Assembly (NCBI GenBank): GCA_002118135.1
Contig: BDIU01000060.1
Location: forward strand, 1 to 59,497
Reading direction: 5' to 3'
Source of the DNA: Trebouxia sp. TZW2008
Taxonomy: Eukaryota > Chlorophyta > Trebouxiophyceae > Trebouxiales > Trebouxiaceae
DNA: 59,497 nt
Under the pieces are notes generated by a model. The model was not told the DNA's origin, did not search any database, and was given only the letters and a program-made list of their open reading frames with translations. Of this stretch, positions 1-59,497 are shown piece by piece (the stretch's first letter is position 1; every line of letters begins with the position of its first letter). The translations under genes were made by a program, and so were the position numbers.

Positions 1-440
1 CAGCATGATCCTGATCGCAGCTCTGCTGTGTCCTGTGTCCCTTGCTGAAATGTTGACAGAAGCGCATTGGCTGATGCAGGCTGCAATGTCCACTCCTTTG
101 GGGAGCAATGCAGTCTTCTCCTACAGTAGATGCTGGCAGCAGCATGATCCTGATCGCAGCTCTGCTGTGTCCTGTGTCCCTTGCTGAAATGTTGACAGAA
201 GCGCATTGGCTGATGCAGGCTGCAATGTCCACTCCTTTGGGAGCAATGCAGTCTTCTCATGCAGTGGACGCTGGCAGCATGATCCTGTTAGCAGTCCTGC
301 TGTGTAGCTTTATGCAATGCTGACAGAAGCACTTTGGCTAATGCAGGCTGCAATTTCCACACCATTGGGAGCGATGCAGGCCACTCCTGCAGTAGATGCT
401 GGCAGCAGCATGATCTTGGTGGCAGTCCTGCTGTGTACTT
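1..440 (+). repeat. Tandem copies of the VPS15 exon 406-556 acceptor edge
   Basis: Four copies of a 131-139 bp unit begin at about 1, 140, 275 and 406. Each carries the start of the exon (tgctggcagcagcatgatc-like). Only the last runs on into the conserved HEAT coding sequence. The first three are read as decayed exon-edge duplicates. Confidence 0.85.
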
Positions 441-3400
441 TGCTGCGTGGCGTGCGCATGCAAGAGAGCAAGATTGCAGCCATCACATTGCTGACTCAAG
501 CAGCCATGGACTGCGATGACGACACCCGCCTGCAGCGCATTGTGCCGTATTTGCTGGTGAGTCATGGCAGCATAACATGCGCCTTGCTCGATGTCAAGGC
601 TTACACATCTGCCGTGATACATGACAAATGATGATGCATGATAGTTGTTCACGCTACACTGACATGTGCTGTACGAAGTTCAAGTGTGCATGACGTTCCG
701 GCATCACAGCGAGGTGTGCATGGCACAGCTACTGCTGAAGTCAGCAATGAGTCATCCAGTGAACTATCAAATCTCTGAGTAAATGCATGAGTGCATCTTG
801 CAGGCCATGATTGCAGAGCCTCTGGCTGCAGTGCGCTGTGTGGCCCTGAGGTCCCTGGGTCAAGTCCTGGAGGCAGTTGACTCTCTCCCTCCCAGTGATG
901 CCAAAATTTTCAATGAGTGAGGCTCTCTCTCTGTATGCATCCTAACAAGGTCAATTGCACTAGCAATCTCGCAAACAATGACGATACCGACGGTGATAAT
1001 GTGGAGTGTGAGGACCATGACAAGGCACCAGCGTGAAAGCCTTCATTTTGTGCAAGACTCTCCTGCTTATCTCATCAGCATGCAGCGTACAAATGTTCAA
1101 CAAGGAAGGCTTGCAGATGGCTCTGACATGAACAGCAAAAAAGCCTTTCGTTCCATGCAACTTTCTGTTGCTTGTTTGCATGCCACCTAGCACCACAGGC
1201 AGTCTGCATGGCAGCACTGACGCGCTGTAAATACTCTGAAGCTGTTTGCGGTCCCTTCAACACCTGACACCAGAAAGATTGGTTGCTTGACAGCGGCCTA
1301 ATCAGCAAGCAACTGCAGTCTGTGAAAGGTAGGTCACGGGGTTCAAACAGCAAACCCCTACTGTGGCTGTCACACTACTCTTACATCCCTGAGTGCAGAC
1401 CCTAATCACCAATCACGCTCAGGACAACAAATCTGATGGCTGGGCCCGGTGGTATAGGTACATAAACTGGCAGCTGCTGCCAATCACTTTCTGCTTCACC
1501 TGCAACAGCTAACATATTCATGGGCAGCCTGTGATTGCGCACTAAGTCAGGAATGACAGGGTTCACAAGGCACACTCTGTGTCTACAGGTACATCTTGCC
1601 GTCATTATCATTGGTACCAGGAGATCACGAGGAGGCTGTGAAGGTGCAGTATGCCTTGGTGCTGGCACAACTGGCAGCTGCTGCCAGTCGCTTCCTGTTG
1701 CACCTTCAACAGCTGGCCAACACACAATTGCAACCTGACCCATCCAGCCCCACACTGGTAGGCTACAAACCTCTGAACAGTACAAAAGAAAAGTAACAGG
1801 AAGAATTGCCCAAGTGGGATTTCCGCTAAACATACCGCAGCTGACCAATACCCAACTGCGACCTGACCTATTCAGCCCCACACTGGTAAGCTTAAGGACC
1901 TGAACAGTTCAAAGGAAAGCAACAAGAGTAGAAGAGGACATTTGCTCAAGAGCGTCTCCTGCTATACCTATCACAGCTGACCAATACCCAACCACAACCT
2001 GACCCATCAAGCCCCCAGTCGGTAAGCACATTCACCAGTGCTTTCAGGCCAGGAACTCTGATGAGTCACACTTGACTCCTTACTCCGGACTGTAAATTGT
2101 ATTAATTGAGTAAGCCTTGGACCTTAGACTCTGAAGCCTAAGCCCTTGATCTGTGTCTTCACACCCTGTTTCACATGTGTAGTGCCTAAAGCTAATGTTA
2201 AAAAAAACATACTCTCTACATCCTGTTGTACCAAGGCAAGCGCCCTGGAACCATCCGTCCTGCAACAAGTTGATAAACCTTTTAATGCGAGATGGTGAGA
2301 AAAGCAAAGCCCAAAATTTGTTATATGATTCGTTAAATGAGTTACAATCCACAACAATTTACAATTGATGACAGTAGTGGTGACTCCTGGGTGATTGGGA
2401 GTCACAAACTTGTTGGCTGGTTAAGACTCCTCCTGACAACTGCAGGTGTGGTATGATCCAAAACTGGCAGTGGAGAGGGTGGCCATCAGGCTGCCTGGCA
2501 GGCCCAAAAGACTACTGTCACTAATGTCACTGTGTCTTGTTGACCTCTGTTGACTTGCTAAGGATGTAAGACCACTTTGTTTAGGTGCATCGCAATGCAG
2601 AGCTGGCGGATTTTGTGCATTAGGGTAAAGAGGGCGGCCATCAAGCCGGCTGGTCAAGGATGTATTGTTGCTGCTCCTCTGCGTGACTGCAGCTGCGGAA
2701 TGATGCAGAACTGCTTGCCCTTGCACCAGTTGATTGGGGGTTCTTTGGGACTCAAAGCCTTGCTGCTTGCCTATGGTTGAGATTGGCATCTTGCAAAACT
2801 GATCCTGCTGTTTCTGACTGCAGGTGCAGTATGATGCGGAACTGGTTGTCAGGGCACCAGCTGGTGGAGGGTTCTTTGTAACTTGGAGCCCTTCTGGTCA
2901 CCTCAGGTTGGAGTTGACAACTAAAATTGCTTCTGCTGTTTCTTACTGCAGGTACGGTATGATGCAGAGCTGGCTGCCTTGCGCAGTGGGGTGGAAAGGG
3001 TGGTCATTGAACTTGTGGCGGGCCCCAAGAGCAGCGCTGCCAGCCGCAAAGCCATCCTGCCCCATGTGGACAACCTGGCTGCCTTCCTTGGTCGCAGGTA
3101 CAGTTTTGTGCATGTTATTGACAATAATGTCTGTCACTATTGCTGCTGCTGCTGCTGCTGCTGCTGTTCCTGCCGGCAATTATCACATTTCTCAATGACC
3201 CAAAGCTTTCTCCTTGATGTCATGTAGATTCAGCAAAAAATGGCAACATTATGTTGCCACTGATGATCAAATTACTGCATAACCCAAAGAGTTTTTAATG
3301 TGTCATGCAGGGAGAGCAATGACTTTTTGCTGCCAGCAATGATTACATTTTTGAATGACCGAGATTGGCAGCTAAGGGCGGCATTCTTCCATCACATCTG

Positions 3401-6400
3401 TGACATGGGTGCGTATGCTGGTAGTGAGGGACTGCAAGCTTTCCTGATGCCATGCTTGGAACAGGTCAGCTGCCCATGCTGTTGCCCCGAACATGGACCT
3501 ACACTCAATCAATCAACATGGGTTTTGTAGTCACACAAGTAATAGTGAGAATGGTGCCTTCCTCTCCTAGCAAGATTGCTTGGAACAGGCTGGCTGTGTG
3601 TTACACTTGCTCTCTCAACTGCTTTTGTCCTTTGGCCGCATGTTTTATGCCACTGCAATTATGCATGTTTTATGCCATGGCAATTATGCATGTTATATGC
3701 CATGGCAATTATGCATGTTTTATGCCATGGCAATTATGCATTTTTTATGCCATGGCAGTTATGCATTTTTTATGCCATGGCAATTATGCATGTTATATGC
3801 CATGGCAATTATGCATGTTTTATGCCATGGCAATTATGCATGTTTTATGCCATGGCAATTATGCATTTTTTATGCCATGGCAATTATGCATGTTTTATGC
3901 CATGGCAATTATGCACAGTGAGGGCCTGCAGGCTTTCTTGACGCCATGCTCGGAACAGGTCAGCTGCCCATGTCAGCAATCACCTTGCATGCAAGATCTG
4001 TAATGACATTGTTTTGTCTGACTCTCAACAGTTGAACATCAGGCGTCCATATTGCCTGCCAAGCCTGCCTGGCAAGATAGGACTTGTGCCACACATACCT
4101 AGCAGTGTATGCTGGAACATGAAATTATCATTATTACTTTTACCTTGCATGCCCTCCAATCTGATCGTGATGGTGTTGATGATGACAGTTAACCATATCA
4201 TCAATGAAGTAGTAACAATGTAGCAATAGTAATATCAATTATTATGATAATACTAACAATAATGATTATTGTTGTAATCATAATCATCATTACTACTTCA
4301 AATAAGAACCCTATGTCACATGAATCAATCAATGGTCAATAGCGCTGCCTGTTGCTGACAGCCAGCAGCATCCACATTTGTATTGTGCATGGGGATCTGC
4401 AACGCACAGCTGATGTTGCAAGGAGTTGCCTCTGTTGAAAAGAACAGAAGAGAAAAGTCTACGCCATCAGGCGTCATGACGGGAGCGTCTGTCTAGAGAG
4501 GCAGCCCAGGATTCCTTTGTTGCACTGCCTTGTAGCACAAAGCACTGCTTTCAGTGCATGCATTCCGCAGCTGTTGCAAGATGGTCAGTGCCACAAGGCC
4601 TCATGCCATTCTTCAGCAGTTGTGATTATGCATGCAACGAAGGCGGTGCATATGCCAAAGCACAGCCCATGAGAGCAGCACAGCCAGACTGTAGCACAAC
4701 TCCAGCAGCGAGTGCAATGTGCACCAGCCAGCCAAAATTGCCATGGACTTATGTTCCAAATGACAAAACTGCAGGTGGAAATAACTTGCATTAGACTGTT
4801 TGCCAATATGCTTGAGTTGCTCTGATGCTGCTATATGTACATATTCAGCTCCTTTGGTTCTTTGGTCCTTTGTTTTGCCTAGCTTGCATGTATGCATCTG
4901 CACAAACCAATGCTGTGGTGTGTGAACTGTTTCTCAGTTGAAATGCAGGCACTGGCTGATGCAGAGCATAGCGTGATTGCAGAAGCTGTGCGCTTCCTCA
5001 GCGCAGTGTGCCGGGAGCGCCAGATACGCAAGCCCTCAGTGCTGGCTGCTGCTCGCAAGGTGCAATTTCTTGTGTGCTTATGTGCAGTTGCAATGTGTGT
5101 GATGACAGACCACATCTGAAATCACTGTGATCTGCTGCTCATGACATGCTGGTGCCTTTTGTCAATGTGCTGTCTATCAGCTAGCAAGGCGCACAGCATT
5201 GTCGTTGCCTGCCATTGATGATCTTGTTGCTAACAGCTGCATTGATGGACAGCATATCGTCAGCTATAGGTGAAATGGCTTCACTCAAGGCCTGCTCTGC
5301 AGGTCTGTCCAGCGTTGCTGCAACACCCAAGCCCAAGCGTGAGAGCAGCAGCAGTGGATTTCATCACAGCCGCTGCCACCTGCATATCTCCCCCCGATGT
5401 TTATGCCCACCTGCTACCCCTGGTGACCCCAGCTGTGACCCACCCCCCAGCATCACTAACCTCAAAAGCGGCCATTGTGGAGCAGCTGCCGCAGCAGCTA
5501 CAGGAGGGGCTGCTGGAGGGGTCTGGGGGCCAGGGGAGGGTGGGTAGCGGAGGGGCCAGGCGTGCTCCAGGGTCTGACGCCTCTATTTCGTCTGCATCTA
5601 GCTTCAATAAGGCTGCTAGAGGCGCAAAATCAGGTGTGAAATGTTGCAAGGAGAGCCAGTCTGAAGTGCAGTAATGCACACCTGACAACCGCAAATGGGC
5701 CTTGTTCGTCCTGCTTTCAGGTTGAGCAATGCTAGCAAGAAGTGCAGGTCATGCTTGAACAGAATATATTCAAGGTTGCAACAGTAGTTTTGTTGGGCGT
5801 ATCATGGTTAAGCTTATCCCTGTCATGTGTGATTCTTGTGTGATCAATCCCTGAGCGTGGTTTTGTCAAGTCAAGCAGAGCACTCTGATTTTGCTTTCTG
5901 TAATCTAGGGCAGGGCAGCCGGACGGGGCCACCCCCTTCCCCCAACCCCTCCAGAACCCCCTCCAGAAGGGCATCGCCAAAGCACCGCAGGGGCCAAGGG
6001 CAGAACCAAGCCACTGAGGAAGGGCTGTTACGCCCTTACTGCGCAGTGTACTCCATGCGCCTTCCAGAGCAGCAAGTACAGGAGCATCAGTCATACCTGG
6101 CAGCTGCTGTGGCAACTGCCAATGCAGCCTCTGACAGATCTGCAAGTACATCAGGTGAGCATCAGTCATACCTGGCAGCTGTTGTGGCAACTGCCAATGC
6201 AGCTTCTGACCGGGCTTCCACAGCAAGTACATCCGGTGGGTAATGCCTCCTGGAGCCGCAAGTACAGGAGCACTTGGCAGCTGCTGTGGCAACTGCCAAT
6301 GCAGCCTCTGACAGATCTGCCACAGCAAGGACATCAAGTGAGCATCAGCTGTACCTAGCAGCTGCTGTGGCAACTGCCAATGCAGCTTCTGACCAGGTCT

Positions 6401-9400
6401 CTACAGCAAGTACACCAGGTGAGTGATGCCTCCCAGAGGACATGTACAGCAGCATCAGTCATACCTGGCAGCTGCTGTTGCAACTGCAGATGCGGCTTCT
6501 GATGGACCCGTCACATCAAGTGCAGCTGTCGAGTAACCATTGTGAACTTCTGCATCAATCATACCTGGCAGATGCTGTGGCACTGCCGACGCAGCTGCTG
6601 TGGCACCGCCAATGCAACTGCTGTGTCAACTGCCAATGCAGCTTCTGACTGGGATGCTGCAGCAAGTACAGCTGGGTAGCAGTACAGCTCTGCGTTGAAG
6701 TCGGTCGCTGGCATGCTGACAATCTGCATTGATTGCATATGCTGCAGCATGTCTGCTGCATCCAATGTGTTGCTGTTGTGCAGAGCTGCCAGGAGTGCTG
6801 ACAAGCAAGCTGGTCGCCAGAGCCAGCAGGCTGAGCAGCAAAGCCAATGCAGATGCAGTCGCTGCCAGCCGCCTGCAGGGGGCGCTGGTGGGTGAGGATG
6901 ATGACCCCCTTTTCCTGGGGGGGCTTCGACCCCCACCAGCTGAAACCATCACAGATGCTATGGGGGCTGCAATCGCAACAGGTGAGCGGCGCTGCTGCTT
7001 TCTCCCATACCTGTGGAATCATCACAAACGCTATGCTGATGCAAGGCTGAGGCATCACAGATGCTATAGGTGCTGCAATCGCAACAGGTGAGAGATGCCT
7101 TGTTCCTTCTGCATTCTATGCAGACAGTGCGCACAAATTGGATGGGTGTACAGAGGTCTAGCAGAGTCTGGTGGATCCTCTGAAAAGCAGGGATGATCTC
7201 AAAACACTTGTCCTCAGCAACCTGCCTGTCCAACTGAACATGGCCCTGTTACATCCCAAAAAGAGCAACACACCCTGGCAACCAGTGTCTTATTCCATCA
7301 GTATTTCACAAGTAGTGCATGACTGTAATGAACAAGTTGTGCACAATTAGCGCATAAGCAGTGCAACAGTGCATCAGTAGCAGTCATTTGATATCCAGGG
7401 CTCAAATGGGTCAGCAAAGGCTGACAAAGGCAGAACAGCCTTTGTCACAGCAGCACTGACAGACAATGCTTCCTGCAAGCAGACCCCTGCAAGCAGACCC
7501 CAGTCTGCTGCAGGATAGTGAACAGGCAACGCCTGTAAGTCTGGAGCAAAAAACTTGCCATTGCTGGACCCAGCTTGTTCTTTGCCAATGCCAACAACAA
7601 CAAATCTACCAAAGTGACTTGATATGAAGGAGATACTGCACCTGTGCAGGCCTGCCATCACAGCATGGCACAGCAGGGAGGGGAGCACCTCCCAGACCCC
7701 CTGGCACCCCAAGGGGGTCTTGATGGGCCACCTGGCTGAGCATAGGCAGGGTATCAATCAGCTTGCAATGGCTGGCAACGGCTTGTCGTTTGGCAGTGCT
7801 AGCAACGATGAAACCATCAAGTCTCCTCATAAGAAGGATCTACTGTACCTGTGCAGGCCTGCCATCGCAGCATGGCACAGCAGGGAGGGGGGGCACCTCC
7901 CAGACCCCCTGGCACCCCAAGGGGGTCTTGATCGCCCACCTGGCTGAGCATAGGCAGGGTATCAATCAGCTTGCAGTCGCTGGCAACGGCTTGTTCTTTG
8001 CCAGTGCCAGCAATGACGAGACTGTCAAGGTGTGGGATTGCCGACGGCTTGAGAAAGACGTGTCATTCAAGAGCAGACTCACCTACACTAGCCAAGGTAA
8101 AGTGCACTTTGGCCAGACTGCTGTGTATGCTCTGTTGTGGTGTTGCAATGATGCAACCGCCAAACTGTGGGACTGCCAGTGACTTGAAAAGGCGTATTAT
8201 TAAACAGCACACCTATACTGGTCAAGGTAAGTTACTCCTTAGCCAGACTTGCCCTCATGCTTCGTGGTGGCTTGCCCAGTGCCAGTAATGATGCGACAGT
8301 CAAGGCGTGGGATTGCCGACGGCTTGAGAAAGACATGTGATCCAAAAGCAGACTCACCTACACTAGCCAAGGTAAGTTACGCCTTAGCCAAATTTGCCCT
8401 CATGCTTTGTTGTTCTTTGCCAGTGCCAGTAATGATGAAACCTACAAGGTGAGGGATTGCAGAAGGCTTGAGAAGGACGTGTCATTTAAGAGCAGACTCA
8501 CCTACACTAGCCAAGGTAGGGTGCTTTGTTGTGATTTTTCCTGTGCCAAAATTCTGTGAGATTGAGGTGTGACATTGCTAGCAATGACGAGACTGTCAGG
8601 GTGTGGGATTGCAGATGCCTGGAAAAGGACGTGTCACTCAAGAGCAGACTCACCTACACTAGCCAAGGTAAGTGATGCCTTAGCCAAATTTGCCCTCATG
8701 CTCTGTTGTTCTTTGCCAGTGCCAGTAATGATGAAATCATCAAGGTGAGGGACTGCAGAAGGCTTGAGAAAGACGTGTCGTTTAAGAGCAGACTCACCTA
8801 CACTAGCCAAGGTAAGATTTGCAATGCATGCGAGCATGCATACCTACAGCCCTTGTGTGGATGGACAATCCTCCAACACCGCATATGACCTCTAAACCCA
8901 AGTCTTGCTACTCCCCAGCACTCCGCGACCGTGGCTCTCAAAACGATGACAACATGCTGTTAATATGACAAACATGCTAGCTGCTGCACTGTGGGACAAG
9001 TGACACAACAGTGTCGACCACCTGACTGGGATGCTGTATTGGAGCAGATCAGACATCTTGCACAGTAAATACAGGTCAGATGTGGCCAATGCACAGGTGT
9101 TGAGGTTGTTCATGGGCGCTGCAGGTGGTGAAGCACTATGCTGCACAGCTTGTGAGGACGGGCAGAGCATAGCCAGCGGCAGCAGCAACGGCAGTCAACA
9201 CATGTGGAGGGTGGAGTATGTCACACGAAGCTGGAGACATCAAAGCACTGTGCTGCAATCAGCATGACTTTGAGGCCATTGCACAATCATTGAACCTGTT
9301 CATGGCACTGCAGGTGGCAAAGCACTGTGCTGCACAGCTTGTGAAGATGGGCAGAGCATAGCCAGCGGCAGCAGCAACGGCAGTGTACATGTGTGGAGGG

Positions 9401-12400
9401 TTGAGTATGTCACACGCGCTGGAGGCTTGCCTGACAAGTACACAGGTTTCCAAGGTATGTGCAAGCCTCAGCTTCCACCACTGAGCCCACCGTCCGCCAG
9501 TCAATTGGGTTTGCCGCTACCAGCGCATTCAACCTGGCTGCTCACAGTGCATTTGAGCCTGCATTTTGGAAAAAAAACTCAACTTAGCTGCACATGCTTT
9601 GGTTGACAGTAGCCAAGCATTGGTAGCAGGTCAATACCAGCACCACCTGGCTAGGTGACACTCTTTTGCATAACTCACAGCGCATCAGCACGATCTGCAG
9701 GGGTGTGCTGCAGCCTTGAAGCAGGCATCTGGCGATGGCTTCCAACCACAGTCAAGCACGCTGGCAACCCCAGCTGCAAATTACAGTGCATCGACATGAT
9801 ATGCATGGTTGTGCCGCGCTTGTATACAGGCATCTGGCAATGAGTGGCAGCCACAGTGAAGCATGGGTCACCCTCATGTACTGCAGGCTTGAAGCAGGCA
9901 TCCGGCAATGAGTTGCAGCTGCAGTCATGCACGCTGGCAGTTCCTAGCTGTACAAACATCAACGCAAGCCACAAAGGTGAAAAATATGGCTTTGATCAGA
10001 CATCCAACAAAGGGGTGAAATGGTGTACAAGCACGCTGCCTAACCCAAAGTATTCTTCCTGCACAAAATATTTGAGGCATCAACATGAGTCAAAGGCAGT
10101 CATCATTTTTGCTGCAGGCCTGAAGCAGGCATCCAGCGATAGCAGCATGGTCACAGCATTGCAAATCTGCAATTGTGCACTGCCAATGGCCACATTCTGA
10201 AGGGCCTGCTGTGGCTGGGCCTCAGCTGGAAATGTTCCTACGTGAAGTTCCTGATGCATTGAAACCACTTCCTGAGCAAAATGCATGGTGAATAACATCA
10301 TTTGCTCTGGTGTGCTGCAGGCCTGTAGCAGGGAAACAGTGTTGGCAGTGCAATCACAGCATTACAGACCTGGAAATCTGCCTTGCTTATGGCCACAGCC
10401 AGAGGGATTCCGGTGAGATAGGACCTCACAAGTGGCAGCTGCAGTGGCAAACCACAGCCGAACAGCCTGCTTGCACAGACACCGCATCATGTTGACATAG
10501 ATTGTCATCATGTGCTGCAGGCTTGAAACAGGCAAACAGTGATGGCGGTGCAGTCACCGCATTGCAGACTTGGAAATCTGCCTTGCTTATGGCCAAAGCC
10601 AGAGGAGGGTTGGTGGGGTTGGACCTCAGGACTGGCAGCTGCAGTGGCAAACCACAGCCAAACAGCCTGCTTGTACAAATACCGCATCATGTTGACATAG
10701 ATTGTCATCATGTGCTGCAGGCTTGAAGCAGGCAAATAGTGACGGTGGTGCAGTCACCGCATTGCAGACTTGGAAATCTGCCTTGCTTATGGCCACAGCC
10801 AAAGGGATTCCAATGAGACAGGACCTCACATATGGCAGCTGCAGTGGCAAAACACAGCCAAACAGCCTGCTTGTACAGACACCGCATCATGTTGACATAG
10901 ATTGTCATCATATGCTGCAGGCTTGAAGCAGGCAAACAGTGATGGCGGTGCAGTCTCCGCATTGCAGACCTGGAAATGTGCCTTGCTTATGGCCACAGCA
11001 CGGGGAGGCTTGGTGGGGTGGGACCTCAGAACCGACAAGCACACATTCACTCTGACTGACTCTCCTCGCCAGGCATGTTACTAATGATGTCGTCTTCAAG
11101 TTTCAGTGTCATGTCTAGCATCTTGATGCATGAATGAATGAAATGTCATTTCCATCGCGATTTTCCAAGCCAAACTTCACAGATGCTGAAGGAGGATGCA
11201 CAATGCACATTTTGCGCTCAGACCTGCCCTGTTTTGCAGTCGTGAAAGCATATTAACCCCAAAATAAGGTCAGCAAGTTTCCGATGCTTGTATTTGTGCC
11301 TGTGGACAAACGCTGTATCTGGTGAAAATAGCAGGACAGCAGAAACTGAAAAGCAAGTGGCTGATGCTTTTCTGATGTATGTGTTCCAGGGTGTGTTGCG
11401 AAGGCTTGCATGTGACGGTTCAGATTCCCCCTGGCTGCTGATGGGCACCTCCAGAGGCCACCTCACTTTATGGGACATGCGCTTTCAGATTCCCCTTACC
11501 AAGTGGCGACATCCTTTAGGTACTCTTCCTTTGAAACACTGACGTGACACTGAAAGACACTCACACTCACACTCGCACTCGCACTCGCACTGACTGACTG
11601 ACTGACTGGCTGACTGACAGACAGACAGACTGACTGACCGACTGACTGATAATCATTGACTGAGTGACTGACACTCTGCTTACTCATACTCTGCCTATTC
11701 ACCAGTATTGATGTGAACAAGCAAAGCAGATCTGACAAGTCAGGCATTATGCAATAATCCTGCTTTCTTCATTTCCTGGCTTCTGTGCTGATGCAAAGTT
11801 CAGCAGACAAGCTTTACAGTAAGTTCTCTTTGTAAGGACACTCGCTGTAAGGGCACTCTTGATGTAAAGACAGCGCAGTCAGAGTCCAACCACTGCATTC
11901 TGAATGAGATGGTGTTCCTGAGTCAGGACACTCCAATGTGAGGACAATGTTCTTGGGAAATAAAGCAGTCGTTTCAAAGAGCATTGACTGTAAATCCTTA
12001 GCCAGTCAACAAGGCTGTGGTAAATTTTACATCATATTTGATGGCCAAGCTGTCATCGCTACGGCATTTGGAGCATCCAATGTAAAGTTTGCTCAAGTCA
12101 ATCAAACCAAAAGCTGTTTGAAAGAATTGGCTAACAGCTGATGGACATTGTGGCAATGCAGGGCAGCCTGTAGAAGCCCTTGCCCCTGCTGTTGCTCCAG
12201 TGGGGCACTTGGGGTTGAGGGGGGGTGGTAGGGGTTCATCCCCACTTGTGTACATTGCAGCTGGGGGTCACGAAGTTGGCTTGTGGGACATTGAAGAGGG
12301 CAAATGCCATCAGGTGATCTCTTCTGGCCTGCCTGGTTTCTTCATGAATTGGCTTGGCAGACTGTCTCTGTGAACAGCAAAATCCTCTTGCCAAAACTAA

Positions 12401-13677
12401 GTTGAAGTCAAAAGCAGAGTTGTCGTCTGCAGGTCATGAGGTATCAGCCGGAATGCAGTGCTTCTCCTGTTGCCGCTGAACAGCCACCTTCAGCCCTGAT
12501 GAGACCTCCCTGTTCAGCCAACCCCTCCCCCCTAGACCCCAATGCCCTTAGTCAGCACCTTGCAACGCAAGAGCTGCAGGGTCCCAAAGTTTTCAATGCT
12601 GGGTAAGCATCTACACCCATCTCTCTTCATCATGACTGTGCTGACTGTGTTCCAAGATAACTGTCATTTTATGTCCATACTCAAAGGTATCACCAGAATC
12701 AAAATGCCTTGGCTAGTTCGTACAAGCATTGTCCTTAAATTGAGAATGTCCGTATATCAAATGTCGTTACATGGAAACACTCTCGTAGTTGAGGTCGTTG
12801 ACCCTGTCTGAGACTCAGAGTGTCCAGTGCTGGGTCAGATGTTGTCTGAAATTGTTGATAATGTTAGTCAATGCAGAGCTCCAGAATGTTGAGTGTTGGG
12901 TACAGAGTGTTGCTTGAGCTGATTGACGTTGTCATTCAGCACAACAGGGGTCAATACTTGAGCAATTTGTTTTGAATCTCAGCATATTTTGTATGTAACA
13001 TAGGCTGTGCTTTGCTGGCTTGTGCGTTTTGGCTTGGAGAAGGCGTGTTGCCCAAATTCTACAGTACAAAGGAGGCAACAAATGTCGAAAAGCAGTCAGT
13101 CTCAGCATTGACAGTGCACTCTGCTGGTTGCTGCTCTAGAAACTGTGATCTCAGGCTGCTTCTACTCACAAGGCTTCGGTACTTACTTTCAGAAGTGTAG
13201 ACTTTTCCTGATGCTGTCTTTCTGTGCTTGGCCGACAAGACCTGACAAAGCAGTGTCAATTGCAGGTGTCATACTTTGCTTCCGACTGGTGCTGGACCAG
13301 TTCTGACTGGTGGCAGTGATCGCTGCATACGTCTATGGGATGCCGCATATCCACAACAAAGCTATGTTGTAGCAGGGCCAACAGCAACCAGTTCAGGATC
13401 ACCTGCAAATGATACCTCGCAGCTGTCGGCAGCTGGCAGCACACAACAGCCTGTTGCATACAAATACTGGCAGCATACAGTGCAGCAGGTTTCAGTTGTT
13501 GAGGAGGTCTGTAGGCCATCCTCCGAGTTGCAAAGCGGGGGTGCTGCATCGGGTTATGCTGACAAAGCATTTGCGCAATGTCATCGAGACACTGTCAAGT
13601 GCCTTGTTCCCTTGTACGTGAGTGAACAGTTGCTGTTGTCTGCGAGTCAAGATGGTGTAATCAAGTGCTGGAAGTAA
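1..13677 (+). CDS. VPS15: VPS15 / PIK3R4, regulatory subunit of class III PI3-kinase (3' part, spliced)
   Basis: Scaffold pseudokinase that holds VPS34 and Beclin/ATG6 on endosomes and autophagosomes. Sixteen exons are in phase at every junction: ~406-556, 804-916, 1589-1757, 2952-3097, 3311-3464, 4949-5059, 5303-5633, 5909-6154, 6784-6981, 7857-8096, 9314-9454, 10921-11072, 11390-11519, 12162-12313, 12433-12602, 13266-13677. They encode about 1004 residues. The first ~390 are HEAT repeats (DDDTRLQRIVPYLL; MITFLNDRDWQLRAAFFHHI; ISPPDVYAHLLPLV). A Pro/Ala-rich linker follows, then WD40 blades (HPKGVLIAHLAEHRQGINQL; SASNDETVKVWDC; GGLVGWDLR; HLTLWDMRFQIPL; GGSDRCIRLWDAAYPQQSYV) and the typical C-terminus LLSASQDGVIKCWK. 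The N-terminal kinase-like domain is outside the window. The intron after 11072 appears to use a GC donor. Several introns hold decayed copies of the flanking exon. Identity is firm from domain order and family-specific motifs; the first exon's acceptor (406 or 409) is uncertain. Confidence 0.93.
1680..2025 (+). repeat. Repeated donor edge of VPS15 exon 1589-1757
   Basis: The exon end (CTGACCCATCCAGCCC, then gtaggc) is followed by two degenerate copies near 1840-1890 and 1975-2023. Each retains a GTAAG donor-like site. The extra copies lie in the intron. Confidence 0.8.
2440..3000 (+). repeat. Repeated acceptor edge of VPS15 exon 2952-3097
   Basis: Degenerate copies of the acceptor and first ~60 bases of the exon (GTATGATGCAGAGCTGGC-like) start near 2443, 2585, 2695 and 2822, before the intact exon at 2952. 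The spacing is about 110-140 bp. Confidence 0.8.
3140..3168 (+). repeat. (TGC)n microsatellite in VPS15 intron
   Basis: About eight uninterrupted tgc triplets in the intron between exons 2952-3097 and 3311-3464. Confidence 0.9.
3650..3915 (+). repeat. 25-bp minisatellite in VPS15 intron
   Basis: Ten to eleven copies of a 25-bp unit containing ccatggcaattatgcat. The unit holds two 6-bp palindromes, ccatgg and atgcat. Because 25 is not a multiple of 3 the array is open in several frames and produces spurious Cys/Met-rich ORFs. Confidence 0.95.
3912..3966 (+). repeat. Second copy of VPS15 exon 3311-3464 donor edge
   Basis: Right after the minisatellite lies a copy of the exon's last ~42 bases plus its donor (gccatgctcggaacag then gtcagctgcccatg). 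It matches 3420-3475. It is read as an exon-edge duplicate that the minisatellite has pushed away from its parent. Confidence 0.85.
4000..4940. other. Long VPS15 intron, no gene seen
   Basis: Intron between exons ending 3464 and starting 4949. It contains an AT-rich stretch of ataat/attat repeats at about 4200-4300. No ORF with recognisable coding character was found. Confidence 0.6.
6155..6665 (+). repeat. Tandem copies of VPS15 exon 5909-6154 donor edge
   Basis: Five to six imperfect ~90-bp copies of the exon's end (catacctggcagctgctgtg ... gcttctgac), most followed by gtgagc/gtgag donors. The first copy is the true exon end: splicing at 6154 to 6784 keeps phase. The rest fill the intron. 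Confidence 0.88.
7045..7092 (+). repeat. Second copy of VPS15 exon 6784-6981 donor edge
   Basis: Near-duplicate of the exon end and donor (cacagatgctataggtgctg, then gcaacag|gtgaga). It lies about 105 bases downstream of the real donor at 6982. Confidence 0.85.
7641..7825 (+). pseudogene. Frameshifted duplicate of VPS15 exon 7857-8096
   Basis: An acceptor (cctgtgcag) and ~170 bases almost identical to the first WD40 exon, including the PKGVL-AHLAEHRQG region. It lacks the exon's 3' end and donor. A one-base difference in a G run means that splicing from 6981 into this copy goes out of frame. The downstream copy at 7857 is in phase, so this one is taken as a dead exon duplicate. Confidence 0.75.
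8140..8830 (+). repeat. Tandem copies of VPS15 exon 7857-8096 donor edge
   Basis: About five copies (period 100-150 bp) of the segment from SNDETVKVWDC through tacactagccaag and the gtaag donor. Each is preceded by ttctttgccag, which in the parent exon is coding (FFAS) but looks like a splice acceptor. Copies carry frameshifts and stops. Confidence 0.85.
9105..9440 (+). repeat. Two-copy duplication of VPS15 exon 9314-9454
   Basis: A copy starting after the gcag at about 9124 matches the exon from 9314 on (gcagagcatagccagcggca). It diverges before the donor. Only the second copy keeps phase with both neighbours. Confidence 0.8.
9700..11035 (+). repeat. Array of VPS15 exon 10921-11072 copies, 200-bp period
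   Basis: Copies of the acceptor plus exon begin at about 10118, 10321, 10521, 10721 and 10921: exactly 200 bp apart for the last four. Shorter, more degenerate versions lie at about 9718 and 9889. Each has ctgcag|gc-ttgaagcaggc-like starts and the ttggtggggt-ggacctca segment. The last copy is the functional exon. Confidence 0.9.
11555..11660. repeat. Simple repeats (CACTCG)n and (ACTG)n
   Basis: cactcacactcgcactcg runs into a run of actg/acag tetramers in a VPS15 intron. Confidence 0.9.
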
Positions 13678-14552
13678 ATGCAGCTTGTGCCGTCTGCATT
13701 CTGTAATGCAATCCTGCATGCCTGATAACGTCAGGCAATGTCTGGCATAAATCAGCATTGCAGCCCTTTTGCACGTGTACACTGGTTTGTTTGAGAGCTG
13801 CGGTTATGCCCAGCGCTTTTTTTGCGCAACATGATCATTTGGGGATGTTTCACTATGTCATAGACTGCCTGAATTTCACATAGTCATTGCCACAGTGTGG
13901 CACATGTGATCAGCCTTGTTGGCTGGCTAGAGCATGTAAAATTATTCTCTCTCTCTGTGCACAAATGATGTCAGGTACAGCATGCAAGACATGAAGACTC
14001 AAGGAGTGAACCTGTAATTTACCATGAAGTTGCAACTGCTGCTGCTGCATGCTTACTGTTCAAGCTTGTCTCACAGGGTGAATCCAGCAATCTGCAAGCC
14101 TGGTACTGCTTTCTTTCGATAGGCAACGTATTCAGGGACTGCAGTACATGCTCATATGGCTCTGGCAAACATTTGTGCCAGCAGCCGCAGCAAGTTCTGC
14201 AACTTGGCAACGGCCAGCATGAACACAGGACATCATTCGTGCATTTCGCATGCTTTGTCCATGGCAAGCCATTGTATTATATCTTTGAAGTGCTGAAGCA
14301 AGTTGAACATAGTGTACAGTTCTGAATGGCCCTCTGCTTTTGCTGATCAGACTAAGCATCCTTGACTGTGGCAATGGTTCAATACGCTGCAATAGCTGTG
14401 AGTTCCACTGCGAAGCATGCACATCATCATTATCAAGTCAAGCAAACAGGGAATCGGGCTGCAGGCCACCTTTGTTCCGGCTGCATTGTTGTGCTGTAAC
14501 TGCATGAGACGATAGAATACCTGCCACAATAAGTCACTTGATCTATCTCATC
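13678..14552. other. Intergenic, 3' flank of VPS15
   Basis: No convincing coding sequence. TGTAA-type motifs, used as poly(A) signals in many green algae, occur near 13935 (catgtaaaatt) and 14011. Which of these serves VPS15 cannot be told from sequence. Confidence 0.5.
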
Positions 14553-15811
14553 CTACCCGATGAGACTTATGAGGCTATTGTACATTGTCCACATTGGCTG
14601 ATATACATTTTGTTGCTCTGGATGTGGGGAATGCTTTTGATAGCTGTTGTTGAGAGCACATGCTGCTGCCATCAAAACTTGACCAAAGCCATCTGCAAAC
14701 ACAGGCTGTGTCAAAATCACTTGCATCACTTGGTCATCACTTGCACCACTACGAAATACGTTTGATGACAAGCTCAAGGCATTCATGCCTTGCATGCAGC
14801 ATTCATACACCAAGCTCAACAGCAAAACAGAGCAAGTCCAGGTCTGATGCAGTTTCTTTGCAGCAATGTCATATGCTTGCAAAGCAGAGCTGATCACCTG
14901 ATGAGTTAGCAGCTGCCTTGCTCTGAAAGCAGCTTCAGATAACGCACTTTGAATCTGAGATGCTGTGTGTGGGGTATCACGCTGTGCAGCATCCTGCTCC
15001 TCTTCAATGAGCTCATTCATATCATCATCAGCACCAAGCAAGGGTGATGCTGATGCTGCCATAGAGTAGCAATCATGATCAGGCACAGGCATGTGCACTT
15101 CTGGGTGCACGTTTGCTGCTTGCAGCATGTGCAGCGCAGCATGCCACGGATCATCACACATGTCATCGTTGCAGATCTTGCATGGTCTGTTCTGCTCTCT
15201 GTGCCACTTGAGGGCAAAGCGTTGACGCCAAGCCTTGTCAACACTACTGGCAGCTGGTTCTGTCAGCTGGTTGTGAGCTGCTTTCAAAGGTTTGGCGTCG
15301 GGAGAAGCTGGTTTGGCTATGTCTCTATCGCACATCTCAAAGGTCGTCTTGCGGCTGGTCCAACTGCCCGACGGCCGGGCACGGCATACGGCGTCAGCTA
15401 TTGCCACGCCCGGAGAGTCTCTTGCTGCCGCTTGCCGCTTGAGGATACTGTTGTCTCTTCCTGGCACTGGTGGGGGCTGCGGCACATCGATCGGGCGTGT
15501 GCTTTGCTTGACTGTGTTGGGCGGCTGTTGTAAAGGTCCGATAATAGGGTCTCGCGGTGTTGTCAGAAGAGAAGGCGTCTCTTGTAGTGGCTTGAGAAGA
15601 ATCACTTTCCGCTTGGAGTGGACATGACCAGCTGCACATAGCGCTCGTTCCGGATGCGGGCTTCCTGCGACATCGTAAGATCGATGAAGAGACCATCGCT
15701 AGCCGCAACAGCGTTGACACCTGAGCAGCCGTGTCGGTGATCGAAGGGCTGAGAAGACCCGCACTTGTGGCAGTAGTGCAGCTCAAAGTACGTGAAAACC
15801 GTCTGGGACAT
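14553..15811 (-). CDS. Unidentified ORF, probably mobile-element derived, possible frameshift
   Basis: A 350-codon open frame (15605 to 14553) is preceded by a ~65-codon open frame (15811 to 15602) that begins after a splice-acceptor-like gtcccag. The two overlap at a tga that a single-base change, or a small intron at gtgatt, would bypass. The upstream part has a Cys/His cluster (YCHKCG, then HGC) followed by ASDGLFIDLTMSQE. The downstream part has CKIC and C-rich pairs, then a helical tail. I do not recognise the family. A cysteine-cluster region of a transposase is one possibility, suggested only by the Cys pattern and the neighbourhood. The start is unresolved. Confidence 0.4.
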
Positions 15812-16185
15812 CCAGAGCAGATTGACTTGTCAGCGCGCAGGATCTCACCTGTACGCTGCTTCCTCCGCAACGCGCTAGTCATCAAGGCTTTCAAAAGGCG
15901 AGTGAAGAAGCAGAAGCTGCAGTGGTAAAGTCGGCCATCATGCATATAAAACGCATTTAATGTATTTTGGTACATTTTGGGAACTTGGTGCAAACGACAT
16001 GCGCAGTCAGAAGAGTCTGCGCGCTGCATAAAAGCCAGGTTTTATGGCAGGCATCAACATGCCCTACATGCCAAAAGACTGCACATTGGACACGCTCGAC
16101 TTCGCCGATTTGGAGTTTTAACCGTGTCTGTACCGTAATGTCTGCAACGGCATGCAGCAACAGCTTTAACACTACAAGTTTGCAG

Positions 16186-16250
16186 CATGTTAGATTTGGC
16201 TGGCTGAAAGGGCTGCCGTGCAAGCACGTCTCAGCACTCAAGTTACGTCT
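16186..16250 (+). other. SWIM-like zinc-finger segment
   Basis: Reads HVRFGWLKGLPCKHVSALKL, which resembles the C-terminal CxH half of a SWIM zinc finger (GLPCKH-A-L). A possible 51-bp intron upstream (gtaatg to ttgcag) would join it to RVCT, giving only a weak first half. It may be an exon of the nuclease-like gene that follows or a transposase relic; the joining exons could not be established. Confidence 0.4.
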
Positions 16251-16743
16251 ATCGCCGTTGCAGTTGCTTACATGTAAAGCACTTTGACTTCAAGTCTTCG
16301 AGTTGATGGTTGCTTGTCATCTCAGAGTCTGCCATTGCAGATTTTACATTGTGTTGTATGCCACAGACTGTCAACTGTCACTGGGAAGAACCATCTCGCC
16401 TCCAAGTGCGTGCGCACTGGTTTTGCAGGTGTAAGCCAACTGCTGCAAGGCACGGTTGGTTCATGTTTAGGTTCATGTCACAGGCAAGCCGCGGACACAG
16501 AAGATGAATCGTCAGGAAGACGGTTCATGCCTGGAGCGGTCCGCGGACCGTACTACAGCTTGTAGGGAACAGCAGGATGTACATGCGTTCAGCACCCTTT
16601 AGCACATATTGAGCGTTTTGAATTGCTGCCGCAAGTCACATAGAAGCCGATCAGCCTGAGCGCTGCTTTGGACTGATCAACGATCTGCAGCAGTGTGAAG
16701 CAGTGTACCTTGACAGATCCGTGCGATCTTGGTAAATATTATC

Positions 16744-18968
16744 ATGAGCTGGGCTCAGATACTCATAAACGGCGACGCGAAGCCTGTCACGCACAATTCC
16801 GTTGCCACAGGCGTGTCTGCTTCAGGTAAAGCTTCCTGCCGAGGCAGCACTTGCTTGAAAGTGCTTAGCCGTACCGTCGTCAATACAGATCTGACTGACA
16901 ACCAATTACTCCCTTCTGCAGACACCGAAAGTACAAATTGCTCCGCATGGCAGATGCCGCTTGAGCCTCGCAAGGCTGCACCATCAGCAGCTACCAAACA
17001 ACCTACAGGTGCGGTTGAGCATTCCATCTTCACGCAGCTCCTTGCAAGCTTTGCGTTTGGTTGTAATGCGCACTGGACCACTTGACAGCAGCTTCCTCCT
17101 TGCTGTTCAATTGTTTCATCTGCTTTTGCTTTGCAGGTCCCACAGGAGGGCCCAAACCTGTACCTGTTTACAGCCTGACAGCAGACTGTTCAACTACCTC
17201 TGGCAACAGCTGTGACAGGTGTAACTTCCCTGCCCTTGGTTCGTCTGAGTCTTGTGGCAGTGCATCCAGCCCTGCAAGCAGCAGTCAAGGCTCAGCTACC
17301 AGCCTTTCCCCAAAGCCACCTTGTCACAGATCCCAGCCCAGCCGGAGGCGTGGCCTCCGATACCAGGATGCAAGCCAGAACCAGCTTGCTGCAAGCATGC
17401 AATCAGCACTGTCATTCAATGCGCACAAGCACAAAGAATCCCCTCAAAAGGTCTGGGCCAGGCGCATGCGCGAGCAAGCTCTTGCTGACGGAACAGTCTT
17501 GAGTCGCATTCACATTGGCGCATCGCTCTTGGGCAAGTGTGCTGGCTTCTGCCCATACCCATATGCACAGACCATAGCTCTCGAAACCCTACTGGAGCAG
17601 CAAAACCCTGCCAATTGGCATGCCACAGCCGCCAAGCACCAGCAGACAGCTATTGAGCAACAAGTGCAGCAACTGGCAGATCAGAAGTGCCCACAGCTGT
17701 GGCCGCACCTGCAGCAGCTGCAGCAGCTTTCAGCATTTGATGTTCTGCCAGATGCACATTGGCAGCGTGCCACAGCTATTGCAGACTTGGAACATTTTCT
17801 TACCCAACAAGCTGCAGCTTCAGCAGCACCGGCACCAGCATTACAAGCTACAGAGTCACTGGAAGCTTTGCCAATTGAGACAAGCAGCACTTCAGCTTCC
17901 AGCACGACTTCAGCTACTGCACCAATGTCAATACAAGCCAGTCAGCAAGCAAGCACAGCTGCTTCCGCTGCTGATGCTTTGCCAGACACTACCCAGACAA
18001 CTGCATTGCCCACTCATGGCAGCCTACAGCCTTGTGTCATGGCTGCAGTCATTGCCTCCACCTCAGTCACTCTAATAGATGATGCAGCTCAGAGCTCATT
18101 TGAAGATGCAGCTCACAACTCGCTTGGTGATGTAGCTCACAGCTCAGTAGCTGATGCAGCTCACAGCCCAGCTGAGGCCACTGATGAGTCTGGGGCCACA
18201 GCAGAACCATCAGCTTCCGAATCTATGGAAACTTGCACAAGCGCTTCCGGATCCTGTGTTGACAGTGATTTAGATTTCTTGTCTTCTTCTGAGTCATTGC
18301 TGTCTGTGACAGCAGCTGACATTCAGATGGTGAGAGACTACATTATCAGGGGCAGCAACTGTGCATATGGAGTGCATGCTGAGCATGATACATTTAAAGA
18401 GCTAGACTTCATGGCACAACATGCACAGCAGACCCATGATGCACAGCAGGCTCGGCACGCACAGCAGGCCCAGCATGCACAGCAGGCACAGCAGAGAAAC
18501 TACAGCTTCCACAAGATGGGTACTCCTGACAGCTTGCAGCTTGGTGAGCACGCTGGGATTGAATTTGAACTGGGCTGTCAGGTGGACAAAGCGCTGTGCC
18601 ATGGCAGCACAGCGGTTTCAGTGGAAGTCAAAAACCGCATTGGTTGTTTCCCTGCTGTGCCTCCAATGCATGAGCTAGTTCAAGTTCAAGCGCAGCTGCA
18701 GTTGTGCAATGCTCCCATGGGCATCTTGTTTGAGCGCTTACAACACAGTGATGGCACAGTCTCAAGCCAACATCATGAGCTTTGGAGAGATGACTGGTGG
18801 TGGCATCAGGAGTTGCTACCAGGTTTGCATACATTCTTGGCAGTGTTTGCTAGGTTGGCTACACAGCAAGAAGCGCTGGAGCTGTACTTCAGGAGAAGGG
18901 CAGTTGGACAGCATCATCAGCACTTGCAAGAGCTAATTTGGGAGCAGGCTTCTATGCATTGGTACTGA
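16744..18968 (+). CDS. YqaJ/lambda-exonuclease-like PD-(D/E)XK nuclease domain protein
   Basis: Three exons in phase (16744-16825, 16922-17008, 17137-18968) give 666 residues if translation starts at 16744. The N-terminal third is Ser/Pro/Ala-rich and low complexity. A helical segment follows (WARRMREQALADGTVLSRIH onward). After a further acidic/Ser-rich and Gln/His-rich spacer (AQQ repeats) comes a nuclease-like core: GIEFELGCQVDKAL, then VSVEVKNRIG (E-x-K of the PD-(D/E)XK fold), then ELVQVQAQLQLCNAPMGILF, typical of the YqaJ/phage exonuclease group. Such domains occur in phage, large DNA viruses and eukaryotic mobile elements. The SWIM-like segment just upstream and the transposons downstream favour a mobile-element origin. 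Upstream exons may be missing. Confidence 0.6.
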
Positions 18969-19300
18969 CTGCTGTCAAGTAAAATTTTGACAAAAAAATT
19001 GCTGGCTTGAGTTTTGTTATGTCTAAAGTTGCCCTTGATTGATTGCTTTGAAATTGCAATGATTTGACGGAAGTTTTGCTGTCTTTTTTTCCATAGTCTA
19101 GACTAAAGTCTCCTTAATGGAGACTAGTAAACAAGTTGACAATCTTTTTGACAGAAGTTTTGCTCATGTGCTGTTCTGTATTCAGGTCTTGTGCTGAAAA
19201 GCGTACTGATGCTCTAAAACAGCTAGACATGCAGTCCTGTACAACAGAATGTATGTTTACTTACCAACACTTAAGTTGATAGGCCTGCTACCACAACGAA
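18969..19300. other. Non-coding spacer with a small hairpin
   Basis: 3' flank of the nuclease-like gene. A perfect 7-bp stem, agtctcc-ttaat-ggagact, lies near 19107-19125. No gene seen. Confidence 0.5.
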
Positions 19301-19520
19301 TATAGGGGGTACGATTAGTTTTGCTATTCCCAGATAATCTGACAATTCCCTTATTAGCAAAACTAATCCGCTACACTGGAAGGCAAGGCAGATTAGCATT
19401 CTGCTTGCTTGCTAATCTGACCTGATACTCGATTAGGGACCAGCAGAGAGGTACTAAGTTGTACTTTTCAGGACGAGGCGATGTTGACTTTGCCCGAGCC
19501 AAACAGGCAGACAACAGCTC

Positions 19521-19721
19521 ATGGCAGACACCCCAAGCCTGCCTGCCCCTTTAGCGGACAGCGGTACCAACGAGTACGAAAGGCAACGTCACGGACGGAT
19601 CGCACGCAACAATCTTGAAGTGCCACAACCTGGGTTGTTTTAACTTGCAGCTGCTGCTTTGCAGCAGCTGCAAAGTCAGCAACAGTTTCTGCGGCGACCA
19701 AAGACCAAAGCCGTGTCAAAG
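19521..19721 (+). pseudogene. Possible broken 5' exon(s) inside the transposon
   Basis: ATG at 19521 opens a frame reading NEYERQRHGRIARNN. It hits one in-frame TAA (19641) and then continues in the same frame as AALQQLQSQQQFLRRPKTKA up to a GTAC donor at 19722. Its end phase does not fit the next exon. Either the gene is broken here or this is a separate captured fragment. Confidence 0.4.
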
Positions 19722-19879
19722 GTACATATGCGCTACTTGCTGCAGTTCCCCGCAGAAATTCGAGGCACTGCGACAAGTCCAGGCCTTTCTGAAAGAAAGC
19801 TGTCTTTCACACGTTGCAAGCTGTCAAGCCCAGGCATAACGATGCAGGCAACAACGAAATGCATGCAGCTTAGTCTAAC

Positions 19880-20963
19880 ATGAGCTTGTTGCGTTCCAGG
19901 TACACCACTGCAGTCTCAGGATCCTACAACAAAGATCAGTTCAACAAGCTGTTTGAACATAGACATATGGGGTGCATAACATATGGGTTGCAGTTGGCTG
20001 CAGCTGTCAAGTCTGCGATTTCTGTGGCACCGGCACCCACTGCCAAGAGATCAGCAATTGCTTTCAGGTAAGCTCAAGGTCAATGTTCCTGCTGCTGGGG
20101 ACCTGAGCTGCAAAGTTTCCAACGAGCTCTGCACTGTCTACCTTCCTCATGCAGGCAAAACACCTCACACAGGCAAGAACATTGCAGCTCTACTGCTGGT
20201 GAACAGACCACCTCCACCAGCGACCTGATGCTGATGTCAACGGCAGGTGGACCAAGTACCAGACAAAGCACTCTGAGGTATGAATGGGAGGCATGTGTTG
20301 CTAAGCTCTCGCTCCTCATCTTCCTTTGCCATTGGTATTGCATGACCCTTTCCCAGCTGTTGAGCATTGCAGAGCGTGGCGGAACTCCTCACGTGCTTGA
20401 AGTACTAGACAACATACAGTCACTGGTTGGGCGAGAGAAGGGATGTCAAGACAAGATGGCTCGCAAGAGGCAGAACACCAAGGTTCGTCTGAAGAAGGAG
20501 GCTAACCAAGCTGAGCTGGAAAGGCTTCAGAAAGCTCAAGATACAGCAGGTATGCGCTGTGTGTCTTGCCTTGTGTTGACATGCTGCTTGACTATACTGT
20601 TGCTGTGATTTGTGCGTGGCTGTTTCAGCATGCATGTGCATTGTTTGAGCAAGTGCAAATGCCACTGATCACTAGTTTCATTTCAGCTGAGAGCATGTGT
20701 CACAAATTTTTGCAACAAGATGTGCTGTGTTGGACTTGCGTCAAAGCATAAGTCACTTGCACAGGACCGTATCTTAAGTTGTGATCACAGCATGGTGCCC
20801 TGCTGCAATACCTAATGGAGCTGTTCCAAGTGCTGCTGAGGTTTCAGCTGCAGCAGAACCTAAAACAGCTGTGGCGGCGAACAACACAATTGTACAACAG
20901 CCCAGCGGCAATGAGAATGGCAACCCCAATGCTGCTGCCGTCACTGCCAGCACAGGCCAATGA
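19880..20963 (+). CDS. Unidentified four-exon gene carried by the TIR transposon
   Basis: Exons 19880-20067, 20247-20277, 20357-20549 and 20791-20963 join in phase to 194 residues ending TASTGQ. The middle holds KRSAIAFRWTKYQTKHSELL, then a strongly basic/acidic helical segment (KMARKRQNTKVRLKKEAN...LERLQKAQ) likely to be a coiled coil. The tail is Ala/Asn-rich. I do not recognise the family. It lies wholly between the inverted repeats, so it is either an accessory gene of the transposon or a captured host gene that kept its introns. The start may be further upstream (see 19521). Confidence 0.5.
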
Positions 20964-21519
20964 AGTGTCATTGGCGATGCGGAGCTGTCAAGGGCCTTGT
21001 CTGTTGTTGCATGCCTGCTTGCGGACATTTGTGTCCAGCTGTATCTATGAATCTGCCCATTGTGTACATGATTGCATTCCAATCTAGATTGCAAGTTGCC
21101 TAGCAGCTGTTGACAGGGCACTGCTGGATAGGCTAAACTTTGATCTTGCAAATGACAATGTCATGTGCATATGATAATGTGAACGTTGTCAGCTTTCACG
21201 TGTTCTGTAATTTATCCTGTCTGAGCCGTTGAATTCGATCTAAATGACATATATATGTTTATTTCCGGACGGATCAATGCACTAATCGCTGGCATGCGCT
21301 AATTGCACAATGCTAATCGCTGCCCAGGCATTTAGCATGTGATGATCTGGTGCTACTGATAATCCAAAGGGAACAGGATTAGTTGCACTTTTGCAGTATA
21401 AAAACAGTGATAATCGCCTTCCAATTACTGCTAAAGGGCGTTTTGCTAAACGCTGTTAACATGCTTCTGCACTACGATTATCGCGATTATCTGCTGCTAA
21501 TCATTACCCCTATATTCGT

Positions 21520-21813
21520 ATACTTCAGAGTTATTTTAAATTAATACAGGTGCTAATAGTAAATTGTTCATCCCAATCCAAGATAACTGCAAGACTGTAC
21601 TAGCTTTGTAAGTAATCGATCGCCACCCTGCCCAAAACAAAGTGGAAGTCTGACTCTTTGCTGGACTGCAGATGTAAACAAAGATCTGCAGTGTGTTTGA
21701 CAGCAAGCTCACCTCAGTTCCGCAATAAAGTTTGCCTGCTGGCAGTAGTACAACAAATCCAGAACACCATGCAGCACACATATGCATTGAACAAGCTTTG
21801 GTGTACCCTGCGC
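21520..21813. other. Short spacer between two mobile elements
   Basis: No gene seen. This is host or older element sequence separating the TIR transposon from the retroelement. Confidence 0.5.
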
Positions 21814-21818
21814 CCAAC

Positions 21819-21882
21819 TGTACAGTGTGAGGAATTAGCACCTCGCCATCTAGCTAGCAATGCTTTTATCCCATACGCGCTC
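21819..21882 (+). repeat. Left terminal inverted repeat of the retroelement
   Basis: 64 bases, starting TGTACAGTGTGAGG. They match the reverse complement of 25337-25402 apart from two one-base gaps. Confidence 0.9.
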
Positions 21883-22366
21883 CGAAACCAATATAACAGA
21901 GTGAGATTTACAATAGTGGCTTGGTGCTGGAAGGCACCCAAGACCAAGCGTGCGTAGCGGAATCATTAATGATAAGCCTCAACGCATTGGCCCTCGATAG
22001 CCGCAACCCGACAGGAATCAGAAGGAAGCTATGATCAGACACGTGATGCCATAACCACTGCTAGGGTAAAGCATAGAGCACACTGCTACATTCCCCCCCA
22101 CTTATATTTAACTTACCCAGGTTGAACAGCAACAAAGCGAGAGCATAAGGGAACTGCATTGTAGCACAGCACAAGCCACCCTGCCGGCATTGGGATGCCA
22201 CTAGCGTTGCATAGCGTAGCTTAAAGAGGTTGCATAGCCTAAAGCATGGGCTGCAAAGCAACAGTTCACAGTTCTGAGGAAAGCTTAGCAAAAGTACTCA
22301 TTGTACAGATCAGCAGCCCAGCCGATATAGGCAAACCTCAAACAAGGCAAAAGCAATAGCAAGCCA

Positions 22367-25215
22367 TCACAGCAGGACAAAAAGGAATCTAACAACCTTA
22401 TGAGCGCTGCTGTTGTAGGCGAGCTGACTGCCTTGTTGTATTCTGCACTGAAGCTTGTCCAGACTTCTTCTTCTGCTTTTTGACAGGTGTAGAAGTTGCA
22501 GATAAGGACTTAGCAGGTCGCCCGCGCTTCTTCTTTGCAGAAGCTGCATTTGCAGGCTGCGTATCATGCGCAGTATCTGTGGCTCTGCCAAGGCGTGGTG
22601 CAGGCCTGCTCTGAGACTGTCTGTCGTGAATTCCTGCACAGCATCAGCAGCATTCCTGAGTTTATGTTCAGAGAACCACTCAATTTCCTCAGGCCCCATA
22701 CCCTTCCAAGAGACTAGATATTCGCAGTGGTTGGGCTGGCGTTTGTGAGGCTTGGGTCTGCAAGCAAGAACCTTGTCAATTTCATGCTCTTCTTGCCCGT
22801 CAAGCAGCATTGCAGGAGGCGGTGCAGAGTTGCGGCCACCATCCTTAGGGCGCTTGAGCAGGGACACATGAAAGACAGGATGCACTCTGCTCATAGAAGA
22901 AGGCAAAAGCAGCTTGTAAGCAAGTCTGCCTACACGTTCAGTGATTTCAAAGGGTCCCTATTGCCGAGGCAACAGCTTCTTGGACCCGCCCGTTGAGATG
23001 TTCAAACCTTCAGGTGACAAATAAGCAAATTCACCAACCTGAAATGACTCATCATGGTGCTTAGCGTTATAGTCATTACTCATCCTCTGCTGTGCACACT
23101 TCAGAGAATCTTTTGCACGAGCAATGGCTGCATTTATTCTGCCAACAAAAGCATCAACAGCGGGCAGTTTGCATACAATGTTCAAATTGACTGGACTCCT
23201 AGGATGAGCACCAGTGTTCAAGAAGAACGGTGTACTGCCTGTTGCCGCATTCCATGCATTACTGATGGCAAATTCACAGCATGGCAGGCGTAGATCCCAG
23301 TCATCATGTGATGGGAATACAACATGCCTCAGCATGTCTTCAAGCGTGCGATTGGTGCGCTCAGTCTGTCCATCCGACTGAGGCCGGCGCGCACTGGACA
23401 GACTTTGCTTAACACCCAGAATTTTGGCAACAGACTTCCAGAATTGAGAGGTGAATTGCGTACCTCTATCAGAAACTACTTCTTGTGGAAGGCCGTGCTT
23501 TGCAAAGATTTCTCGCGTAAAGATTTGAGCAAATTCTTGTGCACCCACATCTTCCTTACATGGCGCAAAGTGCACCATCTTACTCAGCCTGTCTACAAAT
23601 ACCAGAATGGCAGTGTGACCAGCTTTGGTCTTGGGCAGATCAGTAATGAAATCTGTAGACACACTTTGCCAGCGGAACTCTGGTATAGACAGCGGCTGCA
23701 GCAAGCCAGCAGGTTTTTGATTGGAGGCTTTGTTCTTTTGGCAGAAATCGCAGGTAGACACGAACTGTGTCACATCTCTGTCAAGCGTAGGCCACCAATA
23801 CGTTTGCATTATCAAGCGTTTTGTCCTGTCACGCCCCAAGTGACCAGCATAAGGGGTACCATGGTGCAGTGACAAGCATTGTTTGCGTAAGTCACCAGCA
23901 TCAGGCACAACGATCAGCTCACCTTTTCTCAAGTAGTTACTGACGTAAGTCAGGTCTTTTGTATTGGCATCAGTTGCAAACCAAGGGTCTGCTGCATAGC
24001 CATTGCGTATACGCTGGAGAAATTGTGTAGATACATTGAGACTGTCATATATGTCCATGTCAGCGTCAGAGTCAGCATCACCTTCAGCACCCTGTGCTTG
24101 CAGAGCATGTAATGTGGGACTGTCATGGCGATCACGACAGCGCCCAGCATGCAGCTGCAAGGCATGTAATGCAGGGTTGCGGCTTATAGGATCAGCAACG
24201 TTATGGACACCCTTGCAATATTCCCACTGAAAGTGGAAGCGTGCTAAAAACTCTTGCCATTGCACTTGCCTACTTGACAGCTGCACAGCGGGCTTACTAT
24301 CTAGGAAGGTGTTTGGCTTGTGGTTAGTTAAAACTGTGACCTCACCCTTTGCACCCTCCAAGTAGCACCGCCACTGCTCAAGGGCCGTAATGACAGCAAG
24401 TAGCTCCTGTTCCCTGACTGGGTAGCGCCGTTCAGCATCAGAAAGCTTGTAGCTGTAATAGGCTATTGGCTTCTGCTTCTGCAGCAACACAGCGTCTAAG
24501 CCGATACCACATGCATCACAGACAAGCTCATATGTGGCATCTGAGTCAGACAAGGCCAAGACAGGTGCATGTGTAAGACACCATTGTAACTTGCAAAATG
24601 CTGTTTCCTGTCTCTCCCCCCACACAAACTGGGCCTTGTTACTAGTAACGGCCACAAATGGTGCAATGAGTTTTGCGTACCCTTGCACAAAGTGTTTGAA
24701 ATAGTTGCCAAGACCAAGGAAAGAGCGGAGCTCTGCAACATTTTTGGGCTTAGGCCACTCAGCAATCACAGATGTCTTCCTAGGGTCCCTGAGCAGATAC
24801 AACATGCCCCAAGAAGTGAACAGAAGGCTGGAAAAAGGCGCATTTAGACATCTTGGCATATAATGTTCAGACCTGAGCAGCTGTAACACCTGGTGCTGTG
24901 CATGTTGCTCAGAATCCTTGCTGAACACAAGAATGTCATCCAAATAAACCAACACAAAGGGCAAGTGACCAAAGATCCTGTTTATTTCGCGTTGAAAGGC
25001 AGCAGGCGCATTAGTCAGGCCAAAGCTCAACACACGGAACTCAAACAGACCCTGAGGCGTCCCAAAAGCAGTTTTAGGCACGTCCTCCTCCGCAATGCGT
25101 ATTTGATGGTAGCCAGACTGCAGGTCAAGTGAGGTAAACACTGCAGCACCTGTCAGCTTGTCCAACAAATCATCAATGCGGGGAACAGGATACTTATCTT
25201 TGAGGGGTTGAAGGG
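22367..25215 (-). pseudogene. Ty3/gypsy chromovirus Pol fragment with one premature stop
   Basis: Open from about 25215 to 22961, then a single TAG (22958-22960), then the same frame continues to a stop at 22367. In order: reverse transcriptase starting inside the finger region (KYPVPRIDD; YLDD catalytic box about 75 residues after the first in-frame Met), RNase H (CDACGIGLDAVLLQ), integrase zinc finger (HHGTPYAGHLGRDRT...CDFCQ) and DDE core (STDFITDLP; VSDRGTQFTSQFW; SDGQTERTNRTLE), then after the stop a chromodomain (EIDKVLACRPKP...EYLVSWKGMGPEEIEW). Gag, protease and the first part of RT are missing. The RT frame meets a stop just upstream, consistent with an internal deletion. The well-kept frame suggests recent insertion. 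Confidence 0.9.
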
Positions 25216-25336
25216 GTTGCCTTTACCGGCGTTCCCGTTGTTGTTGCCAGCATCGAACATCTCGATCTCGCCGGACATGATGCGCTCAAAAAGCTAGTAA
25301 CTGTCTGGAACCGAAAGCTCCGAAACCATTGTTACA
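25204..25336 (-). pseudogene. Short gag-like or captured 5' ORF fragment
   Basis: On the minus strand, ATG at 25278 opens a frame beginning MSGEIEMFDAGNNNGNAGKG. It runs into the Pol fragment out of frame near 25215. Position, between the inverted end and pol, suggests the N-terminus of Gag left after an internal deletion. No homology is recognised. Confidence 0.35.
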
Positions 25337-25402
25337 GAGCGCGTATGGGATAAAAGGCATTGCTAGCTAGATGGCGAGGTGCTAATTCCTCACACTGCTA
25401 CA
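25337..25402 (-). repeat. Right terminal inverted repeat of the retroelement
   Basis: 66 bases, inverted relative to 21819-21882, ending ...gctaca just before the second ccaac. Confidence 0.9.
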
Positions 25403-25407
25403 CCAAC

Positions 25408-26156
25408 GGCAACCAGCAGCTGTATCAGTCCAGTTGCAAAGGTTCAGCTCGTGAAGCTAATGACTACCCCGTGTACACATCAAAGCTTTGATTGCTGAGC
25501 GCAATGTCCTGTTCAGTGCTTTTTGCTGCTTGTGCTGAATGCAGAGAAGAGTACACCCCTGATTCGTATCCTTTATTTACAAATGGCCAGGTACTATGGC
25601 AACCCTGTACGGAGCAGACATGACATGTACATCTTGCAACCTTACATAGTCTCATCATTGAGTTCTGGCATCTCAGTAGTCAGTAATGCATGCGCTGCTT
25701 CAGTAACAGCTAGCGGGGTTCACATTTAATTGTGGTCACATGCGCAACACCTCATGGGAGTTTGACTGCAGTAAAGCATGGTCGCCAATGTCAGCAGATG
25801 TTCAGTTTGCAAGCCCATACTATCAGTAGTTGTCAGTGTGAACAGCCTGTGTGAACAGCCTGTAATGGTCAAAACAGTATGCCTGACTTGATGGGTTGTG
25901 ACATTCAGGGCTTCACCTAACAGTCACATGCTTCACGTATGTTTCAGATCTGTGCCACAGGCAAACAACATGCCAGCAGCTGCTATAAACAGCTGCAAGT
26001 CCTTCATTTTGCCTAGGCTCAAGCTATAGCGTGTATAGCACAGTCCTGCTGTAATAAGACGGACTCAACTTCATAACCAAATTGCTGCAAACCAAATGCA
26101 TAAGCTGTGTTGAGATAGATTCTTGATCCGGCTGCTGTGATGAGCTGTTGCAGAGC
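25408..26156. other. Intergenic, 3' flank of SOD
   Basis: No convincing coding sequence on either strand. It contains a short direct repeat (tgtgaacagcctgt twice near 25840-25862). Confidence 0.5.
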
Positions 26157-27844
26157 TCAAGAAGAGGTTAGGCTGGTGAGCAATGGTCCAGCAGTTGTGT
26201 CAGGAACAGCACCAGCTGCTGCGTACTGGTAGTTCTGACTAATCTGCACCCAGTTGATGACATTGTAGAAGCTGGAGATGTAGCTGGCTCTGTCAGAGTT
26301 ATGCAGCAGGTAGTAAGCGTGTTCCCACACGTCAATGCCCAGAACAGGGATTCCAGGTGTTGTGCTGGTGGTGTTGGCGATCAGAGTCTGTAGCGGGTTG
26401 TTCTGGTTTGGTGTGGTGGTGATGGTGACATTGTTTGCAGTTGCCACTAGCCATGCAAAGCCTGAGCCGAACACTCCTGTAGCTGCTGCAGTGAACTGTG
26501 TCTGGAAATTGGTGTAGTTGCCATACGAGGTGTTGATTGCGGCCTTGAGAGCGCTGCTGGCTGAGTTGTTGTAGCTTGTGACTGATGAGTTGGCGGGTGC
26601 CAACTCCTTGAAGAAGAATGCGTGATTCCAGGCTCCGCCCCTGCATGGCAAACAGCAGTGCATATGACTGGTACTGGCAACCTACATGCAAAAAGGTAGC
26701 CGCATGCAGATGAGTTTGCAGAGGCAAGCTAGAAGAAGAACGCATGATTCCAGCCTCTGCCCCTATAAGGCAAAAAGGAAAGCATCTTACTGAAACTGGC
26801 AATCTCAATGCACAAATGTAGCAGCATGCAGATGAGTTTGCAGGGCATGCTAGAAGATGAATGAGTGGCTCCAGACTCCGCCGCTGCAAGCTCACTGGCA
26901 GCTTAGCTTACTGACACTGGCAACTGACACAGCAATGCAGTTGTGCTGCATCTCACAATGTTGTGTCTGATGACGAAACAGTCATAGACTTTTTGTGAAG
27001 GTATAGCTGCATACAAACACTGCAACTGCTCTTTGGAGAAGCAGCATGTGCAAGGAGGAGAGGCAGGCAAGACACACTTACATGGCCATGACAGGTTCTG
27101 CAAAGGCTGTAACTGCAAGCTGAGTGCTGAGCGTGCTGTATGGAAATAACAACTACCGGGATTGGCTTGCCGGGTCAACACGCAGAGCAATGCAAGCATA
27201 GGATGTAGCTTACCCGTTGTTTTTGAGTGTAGTAGCGGCCGTGCCGTTCACAACATTCGTTCCGACCTGTCTCTGCAGCTGTGCAAGGCTGTAGTTCGCC
27301 AACTGACTGTAGTTGCCGACAAGGTACTTCAGGTTCACGACGTAGGTGTTGAAGTGCTTGTCATGGTGAATTGTCATTGTGGCGTTATCAATGTACGGCT
27401 CCAATCCTGTGGTCGCGTAAGGCAAAGGGGGCAAAACTCCGATAGCTAGTTGAGGTGCGTCCTGCTTGCGGAACAAGAAGGTGAACAATTGAACAAGGTT
27501 TTGTATACCATTTTGCAAGATGCCATCCAAAGCACGTGTCGACAAGTCAGTCGCGGTGCTGTATACCCGCAGTAAATGCTAAGCACGGCAGCATACTGTC
27601 ATGCGCATACCAGGGCACGAGTGCGATCGCAAGTGTAAACAACGCAGGCAACATGACTCACCTGTGTTTGCTGCAGACTTCTTTGAGCTACCTGCCGAGC
27701 GCCTGCAAAGCAATCGTCCTATATCGCTGGCTTTGTCACCTCCGAGTTATGGAACAGGACACACCTCTGCAAACGACCCTTACCATAAACGGTGTTGAGC
27801 ACGATAGCAAGGGATGCAAGCGACAGCAAAATGTTGGAAGCCAT
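26157..27844 (-). CDS. Iron/manganese superoxide dismutase, predicted secreted
   Basis: Converts superoxide to peroxide and oxygen. Four exons in phase: 27844-27784, about 27700-27660 (41 bases starting GCGCTCGGCAG), 27578-27214, 26640-26157; 316 residues. The N-terminus ([21 protein letters not shown]) looks like a cleavable signal peptide, followed by a ~65-residue propeptide-like stretch. The Fe/Mn SOD core then begins: [16 protein letters not shown], first metal His in [12 protein letters not shown], second in NHAFFF, then FGSGFAWLV, and the DVWEHAYY motif with Asp and His ligands. Gln versus Gly at the metal-specificity site cannot be settled by eye. Numerous N-x-S/T sites (NATM, NYSQ, NYTN, NTTS) suit a glycosylated extracellular or lumenal enzyme. 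It is divergent from the U-box gene with ~460 bp between. Confidence 0.92.
26600..26895 (-). repeat. Repeated acceptor edge of SOD last exon
   Basis: The start of the last exon and its acceptor (minus strand, from 26640) recur in the intron near 26740-26775 and 26860-26890, about 125-135 bp apart. Intervening text includes a repeated gcatgcagatgagtttgcag. The copies are degenerate. Confidence 0.8.
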
Positions 27845-28305
27845 ATCTGACGCTGCAGGGGTCGAGCTTGTTGCAAAACTCCGATTTCTCGAAGGAACGA
27901 TGATAGAGCGGCACTGCAGAAACTGCTACTCGAGTGGAATCAAAGCAAGCTCGCGTGTGCCTGGATGAGTAATCCAAATTTGCGATGCTCGAGTAGAACC
28001 CCTGAAATTTGAAAAACGGACTGTAAATTTCATTGATTGATCGAAAAAGCTTATCCTGGACCGTGCAGAGCACGTGCGGCATGAGTGATGGAGAACGTGA
28101 TTGAAGGTGCCTTACTAATTGCCCGTACCATCACCCTGGCTTCTAGGGTCAAAGTAGGACCTAGCATTAATTCAGCTGCTATCTTTGCGGTCACTGACTA
28201 ACCGTTAGTCACTGCTTCTTGCAGCTCTCCATACTGTTGTCAGATCCGCGAAAGGCAATTGCTTCCTGACGTTGCGCAATCTTATAAACCAGCAAGCATC
28301 ATTGC
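27845..28305. promoter_or_regulatory. Bidirectional promoter region between SOD and U-box gene
   Basis: About 460 bp separate the two divergent start codons, so both promoters must lie here or overlap. No TATA box or known operator could be assigned with confidence. Confidence 0.5.
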
Positions 28306-30870
28306 ATGAGCAACTCGTGCCCAACGGAGTTCATATGTCCGATCACACAGGAGATCATGAGCGACCCGGTCTTGATCAGTGAAACAGGGCAGGTACAAGT
28401 GTTCCTTGATTGCTCGTCTGGACGCCCAGCTGAGTTGTCACATTGTGTTGGACGCTTTGACGATGCAGACGTACGAACGAGCAGCAATCTTGGACTGGTG
28501 GAAACGGGGACACGCGACCTGCCCTGCAACAAACACCAGACTCAACACACTCCAGCTTAGTCCAAACTATGTCCTCAAGAGGTACACACCAGTCAGAGTC
28601 TCATTTGTCCGCCATGCGCTTCATGTCTCAACACTGCTATATGCAAAGTGAGCACAAAAGGATAGCTTTGCTGTGCTCTGCAGTCTGATTCAGCAGTATC
28701 AGGCAAGCACAAGCTATGCACCAGCGCCAACTTCAGCTGCTCAGCAAGGTTCCGAGCGCATGTACCCATCTCTGCAACCAAAAGTTCACAGCGCAGAGCC
28801 AAGCCAGCTGCAGCAAATCCTGCAGCGGCTGGCAAGCCCCAGCATGCAGGTCCCATCATACCGCTCAGGCAGCAGCTATAGCCTATGGCAGCTGCGGGGG
28901 TTGGTGAAGGACCCTCAGACGCATGCAACTATCCTTCAAGCAAACATTCTCCCCACGCTAGTCGCTCTGCTCCTTGACGAGAGCCTGCCAGAGTGTCAAG
29001 TGAATTCAGCAGGGATCTTGCGATGCCTTTCCGTGCGTAGCCCACAGAATTGTGAAGCGATGCTGAAAGCAGGAGCAGTTGGAGCGTTGATTCAGATGCT
29101 GGCAGCTTCTAAGGCAGAAGCCAGAGCTGCTGCTGCTGGCTGCTTATGCTTGCTTGGCTGGAATAGCAGCAAAGTCAAGTCTGAAGCTATTTTCACCCTA
29201 TGCAAAGTAGCCAAAGAACAGACGCAGCACATCAGTGCAATACACTGTCTGCTTTCTTTGCTTTCAAAGGGCAACGCACAAGAACAAGAGGCAGCAGCAG
29301 CGTGCTTGCATATGCTGTCAGACTCAGCTCCAGCCGATGTACTCGCAACCTTTGAGCTCCGAGACTCAGAAGCTGCTCAGTATTTGTGCAAAATTTTGGA
29401 TTCAGGAACGCCTATTGGCGCCTTTGCAGCAGCTGAGACACTCAGAAACCTCATACAGCTTCCTGCCAATCGCGTGGAAGTCATGCAGCAGCTGCTGACT
29501 CTGATGGAATCTGGATGCCCAGCTGGGCAAACTGATGCTGCTAACCTGTGTTGGCAGTTGTGCTGCAGCAGCAACACAACCCACAACTCCCACATGACTG
29601 CGTTCATTAGCTCCCAACCCAAATTGCTTCCAGCTCTCAGCGCCATGCTCAGCAGTACGGATGCTGGGGCCAAAACAGCTGCCCTAGGGCTGGTGCACGT
29701 CTTGGCCTTGGAGGTTACTAAGGCCCAGAACTCGTATGCAGACCCAGTGAATGTTGACACAGTCAGGACACAGCTGACTGTGCACACCCCAGTTCTGGAT
29801 GCAATCATGACAACACTGCAAGCACCAGGTTAGTCCTTTTGTTGCAATGAGCAACAATGAACTCCTGCACTGACAGATCATTTTGTGTTGCATCTGAGCG
29901 GTGGAGCACTATGATGCAAACAGGTCAATCTGTGTTTGACTTGTAAGCAAGGCTTGGCATTGACCATTACACTTAAAGCATGACAGAATTGCTCGTCATG
30001 CAGTCAGCAGCTTCACCACAACTGTCTGCTTGACCGATGCTTGAGTGCTGGACCCATGCACCTTGCATGGTCCTTGCCAACGCACACATGACTTTAATGT
30101 GCAAACTGCTACAGCCCACGTTGCATCATCCTGCTGCCAATGCAATTGTGTTTGCAATGTGAGCATTTCAGGGTTGCTGGTCACTTGGAGAACACAAGTG
30201 ACGCCTCTCAATCTGCAAGACTGTTGCAACACGGGCACATATGTTGTAGCAACCCTGTTGTCTGCAGCAGTGTCATTGAGTGCTACTCCTTGACACTGTG
30301 TGTGCATGCATGCTGTGCTGACCTTGTTGCTTTGAGTCCATTTGCATGTACGGCTCTGCAGATGCGGCAGGGCAAGTGGTGGCAGCATATGCAGTGACAA
30401 ACCTAGCAGCATTCAGATCAGGCGTCTGTCCTGAGTGTGACAAAGCCTCCCCAAGCTTCAAGCAACAGCCAAGCCGCAAGAGAGATTTCTTCCGTATTGG
30501 TAGACTCCACGAAGAGTCAGATCCCTCCAGTCCCACCCACTGTAGGCACACTCCAAGGGGCAGAATGGCAGATACAGGCATTGTAGGCAAGTTGTACATG
30601 CTGCTAGACAGCAGCGACGCAGCAGTGGTTTCAGCTGTGTTAGCTGCGCTGTACAACATCAGTGCAACTCAGAATCTGGCCGATGGAGTGCTGCAAGACA
30701 AATTGTTGAAGCTGTTAGGTTGGAGTGCGCTGTCTAGCAAAAGCAAGGACGCTGCCCGTATTCTGCTGCAGAGGCTTGATGGCAGAGATATGCATGCAGG
30801 CATCAATTTCAGCTTTGTCAGTGGCTTCTGTTTGCCACCAGCTAGACAGCCCGTATACCTTGACCCCTGA
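28306..30870 (+). CDS. U-box / armadillo-repeat E3 ubiquitin ligase (PUB family)
   Basis: Exons 28306-28392, 28469-28581, 28684-29828 and 30362-30870 join in phase to 617 residues. An N-terminal U-box (PTEFICPITQEIMSDPVLI; TYERAAILDWWKRGHATCP; LSPNYVLKR), which binds the E2, is followed by a Ser/Gln linker and armadillo repeats from about residue 130 (LWQLRGLVKDPQTHATIL; NSAGILRCLSV; AGAVGALIQMLAASKAEAR; AAETLRNLIQL; VVSAVLAALYNISATQ) for substrate binding. This order is that of plant PUB-ARM ligases. The last ~25 residues read into a repeated sequence (see 30795), so the original C-terminus may have been altered by tandem duplication. The substrate cannot be inferred. Confidence 0.93.
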
Positions 30871-31225
30871 GCCTGCATGATCATATCTTGACGCCTGAGA
30901 CCTGCATGCCCGTATGTCAGATTGAGTAGTCTTGTCTATCAAGCAGCTTCTTATTTTTCGCATTGTCAGTGGCTTCTGTTTGCCGCCAGCCATACAGCCC
31001 AAATACCTTGAACCCTGAGTCCTGCATCATTTCATTTTGTTTGAGGGACGTTTGTGTCTTCAGCAGTCACTTGCCTTCAGCTTTGTCAGCGGCTTCCAGA
31101 ATCTGAACTGCCAGCTAGGCAGCTGATATACCTTGACACTTAGCTGTTTCATTGGTTTCCTTTGCCACAAGCAGTGTTTCGTCTTCAGCCTTGTCAGTAG
31201 CTTTTGTTTTGCAGTGCAAGGCAAA
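30795..31225 (+). repeat. Tandem repeats spanning the U-box stop codon and 3' flank
   Basis: Four degenerate copies of tttgtcagtggcttctgttt and following sequence begin near 30815, 30962, 31080 and 31190 (period 110-147 bp). The first supplies the U-box gene's last codons and stop. Confidence 0.8.
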
Positions 31226-31421
31226 CCGTGTGTTTTGATCCATAAACATTGCACACCTGCCCTATTGCTTTCAAATGTCAAACAATCACAACTTTCTAGT
31301 TCTGCTGTCGGGTCACACAACACCAATGCTGCATCAGGGGCCCCATTGAATTGCATCGAGAGTGTTGCATGACCATGTTGTATCAGATCAATCAAAAGGC
31401 ATGCCCTTAGCTGTTGAAGTC

Positions 31422-34400
31422 ATGCACAAATTTGCTGATGTTGCAACATCAACTGTTGGGGTACAGCAACCGCAAGGTCACTGTATCTGCAGCCCTCCAG
31501 GACGCTTGTCCTTGCTGTCTTGTATGCCATGAACCTTCCTTTCTTGCTCAGGTCTCTTTGAAGCTGTATAAGAGGGCAAGCGAAAAGGTTGCAGCCAATG
31601 CCCACTGTGTGCAGGCACAACAGCAATTGGTATGTTTTGCATGGCATTGCTGAGTTCCTAAGATATGCAGTAACTTCTTACTTTCTGCACCCGGCAAACA
31701 CGCACATGACCCACAACCACCCTTTCAGTCGATTTGGGTCATAGCTCAGACAGTTCAGTCTAAAATCGGTTGTGAATGATTTGAAGCATGCACGCTCTGC
31801 GTCTAAAACGGCGTGCGCTGAGCATGGCTAGAGACATAGCAGCGGAATGCATCGCTCCGGCTGACCACTTGCAGAATGTCCAGACCAGCGATCAGGCCCT
31901 GCGCAGGCGACTCGACTGCCTCAAGTTCAGCTTCGTTTCTCGCTGATCGGTATAATGCCGCTGTGAGCGGACTTGCCACTGCTTCATCAGCTTGACCGAG
32001 GCCCGGCTCGCTGGTCTGAGTAACCAAGAGATCGTAGATAGGCAAATCTAAACATGTCTGCAGGTGCTTCGGACGTACGTTGCGCTTGAGTCGGTCACGA
32101 TCGCTGGTACGACACAGCTCTGTGATCACTAAACCAAGTCTGTGCGACGTAGGGTCGTCCCGTTGCAATTCGAGCCGGTTCCCGCAGACACCTGCAAGCA
32201 AAGTATGTTGTGGGCAACTTTGCAATGGTAGGCAATGACGACAGGCCATTGCCTGAGCTCACTTGAAACGCTGCATGCCATGCATCAAGTCAGTCATCAG
32301 CCTACTGGCATCCGTGTAAGCATATATTTCAGGGCACGCCCCCAGTCCTCAAAGAGCCAAGCACAGAATGGAGTCTGCACAAAGACAAGCCAGAAGTCAT
32401 ACCCTCCAGACGCAGGCAGCCATCACTCCCACAGCAGGATGCAACGCCCTGGCTGCTCAAGAACAGAGCTGGCAATGTCGTCTCCAAAGGACAACTGGAG
32501 GGAGGCATTGCTGCAAGCAACTACTTTGTGCTCCTTAAGGAGGGAAAAGAGTTTGTCGCTGTGCCGCTGACTGCTTGGTACAACTTCAAAGCCCCTCCAA
32601 GGCAGCACGCGATGAGTCTTGAAGAAGCAGAGGAAGAGATGGAGAAGAAGCACAACAGCCACTTCAGTGGCAAGAGCCGCCTCAGTCAGGCCATTGCTGC
32701 CAGTGAAGGTGCCTAGTTGCGATCTTGTGGTGGACTTGCCTGAGCAAAATGCTCAACCCAATCAAGTGAAGTGTTGGACATGATCAGTTGCATAACCTGG
32801 AACATGTGAGGTACCTTAGCAACCACAACAGCTTCACCTAGGCCTGGGGACTGTGTGTCCAACAGCTCTGCTAGCTGCAAGTCTGTCAGTGTTGAATCCA
32901 TTGCAGCAGAGGCTGCTCTTGATCAGTGCTTGCTCTATTTCACAGAATGCACCAAAAGTGCCTGCTTGGTATTGCCTGAAACCTCCTCCAACAGCTGTTG
33001 CAGTCTGGTTTGCAATAATGGATATGCACACTGGTATTGTGCCGCAGCGTTTTCCCAAAGCTGCATCAAGCAATCTACACCTTTGGAGATGGTCTATTTT
33101 CGCAGAAAGTTTCATGAGTTTCAGCATAAGCATGTCCTCAACCTGCCCTGTTGCAGTATCACTTTCAACACGCACAAGAAGACATTGCAGTAAGGCCGCT
33201 TGTTGTGATGGCGATTGCTACTCTGGTCGCCAGGCAATTGATCGATTGATTGATTGATCGATTAAATGAAAGTTTGAATTTCATTTGATCAACGGCAGCC
33301 AGAGGGGGGTGCTGGGGGGGGGGGCCAACAGTGATGAAGAAGAGAAGAAAGCTAAGAGGGCGCGTGTTGCTAACGATGGTTGTTCATGGCATGCAGCTCA
33401 GATTGTGGATGCTGGGCCTCATGAGGGGTTGGTCAGGGTGGCCGACAGCAAGGAAGAAGAGAAGCGATCCTTCATTGACTCATTGATGCATTGACTGACC
33501 TAGCAAAGAAATGGATGATTGACTGCTCTGAATGGCATGCAACCAAGATGGTGGACGGGGCCCCTGAGTAGGGGGTGCTGCGCAGGCTAACAGTGATGAA
33601 GCAGAGAAGAAAGCCTTCAATGACTCATTGATGCCTTGACTGACCAGGAAACAAATGACTGACTGACTGATTTTCATGGCATGCAGCTAAGATGGTGGAT
33701 GGGGGCCCTGACGAGGGGGCTGCTGGGGGGGCTAATAGTGATGAAGAGGAAAAGAGAGCTAATAGGGCACGCGTCGCTAATGCTGACCAAAGCAGTGCTG
33801 CTGAACGCCGCAATGAAAGCGCTGGCGCTGATGTGAGTGCCTAGTGTCAATAGTGCATGCACAGAAAGTCACTAAAGACAGCGTCGAATGCAAACAAACA
33901 GTGAGCTTGGAGCAGCAACACATGCATGCGCACCACGTCAGGAAAGCCAACGACAACTGCAAGCGAGCAATGAGTCTTGATTGGTGACAAGTAGTCTGCA
34001 ATGCTACTATTGGCAGCAGACAGGATCATGCTGAACTTGTACCTGGACTGCATGGCAATTGAGCCATTTACATTTCACCTGTGTGAAAGGCAAGTGGAAA
34101 ACCAATCTAGTAATGCGTCATGGACATGTCTGCAGGTCTATACAATCATTCATGCTGGACTGCCATGTATGCTGCTGGCCAATTAATCAAGGATTCACAG
34201 TCTGGGGTAGGAAGCCAGATGTGACTCACTGGACTTCCTGGCTTAAAAGCTCCAGGCATCAGTGCTCAATTAAATGTTCCGTAAGTTACATGCTCACTTC
34301 ATGCAATGGATTGTAGGTAAATACGGTCAAGGGGGATAAAGGAGCAGAAGACTGGGAGTATGAAGAGAATGCTGCTGATGATGATGAAGATATGGGTGAG

Positions 34401-37400
34401 CAGGATGACCTCAACAACAGAGAAGCTTCCCCTCCTCCACGACAGTAAGTCACAACAATTAGTCACACTCAGCACAAAACCTGTCGGCTCACAAACTTCT
34501 TGCCATTTGGTAATTTGGATGTCATGATGGCCAGTTCAATACATGTACAAAGTCATGCCTCTCAGAGTATCAACATAATGCTGCTGACGATAATGAGCAC
34601 CTCGGCACACAGCACAATATGAACACAATGCTGCTGACCATGATGAGGACCTCGGCACACAACGCAACCTCAACGACAGACATGTCTCTCCTTCTGAATG
34701 GCAGTCAACTTCCAAGAGCAAGCATGCAGCAAGCTTCCATCCAATCTTTGTGACGGTGGTTCTTGGCTCACGAACTCTTTATCAGCTAGGCTGGCTTTTG
34801 ATTAATAAACTACTTGCCACCCCAAGGTTGTATCGCTGCATGCTAAATGTTGAAGCCCTTGTCATGTTGACACATGCATGCCTGTTTGTATGAAGGTCCC
34901 CAACAGCAAGTCAAGAAGACCAAGAAGCAGAAGGTGGTACCGCCCTCCGCAAGCATGGCAAGGAGCTGCAGCGGCTGCTCAAGAACAGTCACCTTTCTTG
35001 ACATCACCTCTTGACATGCTGCTTCTCAGGCTGACAGCTGTGGGTTTGTGTGTATGAAGGTCACCAACAGCAAGTCAAGAAGACGAAGACGAAGGTGGTA
35101 ACGCCCTCAGCAAGCATGGCAAAGAGTTGCAACAGCTGCTCAAGAAGACTGGCCTCTCTGAGTCCGATGATGACGCATCCAATTTGGTGCGGCCTGCTTT
35201 TGACATTGCCTACCTTTGATTTTAGTCTGAATTTGCATGATTGTTTTTGTAGTCATCCTCAGCGTGCGCCACCCTCATCAAACATGGCAAGGAGCTTGCT
35301 CACAAATACCCCTTTAACCAAGTCTGATGATTTGTGGTACAGCCTGCTCCTGCCAACCTGTGTTTGTGTTTTGCCATCTAACAGATGTTGCTGTAAAGCT
35401 TTCTCACGTGGCCCTTGTACAATCAGCAAGTGCTGTGGTGCTGAGGCAACTTGAAACCAATCAAGACATGTACAAGACATCCCGTGCCAAAATGCGGGCA
35501 GATGCTAGCTTGCTGGTGATCATAGAATTCCTTGATGATACATATAAGTGAACCATGCATGATTTCTGTAATCCATCCTGGAGAGAAGAGCAGCTCCCTG
35601 GTAGGTATCAAAAACTTTGCTGCTGCAGGACAAAAGAGAGGATGACAGTCTGTTGACTGATGATGATGACGATGATGATGATGATGATGATATAGAAGAC
35701 TTAGATGCCCTTGCTAAGGGCTTGAGCCCCAAAGATGACCCCCCCAAACCCCCCAAGGCTGCTTCTGCTGCTGAAGCAAGTGAGGACCATCACTTGCAAC
35801 GTCGATAATCATGATAGTGAGACCGATAACCATGAAAGTAATCATATCATGAGAGTTGTTAGCCGCTATCATCACTTGAACCCTTTCCAGCATATGTGCT
35901 AGGTGTGTGTAGCGCATGTTGTGACAAGCCAGGACAGACAACTGCCTCGCGACAGTGCATGACATTGATCACATGGCATGTAAACACACTGTCACATGAA
36001 ATCAGCACCCTGCTTACAAGATTAGCCAATACAAGCAAAGCATGCTTGCAAGGCTGACTTGACAACAGTCTAAGGTGCAAAATGAACGCTGTGCTGAAGA
36101 TGGCATACCAGCACTGTTTGGCTGACATGGACTCAGCCTCCACATCAGATGCTGGTCATGAGTGCAGGGGACTGTTCACATGTCAGCTAAAAGGTGCTGA
36201 TCGACCATCTCAGTACAGTACATGTTTCATACCTCACGGCTGTTGTCAATCTGAGCAATTTATCTTTGGGCTTCCTTTTCTTTGACAGTGCAAATAAATA
36301 GCTCCAGTGCACAGGTCTTGATGTTTTTCTTGTCTCATTGTGAAGGGGGTGAGACAACAAGGCATATCTTTATCGCCTAGTCTTTCAAGGTCTTTGAAGA
36401 TCTAGAAAGAAAAAGGTAAGCATGCTCTTCTTGCACTGGCTGATGCTGTGATCAGGTTGCTGAGTCTTTAAGACAGTGTGTCATGCGTATAGTCACTGAT
36501 ACAAGAGTAAGGAGGCAGTGATGTACCATATGCAATACTCAATTTGCAACACATCATACACAATACGTGTTGTTTGGAAGTATGAGTCACTCAGATAGAG
36601 TGCAAACTGTGAGATATTCAGCACGTCCAATGTCAGCAAAGCAGCTGGAGCGAAGTGCAAAGCTGAAGGCTTTGCTAGCTGCATCAACTGAGAATCGTAA
36701 TCGCAAAATCCTCTGTAACTGCTCACTCTGATATGTGTTCTGTTATGACTTGAAAGCAGACGACATGTGCAAAAGCTGATTCGATTCTGGGACTTTGTGT
36801 TGCATGCAGCGCGCAAGAGGTCCCCCACGCCACAACTTCTCATGTCAGCAAAGCAGCTAGAATCAAGCACAAAGCTGAAGGGTTTGCTAGCTGCATCAGC
36901 CCAGATGCTTTTGATTGCGTCTTGCATCCTGCTGTGAGTTGGAGAACATCTTTTCTGCATGCAAGCTGCATTGAGTCTGACACACTGAAGCACTGTGCAG
37001 CACGCAACCAGTCCCCCACACCGACCTCAGGCGTCAGCAAAGCAGCTGGGCTGAAGGGCCACGCCGAAGCCTTTCAACACAGACCCGCCACTTGTGAATA
37101 CCGGACACAAAGACTCGCAGCAGCTTGTGACTTTTTTCTGTTTGTGAGCTGACAAACAGCCTGCATTTAGCTGCGTAAAGATTTTGTGTTCTGTGCAGCG
37201 TGCAATAGGTCCCCACTCCAACCTCAGGCGTCAGCAAAGCAGCTGGTGTGAAGAGCAATGCCAAAGCCTTTCAACACAGACCTGCCACGTGTAAATACCG
37301 GACACAAAGACACGCAGCAGCTTGTGACTGTTTTCTGTTTGTTAGCTGACAAAAAGCCTGCATTTAGCTGCATTGAGATTTTGTGTTCTGTGCAGCGTGC

Positions 37401-39715
37401 AACAGGTCCCCATTCCAACCTCAGGCGTCAGCAAAGCAGCTGGTGTGAAGAGCGATGCCAAAGCCTTTCAACACAGACCTGCCGCTTGTGAATACCGGAT
37501 ACAAAGACACGCAGCAGCTTGTGACTGTATTCTGTTTGTGAGCTGACAAAAAGCCTGCATTTAGCTGCATTAAGATTTTGTGTTCTGTGCGGTGCGCAAC
37601 AGGTCCCCCATTCCAACCTCAGGCATCAGCAAAGCAGCTGGAGTGAAGCAAAAAGCCAAAGGGTTTGCTAGCTGCATTCATACGGATGAGGATACGGATG
37701 ACGCTTGTTGAATTCACATGTGATCACACCCTGTTGCTTATGACTGTCTTTTGCGTCCTGCTCTGAGCTGAAAAGCACATTGACTCTGACATGCTCGAGC
37801 GTTGTGCAGCGCGTAATAGGTCGCCTACTCCAACCTCAGGCGTCAGCAAAGCGGCTGGTGTGAAGCGAAAAGCTGAAGGCGATCAGCCAGCAGCTAAGCG
37901 CAAGCGCTCAGCCACACCACCAACAGGACAGGTACCTTCTCCTGCCCTGCCCTGTCCTGCCCTTCCCTGCCCTATCCTGTCCTGTCCTGTCCTGTCCTGC
38001 TGTCAATTTTTGGCGCTGACAGTCACAAACATAGCAGCCTGTCATGTATATCATGTTCACATGGGATCACATGTTGTGAACACACAGCAAGCTGACATTC
38101 ACAAGCGTGGCAATTTACAATCAACCAGCAGCCAAGCGCAAGCGCTCAGCCACACCACCCTCAGGCCAGGTGAACTTCTTACTTGTCCTGCTTGAAACTG
38201 GAACAGCAGCATTCTGAAACAATATGTGGTCTGTTGTGGCCTCTGTCAGCGGCTGGGTGCTGAAAATCAGGAATATAGCATCGTTATGTGTGTTCTGGTG
38301 AAATTGCTGTCAAACACAGGAACATAGAAATTGAAGCCAAACACAGGAGTTGCCGTCAAGCCTTTGACACTGGCGGTCAACATTTATGTAGAATTTGCAA
38401 GTGCTGAATTTGATACCTGTAACCATTGCTGTCTTCAGATTTTCAGACAGATTTCAATAGCATTTGGTGGATCGTGAGGTTGTTCAATCGCGCGTTGTAT
38501 CTGCTCCAATCATCTGCTCAAACTCACCATTTCAGTCAACTTACCAGTTTCTTGCAGGCCAAGGCAGCTACAAAGCCACCGATCAAGAAGGAAGCAACGC
38601 CCTCTCCTGCAGTCAAGGCTGAGGCAGTGACTTCCAAGCCGTCAAACCCAGTCACAGCAGCTGAGATCAGGGACTATGCCAAAAGCAGAGGTGGCAGCAT
38701 CCCCGCCAAGGACCTGTCCCAGCATTTCAAAGAACGCCTCGTAGTAAGTAATTTTATGTGTAGCTCGAGCAAGAAATTTGTAATAGCATTTGACAAGACT
38801 GGCTCAAGCAAGCAATCTCTCATGCAACTTTGAGAAGCTGTTTTTGTGATAGCAGTCCTTGCACACAAGCTGTCACAGCATTCGAAGAGTGCCTTGTCTT
38901 AAGCTCTTGCATGTCTGGCACAAGCAAGCAATCTATCATAGCAGGCATTGAGACTGGTTTTGTGGTTGCATCCCTTGCACATGATCTATCAAAGCCATTC
39001 AAGAGCGCCTTCTGGGTAGCTTCTGCATGTCTGTCATACATAAGCAATCTGTCAGACCAGCTAAAGAGACTGAGTTTATAGTAACACCCCTTGCATGCGA
39101 CCTGTCAAAAAATCTCAATTTTGGAGCACCCCTGGCAAGCTTTGGCATGTCTGGCAAAACTAACTAATTTGTCACAGCATTTCAAGCAGCTGGTTCTGTG
39201 GTAACATCTCTTGCATGCAAAACGTCAAAGCTGCCTTGTTCTCAGCTCTCGCATGTCTGGCACTTACAAACAAGTAATCTGTCAAATTGTTTCAAAGAGT
39301 GTCTTTTTATATAAGACTTTTGCATGGTTGACAATGGCAAGCTGAATGCAGACCTGTCTGTCGATTATGGCTGGGCACCTATTATGTAATTGCAGTGCAG
39401 GCATTACTCATCTCTTTTGCAAAAAGTCTTTCCCATGAGTGAGTCGTGTTCATTGTTGCCCATACATGTGCCACACACGTATGTCCGACACACACGCTTC
39501 CGTCTTGGCAAGTATCTGTGCGGCCTGGAGTGGCAATTCGCTGCAATGCAAGCAGTGTCAGCAAAGTTGCATCAGTTCATGGTCTCTCAGGCAATATTAC
39601 CTGATATTATGTGCGCTGTCCAATGCAGACTGCCCAAGAAAAGGCTGTTTTCAAGCACGCTGTCAAGGATGTGCTGACTTTCAATCCAGATACCAAGGAA
39701 CTTCGTCTGAAGTAA
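31422..39715 (+). CDS. Transcription initiation factor IIF alpha subunit (RAP74)
   Basis: Partner of TFIIF-beta that recruits RNA polymerase II to promoters. Exons in phase: 31422-31460 (tentative first), 31552-31629, 32333-32708, 33687-33832, 34317-34444, 35060-35186, 35629-35779, 37810-37931, 38558-38743, 39629-39715; 479 residues. The N-terminal dimerisation region has YFVLLKEGKEFVAVPLTAWY followed by SLEEAEEEMEKKH, very like plant TFIIF-alpha. Then come acidic/basic linkers (ANSDEEEKRANRARVANAD; an 11-Asp run followed by IEDLDALAKG; GGNALSKHGKELQQLLKKTG; KAAGVKRKAEGDQPAAKRKR). The C-terminal winged helix runs from NPVTAAEIRDYAKSRGG to VFKHAVKDVLTFNPDTKELR, ending LK. Introns are crowded with degenerate exon copies. 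The first exon is a guess fitted by phase. Confidence 0.9.
31803..32200 (-). CDS. Antisense ORF of unknown function inside a TFIIF-alpha intron
   Basis: Open on the minus strand for about 130 codons. It begins after an acceptor-like tgcttgcag near 32193 and ends TPF-stop at 31803. It contains DRDRLKRNVRPKHLQTCLDL and EAELEAVESPAQGLIAGLD. The stretch is visibly more GC-rich than the surrounding intron and uses CGN codons freely, unlike its neighbours. It could be the last exon of a nested gene, a mobile-element fragment or chance. Not recognised. Confidence 0.35.
33299..33735 (+). repeat. Tandem copies of TFIIF-alpha exon 33687-33832
   Basis: Three degenerate copies at about 33299, 33398 and 33549 precede the exon at 33687. 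Each has gcatgcag or ggcag acceptors, a G-rich stretch and gatgaagaagagaagaaagc-like text. Only the last fits the phase left by 32708. Confidence 0.85.
34560..35190 (+). repeat. Duplicated pieces around TFIIF-alpha exons 34317-34444 and 35060-35186
   Basis: gtatgaag followed by gtccccaacagcaagtcaag at 34893 duplicates 35051 onward and reads ALRKHGKELQRLLKN in place of ALSKHGKELQQLLKK. The second copy has the in-frame donor after SNL. Fragments near 34570-34680 repeat the aatgctgctga motif of the previous exon. Confidence 0.8.
36600..37870 (+). repeat. Array of TFIIF-alpha exon 37810-37931 copies, ~197-bp period
   Basis: Acceptor-plus-exon copies start at 36810, 37001, 37199, 37396, 37593 and 37810, with a vestige near 36635. 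Each has gtgcag|cgngcaa-aggtc and gcgtcagcaaagcagctgg. Spacings are 191, 198, 197, 197 and 217 bp. In the 37593 copy the acceptor AG has become GG. The final copy fits phase. Confidence 0.9.
37935..38000. repeat. (CCTGT/CCTGC)n pentamer microsatellite
   Basis: Pentamer run directly after the donor at 37932. A reverse-complement pentamer of the same kind recurs at 53630-53660. Confidence 0.9.
38120..38172 (+). repeat. Copy of TFIIF-alpha exon 37810-37931 donor edge
   Basis: cagccaagcgcaagcgctca ... then gtgaac repeats the exon's last ~45 bases, ~240 bp downstream of the real donor. Confidence 0.85.
38744..39315 (+). repeat. Decayed copies of TFIIF-alpha exon 38558-38743 donor edge
   Basis: Six to seven degenerate copies of ctgtcccagcatttcaaaga and the following intron start recur at ~95-140 bp spacing (for example near 38870, 38985, 39170, 39280). 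Confidence 0.75.
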
Positions 39716-40420
39716 GCAAGGTGCCGTTTGGAGCAAGGGGCTGCAGTGGTAAGCTCAGCATTGACTTGCCATGACAAATGTTTGCCTGATTCAAAGGGCT
39801 TTCAGTACTGTGTCGTTACTAGTGTAAGGGCGATTGATTCAAGTGTCTCAGATCTTGTGTCGTGAACAGTGTCAGGGTGACTGATGTAAATGGCCCACAT
39901 TTGGCCTGCCTAAGCCACTTGTGACAGCAATGACAGGACCAAAATAGCCGCAGAATATGAACCTAAGCTACCTAAAGGCTTCCATTCGACACAAGGAACT
40001 GTGCTGCAAAATGCAGCATGTCCACCACTTGGTCACTGAACTGCTAATTTAGGTATGGCTACTGGAGCGATGTTGTCATTCATTTGTGCTAAAGGAAAGC
40101 CTCTGCCCTGCAGGCAAGTCATGCATTGTCTTGAAACCATAGTACGTCAACCAATTCAGCGCACAGGCACGAGCTGTCTGACCAGCTCTGAGAGCATCAA
40201 ACAAGAGCAACTCATCAGATTTGCATAATGTCCATAGATATCGATTTGCAAGGTGGATAAGGGAGTGTGTGATGTGCATTTCTAGGTGAAGCAGTTTTCG
40301 GAACGCCTGAACACAAGAGGCAAAGCAACGCCCAGCTGCTCTGCATGACTGCTGTTACACTGCTCTCAACATGTAGGGACTGAGCTTGACAGCACTTCTG
40401 CATGTGATGGGCAAGTGACT
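39716..40420. other. Convergent 3' flanks of TFIIF-alpha and AKR2-like genes
   Basis: The two genes end tail to tail here. No coding region was recognised in ~700 bp; the small open frames on both strands lack splice or homology support. Confidence 0.5.
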
Positions 40421-42504
40421 TCAGCTGAGTAGTTCCAGCAGCTCATCATCACCATTGATGGGATTTTGCTCTGACAGCCTGCACTCATCCAGTCTTTCAC
40501 AGCCAGTTGCAAAGAGTCAAAGACCAAAAGTAGTCCTTGGGACACCACCTTCATGCTAAAGTTGCATTGAGACATAAAAATGAGAGCAAACTTCAGAAAT
40601 GCATCAAACTGCTTTGTGGCAGCATTGCAAATACATATATGACTGCATGCGAAGCCTCAGGCATGCAGCTGCAATCAGCAAAAGCATTGCAGACATGCTG
40701 TCTGTGCAAAGGGTGTAGGCACTCACTTGACCAGATCAAGACCAGTTTTGCCAGTCGAGTTTTTGGCCTGTGTATCAGCACCAGCATCTATCAGCGTCTC
40801 AGCACACGTGCCTCTGCCATACCCACAAGCATAATGCAGCGGTGTATTCTGTAAGTTCTCTGTCGCCTCTAGGTTTGCCTTAGCTTCTATCAAAGCACTA
40901 AGCACATCATCCCTGCCGAATGCTACAGCATAATGCAATGGTGTTCTGCCATCTGCATCTGGTTCATTGACATCTTTTCCTACTGCTATGAAGTCCTCAA
41001 TTGCTTCCAAATCGCCGTGCCTGCGGTAAAAGCATTTCAATCACAGACAAATGCTTGCTGATTTGCATAACTACAATAACAACACTGAGTACACATTCCA
41101 GCACATTTGCTAGGTGTGTGTGGGCCAAGTCCTGTCTCGCCAGGCAGGCTTGTTAAGCGTATCTGTAGGGACGTCTGGTTTGAAGTTTTGAACGTCAGAC
41201 AAAACAATGGGAGATCTGGGATGACATTGCTGATTTGTATAGCAGGAAGTGTATGCATGCTTTGTATCCTGTGAGCAGACGGACACTGAGGTGCATATGC
41301 ACTTGTTTCTGGACAATGTTGACCATTTGTACTGCCATTAAAGCAGCTGATTTCTGGTTGTTATGTGCCAGTCATGATGCTCAAATATATGTCCCTGTGT
41401 GCAAATTATTCTGTACTCACAGCAGCATCTTGATCATGACATGGCATGCGTGAAAACAGTGGTGCAAGCACATGTGTGCATATCAAGTAGGGTGAATGCT
41501 TACTTTGCAGCATCTCGCAAGTTGTTGATTTCAGCTTCCTCGCCTGGAGGTACAGAGGGTCCAGGGGCGACTGTTTGGGGTGGGGGTCCAGCACCTCCTA
41601 GCTTACTCATCACCTGCAGACGACTAAGCTAAACTTTACTGACAGCGCTGACTCAAGTGGGCAATTTGAGCCAAACCCTGAGGGACCATATGTGACTGAC
41701 GAATGGCTGTCTGAGCATGGCTTACAGATGCTTTTGTCAAAACAACAATTGACTGTAGGCAGCAATGACTGATCAATAATGTACGTCAGGGAGAGCAATC
41801 ACCAGACGTGACTCAAGGTGTGCGAGCAAGCTGAGTCATCACCTTCTGAGTCAGGTCTGGATCTGCCATCAGCTTCATCATGGCTGCTGGGTCACCAGAC
41901 CTTGCTTGCTCAAAGAATGGCTTCAACTCTGGGTCTTCCTGAACAAAGTGAAGACTCAGCTATGGATTGGCTGCCATGTCAAGTCTTTCAGTGCAACACA
42001 GAGCACAGCCTTGATGCAAGAAGAGCCGTAAACTGTCCAAAGCATGCATCTGCAGGCATGATCAGAGTTTCTCTGGGCATGACAAGCTGCCTGGATTGTG
42101 CAGCCAGTTACATTTGTGTTCATGTTGAGCAGAGCAAGCTGTGCAGCTTGTGCATACACGCAAGCAAAACATTGCACTGCACCCCAGAGCTGCAAGTCAC
42201 TGCCTGAAATGTGTAGTCTCAGACTCAGTTGAAGCTTGCTCAGGCTTTGATGTCTTGGCAATCCAAACACAGCATTCAATGCTTGCCATTGCCAATGCAG
42301 ACTGCCAGTGACACTTGCTCGCAGGCGTGTCTTACACGACATGCGCTGCAAGCCTTCTTGCACATAGTGTGGCACACTCACCCGTAGCTTTTCCACCTTC
42401 TCAGCAAAGGATTTGTCTTGCATGAGCGCCTGCACTTGTTGCATTTGCTCTTGAACCTCAGGCTTGTTCATTTGTTCCTGTAGGGCCTCCATTTGCGCTT
42501 TGAC
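40421..42504 (-). CDS. AKR2: AKR2-like ankyrin repeat protein (organelle outer-membrane protein chaperone)
   Basis: Known AKR2 proteins escort tail- and signal-anchored proteins to the chloroplast outer envelope. Exons on the minus strand: 42504-42382, 41938-41843, 41613-41504, 41020-40727, 40478-40421; 226 residues in phase from VKAQMEALQEQMNKPEVQEQ onward. The N-terminal helical, STI1-like part includes QALMQDKSFAEKVEKLR and EDPELKPFFEQARSGDPAAM. A Pro-rich link (GAGPPPQTVAPGPSVPPGEE) leads to ankyrin repeats (HGDLEAIEDFIAVGKDVNEP; DGRTPLHYAVAFGRDDVLSA; NTPLHYACGYGRGTCAETLI). It ends SEQNPINGDDELLELLS. The first exon is unsettled: a GC-rich open stretch at 42605-42539 reading MEDPKASMQERARTPAL lies upstream, but its donor phase does not fit. 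Confidence 0.88.
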
Positions 42505-42519
42505 CTGAACAGTCACATC

Positions 42520-43306
42520 TGGTCAACTAGTTTAAACATACAGCGCGGGAGTCCTCGCGCGCTCTTGCATGCTTGCCTTCGGATCTTCCATGTCAAGTTG
42601 CGCCGGTTGGTCTTGGAAGGCATGCCGCCGTTGCGGACGTCTCTGCTTAGGATTCGTGCGCGCGGTGGACTGCAGTCTGTGTCTGGTCAGCCTTGCAGGG
42701 CGCGCCGAAACCGTCGACAACGCCTGCTGGCTGCATGATGCTGCATGCGCCATCTGCATCCTGATCACGATCACTTGCGTGAAGTTACAGGCGCTTGCTA
42801 TCAGACGCGATGCAGTTTGGATTGCTCGGAGGTTGACCGAGAAAAGTCGTTTCGTCTCCTGCAGTGATCAGCTGCAGTGATCGCTATCCCAGGTGCCATG
42901 CACGAGCGTCGCTGCGTGTTAAGGACCGCTTGAGCGGCTTCGATGCTACAATATTGATGCTGAGTTGCGGCTGGTGAGATGTGCGCAGGACCCGCGGACT
43001 GCAAAGCGGCACTCGGTTCAACATATTCATACGGGACACCTCGACCTGTGTCTGCCGACTACTGCAGCGACATCACGCTTGTGGGTCCTTCGTAAAAGGA
43101 GATCGCGATTTGTTTCCGCGCCGCAGCTCAGACCTTCGTTGTAACCTTTGGCAAGCTTTCAAGAGCTTACTCCCCCAGCATTCTGTAGCCAGACGCAAGG
43201 TGATCATCCAAGACATCCAGCCAAGACGGATAGTCGCAGACGCCGCCAGCAACAAAATAACTGTCAGCACTTTAATCTCATCTGGTTTACCTGTACGGCC
43301 AAGCCA
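42520..43306. promoter_or_regulatory. GC-rich divergent promoter / first-exon region of AKR2-like and glycosyltransferase genes
   Basis: About 0.7 kb richer in CpG than its surroundings lies between the two head-to-head genes. It probably holds the AKR2-like first exon and both promoters. No specific motif is claimed. Confidence 0.5.
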
Positions 43307-46300
43307 ATGAGTCGGCTCAGGACTTGTGCAACGCTTCAGCGAGCTGCGGTTGCTTCAGCGTTGCTGATCTTCGTTGCAGCGCCGATCGCGCTGTTGCACC
43401 GAGATTATGCCAAGCCTCACGCAAGGGCCGTCTCTCGTTCAGCCTCTGCATCTGGCTACGATGCGGCTCTACCGGTCGAGCAGCTTTTGTCGCTCAGGTA
43501 TGGGTGCTTGCACATCTGCACAATCTGCCCTCATCCAGCACCTGTGACACGATGACAAGGGCATAGCTCTTGGCCCATGTGCAGCTGTTGCCATGCCTGT
43601 CTGTGCCATCTTGTAAGTCCCACCTGCCCACTCAGCAATGTTTGCATTCAGTACATGACAGCCATTGTTTGCAGTTCATAATCACGACGCCCACTTCTGC
43701 TGATTATTCAGCTTTGCAGCTGCACAAGTCTGCTTGCATCAAACCCTACGACAACCTTCTGATCATTATGATACATTTCAGGCAGCCTAGCACCTTTCCT
43801 GTCTTGCCTGTACTGTTCAAAGCCATAGCTTGAGCCCAACACCTTTTTTGTGATGACTGTATCTCTAGGGCAATTACTTCAGCCCAGCATCTTTTTTGCA
43901 TTGCCTGTACCCTGCAGACAAGACTTGAGCCCAGCACCTTATTTGCGTTGCCTGTACACGACAGACAAGCACTCTGCAGACAAAAATTTGAGCACAGCAC
44001 CTTTTTTGCATAGCCTGTATTCTCCTGACAAGAACTCTGCAGACAAAAGCTTGAGCCCAGCACCTTTTTTGCGTCGCCTGTACCCTTCAGACAAGACTCT
44101 GAGCCCCAGTACCTTTCCTGTGTGGCTTGAACTATCCAATAAAACAGGCATGCCCTGCTTCACAGAAGCACCTTAGCCCAGCACCTTTTTTGCATAGCCT
44201 GTATTTCACACACAAACAATTGAGTCTAGCACCTTTTCTGCATTGCCTGTACTTTCCATGCCATCAGCAAGCAAGCCCAGCACCTTTGACTGCTGATTCT
44301 TTGTGTCAGATGCCTATGTGGCTAGATCATGCAATCAGTGTCACTGTGCTTCTTTTGCATGCTGAACATTTCACCCATCATCATGCATCACCTCAGCTGT
44401 TGTATGCTCATAGCTAAGCGCATGTGATGTGTCACATGCCAGTGGCAATGTCCATGAGTAGCTCACTTTCTGCCACATGGATGCAGAAATGCTTTTGTGA
44501 ATTTTGAATCTGCTCCTTTGTAGGCAGGAGTTGTATCGCCAGACCTACACTCAGCTCAAGCCAGTACACCCTCAAATACAGTCCGGCAACACGCTACAGG
44601 TTCTGCCCAGTTTTGCCAAGCCCCAAACCCTAGCCGCCGCAGACGGCACCATGGTGTTTCTGGAACCAGAACCCTATCTGAACGGGGCGCAAGACATTGT
44701 CAACCACACTGCAGACACGTTCATTGACAGCAAAACTCATGCAGCGTGGATGAAGGGCACTGCAAGCTTGAGAGGCAGACCTGTGGACATGCCAGAAGCC
44801 AGATATGCGCCTGTGACACGCAAGGATCTGGTCATCGCTCTGTCATCTTCACTTGATAGGTGAGAGTGCATGTTCTGCAGCCTGGCTCATGTACATTAAG
44901 GTTGCATTCAATCAAGCAATCAATCAATCAATGTTACTGTCCTGGGGACCCAACAGGATGGTCAACAGACAATATTGACAATTCATTCTTGGCAGACAGC
45001 AACACCTGATGTTCTGAAGACCATGGCTATGCACAAGCACATGCATTTTAGCAGAAGGCGCAATAGCAAAGTAAGCAAGATGATACATCCTTGGACTGAG
45101 TCCAAAAAAACGCAGCAAATGCAAAATGCATTGCGATCAAGTCTCAAGCACAGCGATCTACTGAATCTCGTGTTGATGGCCAATCTGAGCTCTACTGCAA
45201 CAGTGGTAGTCTTTAGAACTTTCTCTTTGCAAGGAAAGCCATGCACGCTGCATCATTGACAAGCCCTGATCACAATCAGTTGTTGTGCTCAGCATCTGTT
45301 GCTCAGCACAAAGGCACGTCAGCACAGCAATGTGTACAGAAGCAAGCTACTGGCATCAATGGCTCGAGCACATTGAAAAGAGAGAGAACAGTTACAATAA
45401 TCTCTCGATATACTGACTGCATTTGGTACCCAGAAAAGTGTCCTTACATCAAATTGTCCTTACTCAGAAGCACCACTGTAATGAATGCAGTGCTTGGTTC
45501 CCACTTGCATTGTTTTCATATCAAGAGTGTCCTTATATCGAGTGTCCTTGTATTGAGAGAATACTGTAGTCCTTCCTTTCTGCAGGAAATCCTTGTTTCA
45601 GGCTAGCAGGGCATGGCGGCAGGGGGTACGCACACACATCTCACTGGACATCCCCAATCCGTCGGGTCTCTTCTTCCAAGTAAGCTACTGTTGGTCCTGC
45701 CTAGCTCAGTGCTGATGCCTTGTCTTGCCATGCGTTCAAAACGAGACAAGAAGGAGTTAGAAGCAACCTTCAGCAGAGGTCCTGTTCAAGAACCAGACAG
45801 AAAAAGTCTGTTGGTGTCATCGATACAGGAAAAGTTGCAGCAGGTCGTCAAACAAGCTGGCCTTATGAGACAAGGCTTGAGCCATACACACCTGGCGCAT
45901 GTGCTGGAGAGTGCAATGTCATCATCACAACAACTTTCGTGCTGATGACTGCATGAAAGAAGTTTATGTCAGTTTTCTATGGCTAAACCGTCTTTTTTTG
46001 TTTTGTTTTGGATTTTGTCTGTTGAACTCCCTGTCGGGTCCTGAGGTCAGAAAATGTGACTGACTGACTGACTGACTGTCTGTCTGACTGACTGACTGAC
46101 TGACTGACTGATTGATAATAATTTACCAGATTGGATGCGTGTCTGCTGATCTCAAACCAAGGGTTGCCTTGACGCCGCAGGAAGGACGGAAGGCGTTCAA
46201 TGAGACATATGGCTACTGCAGAGATGTAGAAAGCAACTCAACAGACAGCTCAGTGGAGTCTCTCAGGTCTGGCCTGGACGTCATGAAATGCTGTGGTGCA

Positions 46301-49300
46301 TTGCCGCAAGCGACATGCATGATACGGTGCCTCAACATGCAGAAGTGGCAGCAGAGTTTGTTTGGTGCAACAAGATCCAGTGCTAGAAAAGCCGTTCTGA
46401 ATGTCTAACAAGCTCCGCTGCTGTCTGCCCAGAAATGCTGTCCCTGCTGTTCAACCCAATGCCAGCTTAAAAGAGTAAATGCTGCATACTTTGACTGCAA
46501 CAGTTGAGTTTTGTTGTGGACTGAAGGTCTGATGCATGCAGGGCTGCCATGACACCTTTCCTGGCCAACCAATCCATTGGAAATCACAGCTACAAGCCGT
46601 GGTTGCATGACAGAAGCAGTAATACTCACAAAGTGACTGAGATCCGCTTGTTGCTTGACAGAAAGAGATGATGCATGCAGGGCTGTCACGACACTTTTCC
46701 TAGCCCACCAATCTGTTGGAGTTGACAGTTACAAATGACTGAAGAGTTGATGCTTGACTGCAAGGGACCCCAAACGCATGGCAGAAGCAGTGTTACCTTC
46801 AAAGTGACTGAGAACTTTTTGCTTGACCCAAAGACCTCATGCATGCAGGGCTGCCATGACATCTCTCCTAGCCCACCAATCTGTTGGAGTTGACAGTTAC
46901 AATTGACTGAAGAGTTGACGCTTGACTGCAAGGGATCCCGAGTGCATGGCAGAAGCAGTGTTACCTACAAAGTGACTGAGAATGTTTTGCTTGACAGAAA
47001 GGGATCATGCATGCAGGGCTGCCATGGCACCTTTCCTTGCCAACCAATCTGTTGGAGTTGACAGCTACAAGTGGATGCTAATTGGAGAAGATGACACAGT
47101 CTTCTTTGTTGACAATGCCATGAAGCTGCTGCATCACCTGGATCACAACCTCCCATACTTCCTTACCGACAACATCCAGTATCCTCAACAGCACATTGAT
47201 GGTGATACTTTTTTCTTTTAAATGTCGAAGCATTTCCTTGGCAGGCAATAATCGGATGCTGCACTTGCTTCTGCAACTGCTACATTTTCAAAACAGACTT
47301 CATGCAAAACCAACAGCACTGATAGCTCAGCATTATACGACCAATGACTACTTTCAGCTCTTTTGGATGCCAGTAGTCACATTCAAGTCCCACAGAACAG
47401 CACTGCTCTGGATGGTTTTGTGCAGTGTGTCAAGCATCAGTTTGGCATGTGTCACTGAGCTGCTGTCAGCTTGAGCAAGCAAGTCACGCAGCTAAAAAAC
47501 TCCTAACGAGCTGTTCAGCATTGCAAATGTATGTTCCTGGTATGCAGGCACACAGTATGTGGGGATGAATCCCAACCCCAGGGCCCCCCGCTGCTTGCCC
47601 TGTAACTACGCGGACCCCCTTCAAGGCCACTATCACAACCCCCAGACCTTCAACGCCACCCCAGTAAGTAATACACTCTGGGATGATGTTGCCCTGCAAA
47701 TTGCTTGCTGGCTTGTGAAGTTTGAAGAACTATGGAGTGTATAAATGATGAGCATGTCGGGTACAGGCATGTCTCTCGCCACTACATATTGCTTGACAAT
47801 GGCGGTTCTCTTGTAAGCAACGTTGAGCATGCTGCGTGCAGCAATGTCAGCACTGATTGGTTGTTGCTGGCTGTCATGTGTTTCCCAATCATCTTGTGAA
47901 GCAGTGCGTGAGTTGCACAAAGGTATACTCGAGTGTATGTCTGTATAAATGGCGGCCAGACAAGAAAGAAAAAATGATGTTGCACATGTTGGTTGCAGGC
48001 ATGTCCATGCACACAAATGGCTGTGTGTCAGTCAGACAATATGTGGCTGACGGACCACCTGTGTCGCTTCAAATTCAACCCACCTGGCCGCGGCTACGCC
48101 TTTCATCTGGGTGAGTCCAGTCTGGTTCCTTAATTGAAACCAAAAATAAGATCTGTACCAGTAATGTCACACTCGTCCATGCTGTACCCGCATCGCCTCA
48201 GACTCTCATCAGCAACGTCTGTTCCTGTGACTGTTCAGCAAAAGCGTATATGCAGTGGGCTTGTCTCGAAATCGATGTTGGTCACAACAGTGCATCATTA
48301 AACAACAGCCTTGTTTTTACATTGTTGAAGAAATTGTCAATCCAAAACTTGTATGAGGCAAGATGTGTCTGATTTGAAAAGTGCTATCGCCATGACATGC
48401 AGGTGCAGGGGCCATAATCAGTTCAGGGCTGATGCGCATGCTGGACTTTGACACAGTAGAGCAGGACCTCAGCAACAGGACCTACTTTGCATCAGGAGGT
48501 AGATATGTCATGCACGCATGACTTATCCATGTGATGACTCATCAGAGGTTTTGCAGCATTGTGACTTCACCACATGACCTGATGTTGTAATGCCAGAAGT
48601 TTCTGTATTCAGGCCAGTACAGTTGCCTTTTGTATATTTGTATATACATTATATACAATATGGTATATATACTTATATATATTTGTAGAAGCAGCCTCCA
48701 AGTGCCATTGCAGGAAGCAAGCATCAAGCCAATCTGACAGACCTCACTTTGTTGCTGAGTTGCATCCTGTGGCCTTGCCTCTGACCTTTTTTTTTTTTTT
48801 TCACATGCTATACACTTTGCAACATCTTGTGTGATTAGCAGACTGTTTCCTGGCTGACTTTTTGACTACTTCCTGCTGTTTGCATTGCAGAGTCAATGCT
48901 GGCTGAGCTGCTGTGGAACAGCATGCAAAGTCAAAGTGATACACCGTTCTCTTTATGTCATTTTGTGCTTCCAGCAGACTATCCCTGACTTACTGAGGTC
49001 ATCCTGTTATTTGCGTCGCAGAGTCAATGCTGGCTGAGCTGCTGTGGCGCAAGCTGTCACTGCTGCCCACAGATCCAGGTGAACCTTCAGCTTTTGCTGT
49101 TTACAGAGATCTGTGTGACCAATTATTTCTCTTGCATTGCTGGCTGAGCTGCTGTGGCGTAAGCTGTCGCTGCTACCCACAGATCCAGGTGAACCTTCAG
49201 CCTTTGCCTTTTCCAAATATGCGCGTGACAAATTCTGTATCTGAAATTGCGAAACCAACGAAAATCTGTGTGGCCAACTGTGCATGTTGACTTGTGGAAC

Positions 49301-50226
49301 CACCAAAATGCTGTCCACTTGTACGCCTACACTTAGCTTCATTCCAGACTGTGTTGCTCTCTTCTGTATTTATCATTATGTTCCATGTTTATGCTTTGAT
49401 ACTCACCACTGCATATTTATGTTTATATTATTTTGCAGGGTATGGCTATCTGAGACCACATGTGCGCTTGTTTGATCCTGGCTGGCGAGGCCCTCTGGTC
49501 AGTAGTGGCAGATCTGGCCTGACTGCAAACTACGGCAATGACCCTGTGGGTCTGATCACCAGGTGATGTTGACAACATTCTTTGCCATGATGCATTGGCA
49601 GATCTGGGCAGACTGCAAATCATGGCAGCAATGAACTTATTGAACTCATTACTAGGTTGCAGCCGTAGCACTGTCTGCACAGTGATTTATAATCAGGTCT
49701 GGGTTGATTGCAAGGCTAGGCATAGATGTCAGATTGCTTTCATGACTCTGGCTATTTGATGCACTTAGACAGGTTTGAATGCTTCACAGTCACTGTCTGG
49801 CTCTGGCAGTCATCTGCTGTGTGACCACTGCCCTGTGCTAGTGTGTCGTATGGACTGGACACATGCTATGGACCACACGCTGCTGTGTTAATGTATAATG
49901 TATATACACAACACATGACAAAGGTGCCACTTTTGCTGCGGCTGCATCTGTGCTTTCAATGCAGGCTGGCTGTTGCAACCCAAGGCTGGTGCAATGTTGA
50001 ATGTGAAGACCAGCTGCAGCACACAATCAGCTCACATATAGGCAGCGCCACAGCGGATCAGATTGTAAACAAGTACAAAATTGAGCATGATTCGTTGCTT
50101 GCAAATTATACTGGACCTGGCACACAGACAGCTGCTGCATACTTGCACCTGAAGATGGCAGAGCTAATCGAGAAGTATGACAAGCAGCAGAAGAACCGTC
50201 AGTGGTTTGATGTGTATGACTTCTGA
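43307..50226 (+). CDS. Fringe/DUF604-type glycosyltransferase (GT31-like), type II membrane protein
   Basis: Transfers a sugar to a glycoprotein or glycolipid in the Golgi; donor and acceptor unknown. Eleven exons all in phase: 43307-43497, 44524-44859, 45607-45679, 46130-46266, 47017-47201, 47548-47663, 47999-48110, 48403-48498, 49022-49078, 49439-49562, 49965-50226; 562 residues. A short basic N-terminus and one hydrophobic segment (AAVASALLIFVAAPIALL, about residues 13-30) form a signal anchor. The catalytic part shows SYKWMLIGEDDTVFFVDNAM, where EDD is the DxD-type metal/nucleotide-sugar site of fringe-like enzymes, then GAGAIISSGLMRML, equivalent to the acceptor-side GGGG-A loop. Two Cys-rich stretches (RCLPCNYADP; ACPCTQMAVCQSD) suggest disulfides. 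The family call is firm; the specificity is not. Confidence 0.88.
43775..44300 (+). repeat. ~58-bp minisatellite in glycosyltransferase intron 1
   Basis: Nine to ten imperfect copies of a 55-65 bp unit with ttgagcccagcacctttttt and gcattgcctgta. Unlike the other arrays it does not resemble an adjacent exon. Confidence 0.88.
46055..46112. repeat. (CTGA)n microsatellite
   Basis: Tetramer run of gactgactgact abutting the acceptor of exon 46130-46266. The run may serve as part of the pyrimidine-containing 3' intron end. Confidence 0.9.
46525..47075 (+). repeat. Tandem copies of glycosyltransferase exon 47017-47201 acceptor edge
   Basis: Copies of gcatgcag|ggctgcca and the next ~55 bases begin near 46541, 46680, 46849 and 47017. 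Stops or base changes mark the first three. The last continues into SYKWMLIGEDDT and fits phase. Confidence 0.88.
48620..48685. repeat. AT-rich (TATA)n stretch
   Basis: Run of tatata/tataca in the intron after exon 48403-48498, followed ~100 bp later by a T run at 48788-48800. Confidence 0.85.
48885..49200 (+). repeat. Three copies of the short glycosyltransferase exon 49022-49078
   Basis: tgctggctgagctgctgtgg occurs at about 48896, 49027 and 49138. The first lacks the distal half and the third lacks the acceptor but keeps the donor atccag|gtgaac. The middle copy has both sites and fits phase. Confidence 0.88.
49500..49720 (+). repeat. Copies of glycosyltransferase exon 49439-49562 donor edge
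   Basis: ggcagatctggcctgactgc in the exon recurs as degenerate copies near 49599 and 49697, the second ending in a donor-like ctaggttgcag region. Confidence 0.75.
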
Positions 50227-51077
50227 TGCAAGCAAATTTGGGTGGGGACAAACATGAAGAGCGCAAGCATTCCAAGTGCAGATGCTAGCGCTTGATGGCT
50301 AGTCACAACATGAGAGGAGTGCAACTGTCTGGACATTCTGGACAGCATGTAGGGAAACAATCATCAAGAGCGTGATGACGCACAATTGTGAAGAGCATTC
50401 TGAATGCATACTTAATCCCTAGAGATGCCTAGCCACATTGAGGGAGGAGTGGCGATGTCTTGAAGTTCTTGACAGCATGCTGGGAAACAATCATGAAGAG
50501 CATGCTGGTGCACAAGTCTCAAGAGCATGCTGATGTGAGGAAGTTCCAATGACGAAGTTCAGATCTGAGGCGTTTCACTTTCTGAAGTCGAGGGACATTG
50601 ATCTTACTTGTACGCTTTCCTGGAGTCAGACGAAGTGCGGGGTGCAGGCTGAATAGTGTACATTACATGAAGCAGATGCACAGTTGGGCTGAAAACTTCA
50701 AGGCAATCCTCAGATACACCATAGCCTGTTTGAGGCAGACCCGATATCTTGTGAAGTCGAACATCTGGTTGATGTTTTAAAGAGGCTAGCATTGCTTGAT
50801 GTCAAGGTTTGCGCAGGCTAGTGTCATGCGCATTATCTGTATCATGCTGAAATGGTTGCCACTGATGTTCACACGCTTTTCAAGGATCTGTCAATTGATT
50901 GCAACGTGTGCACATCCTGACACGTCATTTCATTAGAGCACAGTCGTCTTGGTGCAATCTTTACATTTTGTCAGTCGAGCATGAAACGCCATTCATGTAC
51001 TTGTAATGTACAAGCGTCCTGACTACCTAAATCTTTAAGTATGCTGCAAGACATGGTGTGCACACCGTGTCGTGTTG
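50227..51077. other. Intergenic, 3' flank of the glycosyltransferase with a two-copy repeat
   Basis: No gene recognised. A ~120-bp unit containing gggaaacaatcat-aagagc is present twice (about 50350-50400 and 50470-50530). Confidence 0.55.
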
Positions 51078-52177
51078 TCAATTGACAGCAGATGCAGCTG
51101 CGACGGCAGCCACCCAAGTCTTTCGTTGAAGAGACTGCTTGAACAAGTCAGGGAATTTGTGGTATGCGTTTGATGCCTCACTGAAGACTGCACTACAGGG
51201 AGCAAAGTAACGATGCAGTTTTGACTAGACATCGGATTCAACTGCTGCTAACTTCATTCGTCACCTTTTTGCCATGATGATCACAACCCTGCGCAAAAGG
51301 TGAAATTGCCCTGTCTGACTGTACTCTATACGCAAGCAGGTCATCATGCAATTGCTGCAAGTACTCTGACTGAGCGTACAACATGAAAATGCTCTGGAAT
51401 GATGTCCTCTCACAGTTGCTCAGCACTTGAGCCACAAAGTGAAGGCGTTTCAAAGAGTGAAAGTTTCATATTTTGTTGTCAACAGTCACAGTGTCTGTCA
51501 TCTGCTGCCAGCTCCTGTGGGTGGCTCTGAGTATGTATACACAAAGCCCTCTGTCAGAAAGTGAATTGCCATTCGCAAGTACTCTTTCCAATCATTTGTT
51601 GCCTGGTTATCACTTGACATCACTAGTTTGGCAGGGCTCTCCACTTCAAATGATCTCAAGTGCTGTTGACTGGTCATGTGTTTGTCAAGCCTGCATACAT
51701 CAAAGGTGGAAATTGTCAGGCACTGTGGCACAGGCTCATACAGCAAGCATTACGTATCAGCTTTCTGCTTATTATCTCAGCATGCCAACTGCTGCAAGTG
51801 GATTGTTCAACAAACTGCAGAGCGGGGAGCTGTGTACCTGTAAGCGATTTCGGTTCCGACACGTTGAGGAAGGTGCAGCCGTCAAAACGTCGCTGCAGTC
51901 AAGTGCGCAAAGACGCGTCGCGAAGCAGCGGGGCCAAGGGAAGCCAGGCCTGCAGCGCCATAGCAACGCTATCGGGCAAGTGTGTTGTGTATACGCGCTG
52001 CGGGCAGCCACTGAACTGGTTACTAGCATTGAAGTTGCACATACAAAATGAGAGAAGCCCGTCTTGTCCTACCTTACCACTGCAAAAGATATCTTTCGAG
52101 ATACCAATGTCTGAACCTGTAGAAGGCTGGTTGCTTCTCGCGTCCTGATGTGACCTTCAGCTTGGTGCGCGGCGACA
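51078..52177 (-). CDS. Unidentified multi-exon gene, partly resolved
   Basis: Several stretches on the minus strand look coding. The 3'-most exon (51176-51078) reads ASNAYHKFPDLFKQSLQRKT...ASAVN-stop. It follows in phase an exon ending at 51265 that contains SEYLQQLHDDLLAYRVQSDR. Further upstream a frame around 51700-51530 reads HLRSFEVESPAKLVMSSDNQ and DWKEYLRMAIHFLTEGF. A candidate start is the ATG near 52177 (MSPRTKLKVTSGREKQPAFY). The joins upstream of 51450 do not keep phase with the splice sites I can see, so the model is incomplete. I do not recognise the family. It is convergent with the glycosyltransferase. Confidence 0.4.
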
Positions 52178-52296
52178 TAAGATAGATGCAGAGAACTTCA
52201 GCATGCATGCGCAGTTTCGGCACGCTCCGCGCTGGCTCGAATGCAGTTGCAGGCAGTTGGTTGTGACTGCGGGACTTCGGTCAACTTCAAAACCGC

Positions 52297-55200
52297 CTAT
52301 TCATGACTCATCGCCATACCAAATGCTGCATTGACAGCGGTGGCCTCCTTGCCTGGAGGAGCGTTTGCATCTCTCAGTGCAGGCTTGACGACGCCAGGCT
52401 CTGAGACGTTGGTCTTTACTCCTGTAGTTTTGTTCAGTACGGTGGTCATCACTGTTTCCTGTGTCTGATTGCGACTGCAAATTTTCAAACAAATCTAGAG
52501 AAACAACCTGCAAAAATAGTGCTGCACAATTCTGCAAAGAGCAGTCACTGTATCAAGGCTATCTTCTTGCTGCCATGGTGCAAAATGTCATCAAGGTCAC
52601 ATTGATCTGCATTGAGGCTACAGCTACTTCTCAGTCAGTTCTCTGAAGCCCGCCCAGTTTGCTGGTGCCATATCGCTGTGCTGTTCCATCACTGCCAGCA
52701 ATGTACTGCTTGGACCGTCAACCAGGACTTCTCCTGTGCTGTGGTGCTTCCGCATGACCTTTGTCTCCTCTAGAATGGCCTTTGCCTCCCCCCACTGCCC
52801 GCTGCGGTACAACTCGAAGCCCTGCTGAAATCGCTTCAGGAACGGTGTGGTAACACCCCAGGTGGACATGAGGTCAGGATGCTGCGCAAATTCATTCTCC
52901 ATAGCCTTCATGCTGAATGTCACATTGGGCGGGGGAGCGGGTGCAGCCTCTGCCATGCTGTGCTCTGCTGCTACAATGGCGGGAACAGGAATTCGATCCA
53001 GATTGACATCGTAGGTGAAGAGGTCCATTGGCTTGATGCTGCCTTTCACCGTGACGCAATCCACTTGTCGCACCCGCCTTCTGAGCGCTGGCGAAAGCAG
53101 CTTGACGAAGTCGCCGCTGATGAGGATGGTGCTGCCGAACTGCTTCGTGGCCGCCTCCAGCCGTGACGCCATGTTGACGTTTGGAGACAGGTAGGAGGCG
53201 TCAATCTTGAACTTGGACCCGATGGCGCCTTCAATGGCCCAGCCGACATGCAAGCCAAAGCCCATCTTGACCTGGTAGCCTGGCATCCGCGCCAGCAAGT
53301 CCTCTCGCTTGCAGAAAGACTGCAGCCTCTGCGACCTCTTGATGGCAGCTTGAATCACCACAAAGGCCGCCAGTGCCCTGTCTGCCACTTCTCTGATCTG
53401 CCACTCAAGCTCAGACTCGTGCTGCAGCTTGCTCTTCTGCACAGCAGCCACAATCGCACGTTACTGGCTAGCGCATAAGTTCTGCCCCAAGGCAGGATTG
53501 CTGCTGTCAGCAAGAGTGCTGCCAGGATTTGGTCGTGGTGGGAGCAGAACAGCCTGGCAGCTTAGTCAACTCTGGCAGAGCTCATTGCAGGAAAGCCACA
53601 CAGAACTCAAGCAGGCAAACCAAAGCAGGGCAGTGCAGGGCAGGGCAGGGCAGGGCACAGCACAGTGACTTGCAAGGATGTCTGAATCACTTGAATCACC
53701 TCTATGTCATAAGAATCAGATCCTGAGGTTAATCTTGTGATGTCCTCCACTGTGCAGCCTTTTGGAAATTTCCACACAAGCAGAAAGGCATCCCCAATGT
53801 TCTTGTTGGGGGCACCACCATGCAACGCCACCTGGATATGCAGCTGGGCTGTTCAAGTGCGTCTTTAGTTTGCAAAAAAGTTTTGTCGATGTCAACATGA
53901 CAACAGATTTGCCTGCAGCAGTCTTGACTTCTTCTTTTCTGCTACAGTTGAATCGACTAATTGCACATGTTCAGACTGCTTGTGTACACGCAAAAATTTG
54001 ACACAGGCAAGCCAAGCTGTGCATTGCAGACGCATGCACAGAACTTTGGATCAGGCTCCTGAGCCAGCCACAAACTGATCACAGACAGAATGCTTTAGAG
54101 ATAGGCTGATGCTCACCTCTGTGTGTACAATGTCCGCAATGGTGTTGACAAACTCCATAATGTCTTCTTGCAGCACTTCAGTTGTGTCTGTGAAGTTCCT
54201 GATGTCACAGAACCCAAAGATGGCCACAACTTTGTTGCCAGGAATCATAGGATTTAGGTCTCCACCACTCCTGATATTGTTGGCTATGACCTCTGCTCCA
54301 GCATCACCAAAGCCCACTGCCAACAAGCTGCAGATCTTGTTAATGGAGTTTTCCAGGATTCTGGTCTCCATCTGAGGGTCGTCACTGTGGTTGTTGCTGC
54401 TCTCTGGCTTCGCAAGAGGGTTCTCTGACACATCCCGTACCTATGCATACCCCACTTGCTGTCAGACAGGCGCCTGCCTGTCTCAACACCAAGTGACAAT
54501 GCAGATGTGTGCAGTGCCTGCGTGATGACCACCTATAAGCAATACAATACTACCCTGCTCACATGGCAACTGATCGTAACAGTGACAAGCATCAATGCAT
54601 GCCGTTCACGCATGCCCGCAGGCATCAGCTCTAAATGCTAAGTGTTGTGGACAGCAAGCTTTTGTGACACTTGCCTTGCGCAGCATGCGCTCAATTGGTC
54701 GCAGCACCAGGCGGTTGCTGTCATTGTTGAACAGCACTGCCCCACAGCCCAAAGCCACAATGACAAACAAGGAGCGGAACAAGTTCAGCATGGCTCCAAA
54801 GCGTGAGTTCCATCTGACATCAAAGACAGCTGTAGTGACAAAGCACTGCACCCAATGCTGAAGGCCACATGCTGATGTTTGCTCCTGCAAGTCGACAACT
54901 TGAGCTTCTGATATTGCAGGCTTCATGGGTGAGATACTAATGCGTGCACATGTTCAATGCAGACCAAGATCAAGCAGACAAAGTGAACTAAGCAAATGGC
55001 GAAGGCAATGGCACGCTGCAGAGCTATGCAATGTCAACAGCCAGGAGTGTTTTGGTCAACTTGTGTAGACTGGAGGACTTGCAGAGGCTAAAAAGAAGCC
55101 TTGACTACACTGAGGCTTGATATTTGCTTTGCTGAGCACAAACAGCAGATGAGACAGCCTAAAACCAGTTGATTGCTCCTAGGCAGGCTGGTAAGGCATG

Positions 55201-58200
55201 CATACTTCTGCAAACTGTTTAGGGATACGGCTCACCTCAACAGTCAGCAGCTCGTAAGGCCTGTATGGGTAGTGGCTTGTGACACTGACAAAGGTGTCAT
55301 TACACACTGACAAGCTGTGCAGTCCATCAGTCATCTTGAGACCCTACGCAGGTGACACACACTTTTTGAGGTCTTTCTGTCAGCTTGCAGTGGGACATCA
55401 CACCTTCGCGGGTCAGCTTGCTGCGCCTGTTGCCATGGTGCAAGTGTGTCGCTTCATATGAAGCCATCTTGTTTCATTGGCATTCTTGACTGCGCTTTTT
55501 CTCGGTAGCCACAATGTTTTGGAGCGGCAGTAAGATGCAGTACACAAGTGCTTCTGCTGGGCATCATGCTGGACATGCTTGCTTTCAGGCAGACGCCCGA
55601 CTGTAGCGCATCAAAAACATCGAAGCTTTCTTACATTGTTGAGCTCACGCCATCTGCCCCCAATGTTGACAAAGGTATTATTGTTGATTATGCACATACA
55701 AACAGCAAAGCCAAGATGTTGAGGGCCACAGGCAAGGCAAAATGCTCAAGCATGCAGGTAAGAAGTCAATATCAGCTTAGCACATAGGCTGTTTCTGGAA
55801 CCACAGAGTGTAACTGCTCTGATGCCCAACAGCACAGACACTGTTTTTCGTCCCTCTCACGGAAAGTCTGCAAACAATGTTACAAACAGGCAGACCTTGA
55901 GGCAGGCTACCAGGCAACATCTGCTTGAGCGCTTACATGCTTGCAGAGCCTTTGCAAAAGTTGCCATGCAAGTTGCCATGCAGAATGTTTGCAAAGGCTG
56001 CCAAAATACAAAAAGACAGGAGAGCTCACCAGGCGATACGTGCTTGAACTCTTGTAGGCTTGCAGAGCCTCCCAGAATCCTGTGGTGTTGCCTGTGTCCA
56101 AGTACATGTCATGCAGCATCTGGAGACCCGCCTCATTCATGGGTGGGTAGTCTCCATACAGCCCACTACCCAGCTCGAAGGCAGGTATGAACAGCAGCAA
56201 CCCCAGCACACCTGCACAGGCATCACATGCTGATTTGCAGAGCCCCGTAAGAAGCCTGTGGTGTCACCAGTGTCCTGGAACATGTCATGCAGCATCTGGA
56301 GGCCTGCCTCATTCATGGGTGGGTAGTCTCCATACAGCCCACTACCCAGCTCAAAGGCAGGGATGAACAACAGCAACCACAGCACACCTGCAACATGAAC
56401 ATGGCAGGCCATTCACACATGGTGCCAGGTCCATGTCATGCAGCATCTGAAAACCCGCCTCGTTCATGGGTGGGAAATCCCATACAGCCCACTTTCCCAG
56501 CTCAAAGGCAGAAATGAACAGCAGCAAACTTAGCACACCTGCAAGATAAGTTGCACAACATGGTCAAGGCAATCAACAACTGACTGCACAAGAACAGCTT
56601 CAAGGCTCAAGAGAGCGGGTTGCATCTCACCCACTCACGCACAAGCATCTACCAAGATCTGTGACAGGCACAAGAAGCAGCAGCCTCAACAAAGGCATGA
56701 CAGGTGAAATCATTCAGAATCTGTGCTGGACAAATACCTGACACCAGCATGTGCAATGTGTTTTACAGCAGGCAGAGACTCACTGTCTTCTCACATGTAT
56801 CTGCAATGCCGGATGTCATGCTGTGGTGCGCTGCAAACCATGTAATGCTGTTGCAGCAGACGTGTGCCTGGTCTGTACAAGGGCAGCAGTCAAGTTGTGA
56901 TGTGGTGCACAGTCGGCACTAGGTAACCAGCACCATAAATTGCGTGCTTACCTATAATGACCCGTCGAGTGGTCAGGTGTGACAGCTTCTGCCCTACTCT
57001 AGTTCTGGCTAGAGATGCTCGCTGCCCAAAGTGAGCAGGCTTACTCATTGTCAGCCCTCCCTGTATTTCCATTGATCTGACCTGTGCACACAACAGCATG
57101 TCTTTTGACAGTCTTTTTTGACATGCTTCATACGCAAGCCTTGCTTTTGTGATATTTATCATAACTGTGACCCATACAGGATGCTGCATGCCCTGTAATG
57201 GAACCCACACCCTGCAGCACTGGATGACAAAAGTCTTTCCATAGGTGTGCTAACAATACACGTCAGCATAGCGTCAGTGTGCTGGCATGCTTTGCTGTTT
57301 GATTGCACTGGAGTAGATGCACAGAAAGATGGGGCCCCAAGCGCATCTGTGCAAAACTGTTTTGACACCCATTTGCAAGGCTTCACGAGCTTTTGCTTGT
57401 GGAGGTTTCAGACACCAGCTAGGCTGTGATTCATGTTTACAGCATCAACTGCAGCATCAAACGCCATACCTGTTTGGTTAGCTCGTACTGATTGTACAGG
57501 TAGACTAACCGCATGAGCCGCAGGATTCTGCAGACCCTCATGATTTGTCTGGCCTTGTTGGCTGACGTGTTGCTGGTGCCTCTGGCCAGAAATGATACCT
57601 CATCATCTTCAACGGTGTGACTGCTGAGGCTGATGCTGCTCAGGCCGTTCACAATGGCTGGAATGTCTAGTAGCATGGAAAGCGTCGCAACAGTGTCTAT
57701 CAACCTGCATTGCAGTCAAGCTCGGTCAGTATGTGCCAGTAGGGGGAAAAGAGGCACAAACACGTGCTACTCAGACCATTGACTATGGCTGGGATGTCTA
57801 TTAGCATGGAGAGCGTTGCAACAGTGTCAGTGAACCTGCGTTGCATTCAACCTTTGTCGGTGCGTGACATTTGGTCAAACAAGCAATTGTCAAGCCTTAG
57901 CTGTTGCTGGGAGGGCTGCTCAACCATCCACACGTGCTGATGTGCACGTGTATGGAAGCCTTTGGACATTGCTACATACAAACACCAAGCAGACCATCAT
58001 GCTGTTTGCCACTACATACTCAATAGTGCATCACAACATGTAGCTTAATCATGCTAGACCATGAAGCAACCAAGCATGCAGCATTCAATCATGCAACAGT
58101 CAGTCATGCAGTAATCAATCACGCAGCTAGTGCACTCAATCATGCAGCACTCAATTATACAGTAGCACTCAACGATACATATATGGGGCTAGGGCTTACC

Positions 58201-59138
58201 AGTAGAAGCGAAAGGCGTATCCAGGCCTGACAAAGGAGCCTGCAGAGGTGTCAATGACAAACACCACCAGCACAAAAATGGTGATGCCAACGCATGCTGG
58301 GTCTGCCGCTGGTGGTAGCACTGCCAAACGGAAATCATCCAGGAACACTGCTATCAAGGTGACGAACACCACGAAGCAGCTGATGTATGTGCCGTCCAGC
58401 AGGTCACATGCCCTTGCTTTCCACTGAGGCTGGTTTGCTGCCTCCAGTTGCTGGAAGACGCTGGGACTGGCGGTCATTGAATGACTTGGCTCTGAGGCTG
58501 TTACAACAGCTGGAAACTCGCCTGCAGCAAAACACAATATGCAAGTATTTGAGGGTACAAACAACTGAGATAAATTGTAAACTGTGAAATGTGTGATATG
58601 CTGGCGCCAATATGTCAGTCGTGATACGCAATCACTTCAGAGTGTCAGAGGCATTGGAATGGCAATGGAAATGAACATGGAATTGGGAATGGGAATGGGA
58701 ATGGGAATGGGAATGGGAATGGGAATGGGAATGGGAAGTGATTCACTGCTTGCCTGTCATGCTGGCAGCTCTGCGCAGAATGAGACCCTGCTTGCTGGCT
58801 TTCTTCACAGCAGAGATGCTGGGTCTGAATCTTGTAGGGCTTTTGGACTTTGACCCTGTGCGGTCCATTGTGGTGGACATGGGGTCTAGCATGCTGCTGC
58901 TTCTCAGACCTGGCTCAGGTGAGTTTGGCTCATCTGGAACTTTGTGCAGCCACTGCCTCGCAAAGTCGACTGGCGTGGACAGCAGCGGCCGGTTGCTGTC
59001 TGTCGAGGCTGTTCTGTCAAGAGAGAGCGTGCTGGCGTCGTGCTCGCCTTGGCTAATGGAGGCGTCGAGCTCGCTGTGTCGGGGCGTCGTAGCTCCTGCC
59101 CCTGCTGCTGGCAGCTCTATCCCTATCTTTGGGGTCAT
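52297..59138 (-). CDS. Voltage-sensor-like membrane domain fused to a class III adenylate/guanylate cyclase
   Basis: Exons on the minus strand, all in phase: 59138-58787, 58521-58200, 57704-57470, 57081-56952, 56211-56030, 55343-55236, 54845-54675, 54440-54117, 53831-53700, 53436-52624; 922 residues if the stop at 52624 is used. Order: Ser/Thr-rich cytosolic N-terminus; hydrophobic segments (GTYISCFVVFVTLIAVFL; GITIFVLVVFVIDTSAGSFV; TVATLSMLLDIPAIV) with acidic residues, then an Arg-rich S4-like helix (RQIMRVCRILRLMRLVYLY); a further TM (VLGLLLFIPAFEL), a lumenal/extracellular loop, a last TM (NLFRSLFVIVALGCGAVLF), a linker (NRLVLRPIERMLRK) and the cyclase. Catalytic features: CDIRNFTD and NKNIGDAFLLVW supply the two metal Asp; DASYLSPNVNMASRLEA the purine and transition-state region. 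A GC donor follows 54675. An optional final exon at about 52477-52297 would replace the terminal K. Confidence 0.85.
53625..53662. repeat. (GGGCA)n pentamer microsatellite
   Basis: Pentamer run in the cyclase intron between exons 53831-53700 and 53436-52624. Confidence 0.9.
55905..56540 (-). repeat. Tandem copies of cyclase exon 56211-56030
   Basis: In transcription order the exon start occurs at ~56536 (frame-broken), 56387 (open for at least 44 codons with mostly synonymous differences) and 56211 (complete, in phase). A partial copy of the exon's 3' half lies at ~55985-55905. The period is 150-180 bp. Confidence 0.88.
57770..57840 (-). repeat. Partial copy of cyclase exon 57704-57470
   Basis: 57835-57777 duplicates the acceptor and first 59 bases of the S3-like exon with mainly synonymous changes. 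It ends at a donor-like gtctga. Its length leaves the wrong phase for joining to either the next exon or exon 57704. Confidence 0.85.
58667..58738. repeat. (GGGAAT)n hexamer microsatellite
   Basis: About ten uninterrupted ggaatg hexamers in the first cyclase intron. Confidence 0.95.
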
Positions 59139-59497
59139 GCTGCCGTCTCAGTACTCACAACAAGTGCATGCTATTGGGTCCCGCTAAGATGGAGGCGCCA
59201 ATGGGCGTGGCTCGTTGACAAGACCGCACACCACGCAGCACAACATGCCACAGTGTACACGTTTACACGGCCTGCCGCAATTCTGTGTCCAGGCCTCTTG
59301 TGTCATCGTGTACAAGTTTGAAGTACGTACGCAAACGGAGACCGTGCGTGCTTGTGTTCGCAACTGAACCGATTACAGAATCGAACAGACCGAGCCTAGT
59401 GCTACTTGCCTGAGTCCGTAGGCGTTACGTTCCCAGCTGCGGGGCAACCATGGCCAGATTACTCGTCACCCCTCGTTTGAAATTTTGACTTGAAGCA
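59139..59497. promoter_or_regulatory. 5' flank of the cyclase gene
   Basis: Upstream sequence of the minus-strand cyclase. No further gene is recognised before the window ends; an ATG at 59450 on the plus strand opens only about a dozen codons. Confidence 0.4.

What the first reader, a model, noticed from the sequence alone, without database searches (positions are those of the whole stretch)
1..57840. Genome-wide habit: exon edges tandemly duplicated into the neighbouring intron
At about 18 places in six unrelated genes on both strands (VPS15, SOD, U-box, TFIIF-alpha, glycosyltransferase, cyclase), an exon edge with its splice site is repeated 2-7 times in the adjacent intron. Copies decay with distance. 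When the acceptor edge is repeated the working exon is the last copy; when the donor edge is repeated it is the first. Generic tandem duplication does not predict that splice borders should so often be included. It fits either a mutational process that targets exon-intron junctions or intron growth and intron birth by tandem duplication of AG/GT-bearing segments. If general in this genome, it is a distinct route to long introns and new isoforms.
Basis: partly seen in the sequence, partly recalled or inferred. Interest (0 to 1): 0.88.

Follow-up and report, generated by a model that had tools for sequence, protein, structure and literature searches.

The report
Half-exon echoes beside their exons
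In this genome, probably that of a green lichen alga, short tandem duplications keep copying one half of an exon together with its splice site into the neighbouring intron, and by predicted gene models the copied piece ends at the middle of the exon far more often than chance allows, which points to a likely weak spot for DNA copying or breakage at exon centres.

Summary
In 280.6 kb of this genome I found 106 local direct-repeat loci: 105 with period 60-240 bp, one at 260-300, none at 300-1500. In predicted gene models, 64 of 106 are crossed by an exon, so that one exon half with its splice site is repeated in the adjacent intron. An end-to-end null (uniform insertion, mutation, re-annotation, re-detection) gives 25%.

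"Last copy works / first copy works" follows from geometry. Breakpoints do not sit at splice sites: the exon-side end sits at the exon MIDPOINT. Of 53 array ends inside 70-300 bp exons, 26 lie within 10 bp of the midpoint (uniform expectation 7.0; simulated null 16%). Ends are 7-10 times denser there than in introns or intergenic DNA, which purging of harmful duplications cannot produce. The effect appears in three subsets and three gene-model versions, and in Pfam-matched Not1, polymerase-B and alternative-oxidase genes.

Best mechanism, partly inferred: short duplications with one end fixed at the exon centre, likely a nucleosome centre where Okazaki fragments end. Intron birth (1 of 106 arrays reaches both flanking exons) and mobile introners (3 units tested, all local) are not supported. 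No RNA, sister species or chromatin data were available.

The parts
1..442 (+). array, period 139, 3.2 copies; repeats acceptor half of predicted exon 347-556; array end 9 bp from exon midpoint
   Evidence: alignment
1710..2027 (+). array, period 128; donor part of predicted exon 1589-1757 repeated downstream
2684..2976 (+). array, period 131; acceptor edge of predicted exon 2952-3097 repeated upstream
3638..3915 (.). 25-bp minisatellite, no exon; counted among the 22 loci
6059..6600 (+). array, shifts 70 and 186; donor part of predicted exon 5879-6154 repeated downstream
6947..7092 (+). two copies (95% identical, shift 106); donor edge of predicted exon 6784-6981
7554..8816 (+). composite array in the WD40-type ('VPS15') gene, periods 208 and about 135-144; exon-plus-intron units, no exon crosses an array end
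9081..9424 (+). two copies (85%, shift 190) holding short predicted exons 9125-9151 and 9314-9340 whole
9677..9939 (+). array; acceptor half of predicted exon 9887-9976 repeated upstream; end 8 bp from midpoint
10110..11032 (+). intronic array, period 200, 4.6 copies; a unit of it was matched nowhere else in the genome
26607..26923 (-). array, period 122; acceptor edge of Fe/Mn SOD exon 26213-26640 repeated in upstream intron; end 34 bp into a 428-bp exon (not central)
30807..31030 (+). two copies (87%, shift 149); donor edge of U-box/ARM gene exon 30362-30816; end 10 bp inside the exon (not central)
33386..33759 (+). array, period 146; acceptor half of TFIIF-alpha gene exon 33687-33832 repeated upstream; end at the exon midpoint
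34883..35159 (+). two copies (84%, shift 164); acceptor part of predicted exon 35060-35186
36993..37879 (+). array, period 198, 4.5 copies; acceptor half of predicted exon 37810-37931; end 9 bp from midpoint; a unit of it was matched nowhere else in the genome
38799..39229 (+). array without predicted exon, period 116
43783..44258 (+). array without predicted exon in the final model, period 97 (an earlier model placed an exon at 43918-44119)
46529..47073 (+). array, period 139, 3.9 copies; acceptor part of predicted exon 47017-47201
48854..49250 (+). array, period 110; contains predicted exons 48891-48935 and 49022-49078 whole
50294..50533 (.). two copies, shift 130, no predicted exon
56060..56547 (-). 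array, period 175; acceptor part of predicted exon 56030-56211
57634..57869 (-). two copies (80%, shift 131) in the cyclase gene; acceptor half of predicted exon 57567-57704; end 2 bp from midpoint; unit matched nowhere else in the genome (the search also missed its known second copy)

Best explanation
Short tandem duplications repeat one half of an exon plus its splice site in the adjacent intron, their exon-side end lies at the midpoint of the predicted exon three to four times more often than expected, and the end is likely set there because the exon centre is a nucleosome centre where Okazaki fragments end and are re-copied. Shown: the loci, their size limit (105 of 106 at 60-240 bp), the direct orientation, the half-exon content, the midpoint peak in predicted exons, the forced order of working copy and echo. 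Inferred: that exons here carry one centred nucleosome; that an unremoved flap or re-extension from that point makes the duplication; that the extra copies then drift without function and intronic parts decay faster.
For: Size: 105 of 106 loci have period 60-240 bp, peak 120-140, one at 260-300, none at 300-1500; TRF periods cluster at 10-20 and 100-220. Midpoint: 26 of 53 ends within 10 bp, 33 within 20 bp; uniform expectation for 10 bp 7.0, the observed count not reached in 200,000 random draws; end-to-end null with whole-exon and all-exon events purged 100 of 618 = 16%, at most 8 per replicate. It appears in the window (5/12, expected 1.6), L007-L023 (17/32, 4.3) and L024-L035 (4/9, 1.2), and with two other gene models (20/48 and 12/37, expected 6.3 and 4.8). 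Density: 5.95 ends/kb at exon midpoints against 0.57-0.80 in introns and 0.61 intergenic, so loss of harmful events alone cannot explain it. Exons in Pfam-matched genes: Not1 (3 bp from midpoint), DNA polymerase B family, delta by my recognition (5 and 2.5 bp), alternative oxidase (5.5 bp, upstream and downstream echoes). Geometry: 32 vs 2 and 22 vs 2. Drift: differences by codon position 220/216/339 over the first 217.6 kb, as for one constrained and one free copy. Precedent: in FEN1-deficient yeast, 148/160/148 bp rearrangements with 30 bp spacers have breakpoints at nucleosome midpoints and Okazaki termini, and tandem duplications also rise (PMC13334657: passages and section 2.5).
Against: No nucleosome map or replication data exist here; a 10-bp AA/TT/TA/AT periodicity around exon midpoints was not seen, and GC only peaks mildly there (0.576 against about 0.48 in flanks). 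The midpoint rule holds for exons of about 80 to 264 bp, which is sharper than a nucleosome centre need be. Three ends in other 70-300 bp exons of the same Not1 gene (L027) lie 22, 27 and 65 bp off centre, and the long SOD and U-box exons are not central. No breakpoint motif. XPG/FEN1-type nuclease domains are present in the genome, so no loss of FEN1 is shown. In several cases the intron part of the unit is nearly unrecognisable while the half-exon is 86-94% identical, which plain drift does not predict. Gene models are ab initio, without RNA. The midpoint statistic was found by looking, not fixed beforehand.
Confidence: 0.36

Rival explanations
1. A break of another kind at the exon centre (staggered nicks, topoisomerase, excised transposon) is re-extended from one end and closed by end joining, as in patch-mediated or CST-Pol alpha fill-in repair; nucleosomes and Okazaki fragments play no part.
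For: Small tandem duplications from fill-in plus end joining are known (PMC8355091, abstract and introduction read). The alternative-oxidase exon and one L018 exon have upstream and downstream echoes that overlap by 11 and 10 bp near the centre; a third such exon (L021 4015-4104) has no overlap.
Against: It gives no reason for the exon centre or for the 60-240 bp limit; the paper speaks of short (<100 bp) insertions, while most units here are longer. No motif at breakpoints.
Confidence: 0.27
2. Duplications arise uniformly; whole-exon and coding-disrupting ones are purged, and arrays that contain exon sequence stay recognisable longer because one copy is constrained.
For: Whole-exon duplications are rare (5 exons upstream, 5 downstream, most of them in my judgement doubtful exons or the echoes themselves), as purging predicts. 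Intron parts decay faster than half-exon parts. An early, smaller test found no junction excess in the most similar arrays (13 of 28 against 12.6, though 12 of 28 against 7.4 for exon-crossing).
Against: Array ends at exon midpoints are 7-10 times denser than in introns or intergenic DNA. Simulations of this model give 25-29% exon crossing and no midpoint peak against 60% and 26 of 53 observed. With more sequence and the final models the most similar arrays are enriched too (19 of 36 against 29%).
Confidence: 0.17
3. The echoes are kept by selection as decoy or alternative half-exons that steer splicing.
For: Half-exon and splice signal stay similar while the adjoining intron does not; some echoes keep splice-like ends at both sides (Not1 gene) or are read as exons by the model (L022 7060-7140).
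Against: The codon-position pattern fits a freely drifting second copy; an L018 echo carries a stop; by eye no GTRAG donor follows the acceptor-type echoes printed; nothing in it predicts an exact midpoint.
Confidence: 0.1
4. Artefact of ab initio gene models.
For: Exons are self-trained predictions without RNA; models call extra exons inside arrays (e.g. L022 7060-7140).
Against: Null sequences run through the same predictor do not show it; three model versions agree in direction; exons in Pfam-matched genes show it.
Confidence: 0.07
5. Intron growth or birth by tandem duplication of AG/GT-bearing segments (first reader; Rogers-type).
For: Splice junctions are inside many arrays (72 of 106); a duplication across an intron-exon boundary made a new intron in a potato gene (PMC4974935, abstract and introduction read).
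Against: One of 106 arrays reaches into both flanking exons, and its splice sites are not homologous in the two copies. Lengthening of introns by the arrays is trivially true; birth is what lacks support.
Confidence: 0.03

Closest known systems
Small inverted triplications in FEN1-deficient cells, breakpoints at nucleosome midpoints and Okazaki termini (PMC13334657; passages and section 2.5 seen)
   Same: Unit about 150 bp, spacers of tens of bp, ends at a chromatin-defined centre; tandem duplications also rise in the mutant.
   Different: There the middle copy is inverted; here copies are direct, found on many sampled contigs, and the centre is that of an exon. No nucleosome data here.
Small tandem duplications by CST-Pol alpha fill-in and end joining (PMC8355091; abstract and introduction seen); patch-mediated break repair in plants (recalled, not read: Vaughn and Bennetzen 2014; Schiml 2016)
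   Same: Short, direct, local duplications.
   Different: Described as short (<100 bp); no preference for exon centres in what I read.
Intron gain by tandem duplication across an intron-exon boundary (potato RdRp, PMC4974935, abstract and introduction seen; Rogers 1989 as cited there)
   Same: Duplicated segment crosses one intron-exon boundary.
   Different: No sign of a new intron flanked by both array ends in 105 of 106 arrays; breakpoints are central in the exon.
Tandem exon duplication (PMC9013439, abstract and outline seen)
   Same: Exonic sequence duplicated next to its exon.
   Different: Half exons with a single splice site, seldom whole exons.
Tandem repeats enriched near intron ends in green algae (Chlamydomonas, Volvox; PMC3887541, passages seen)
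   Same: Repeats near intron-exon junctions in green algae.
   Different: That survey names dinucleotide (GT/AC) motifs as the abundant intron repeats; half-exon units and midpoints are not mentioned in the passages I saw.

Membership tests
Generic short tandem duplication (repair or replication slippage) | direct head-to-tail local copies | tested here: met
   106 loci; 17 inverted HSPs, local and distant, in 217.6 kb; 3 of 3 tested units matched only at their own locus
Generic short tandem duplication (repair or replication slippage) | breakpoints spread evenly over exon and intron | tested here: not met
   densities; nulls
Okazaki/nucleosome-centred duplication (FEN1 type) | unit near nucleosome/Okazaki size | tested here: met
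   105 of 106 periods 60-240, peak 120-140; median 153 for 37 loci with an end within 30 bp of an exon midpoint, 133 for 69 others
Okazaki/nucleosome-centred duplication (FEN1 type) | breakpoints at nucleosome centres | not testable with these tools
   no chromatin data; 10-bp sequence periodicity not seen
Okazaki/nucleosome-centred duplication (FEN1 type) | FEN1 or flap processing impaired | tested here: inconclusive
   XPG_N and XPG_I domain matches present; which gene is FEN1, and its activity, unknown
Intron gain by tandem duplication | array spans the intron and reaches into both flanking exons | tested here: not met
   1 of 106 arrays
Tandem exon duplication / mutually exclusive exons | whole exon with both splice sites copied | tested here: not met
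   54 half-copy cases (32 upstream, 22 downstream; an exon with both counts twice) against 10 'whole' cases
Introner | same sequence dispersed in many introns | tested here: not met
   3 of 3 tested units matched only at their own locus; 3 of 106 loci tested, and one search also missed the known 80%-identical second copy, so sensitivity is limited
Decoy/alternative half-exon | use in transcripts | not testable with these tools
   no RNA data

The most novel reading that the evidence does not exclude
Exon midpoints are mutational hot spots: in this alga each exon behaves as one replication/chromatin unit whose centre is where DNA synthesis stops and restarts, so that exons continually shed half-exon echoes with splice signals into their introns. 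The echoes are a fossil record of where Okazaki fragments or breaks end, and a steady source of long introns and half-made splice sites.
Probability: 0.35. Interest if true: 0.87.

Novelty: new variant of a known kind. Interest (0 to 1): 0.74.

Why it matters
If exon midpoints are true breakpoints, gene structure and a mutational process are tied together in a way that can be read from DNA alone: half-exon echoes would report nucleosome or Okazaki-end positions over evolutionary time, explain part of intron growth, and show why cryptic splice sites lie next to real ones. It also makes a clean prediction for any genome with short exons.

Tried and rejected
Splice-site targeting: rejected, because introns next to splice sites are not enriched for array ends. 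The first placement test, with whole arrays shifted at random, gave a weak excess (48 of 68 against 37.8); unit-level and end-to-end nulls replaced it. An early age split hinted that only less similar arrays contain extra junctions (id>=84: 13 of 28 against 12.6); with more sequence and the final models the most similar arrays are enriched too, so pure ascertainment was dropped. Simulations of uniform duplication with constrained exons did not reach the observed values. A non-tandem 'insertion into the exon centre' reading was considered for short copies; spacer-to-flank similarity (13 comparisons, z 5.0, 2.5, 2.3, 2.5, -1.0, 3.2, 12.5, 0.7, -0.4, 3.5, -0.4, 0.5, 2.3) favours a tandem duplication whose intron part decayed, though not in every case. 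Breakpoint motif: none (33 sites; TGCA 7 against 2 in random exon sites). WW periodicity: none. Pfam rows over the whole genome as a model-free check: among 138 listed domain matches (UQ_con 36, proteasome 24, Ras 43, AAA 25, XPG_I 6, XPG_N 4; for AAA only 19 of 180 candidates were scored) I saw repeated half-domain matches by eye in two genes (XPG_I on C57, AAA on C328). Short decayed echoes fall below that search's threshold, so this neither confirms nor refutes the rate. Mito_carr was not used for this, as its domain repeats naturally. Dropped before counts: L012 (low-GC piece), L001-L006 (short), L032 (overlaps L030). The first self-trained model with free splice matrices drifted in its donors and was replaced; it is reported only as a sensitivity check. 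Limits of the end-to-end null: its background kept 11 residual loci in 255 kb after removal of extra copies (excluded from placement), and its identities spread somewhat wider than the real ones. Literature: ten searches; none of the listed titles and abstract starts describes duplication ends at exon midpoints, in a library that lacks most subscription journals. Introner paper PMC9860276: passages seen, not used further.
Full report
What was examined. The window is a whole contig (C59) of a 68.5-Mb, 527-contig genome. GC about 49-50%, with GTRAG donors and TGCAG-like acceptors in the better-supported genes, suggest a green alga; size and GC match Trebouxia sp. A48 (69.09 Mb; nuclear contigs kept at 48-50% GC; PMC12712428, passages), but the species is inferred. 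Besides the window I used 221 kb of the same genome; the final set is 280,554 bp.

Method. Local direct repeats were found by self-BLAST (word 7, E<=1e-4 for a fixed search space, shift >=60; up to 2000 bp, 1500 bp). Genes were predicted with a two-strand hidden Markov model that I wrote and trained on this sequence, with splice matrices held near a GTRAG/TGCAG prior. It gives SOD, TFIIF-alpha, U-box, Not1, DNA polymerase B and alternative oxidase proteins that match Pfam; a cyclase domain was seen in an open frame.

The loci. 106 loci were found; 105 have period 60-240 bp with a peak at 120-140, one lies at 260-300, none at 300-1500. In the first 217.6 kb, resampled sequence gave none and 17 inverted pairs appeared, several of them tens of kb apart or in one locus. 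Three of three tested units were matched only at their own locus; even the known second copy (80%) was missed, so this test is of limited sensitivity.

Association with exons. 72 of 106 contain a predicted splice junction and 64 of 106 are crossed by an exon (40 acceptor, 25 donor; one array has both). In the end-to-end null, 28 replicates of uniform insertion with neutral decay and constrained exons, re-annotated and re-detected, the figures are 40.7+-3.5% and 25.1+-2.7%. With strict exons (at least 30 bp and log-odds 5 outside the array) it is 29 of 106 (27%) against 12.5+-2.5%. Both identity classes show it (>=84%: 19 of 36 against 29%; below: 45 of 70 against 22%).

Where the ends are. Among the 65 exon crossings, the fraction of the exon inside the array is 3,5,6,6,15,21,4,2,3,0 by tenths, that is 36 of 65 in the two central tenths; the null has 23-24% there. 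For exons of 70-300 bp, 53 ends fall inside and 26 lie within 10 bp of the midpoint, 33 within 20 bp; the uniform expectation for 10 bp is 7.0. The window gives 5 of 12, L007-L023 17 of 32, L024-L035 4 of 9. Other gene models give 20 of 48 and 12 of 37. A null that also purges whole-exon duplications gives 100 of 618. Ends per kb: 5.95 within 10 bp of midpoints, 1.40 at 10-30 bp, 0.76 in the rest of such exons, 0.45 in other exons, 0.57-0.80 in introns, 0.61 intergenic. Loss of harmful events cannot lift a class above neutral DNA, and slower decay of exon-bearing arrays should add at most about 1.5-fold by my rate argument (inference).

Exons in known genes. The Not1 exon L023:9768-9953 (end 3 bp from midpoint), polymerase-B exons L022:7265-7528 and L023:2873-2953 (5 and 2.5 bp) and the alternative-oxidase exon L026:9582-9690 (5.5 bp for both its upstream and its downstream echo) follow the rule; the proteins match Pfam Not1 (3e-137), DNA_pol_B (2.4e-74; exonuclease domain 1.3e-36) and AOX (3.4e-20). 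'Delta' for the polymerase is my recognition. Three other 70-300 bp exons of the same Not1 gene (L027, adjoining L023 on contig C322) have ends 22, 27 and 65 bp off centre, a fourth exon there is 324 bp and was outside the size range, and the long SOD and U-box exons are not central.

Geometry and fate. Upstream partners carry the acceptor half in 32 exons and the donor half in 2; downstream partners the donor half in 22 and the acceptor half in 2; internal pieces in 3 and whole exons in 10 cases. This is what a tandem duplication with one end inside an exon must give, so the working copy being last or first needs no special mechanism. Differences between copies by codon position (220, 216, 339 over 1669, 1659, 1668 sites, best HSP of each array in the first 217.6 kb, pairs with two predicted exons included) fit one constrained and one free copy. 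In about a dozen cases the copy runs only from the exon middle to within about 15 bp of the splice site; spacer-to-flank comparison shows residual tandem homology in most but not all of 13 comparisons. Why the intron part decays so fast there is unexplained.

Mechanism. The unit size, direct copies and a fixed central end resemble replication errors at Okazaki ends. In FEN1-deficient yeast, rearrangements of 148/160/148 bp with 30-bp spacers break at nucleosome midpoints that coincide with Okazaki termini (PMC13334657; passages and section 2.5). If exons here hold one centred nucleosome, an exon midpoint is such a point. This last step is inferred; sequence periodicity gave no support, XPG-family domains are present, and the sharpness in exons up to 264 bp is more than the model needs. 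A break of another kind at the exon centre, repaired by fill-in and joining (PMC8355091), stays a serious rival.

Verdict. The main limits are ab initio gene models, 280.6 kb of sequence, a statistic found by inspection, and no RNA, chromatin or sister genome.

Noticed in passing
window 21819-25402: Ty3/gypsy-type element (pol-like open frame 22958-25222; Tf2-1-like SH3 and a borderline chromodomain at 22367-22957) downstream of the SOD gene, flanked by a 72-bp inverted repeat at 94%; a 443-bp piece has 94-95% copies on contigs C1 and C322.
   Followed up: partly
window 3423-3972: 25-bp minisatellite of 11 copies (3638-3915) enclosed by a 56-bp direct repeat at 91%.
   Followed up: no
genome contig C57:178778-179254: An XPG-type nuclease gene shows its own first half-domain (profile positions 1-47) three times in 480 bp, two copies with stop codons.
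   Followed up: no
genome contig C328:132033-132472: AAA-domain match (profile 45-129) preceded about 180 bp upstream by a match to positions 50-93, a possible half-exon echo seen without my gene models.
   Followed up: no
L011 7787-7940, L023 2873-2953, L025 842-936, L026 9582-9690: Echoes 88-94% identical to the half-exon while the adjoining intron sequence is barely alignable; not explained by simple neutral decay.
   Followed up: partly
window 11589-11672 and 46057-46115: Two distant tetranucleotide arrays of the same family (ACTG/TGAC), 34 kb apart.
   Followed up: no
L022 7060-7140 and L026 6999-7070: Gene models read some echoes as extra exons of the polymerase and alternative-oxidase genes; candidates for isoforms if RNA shows use.
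   Followed up: no
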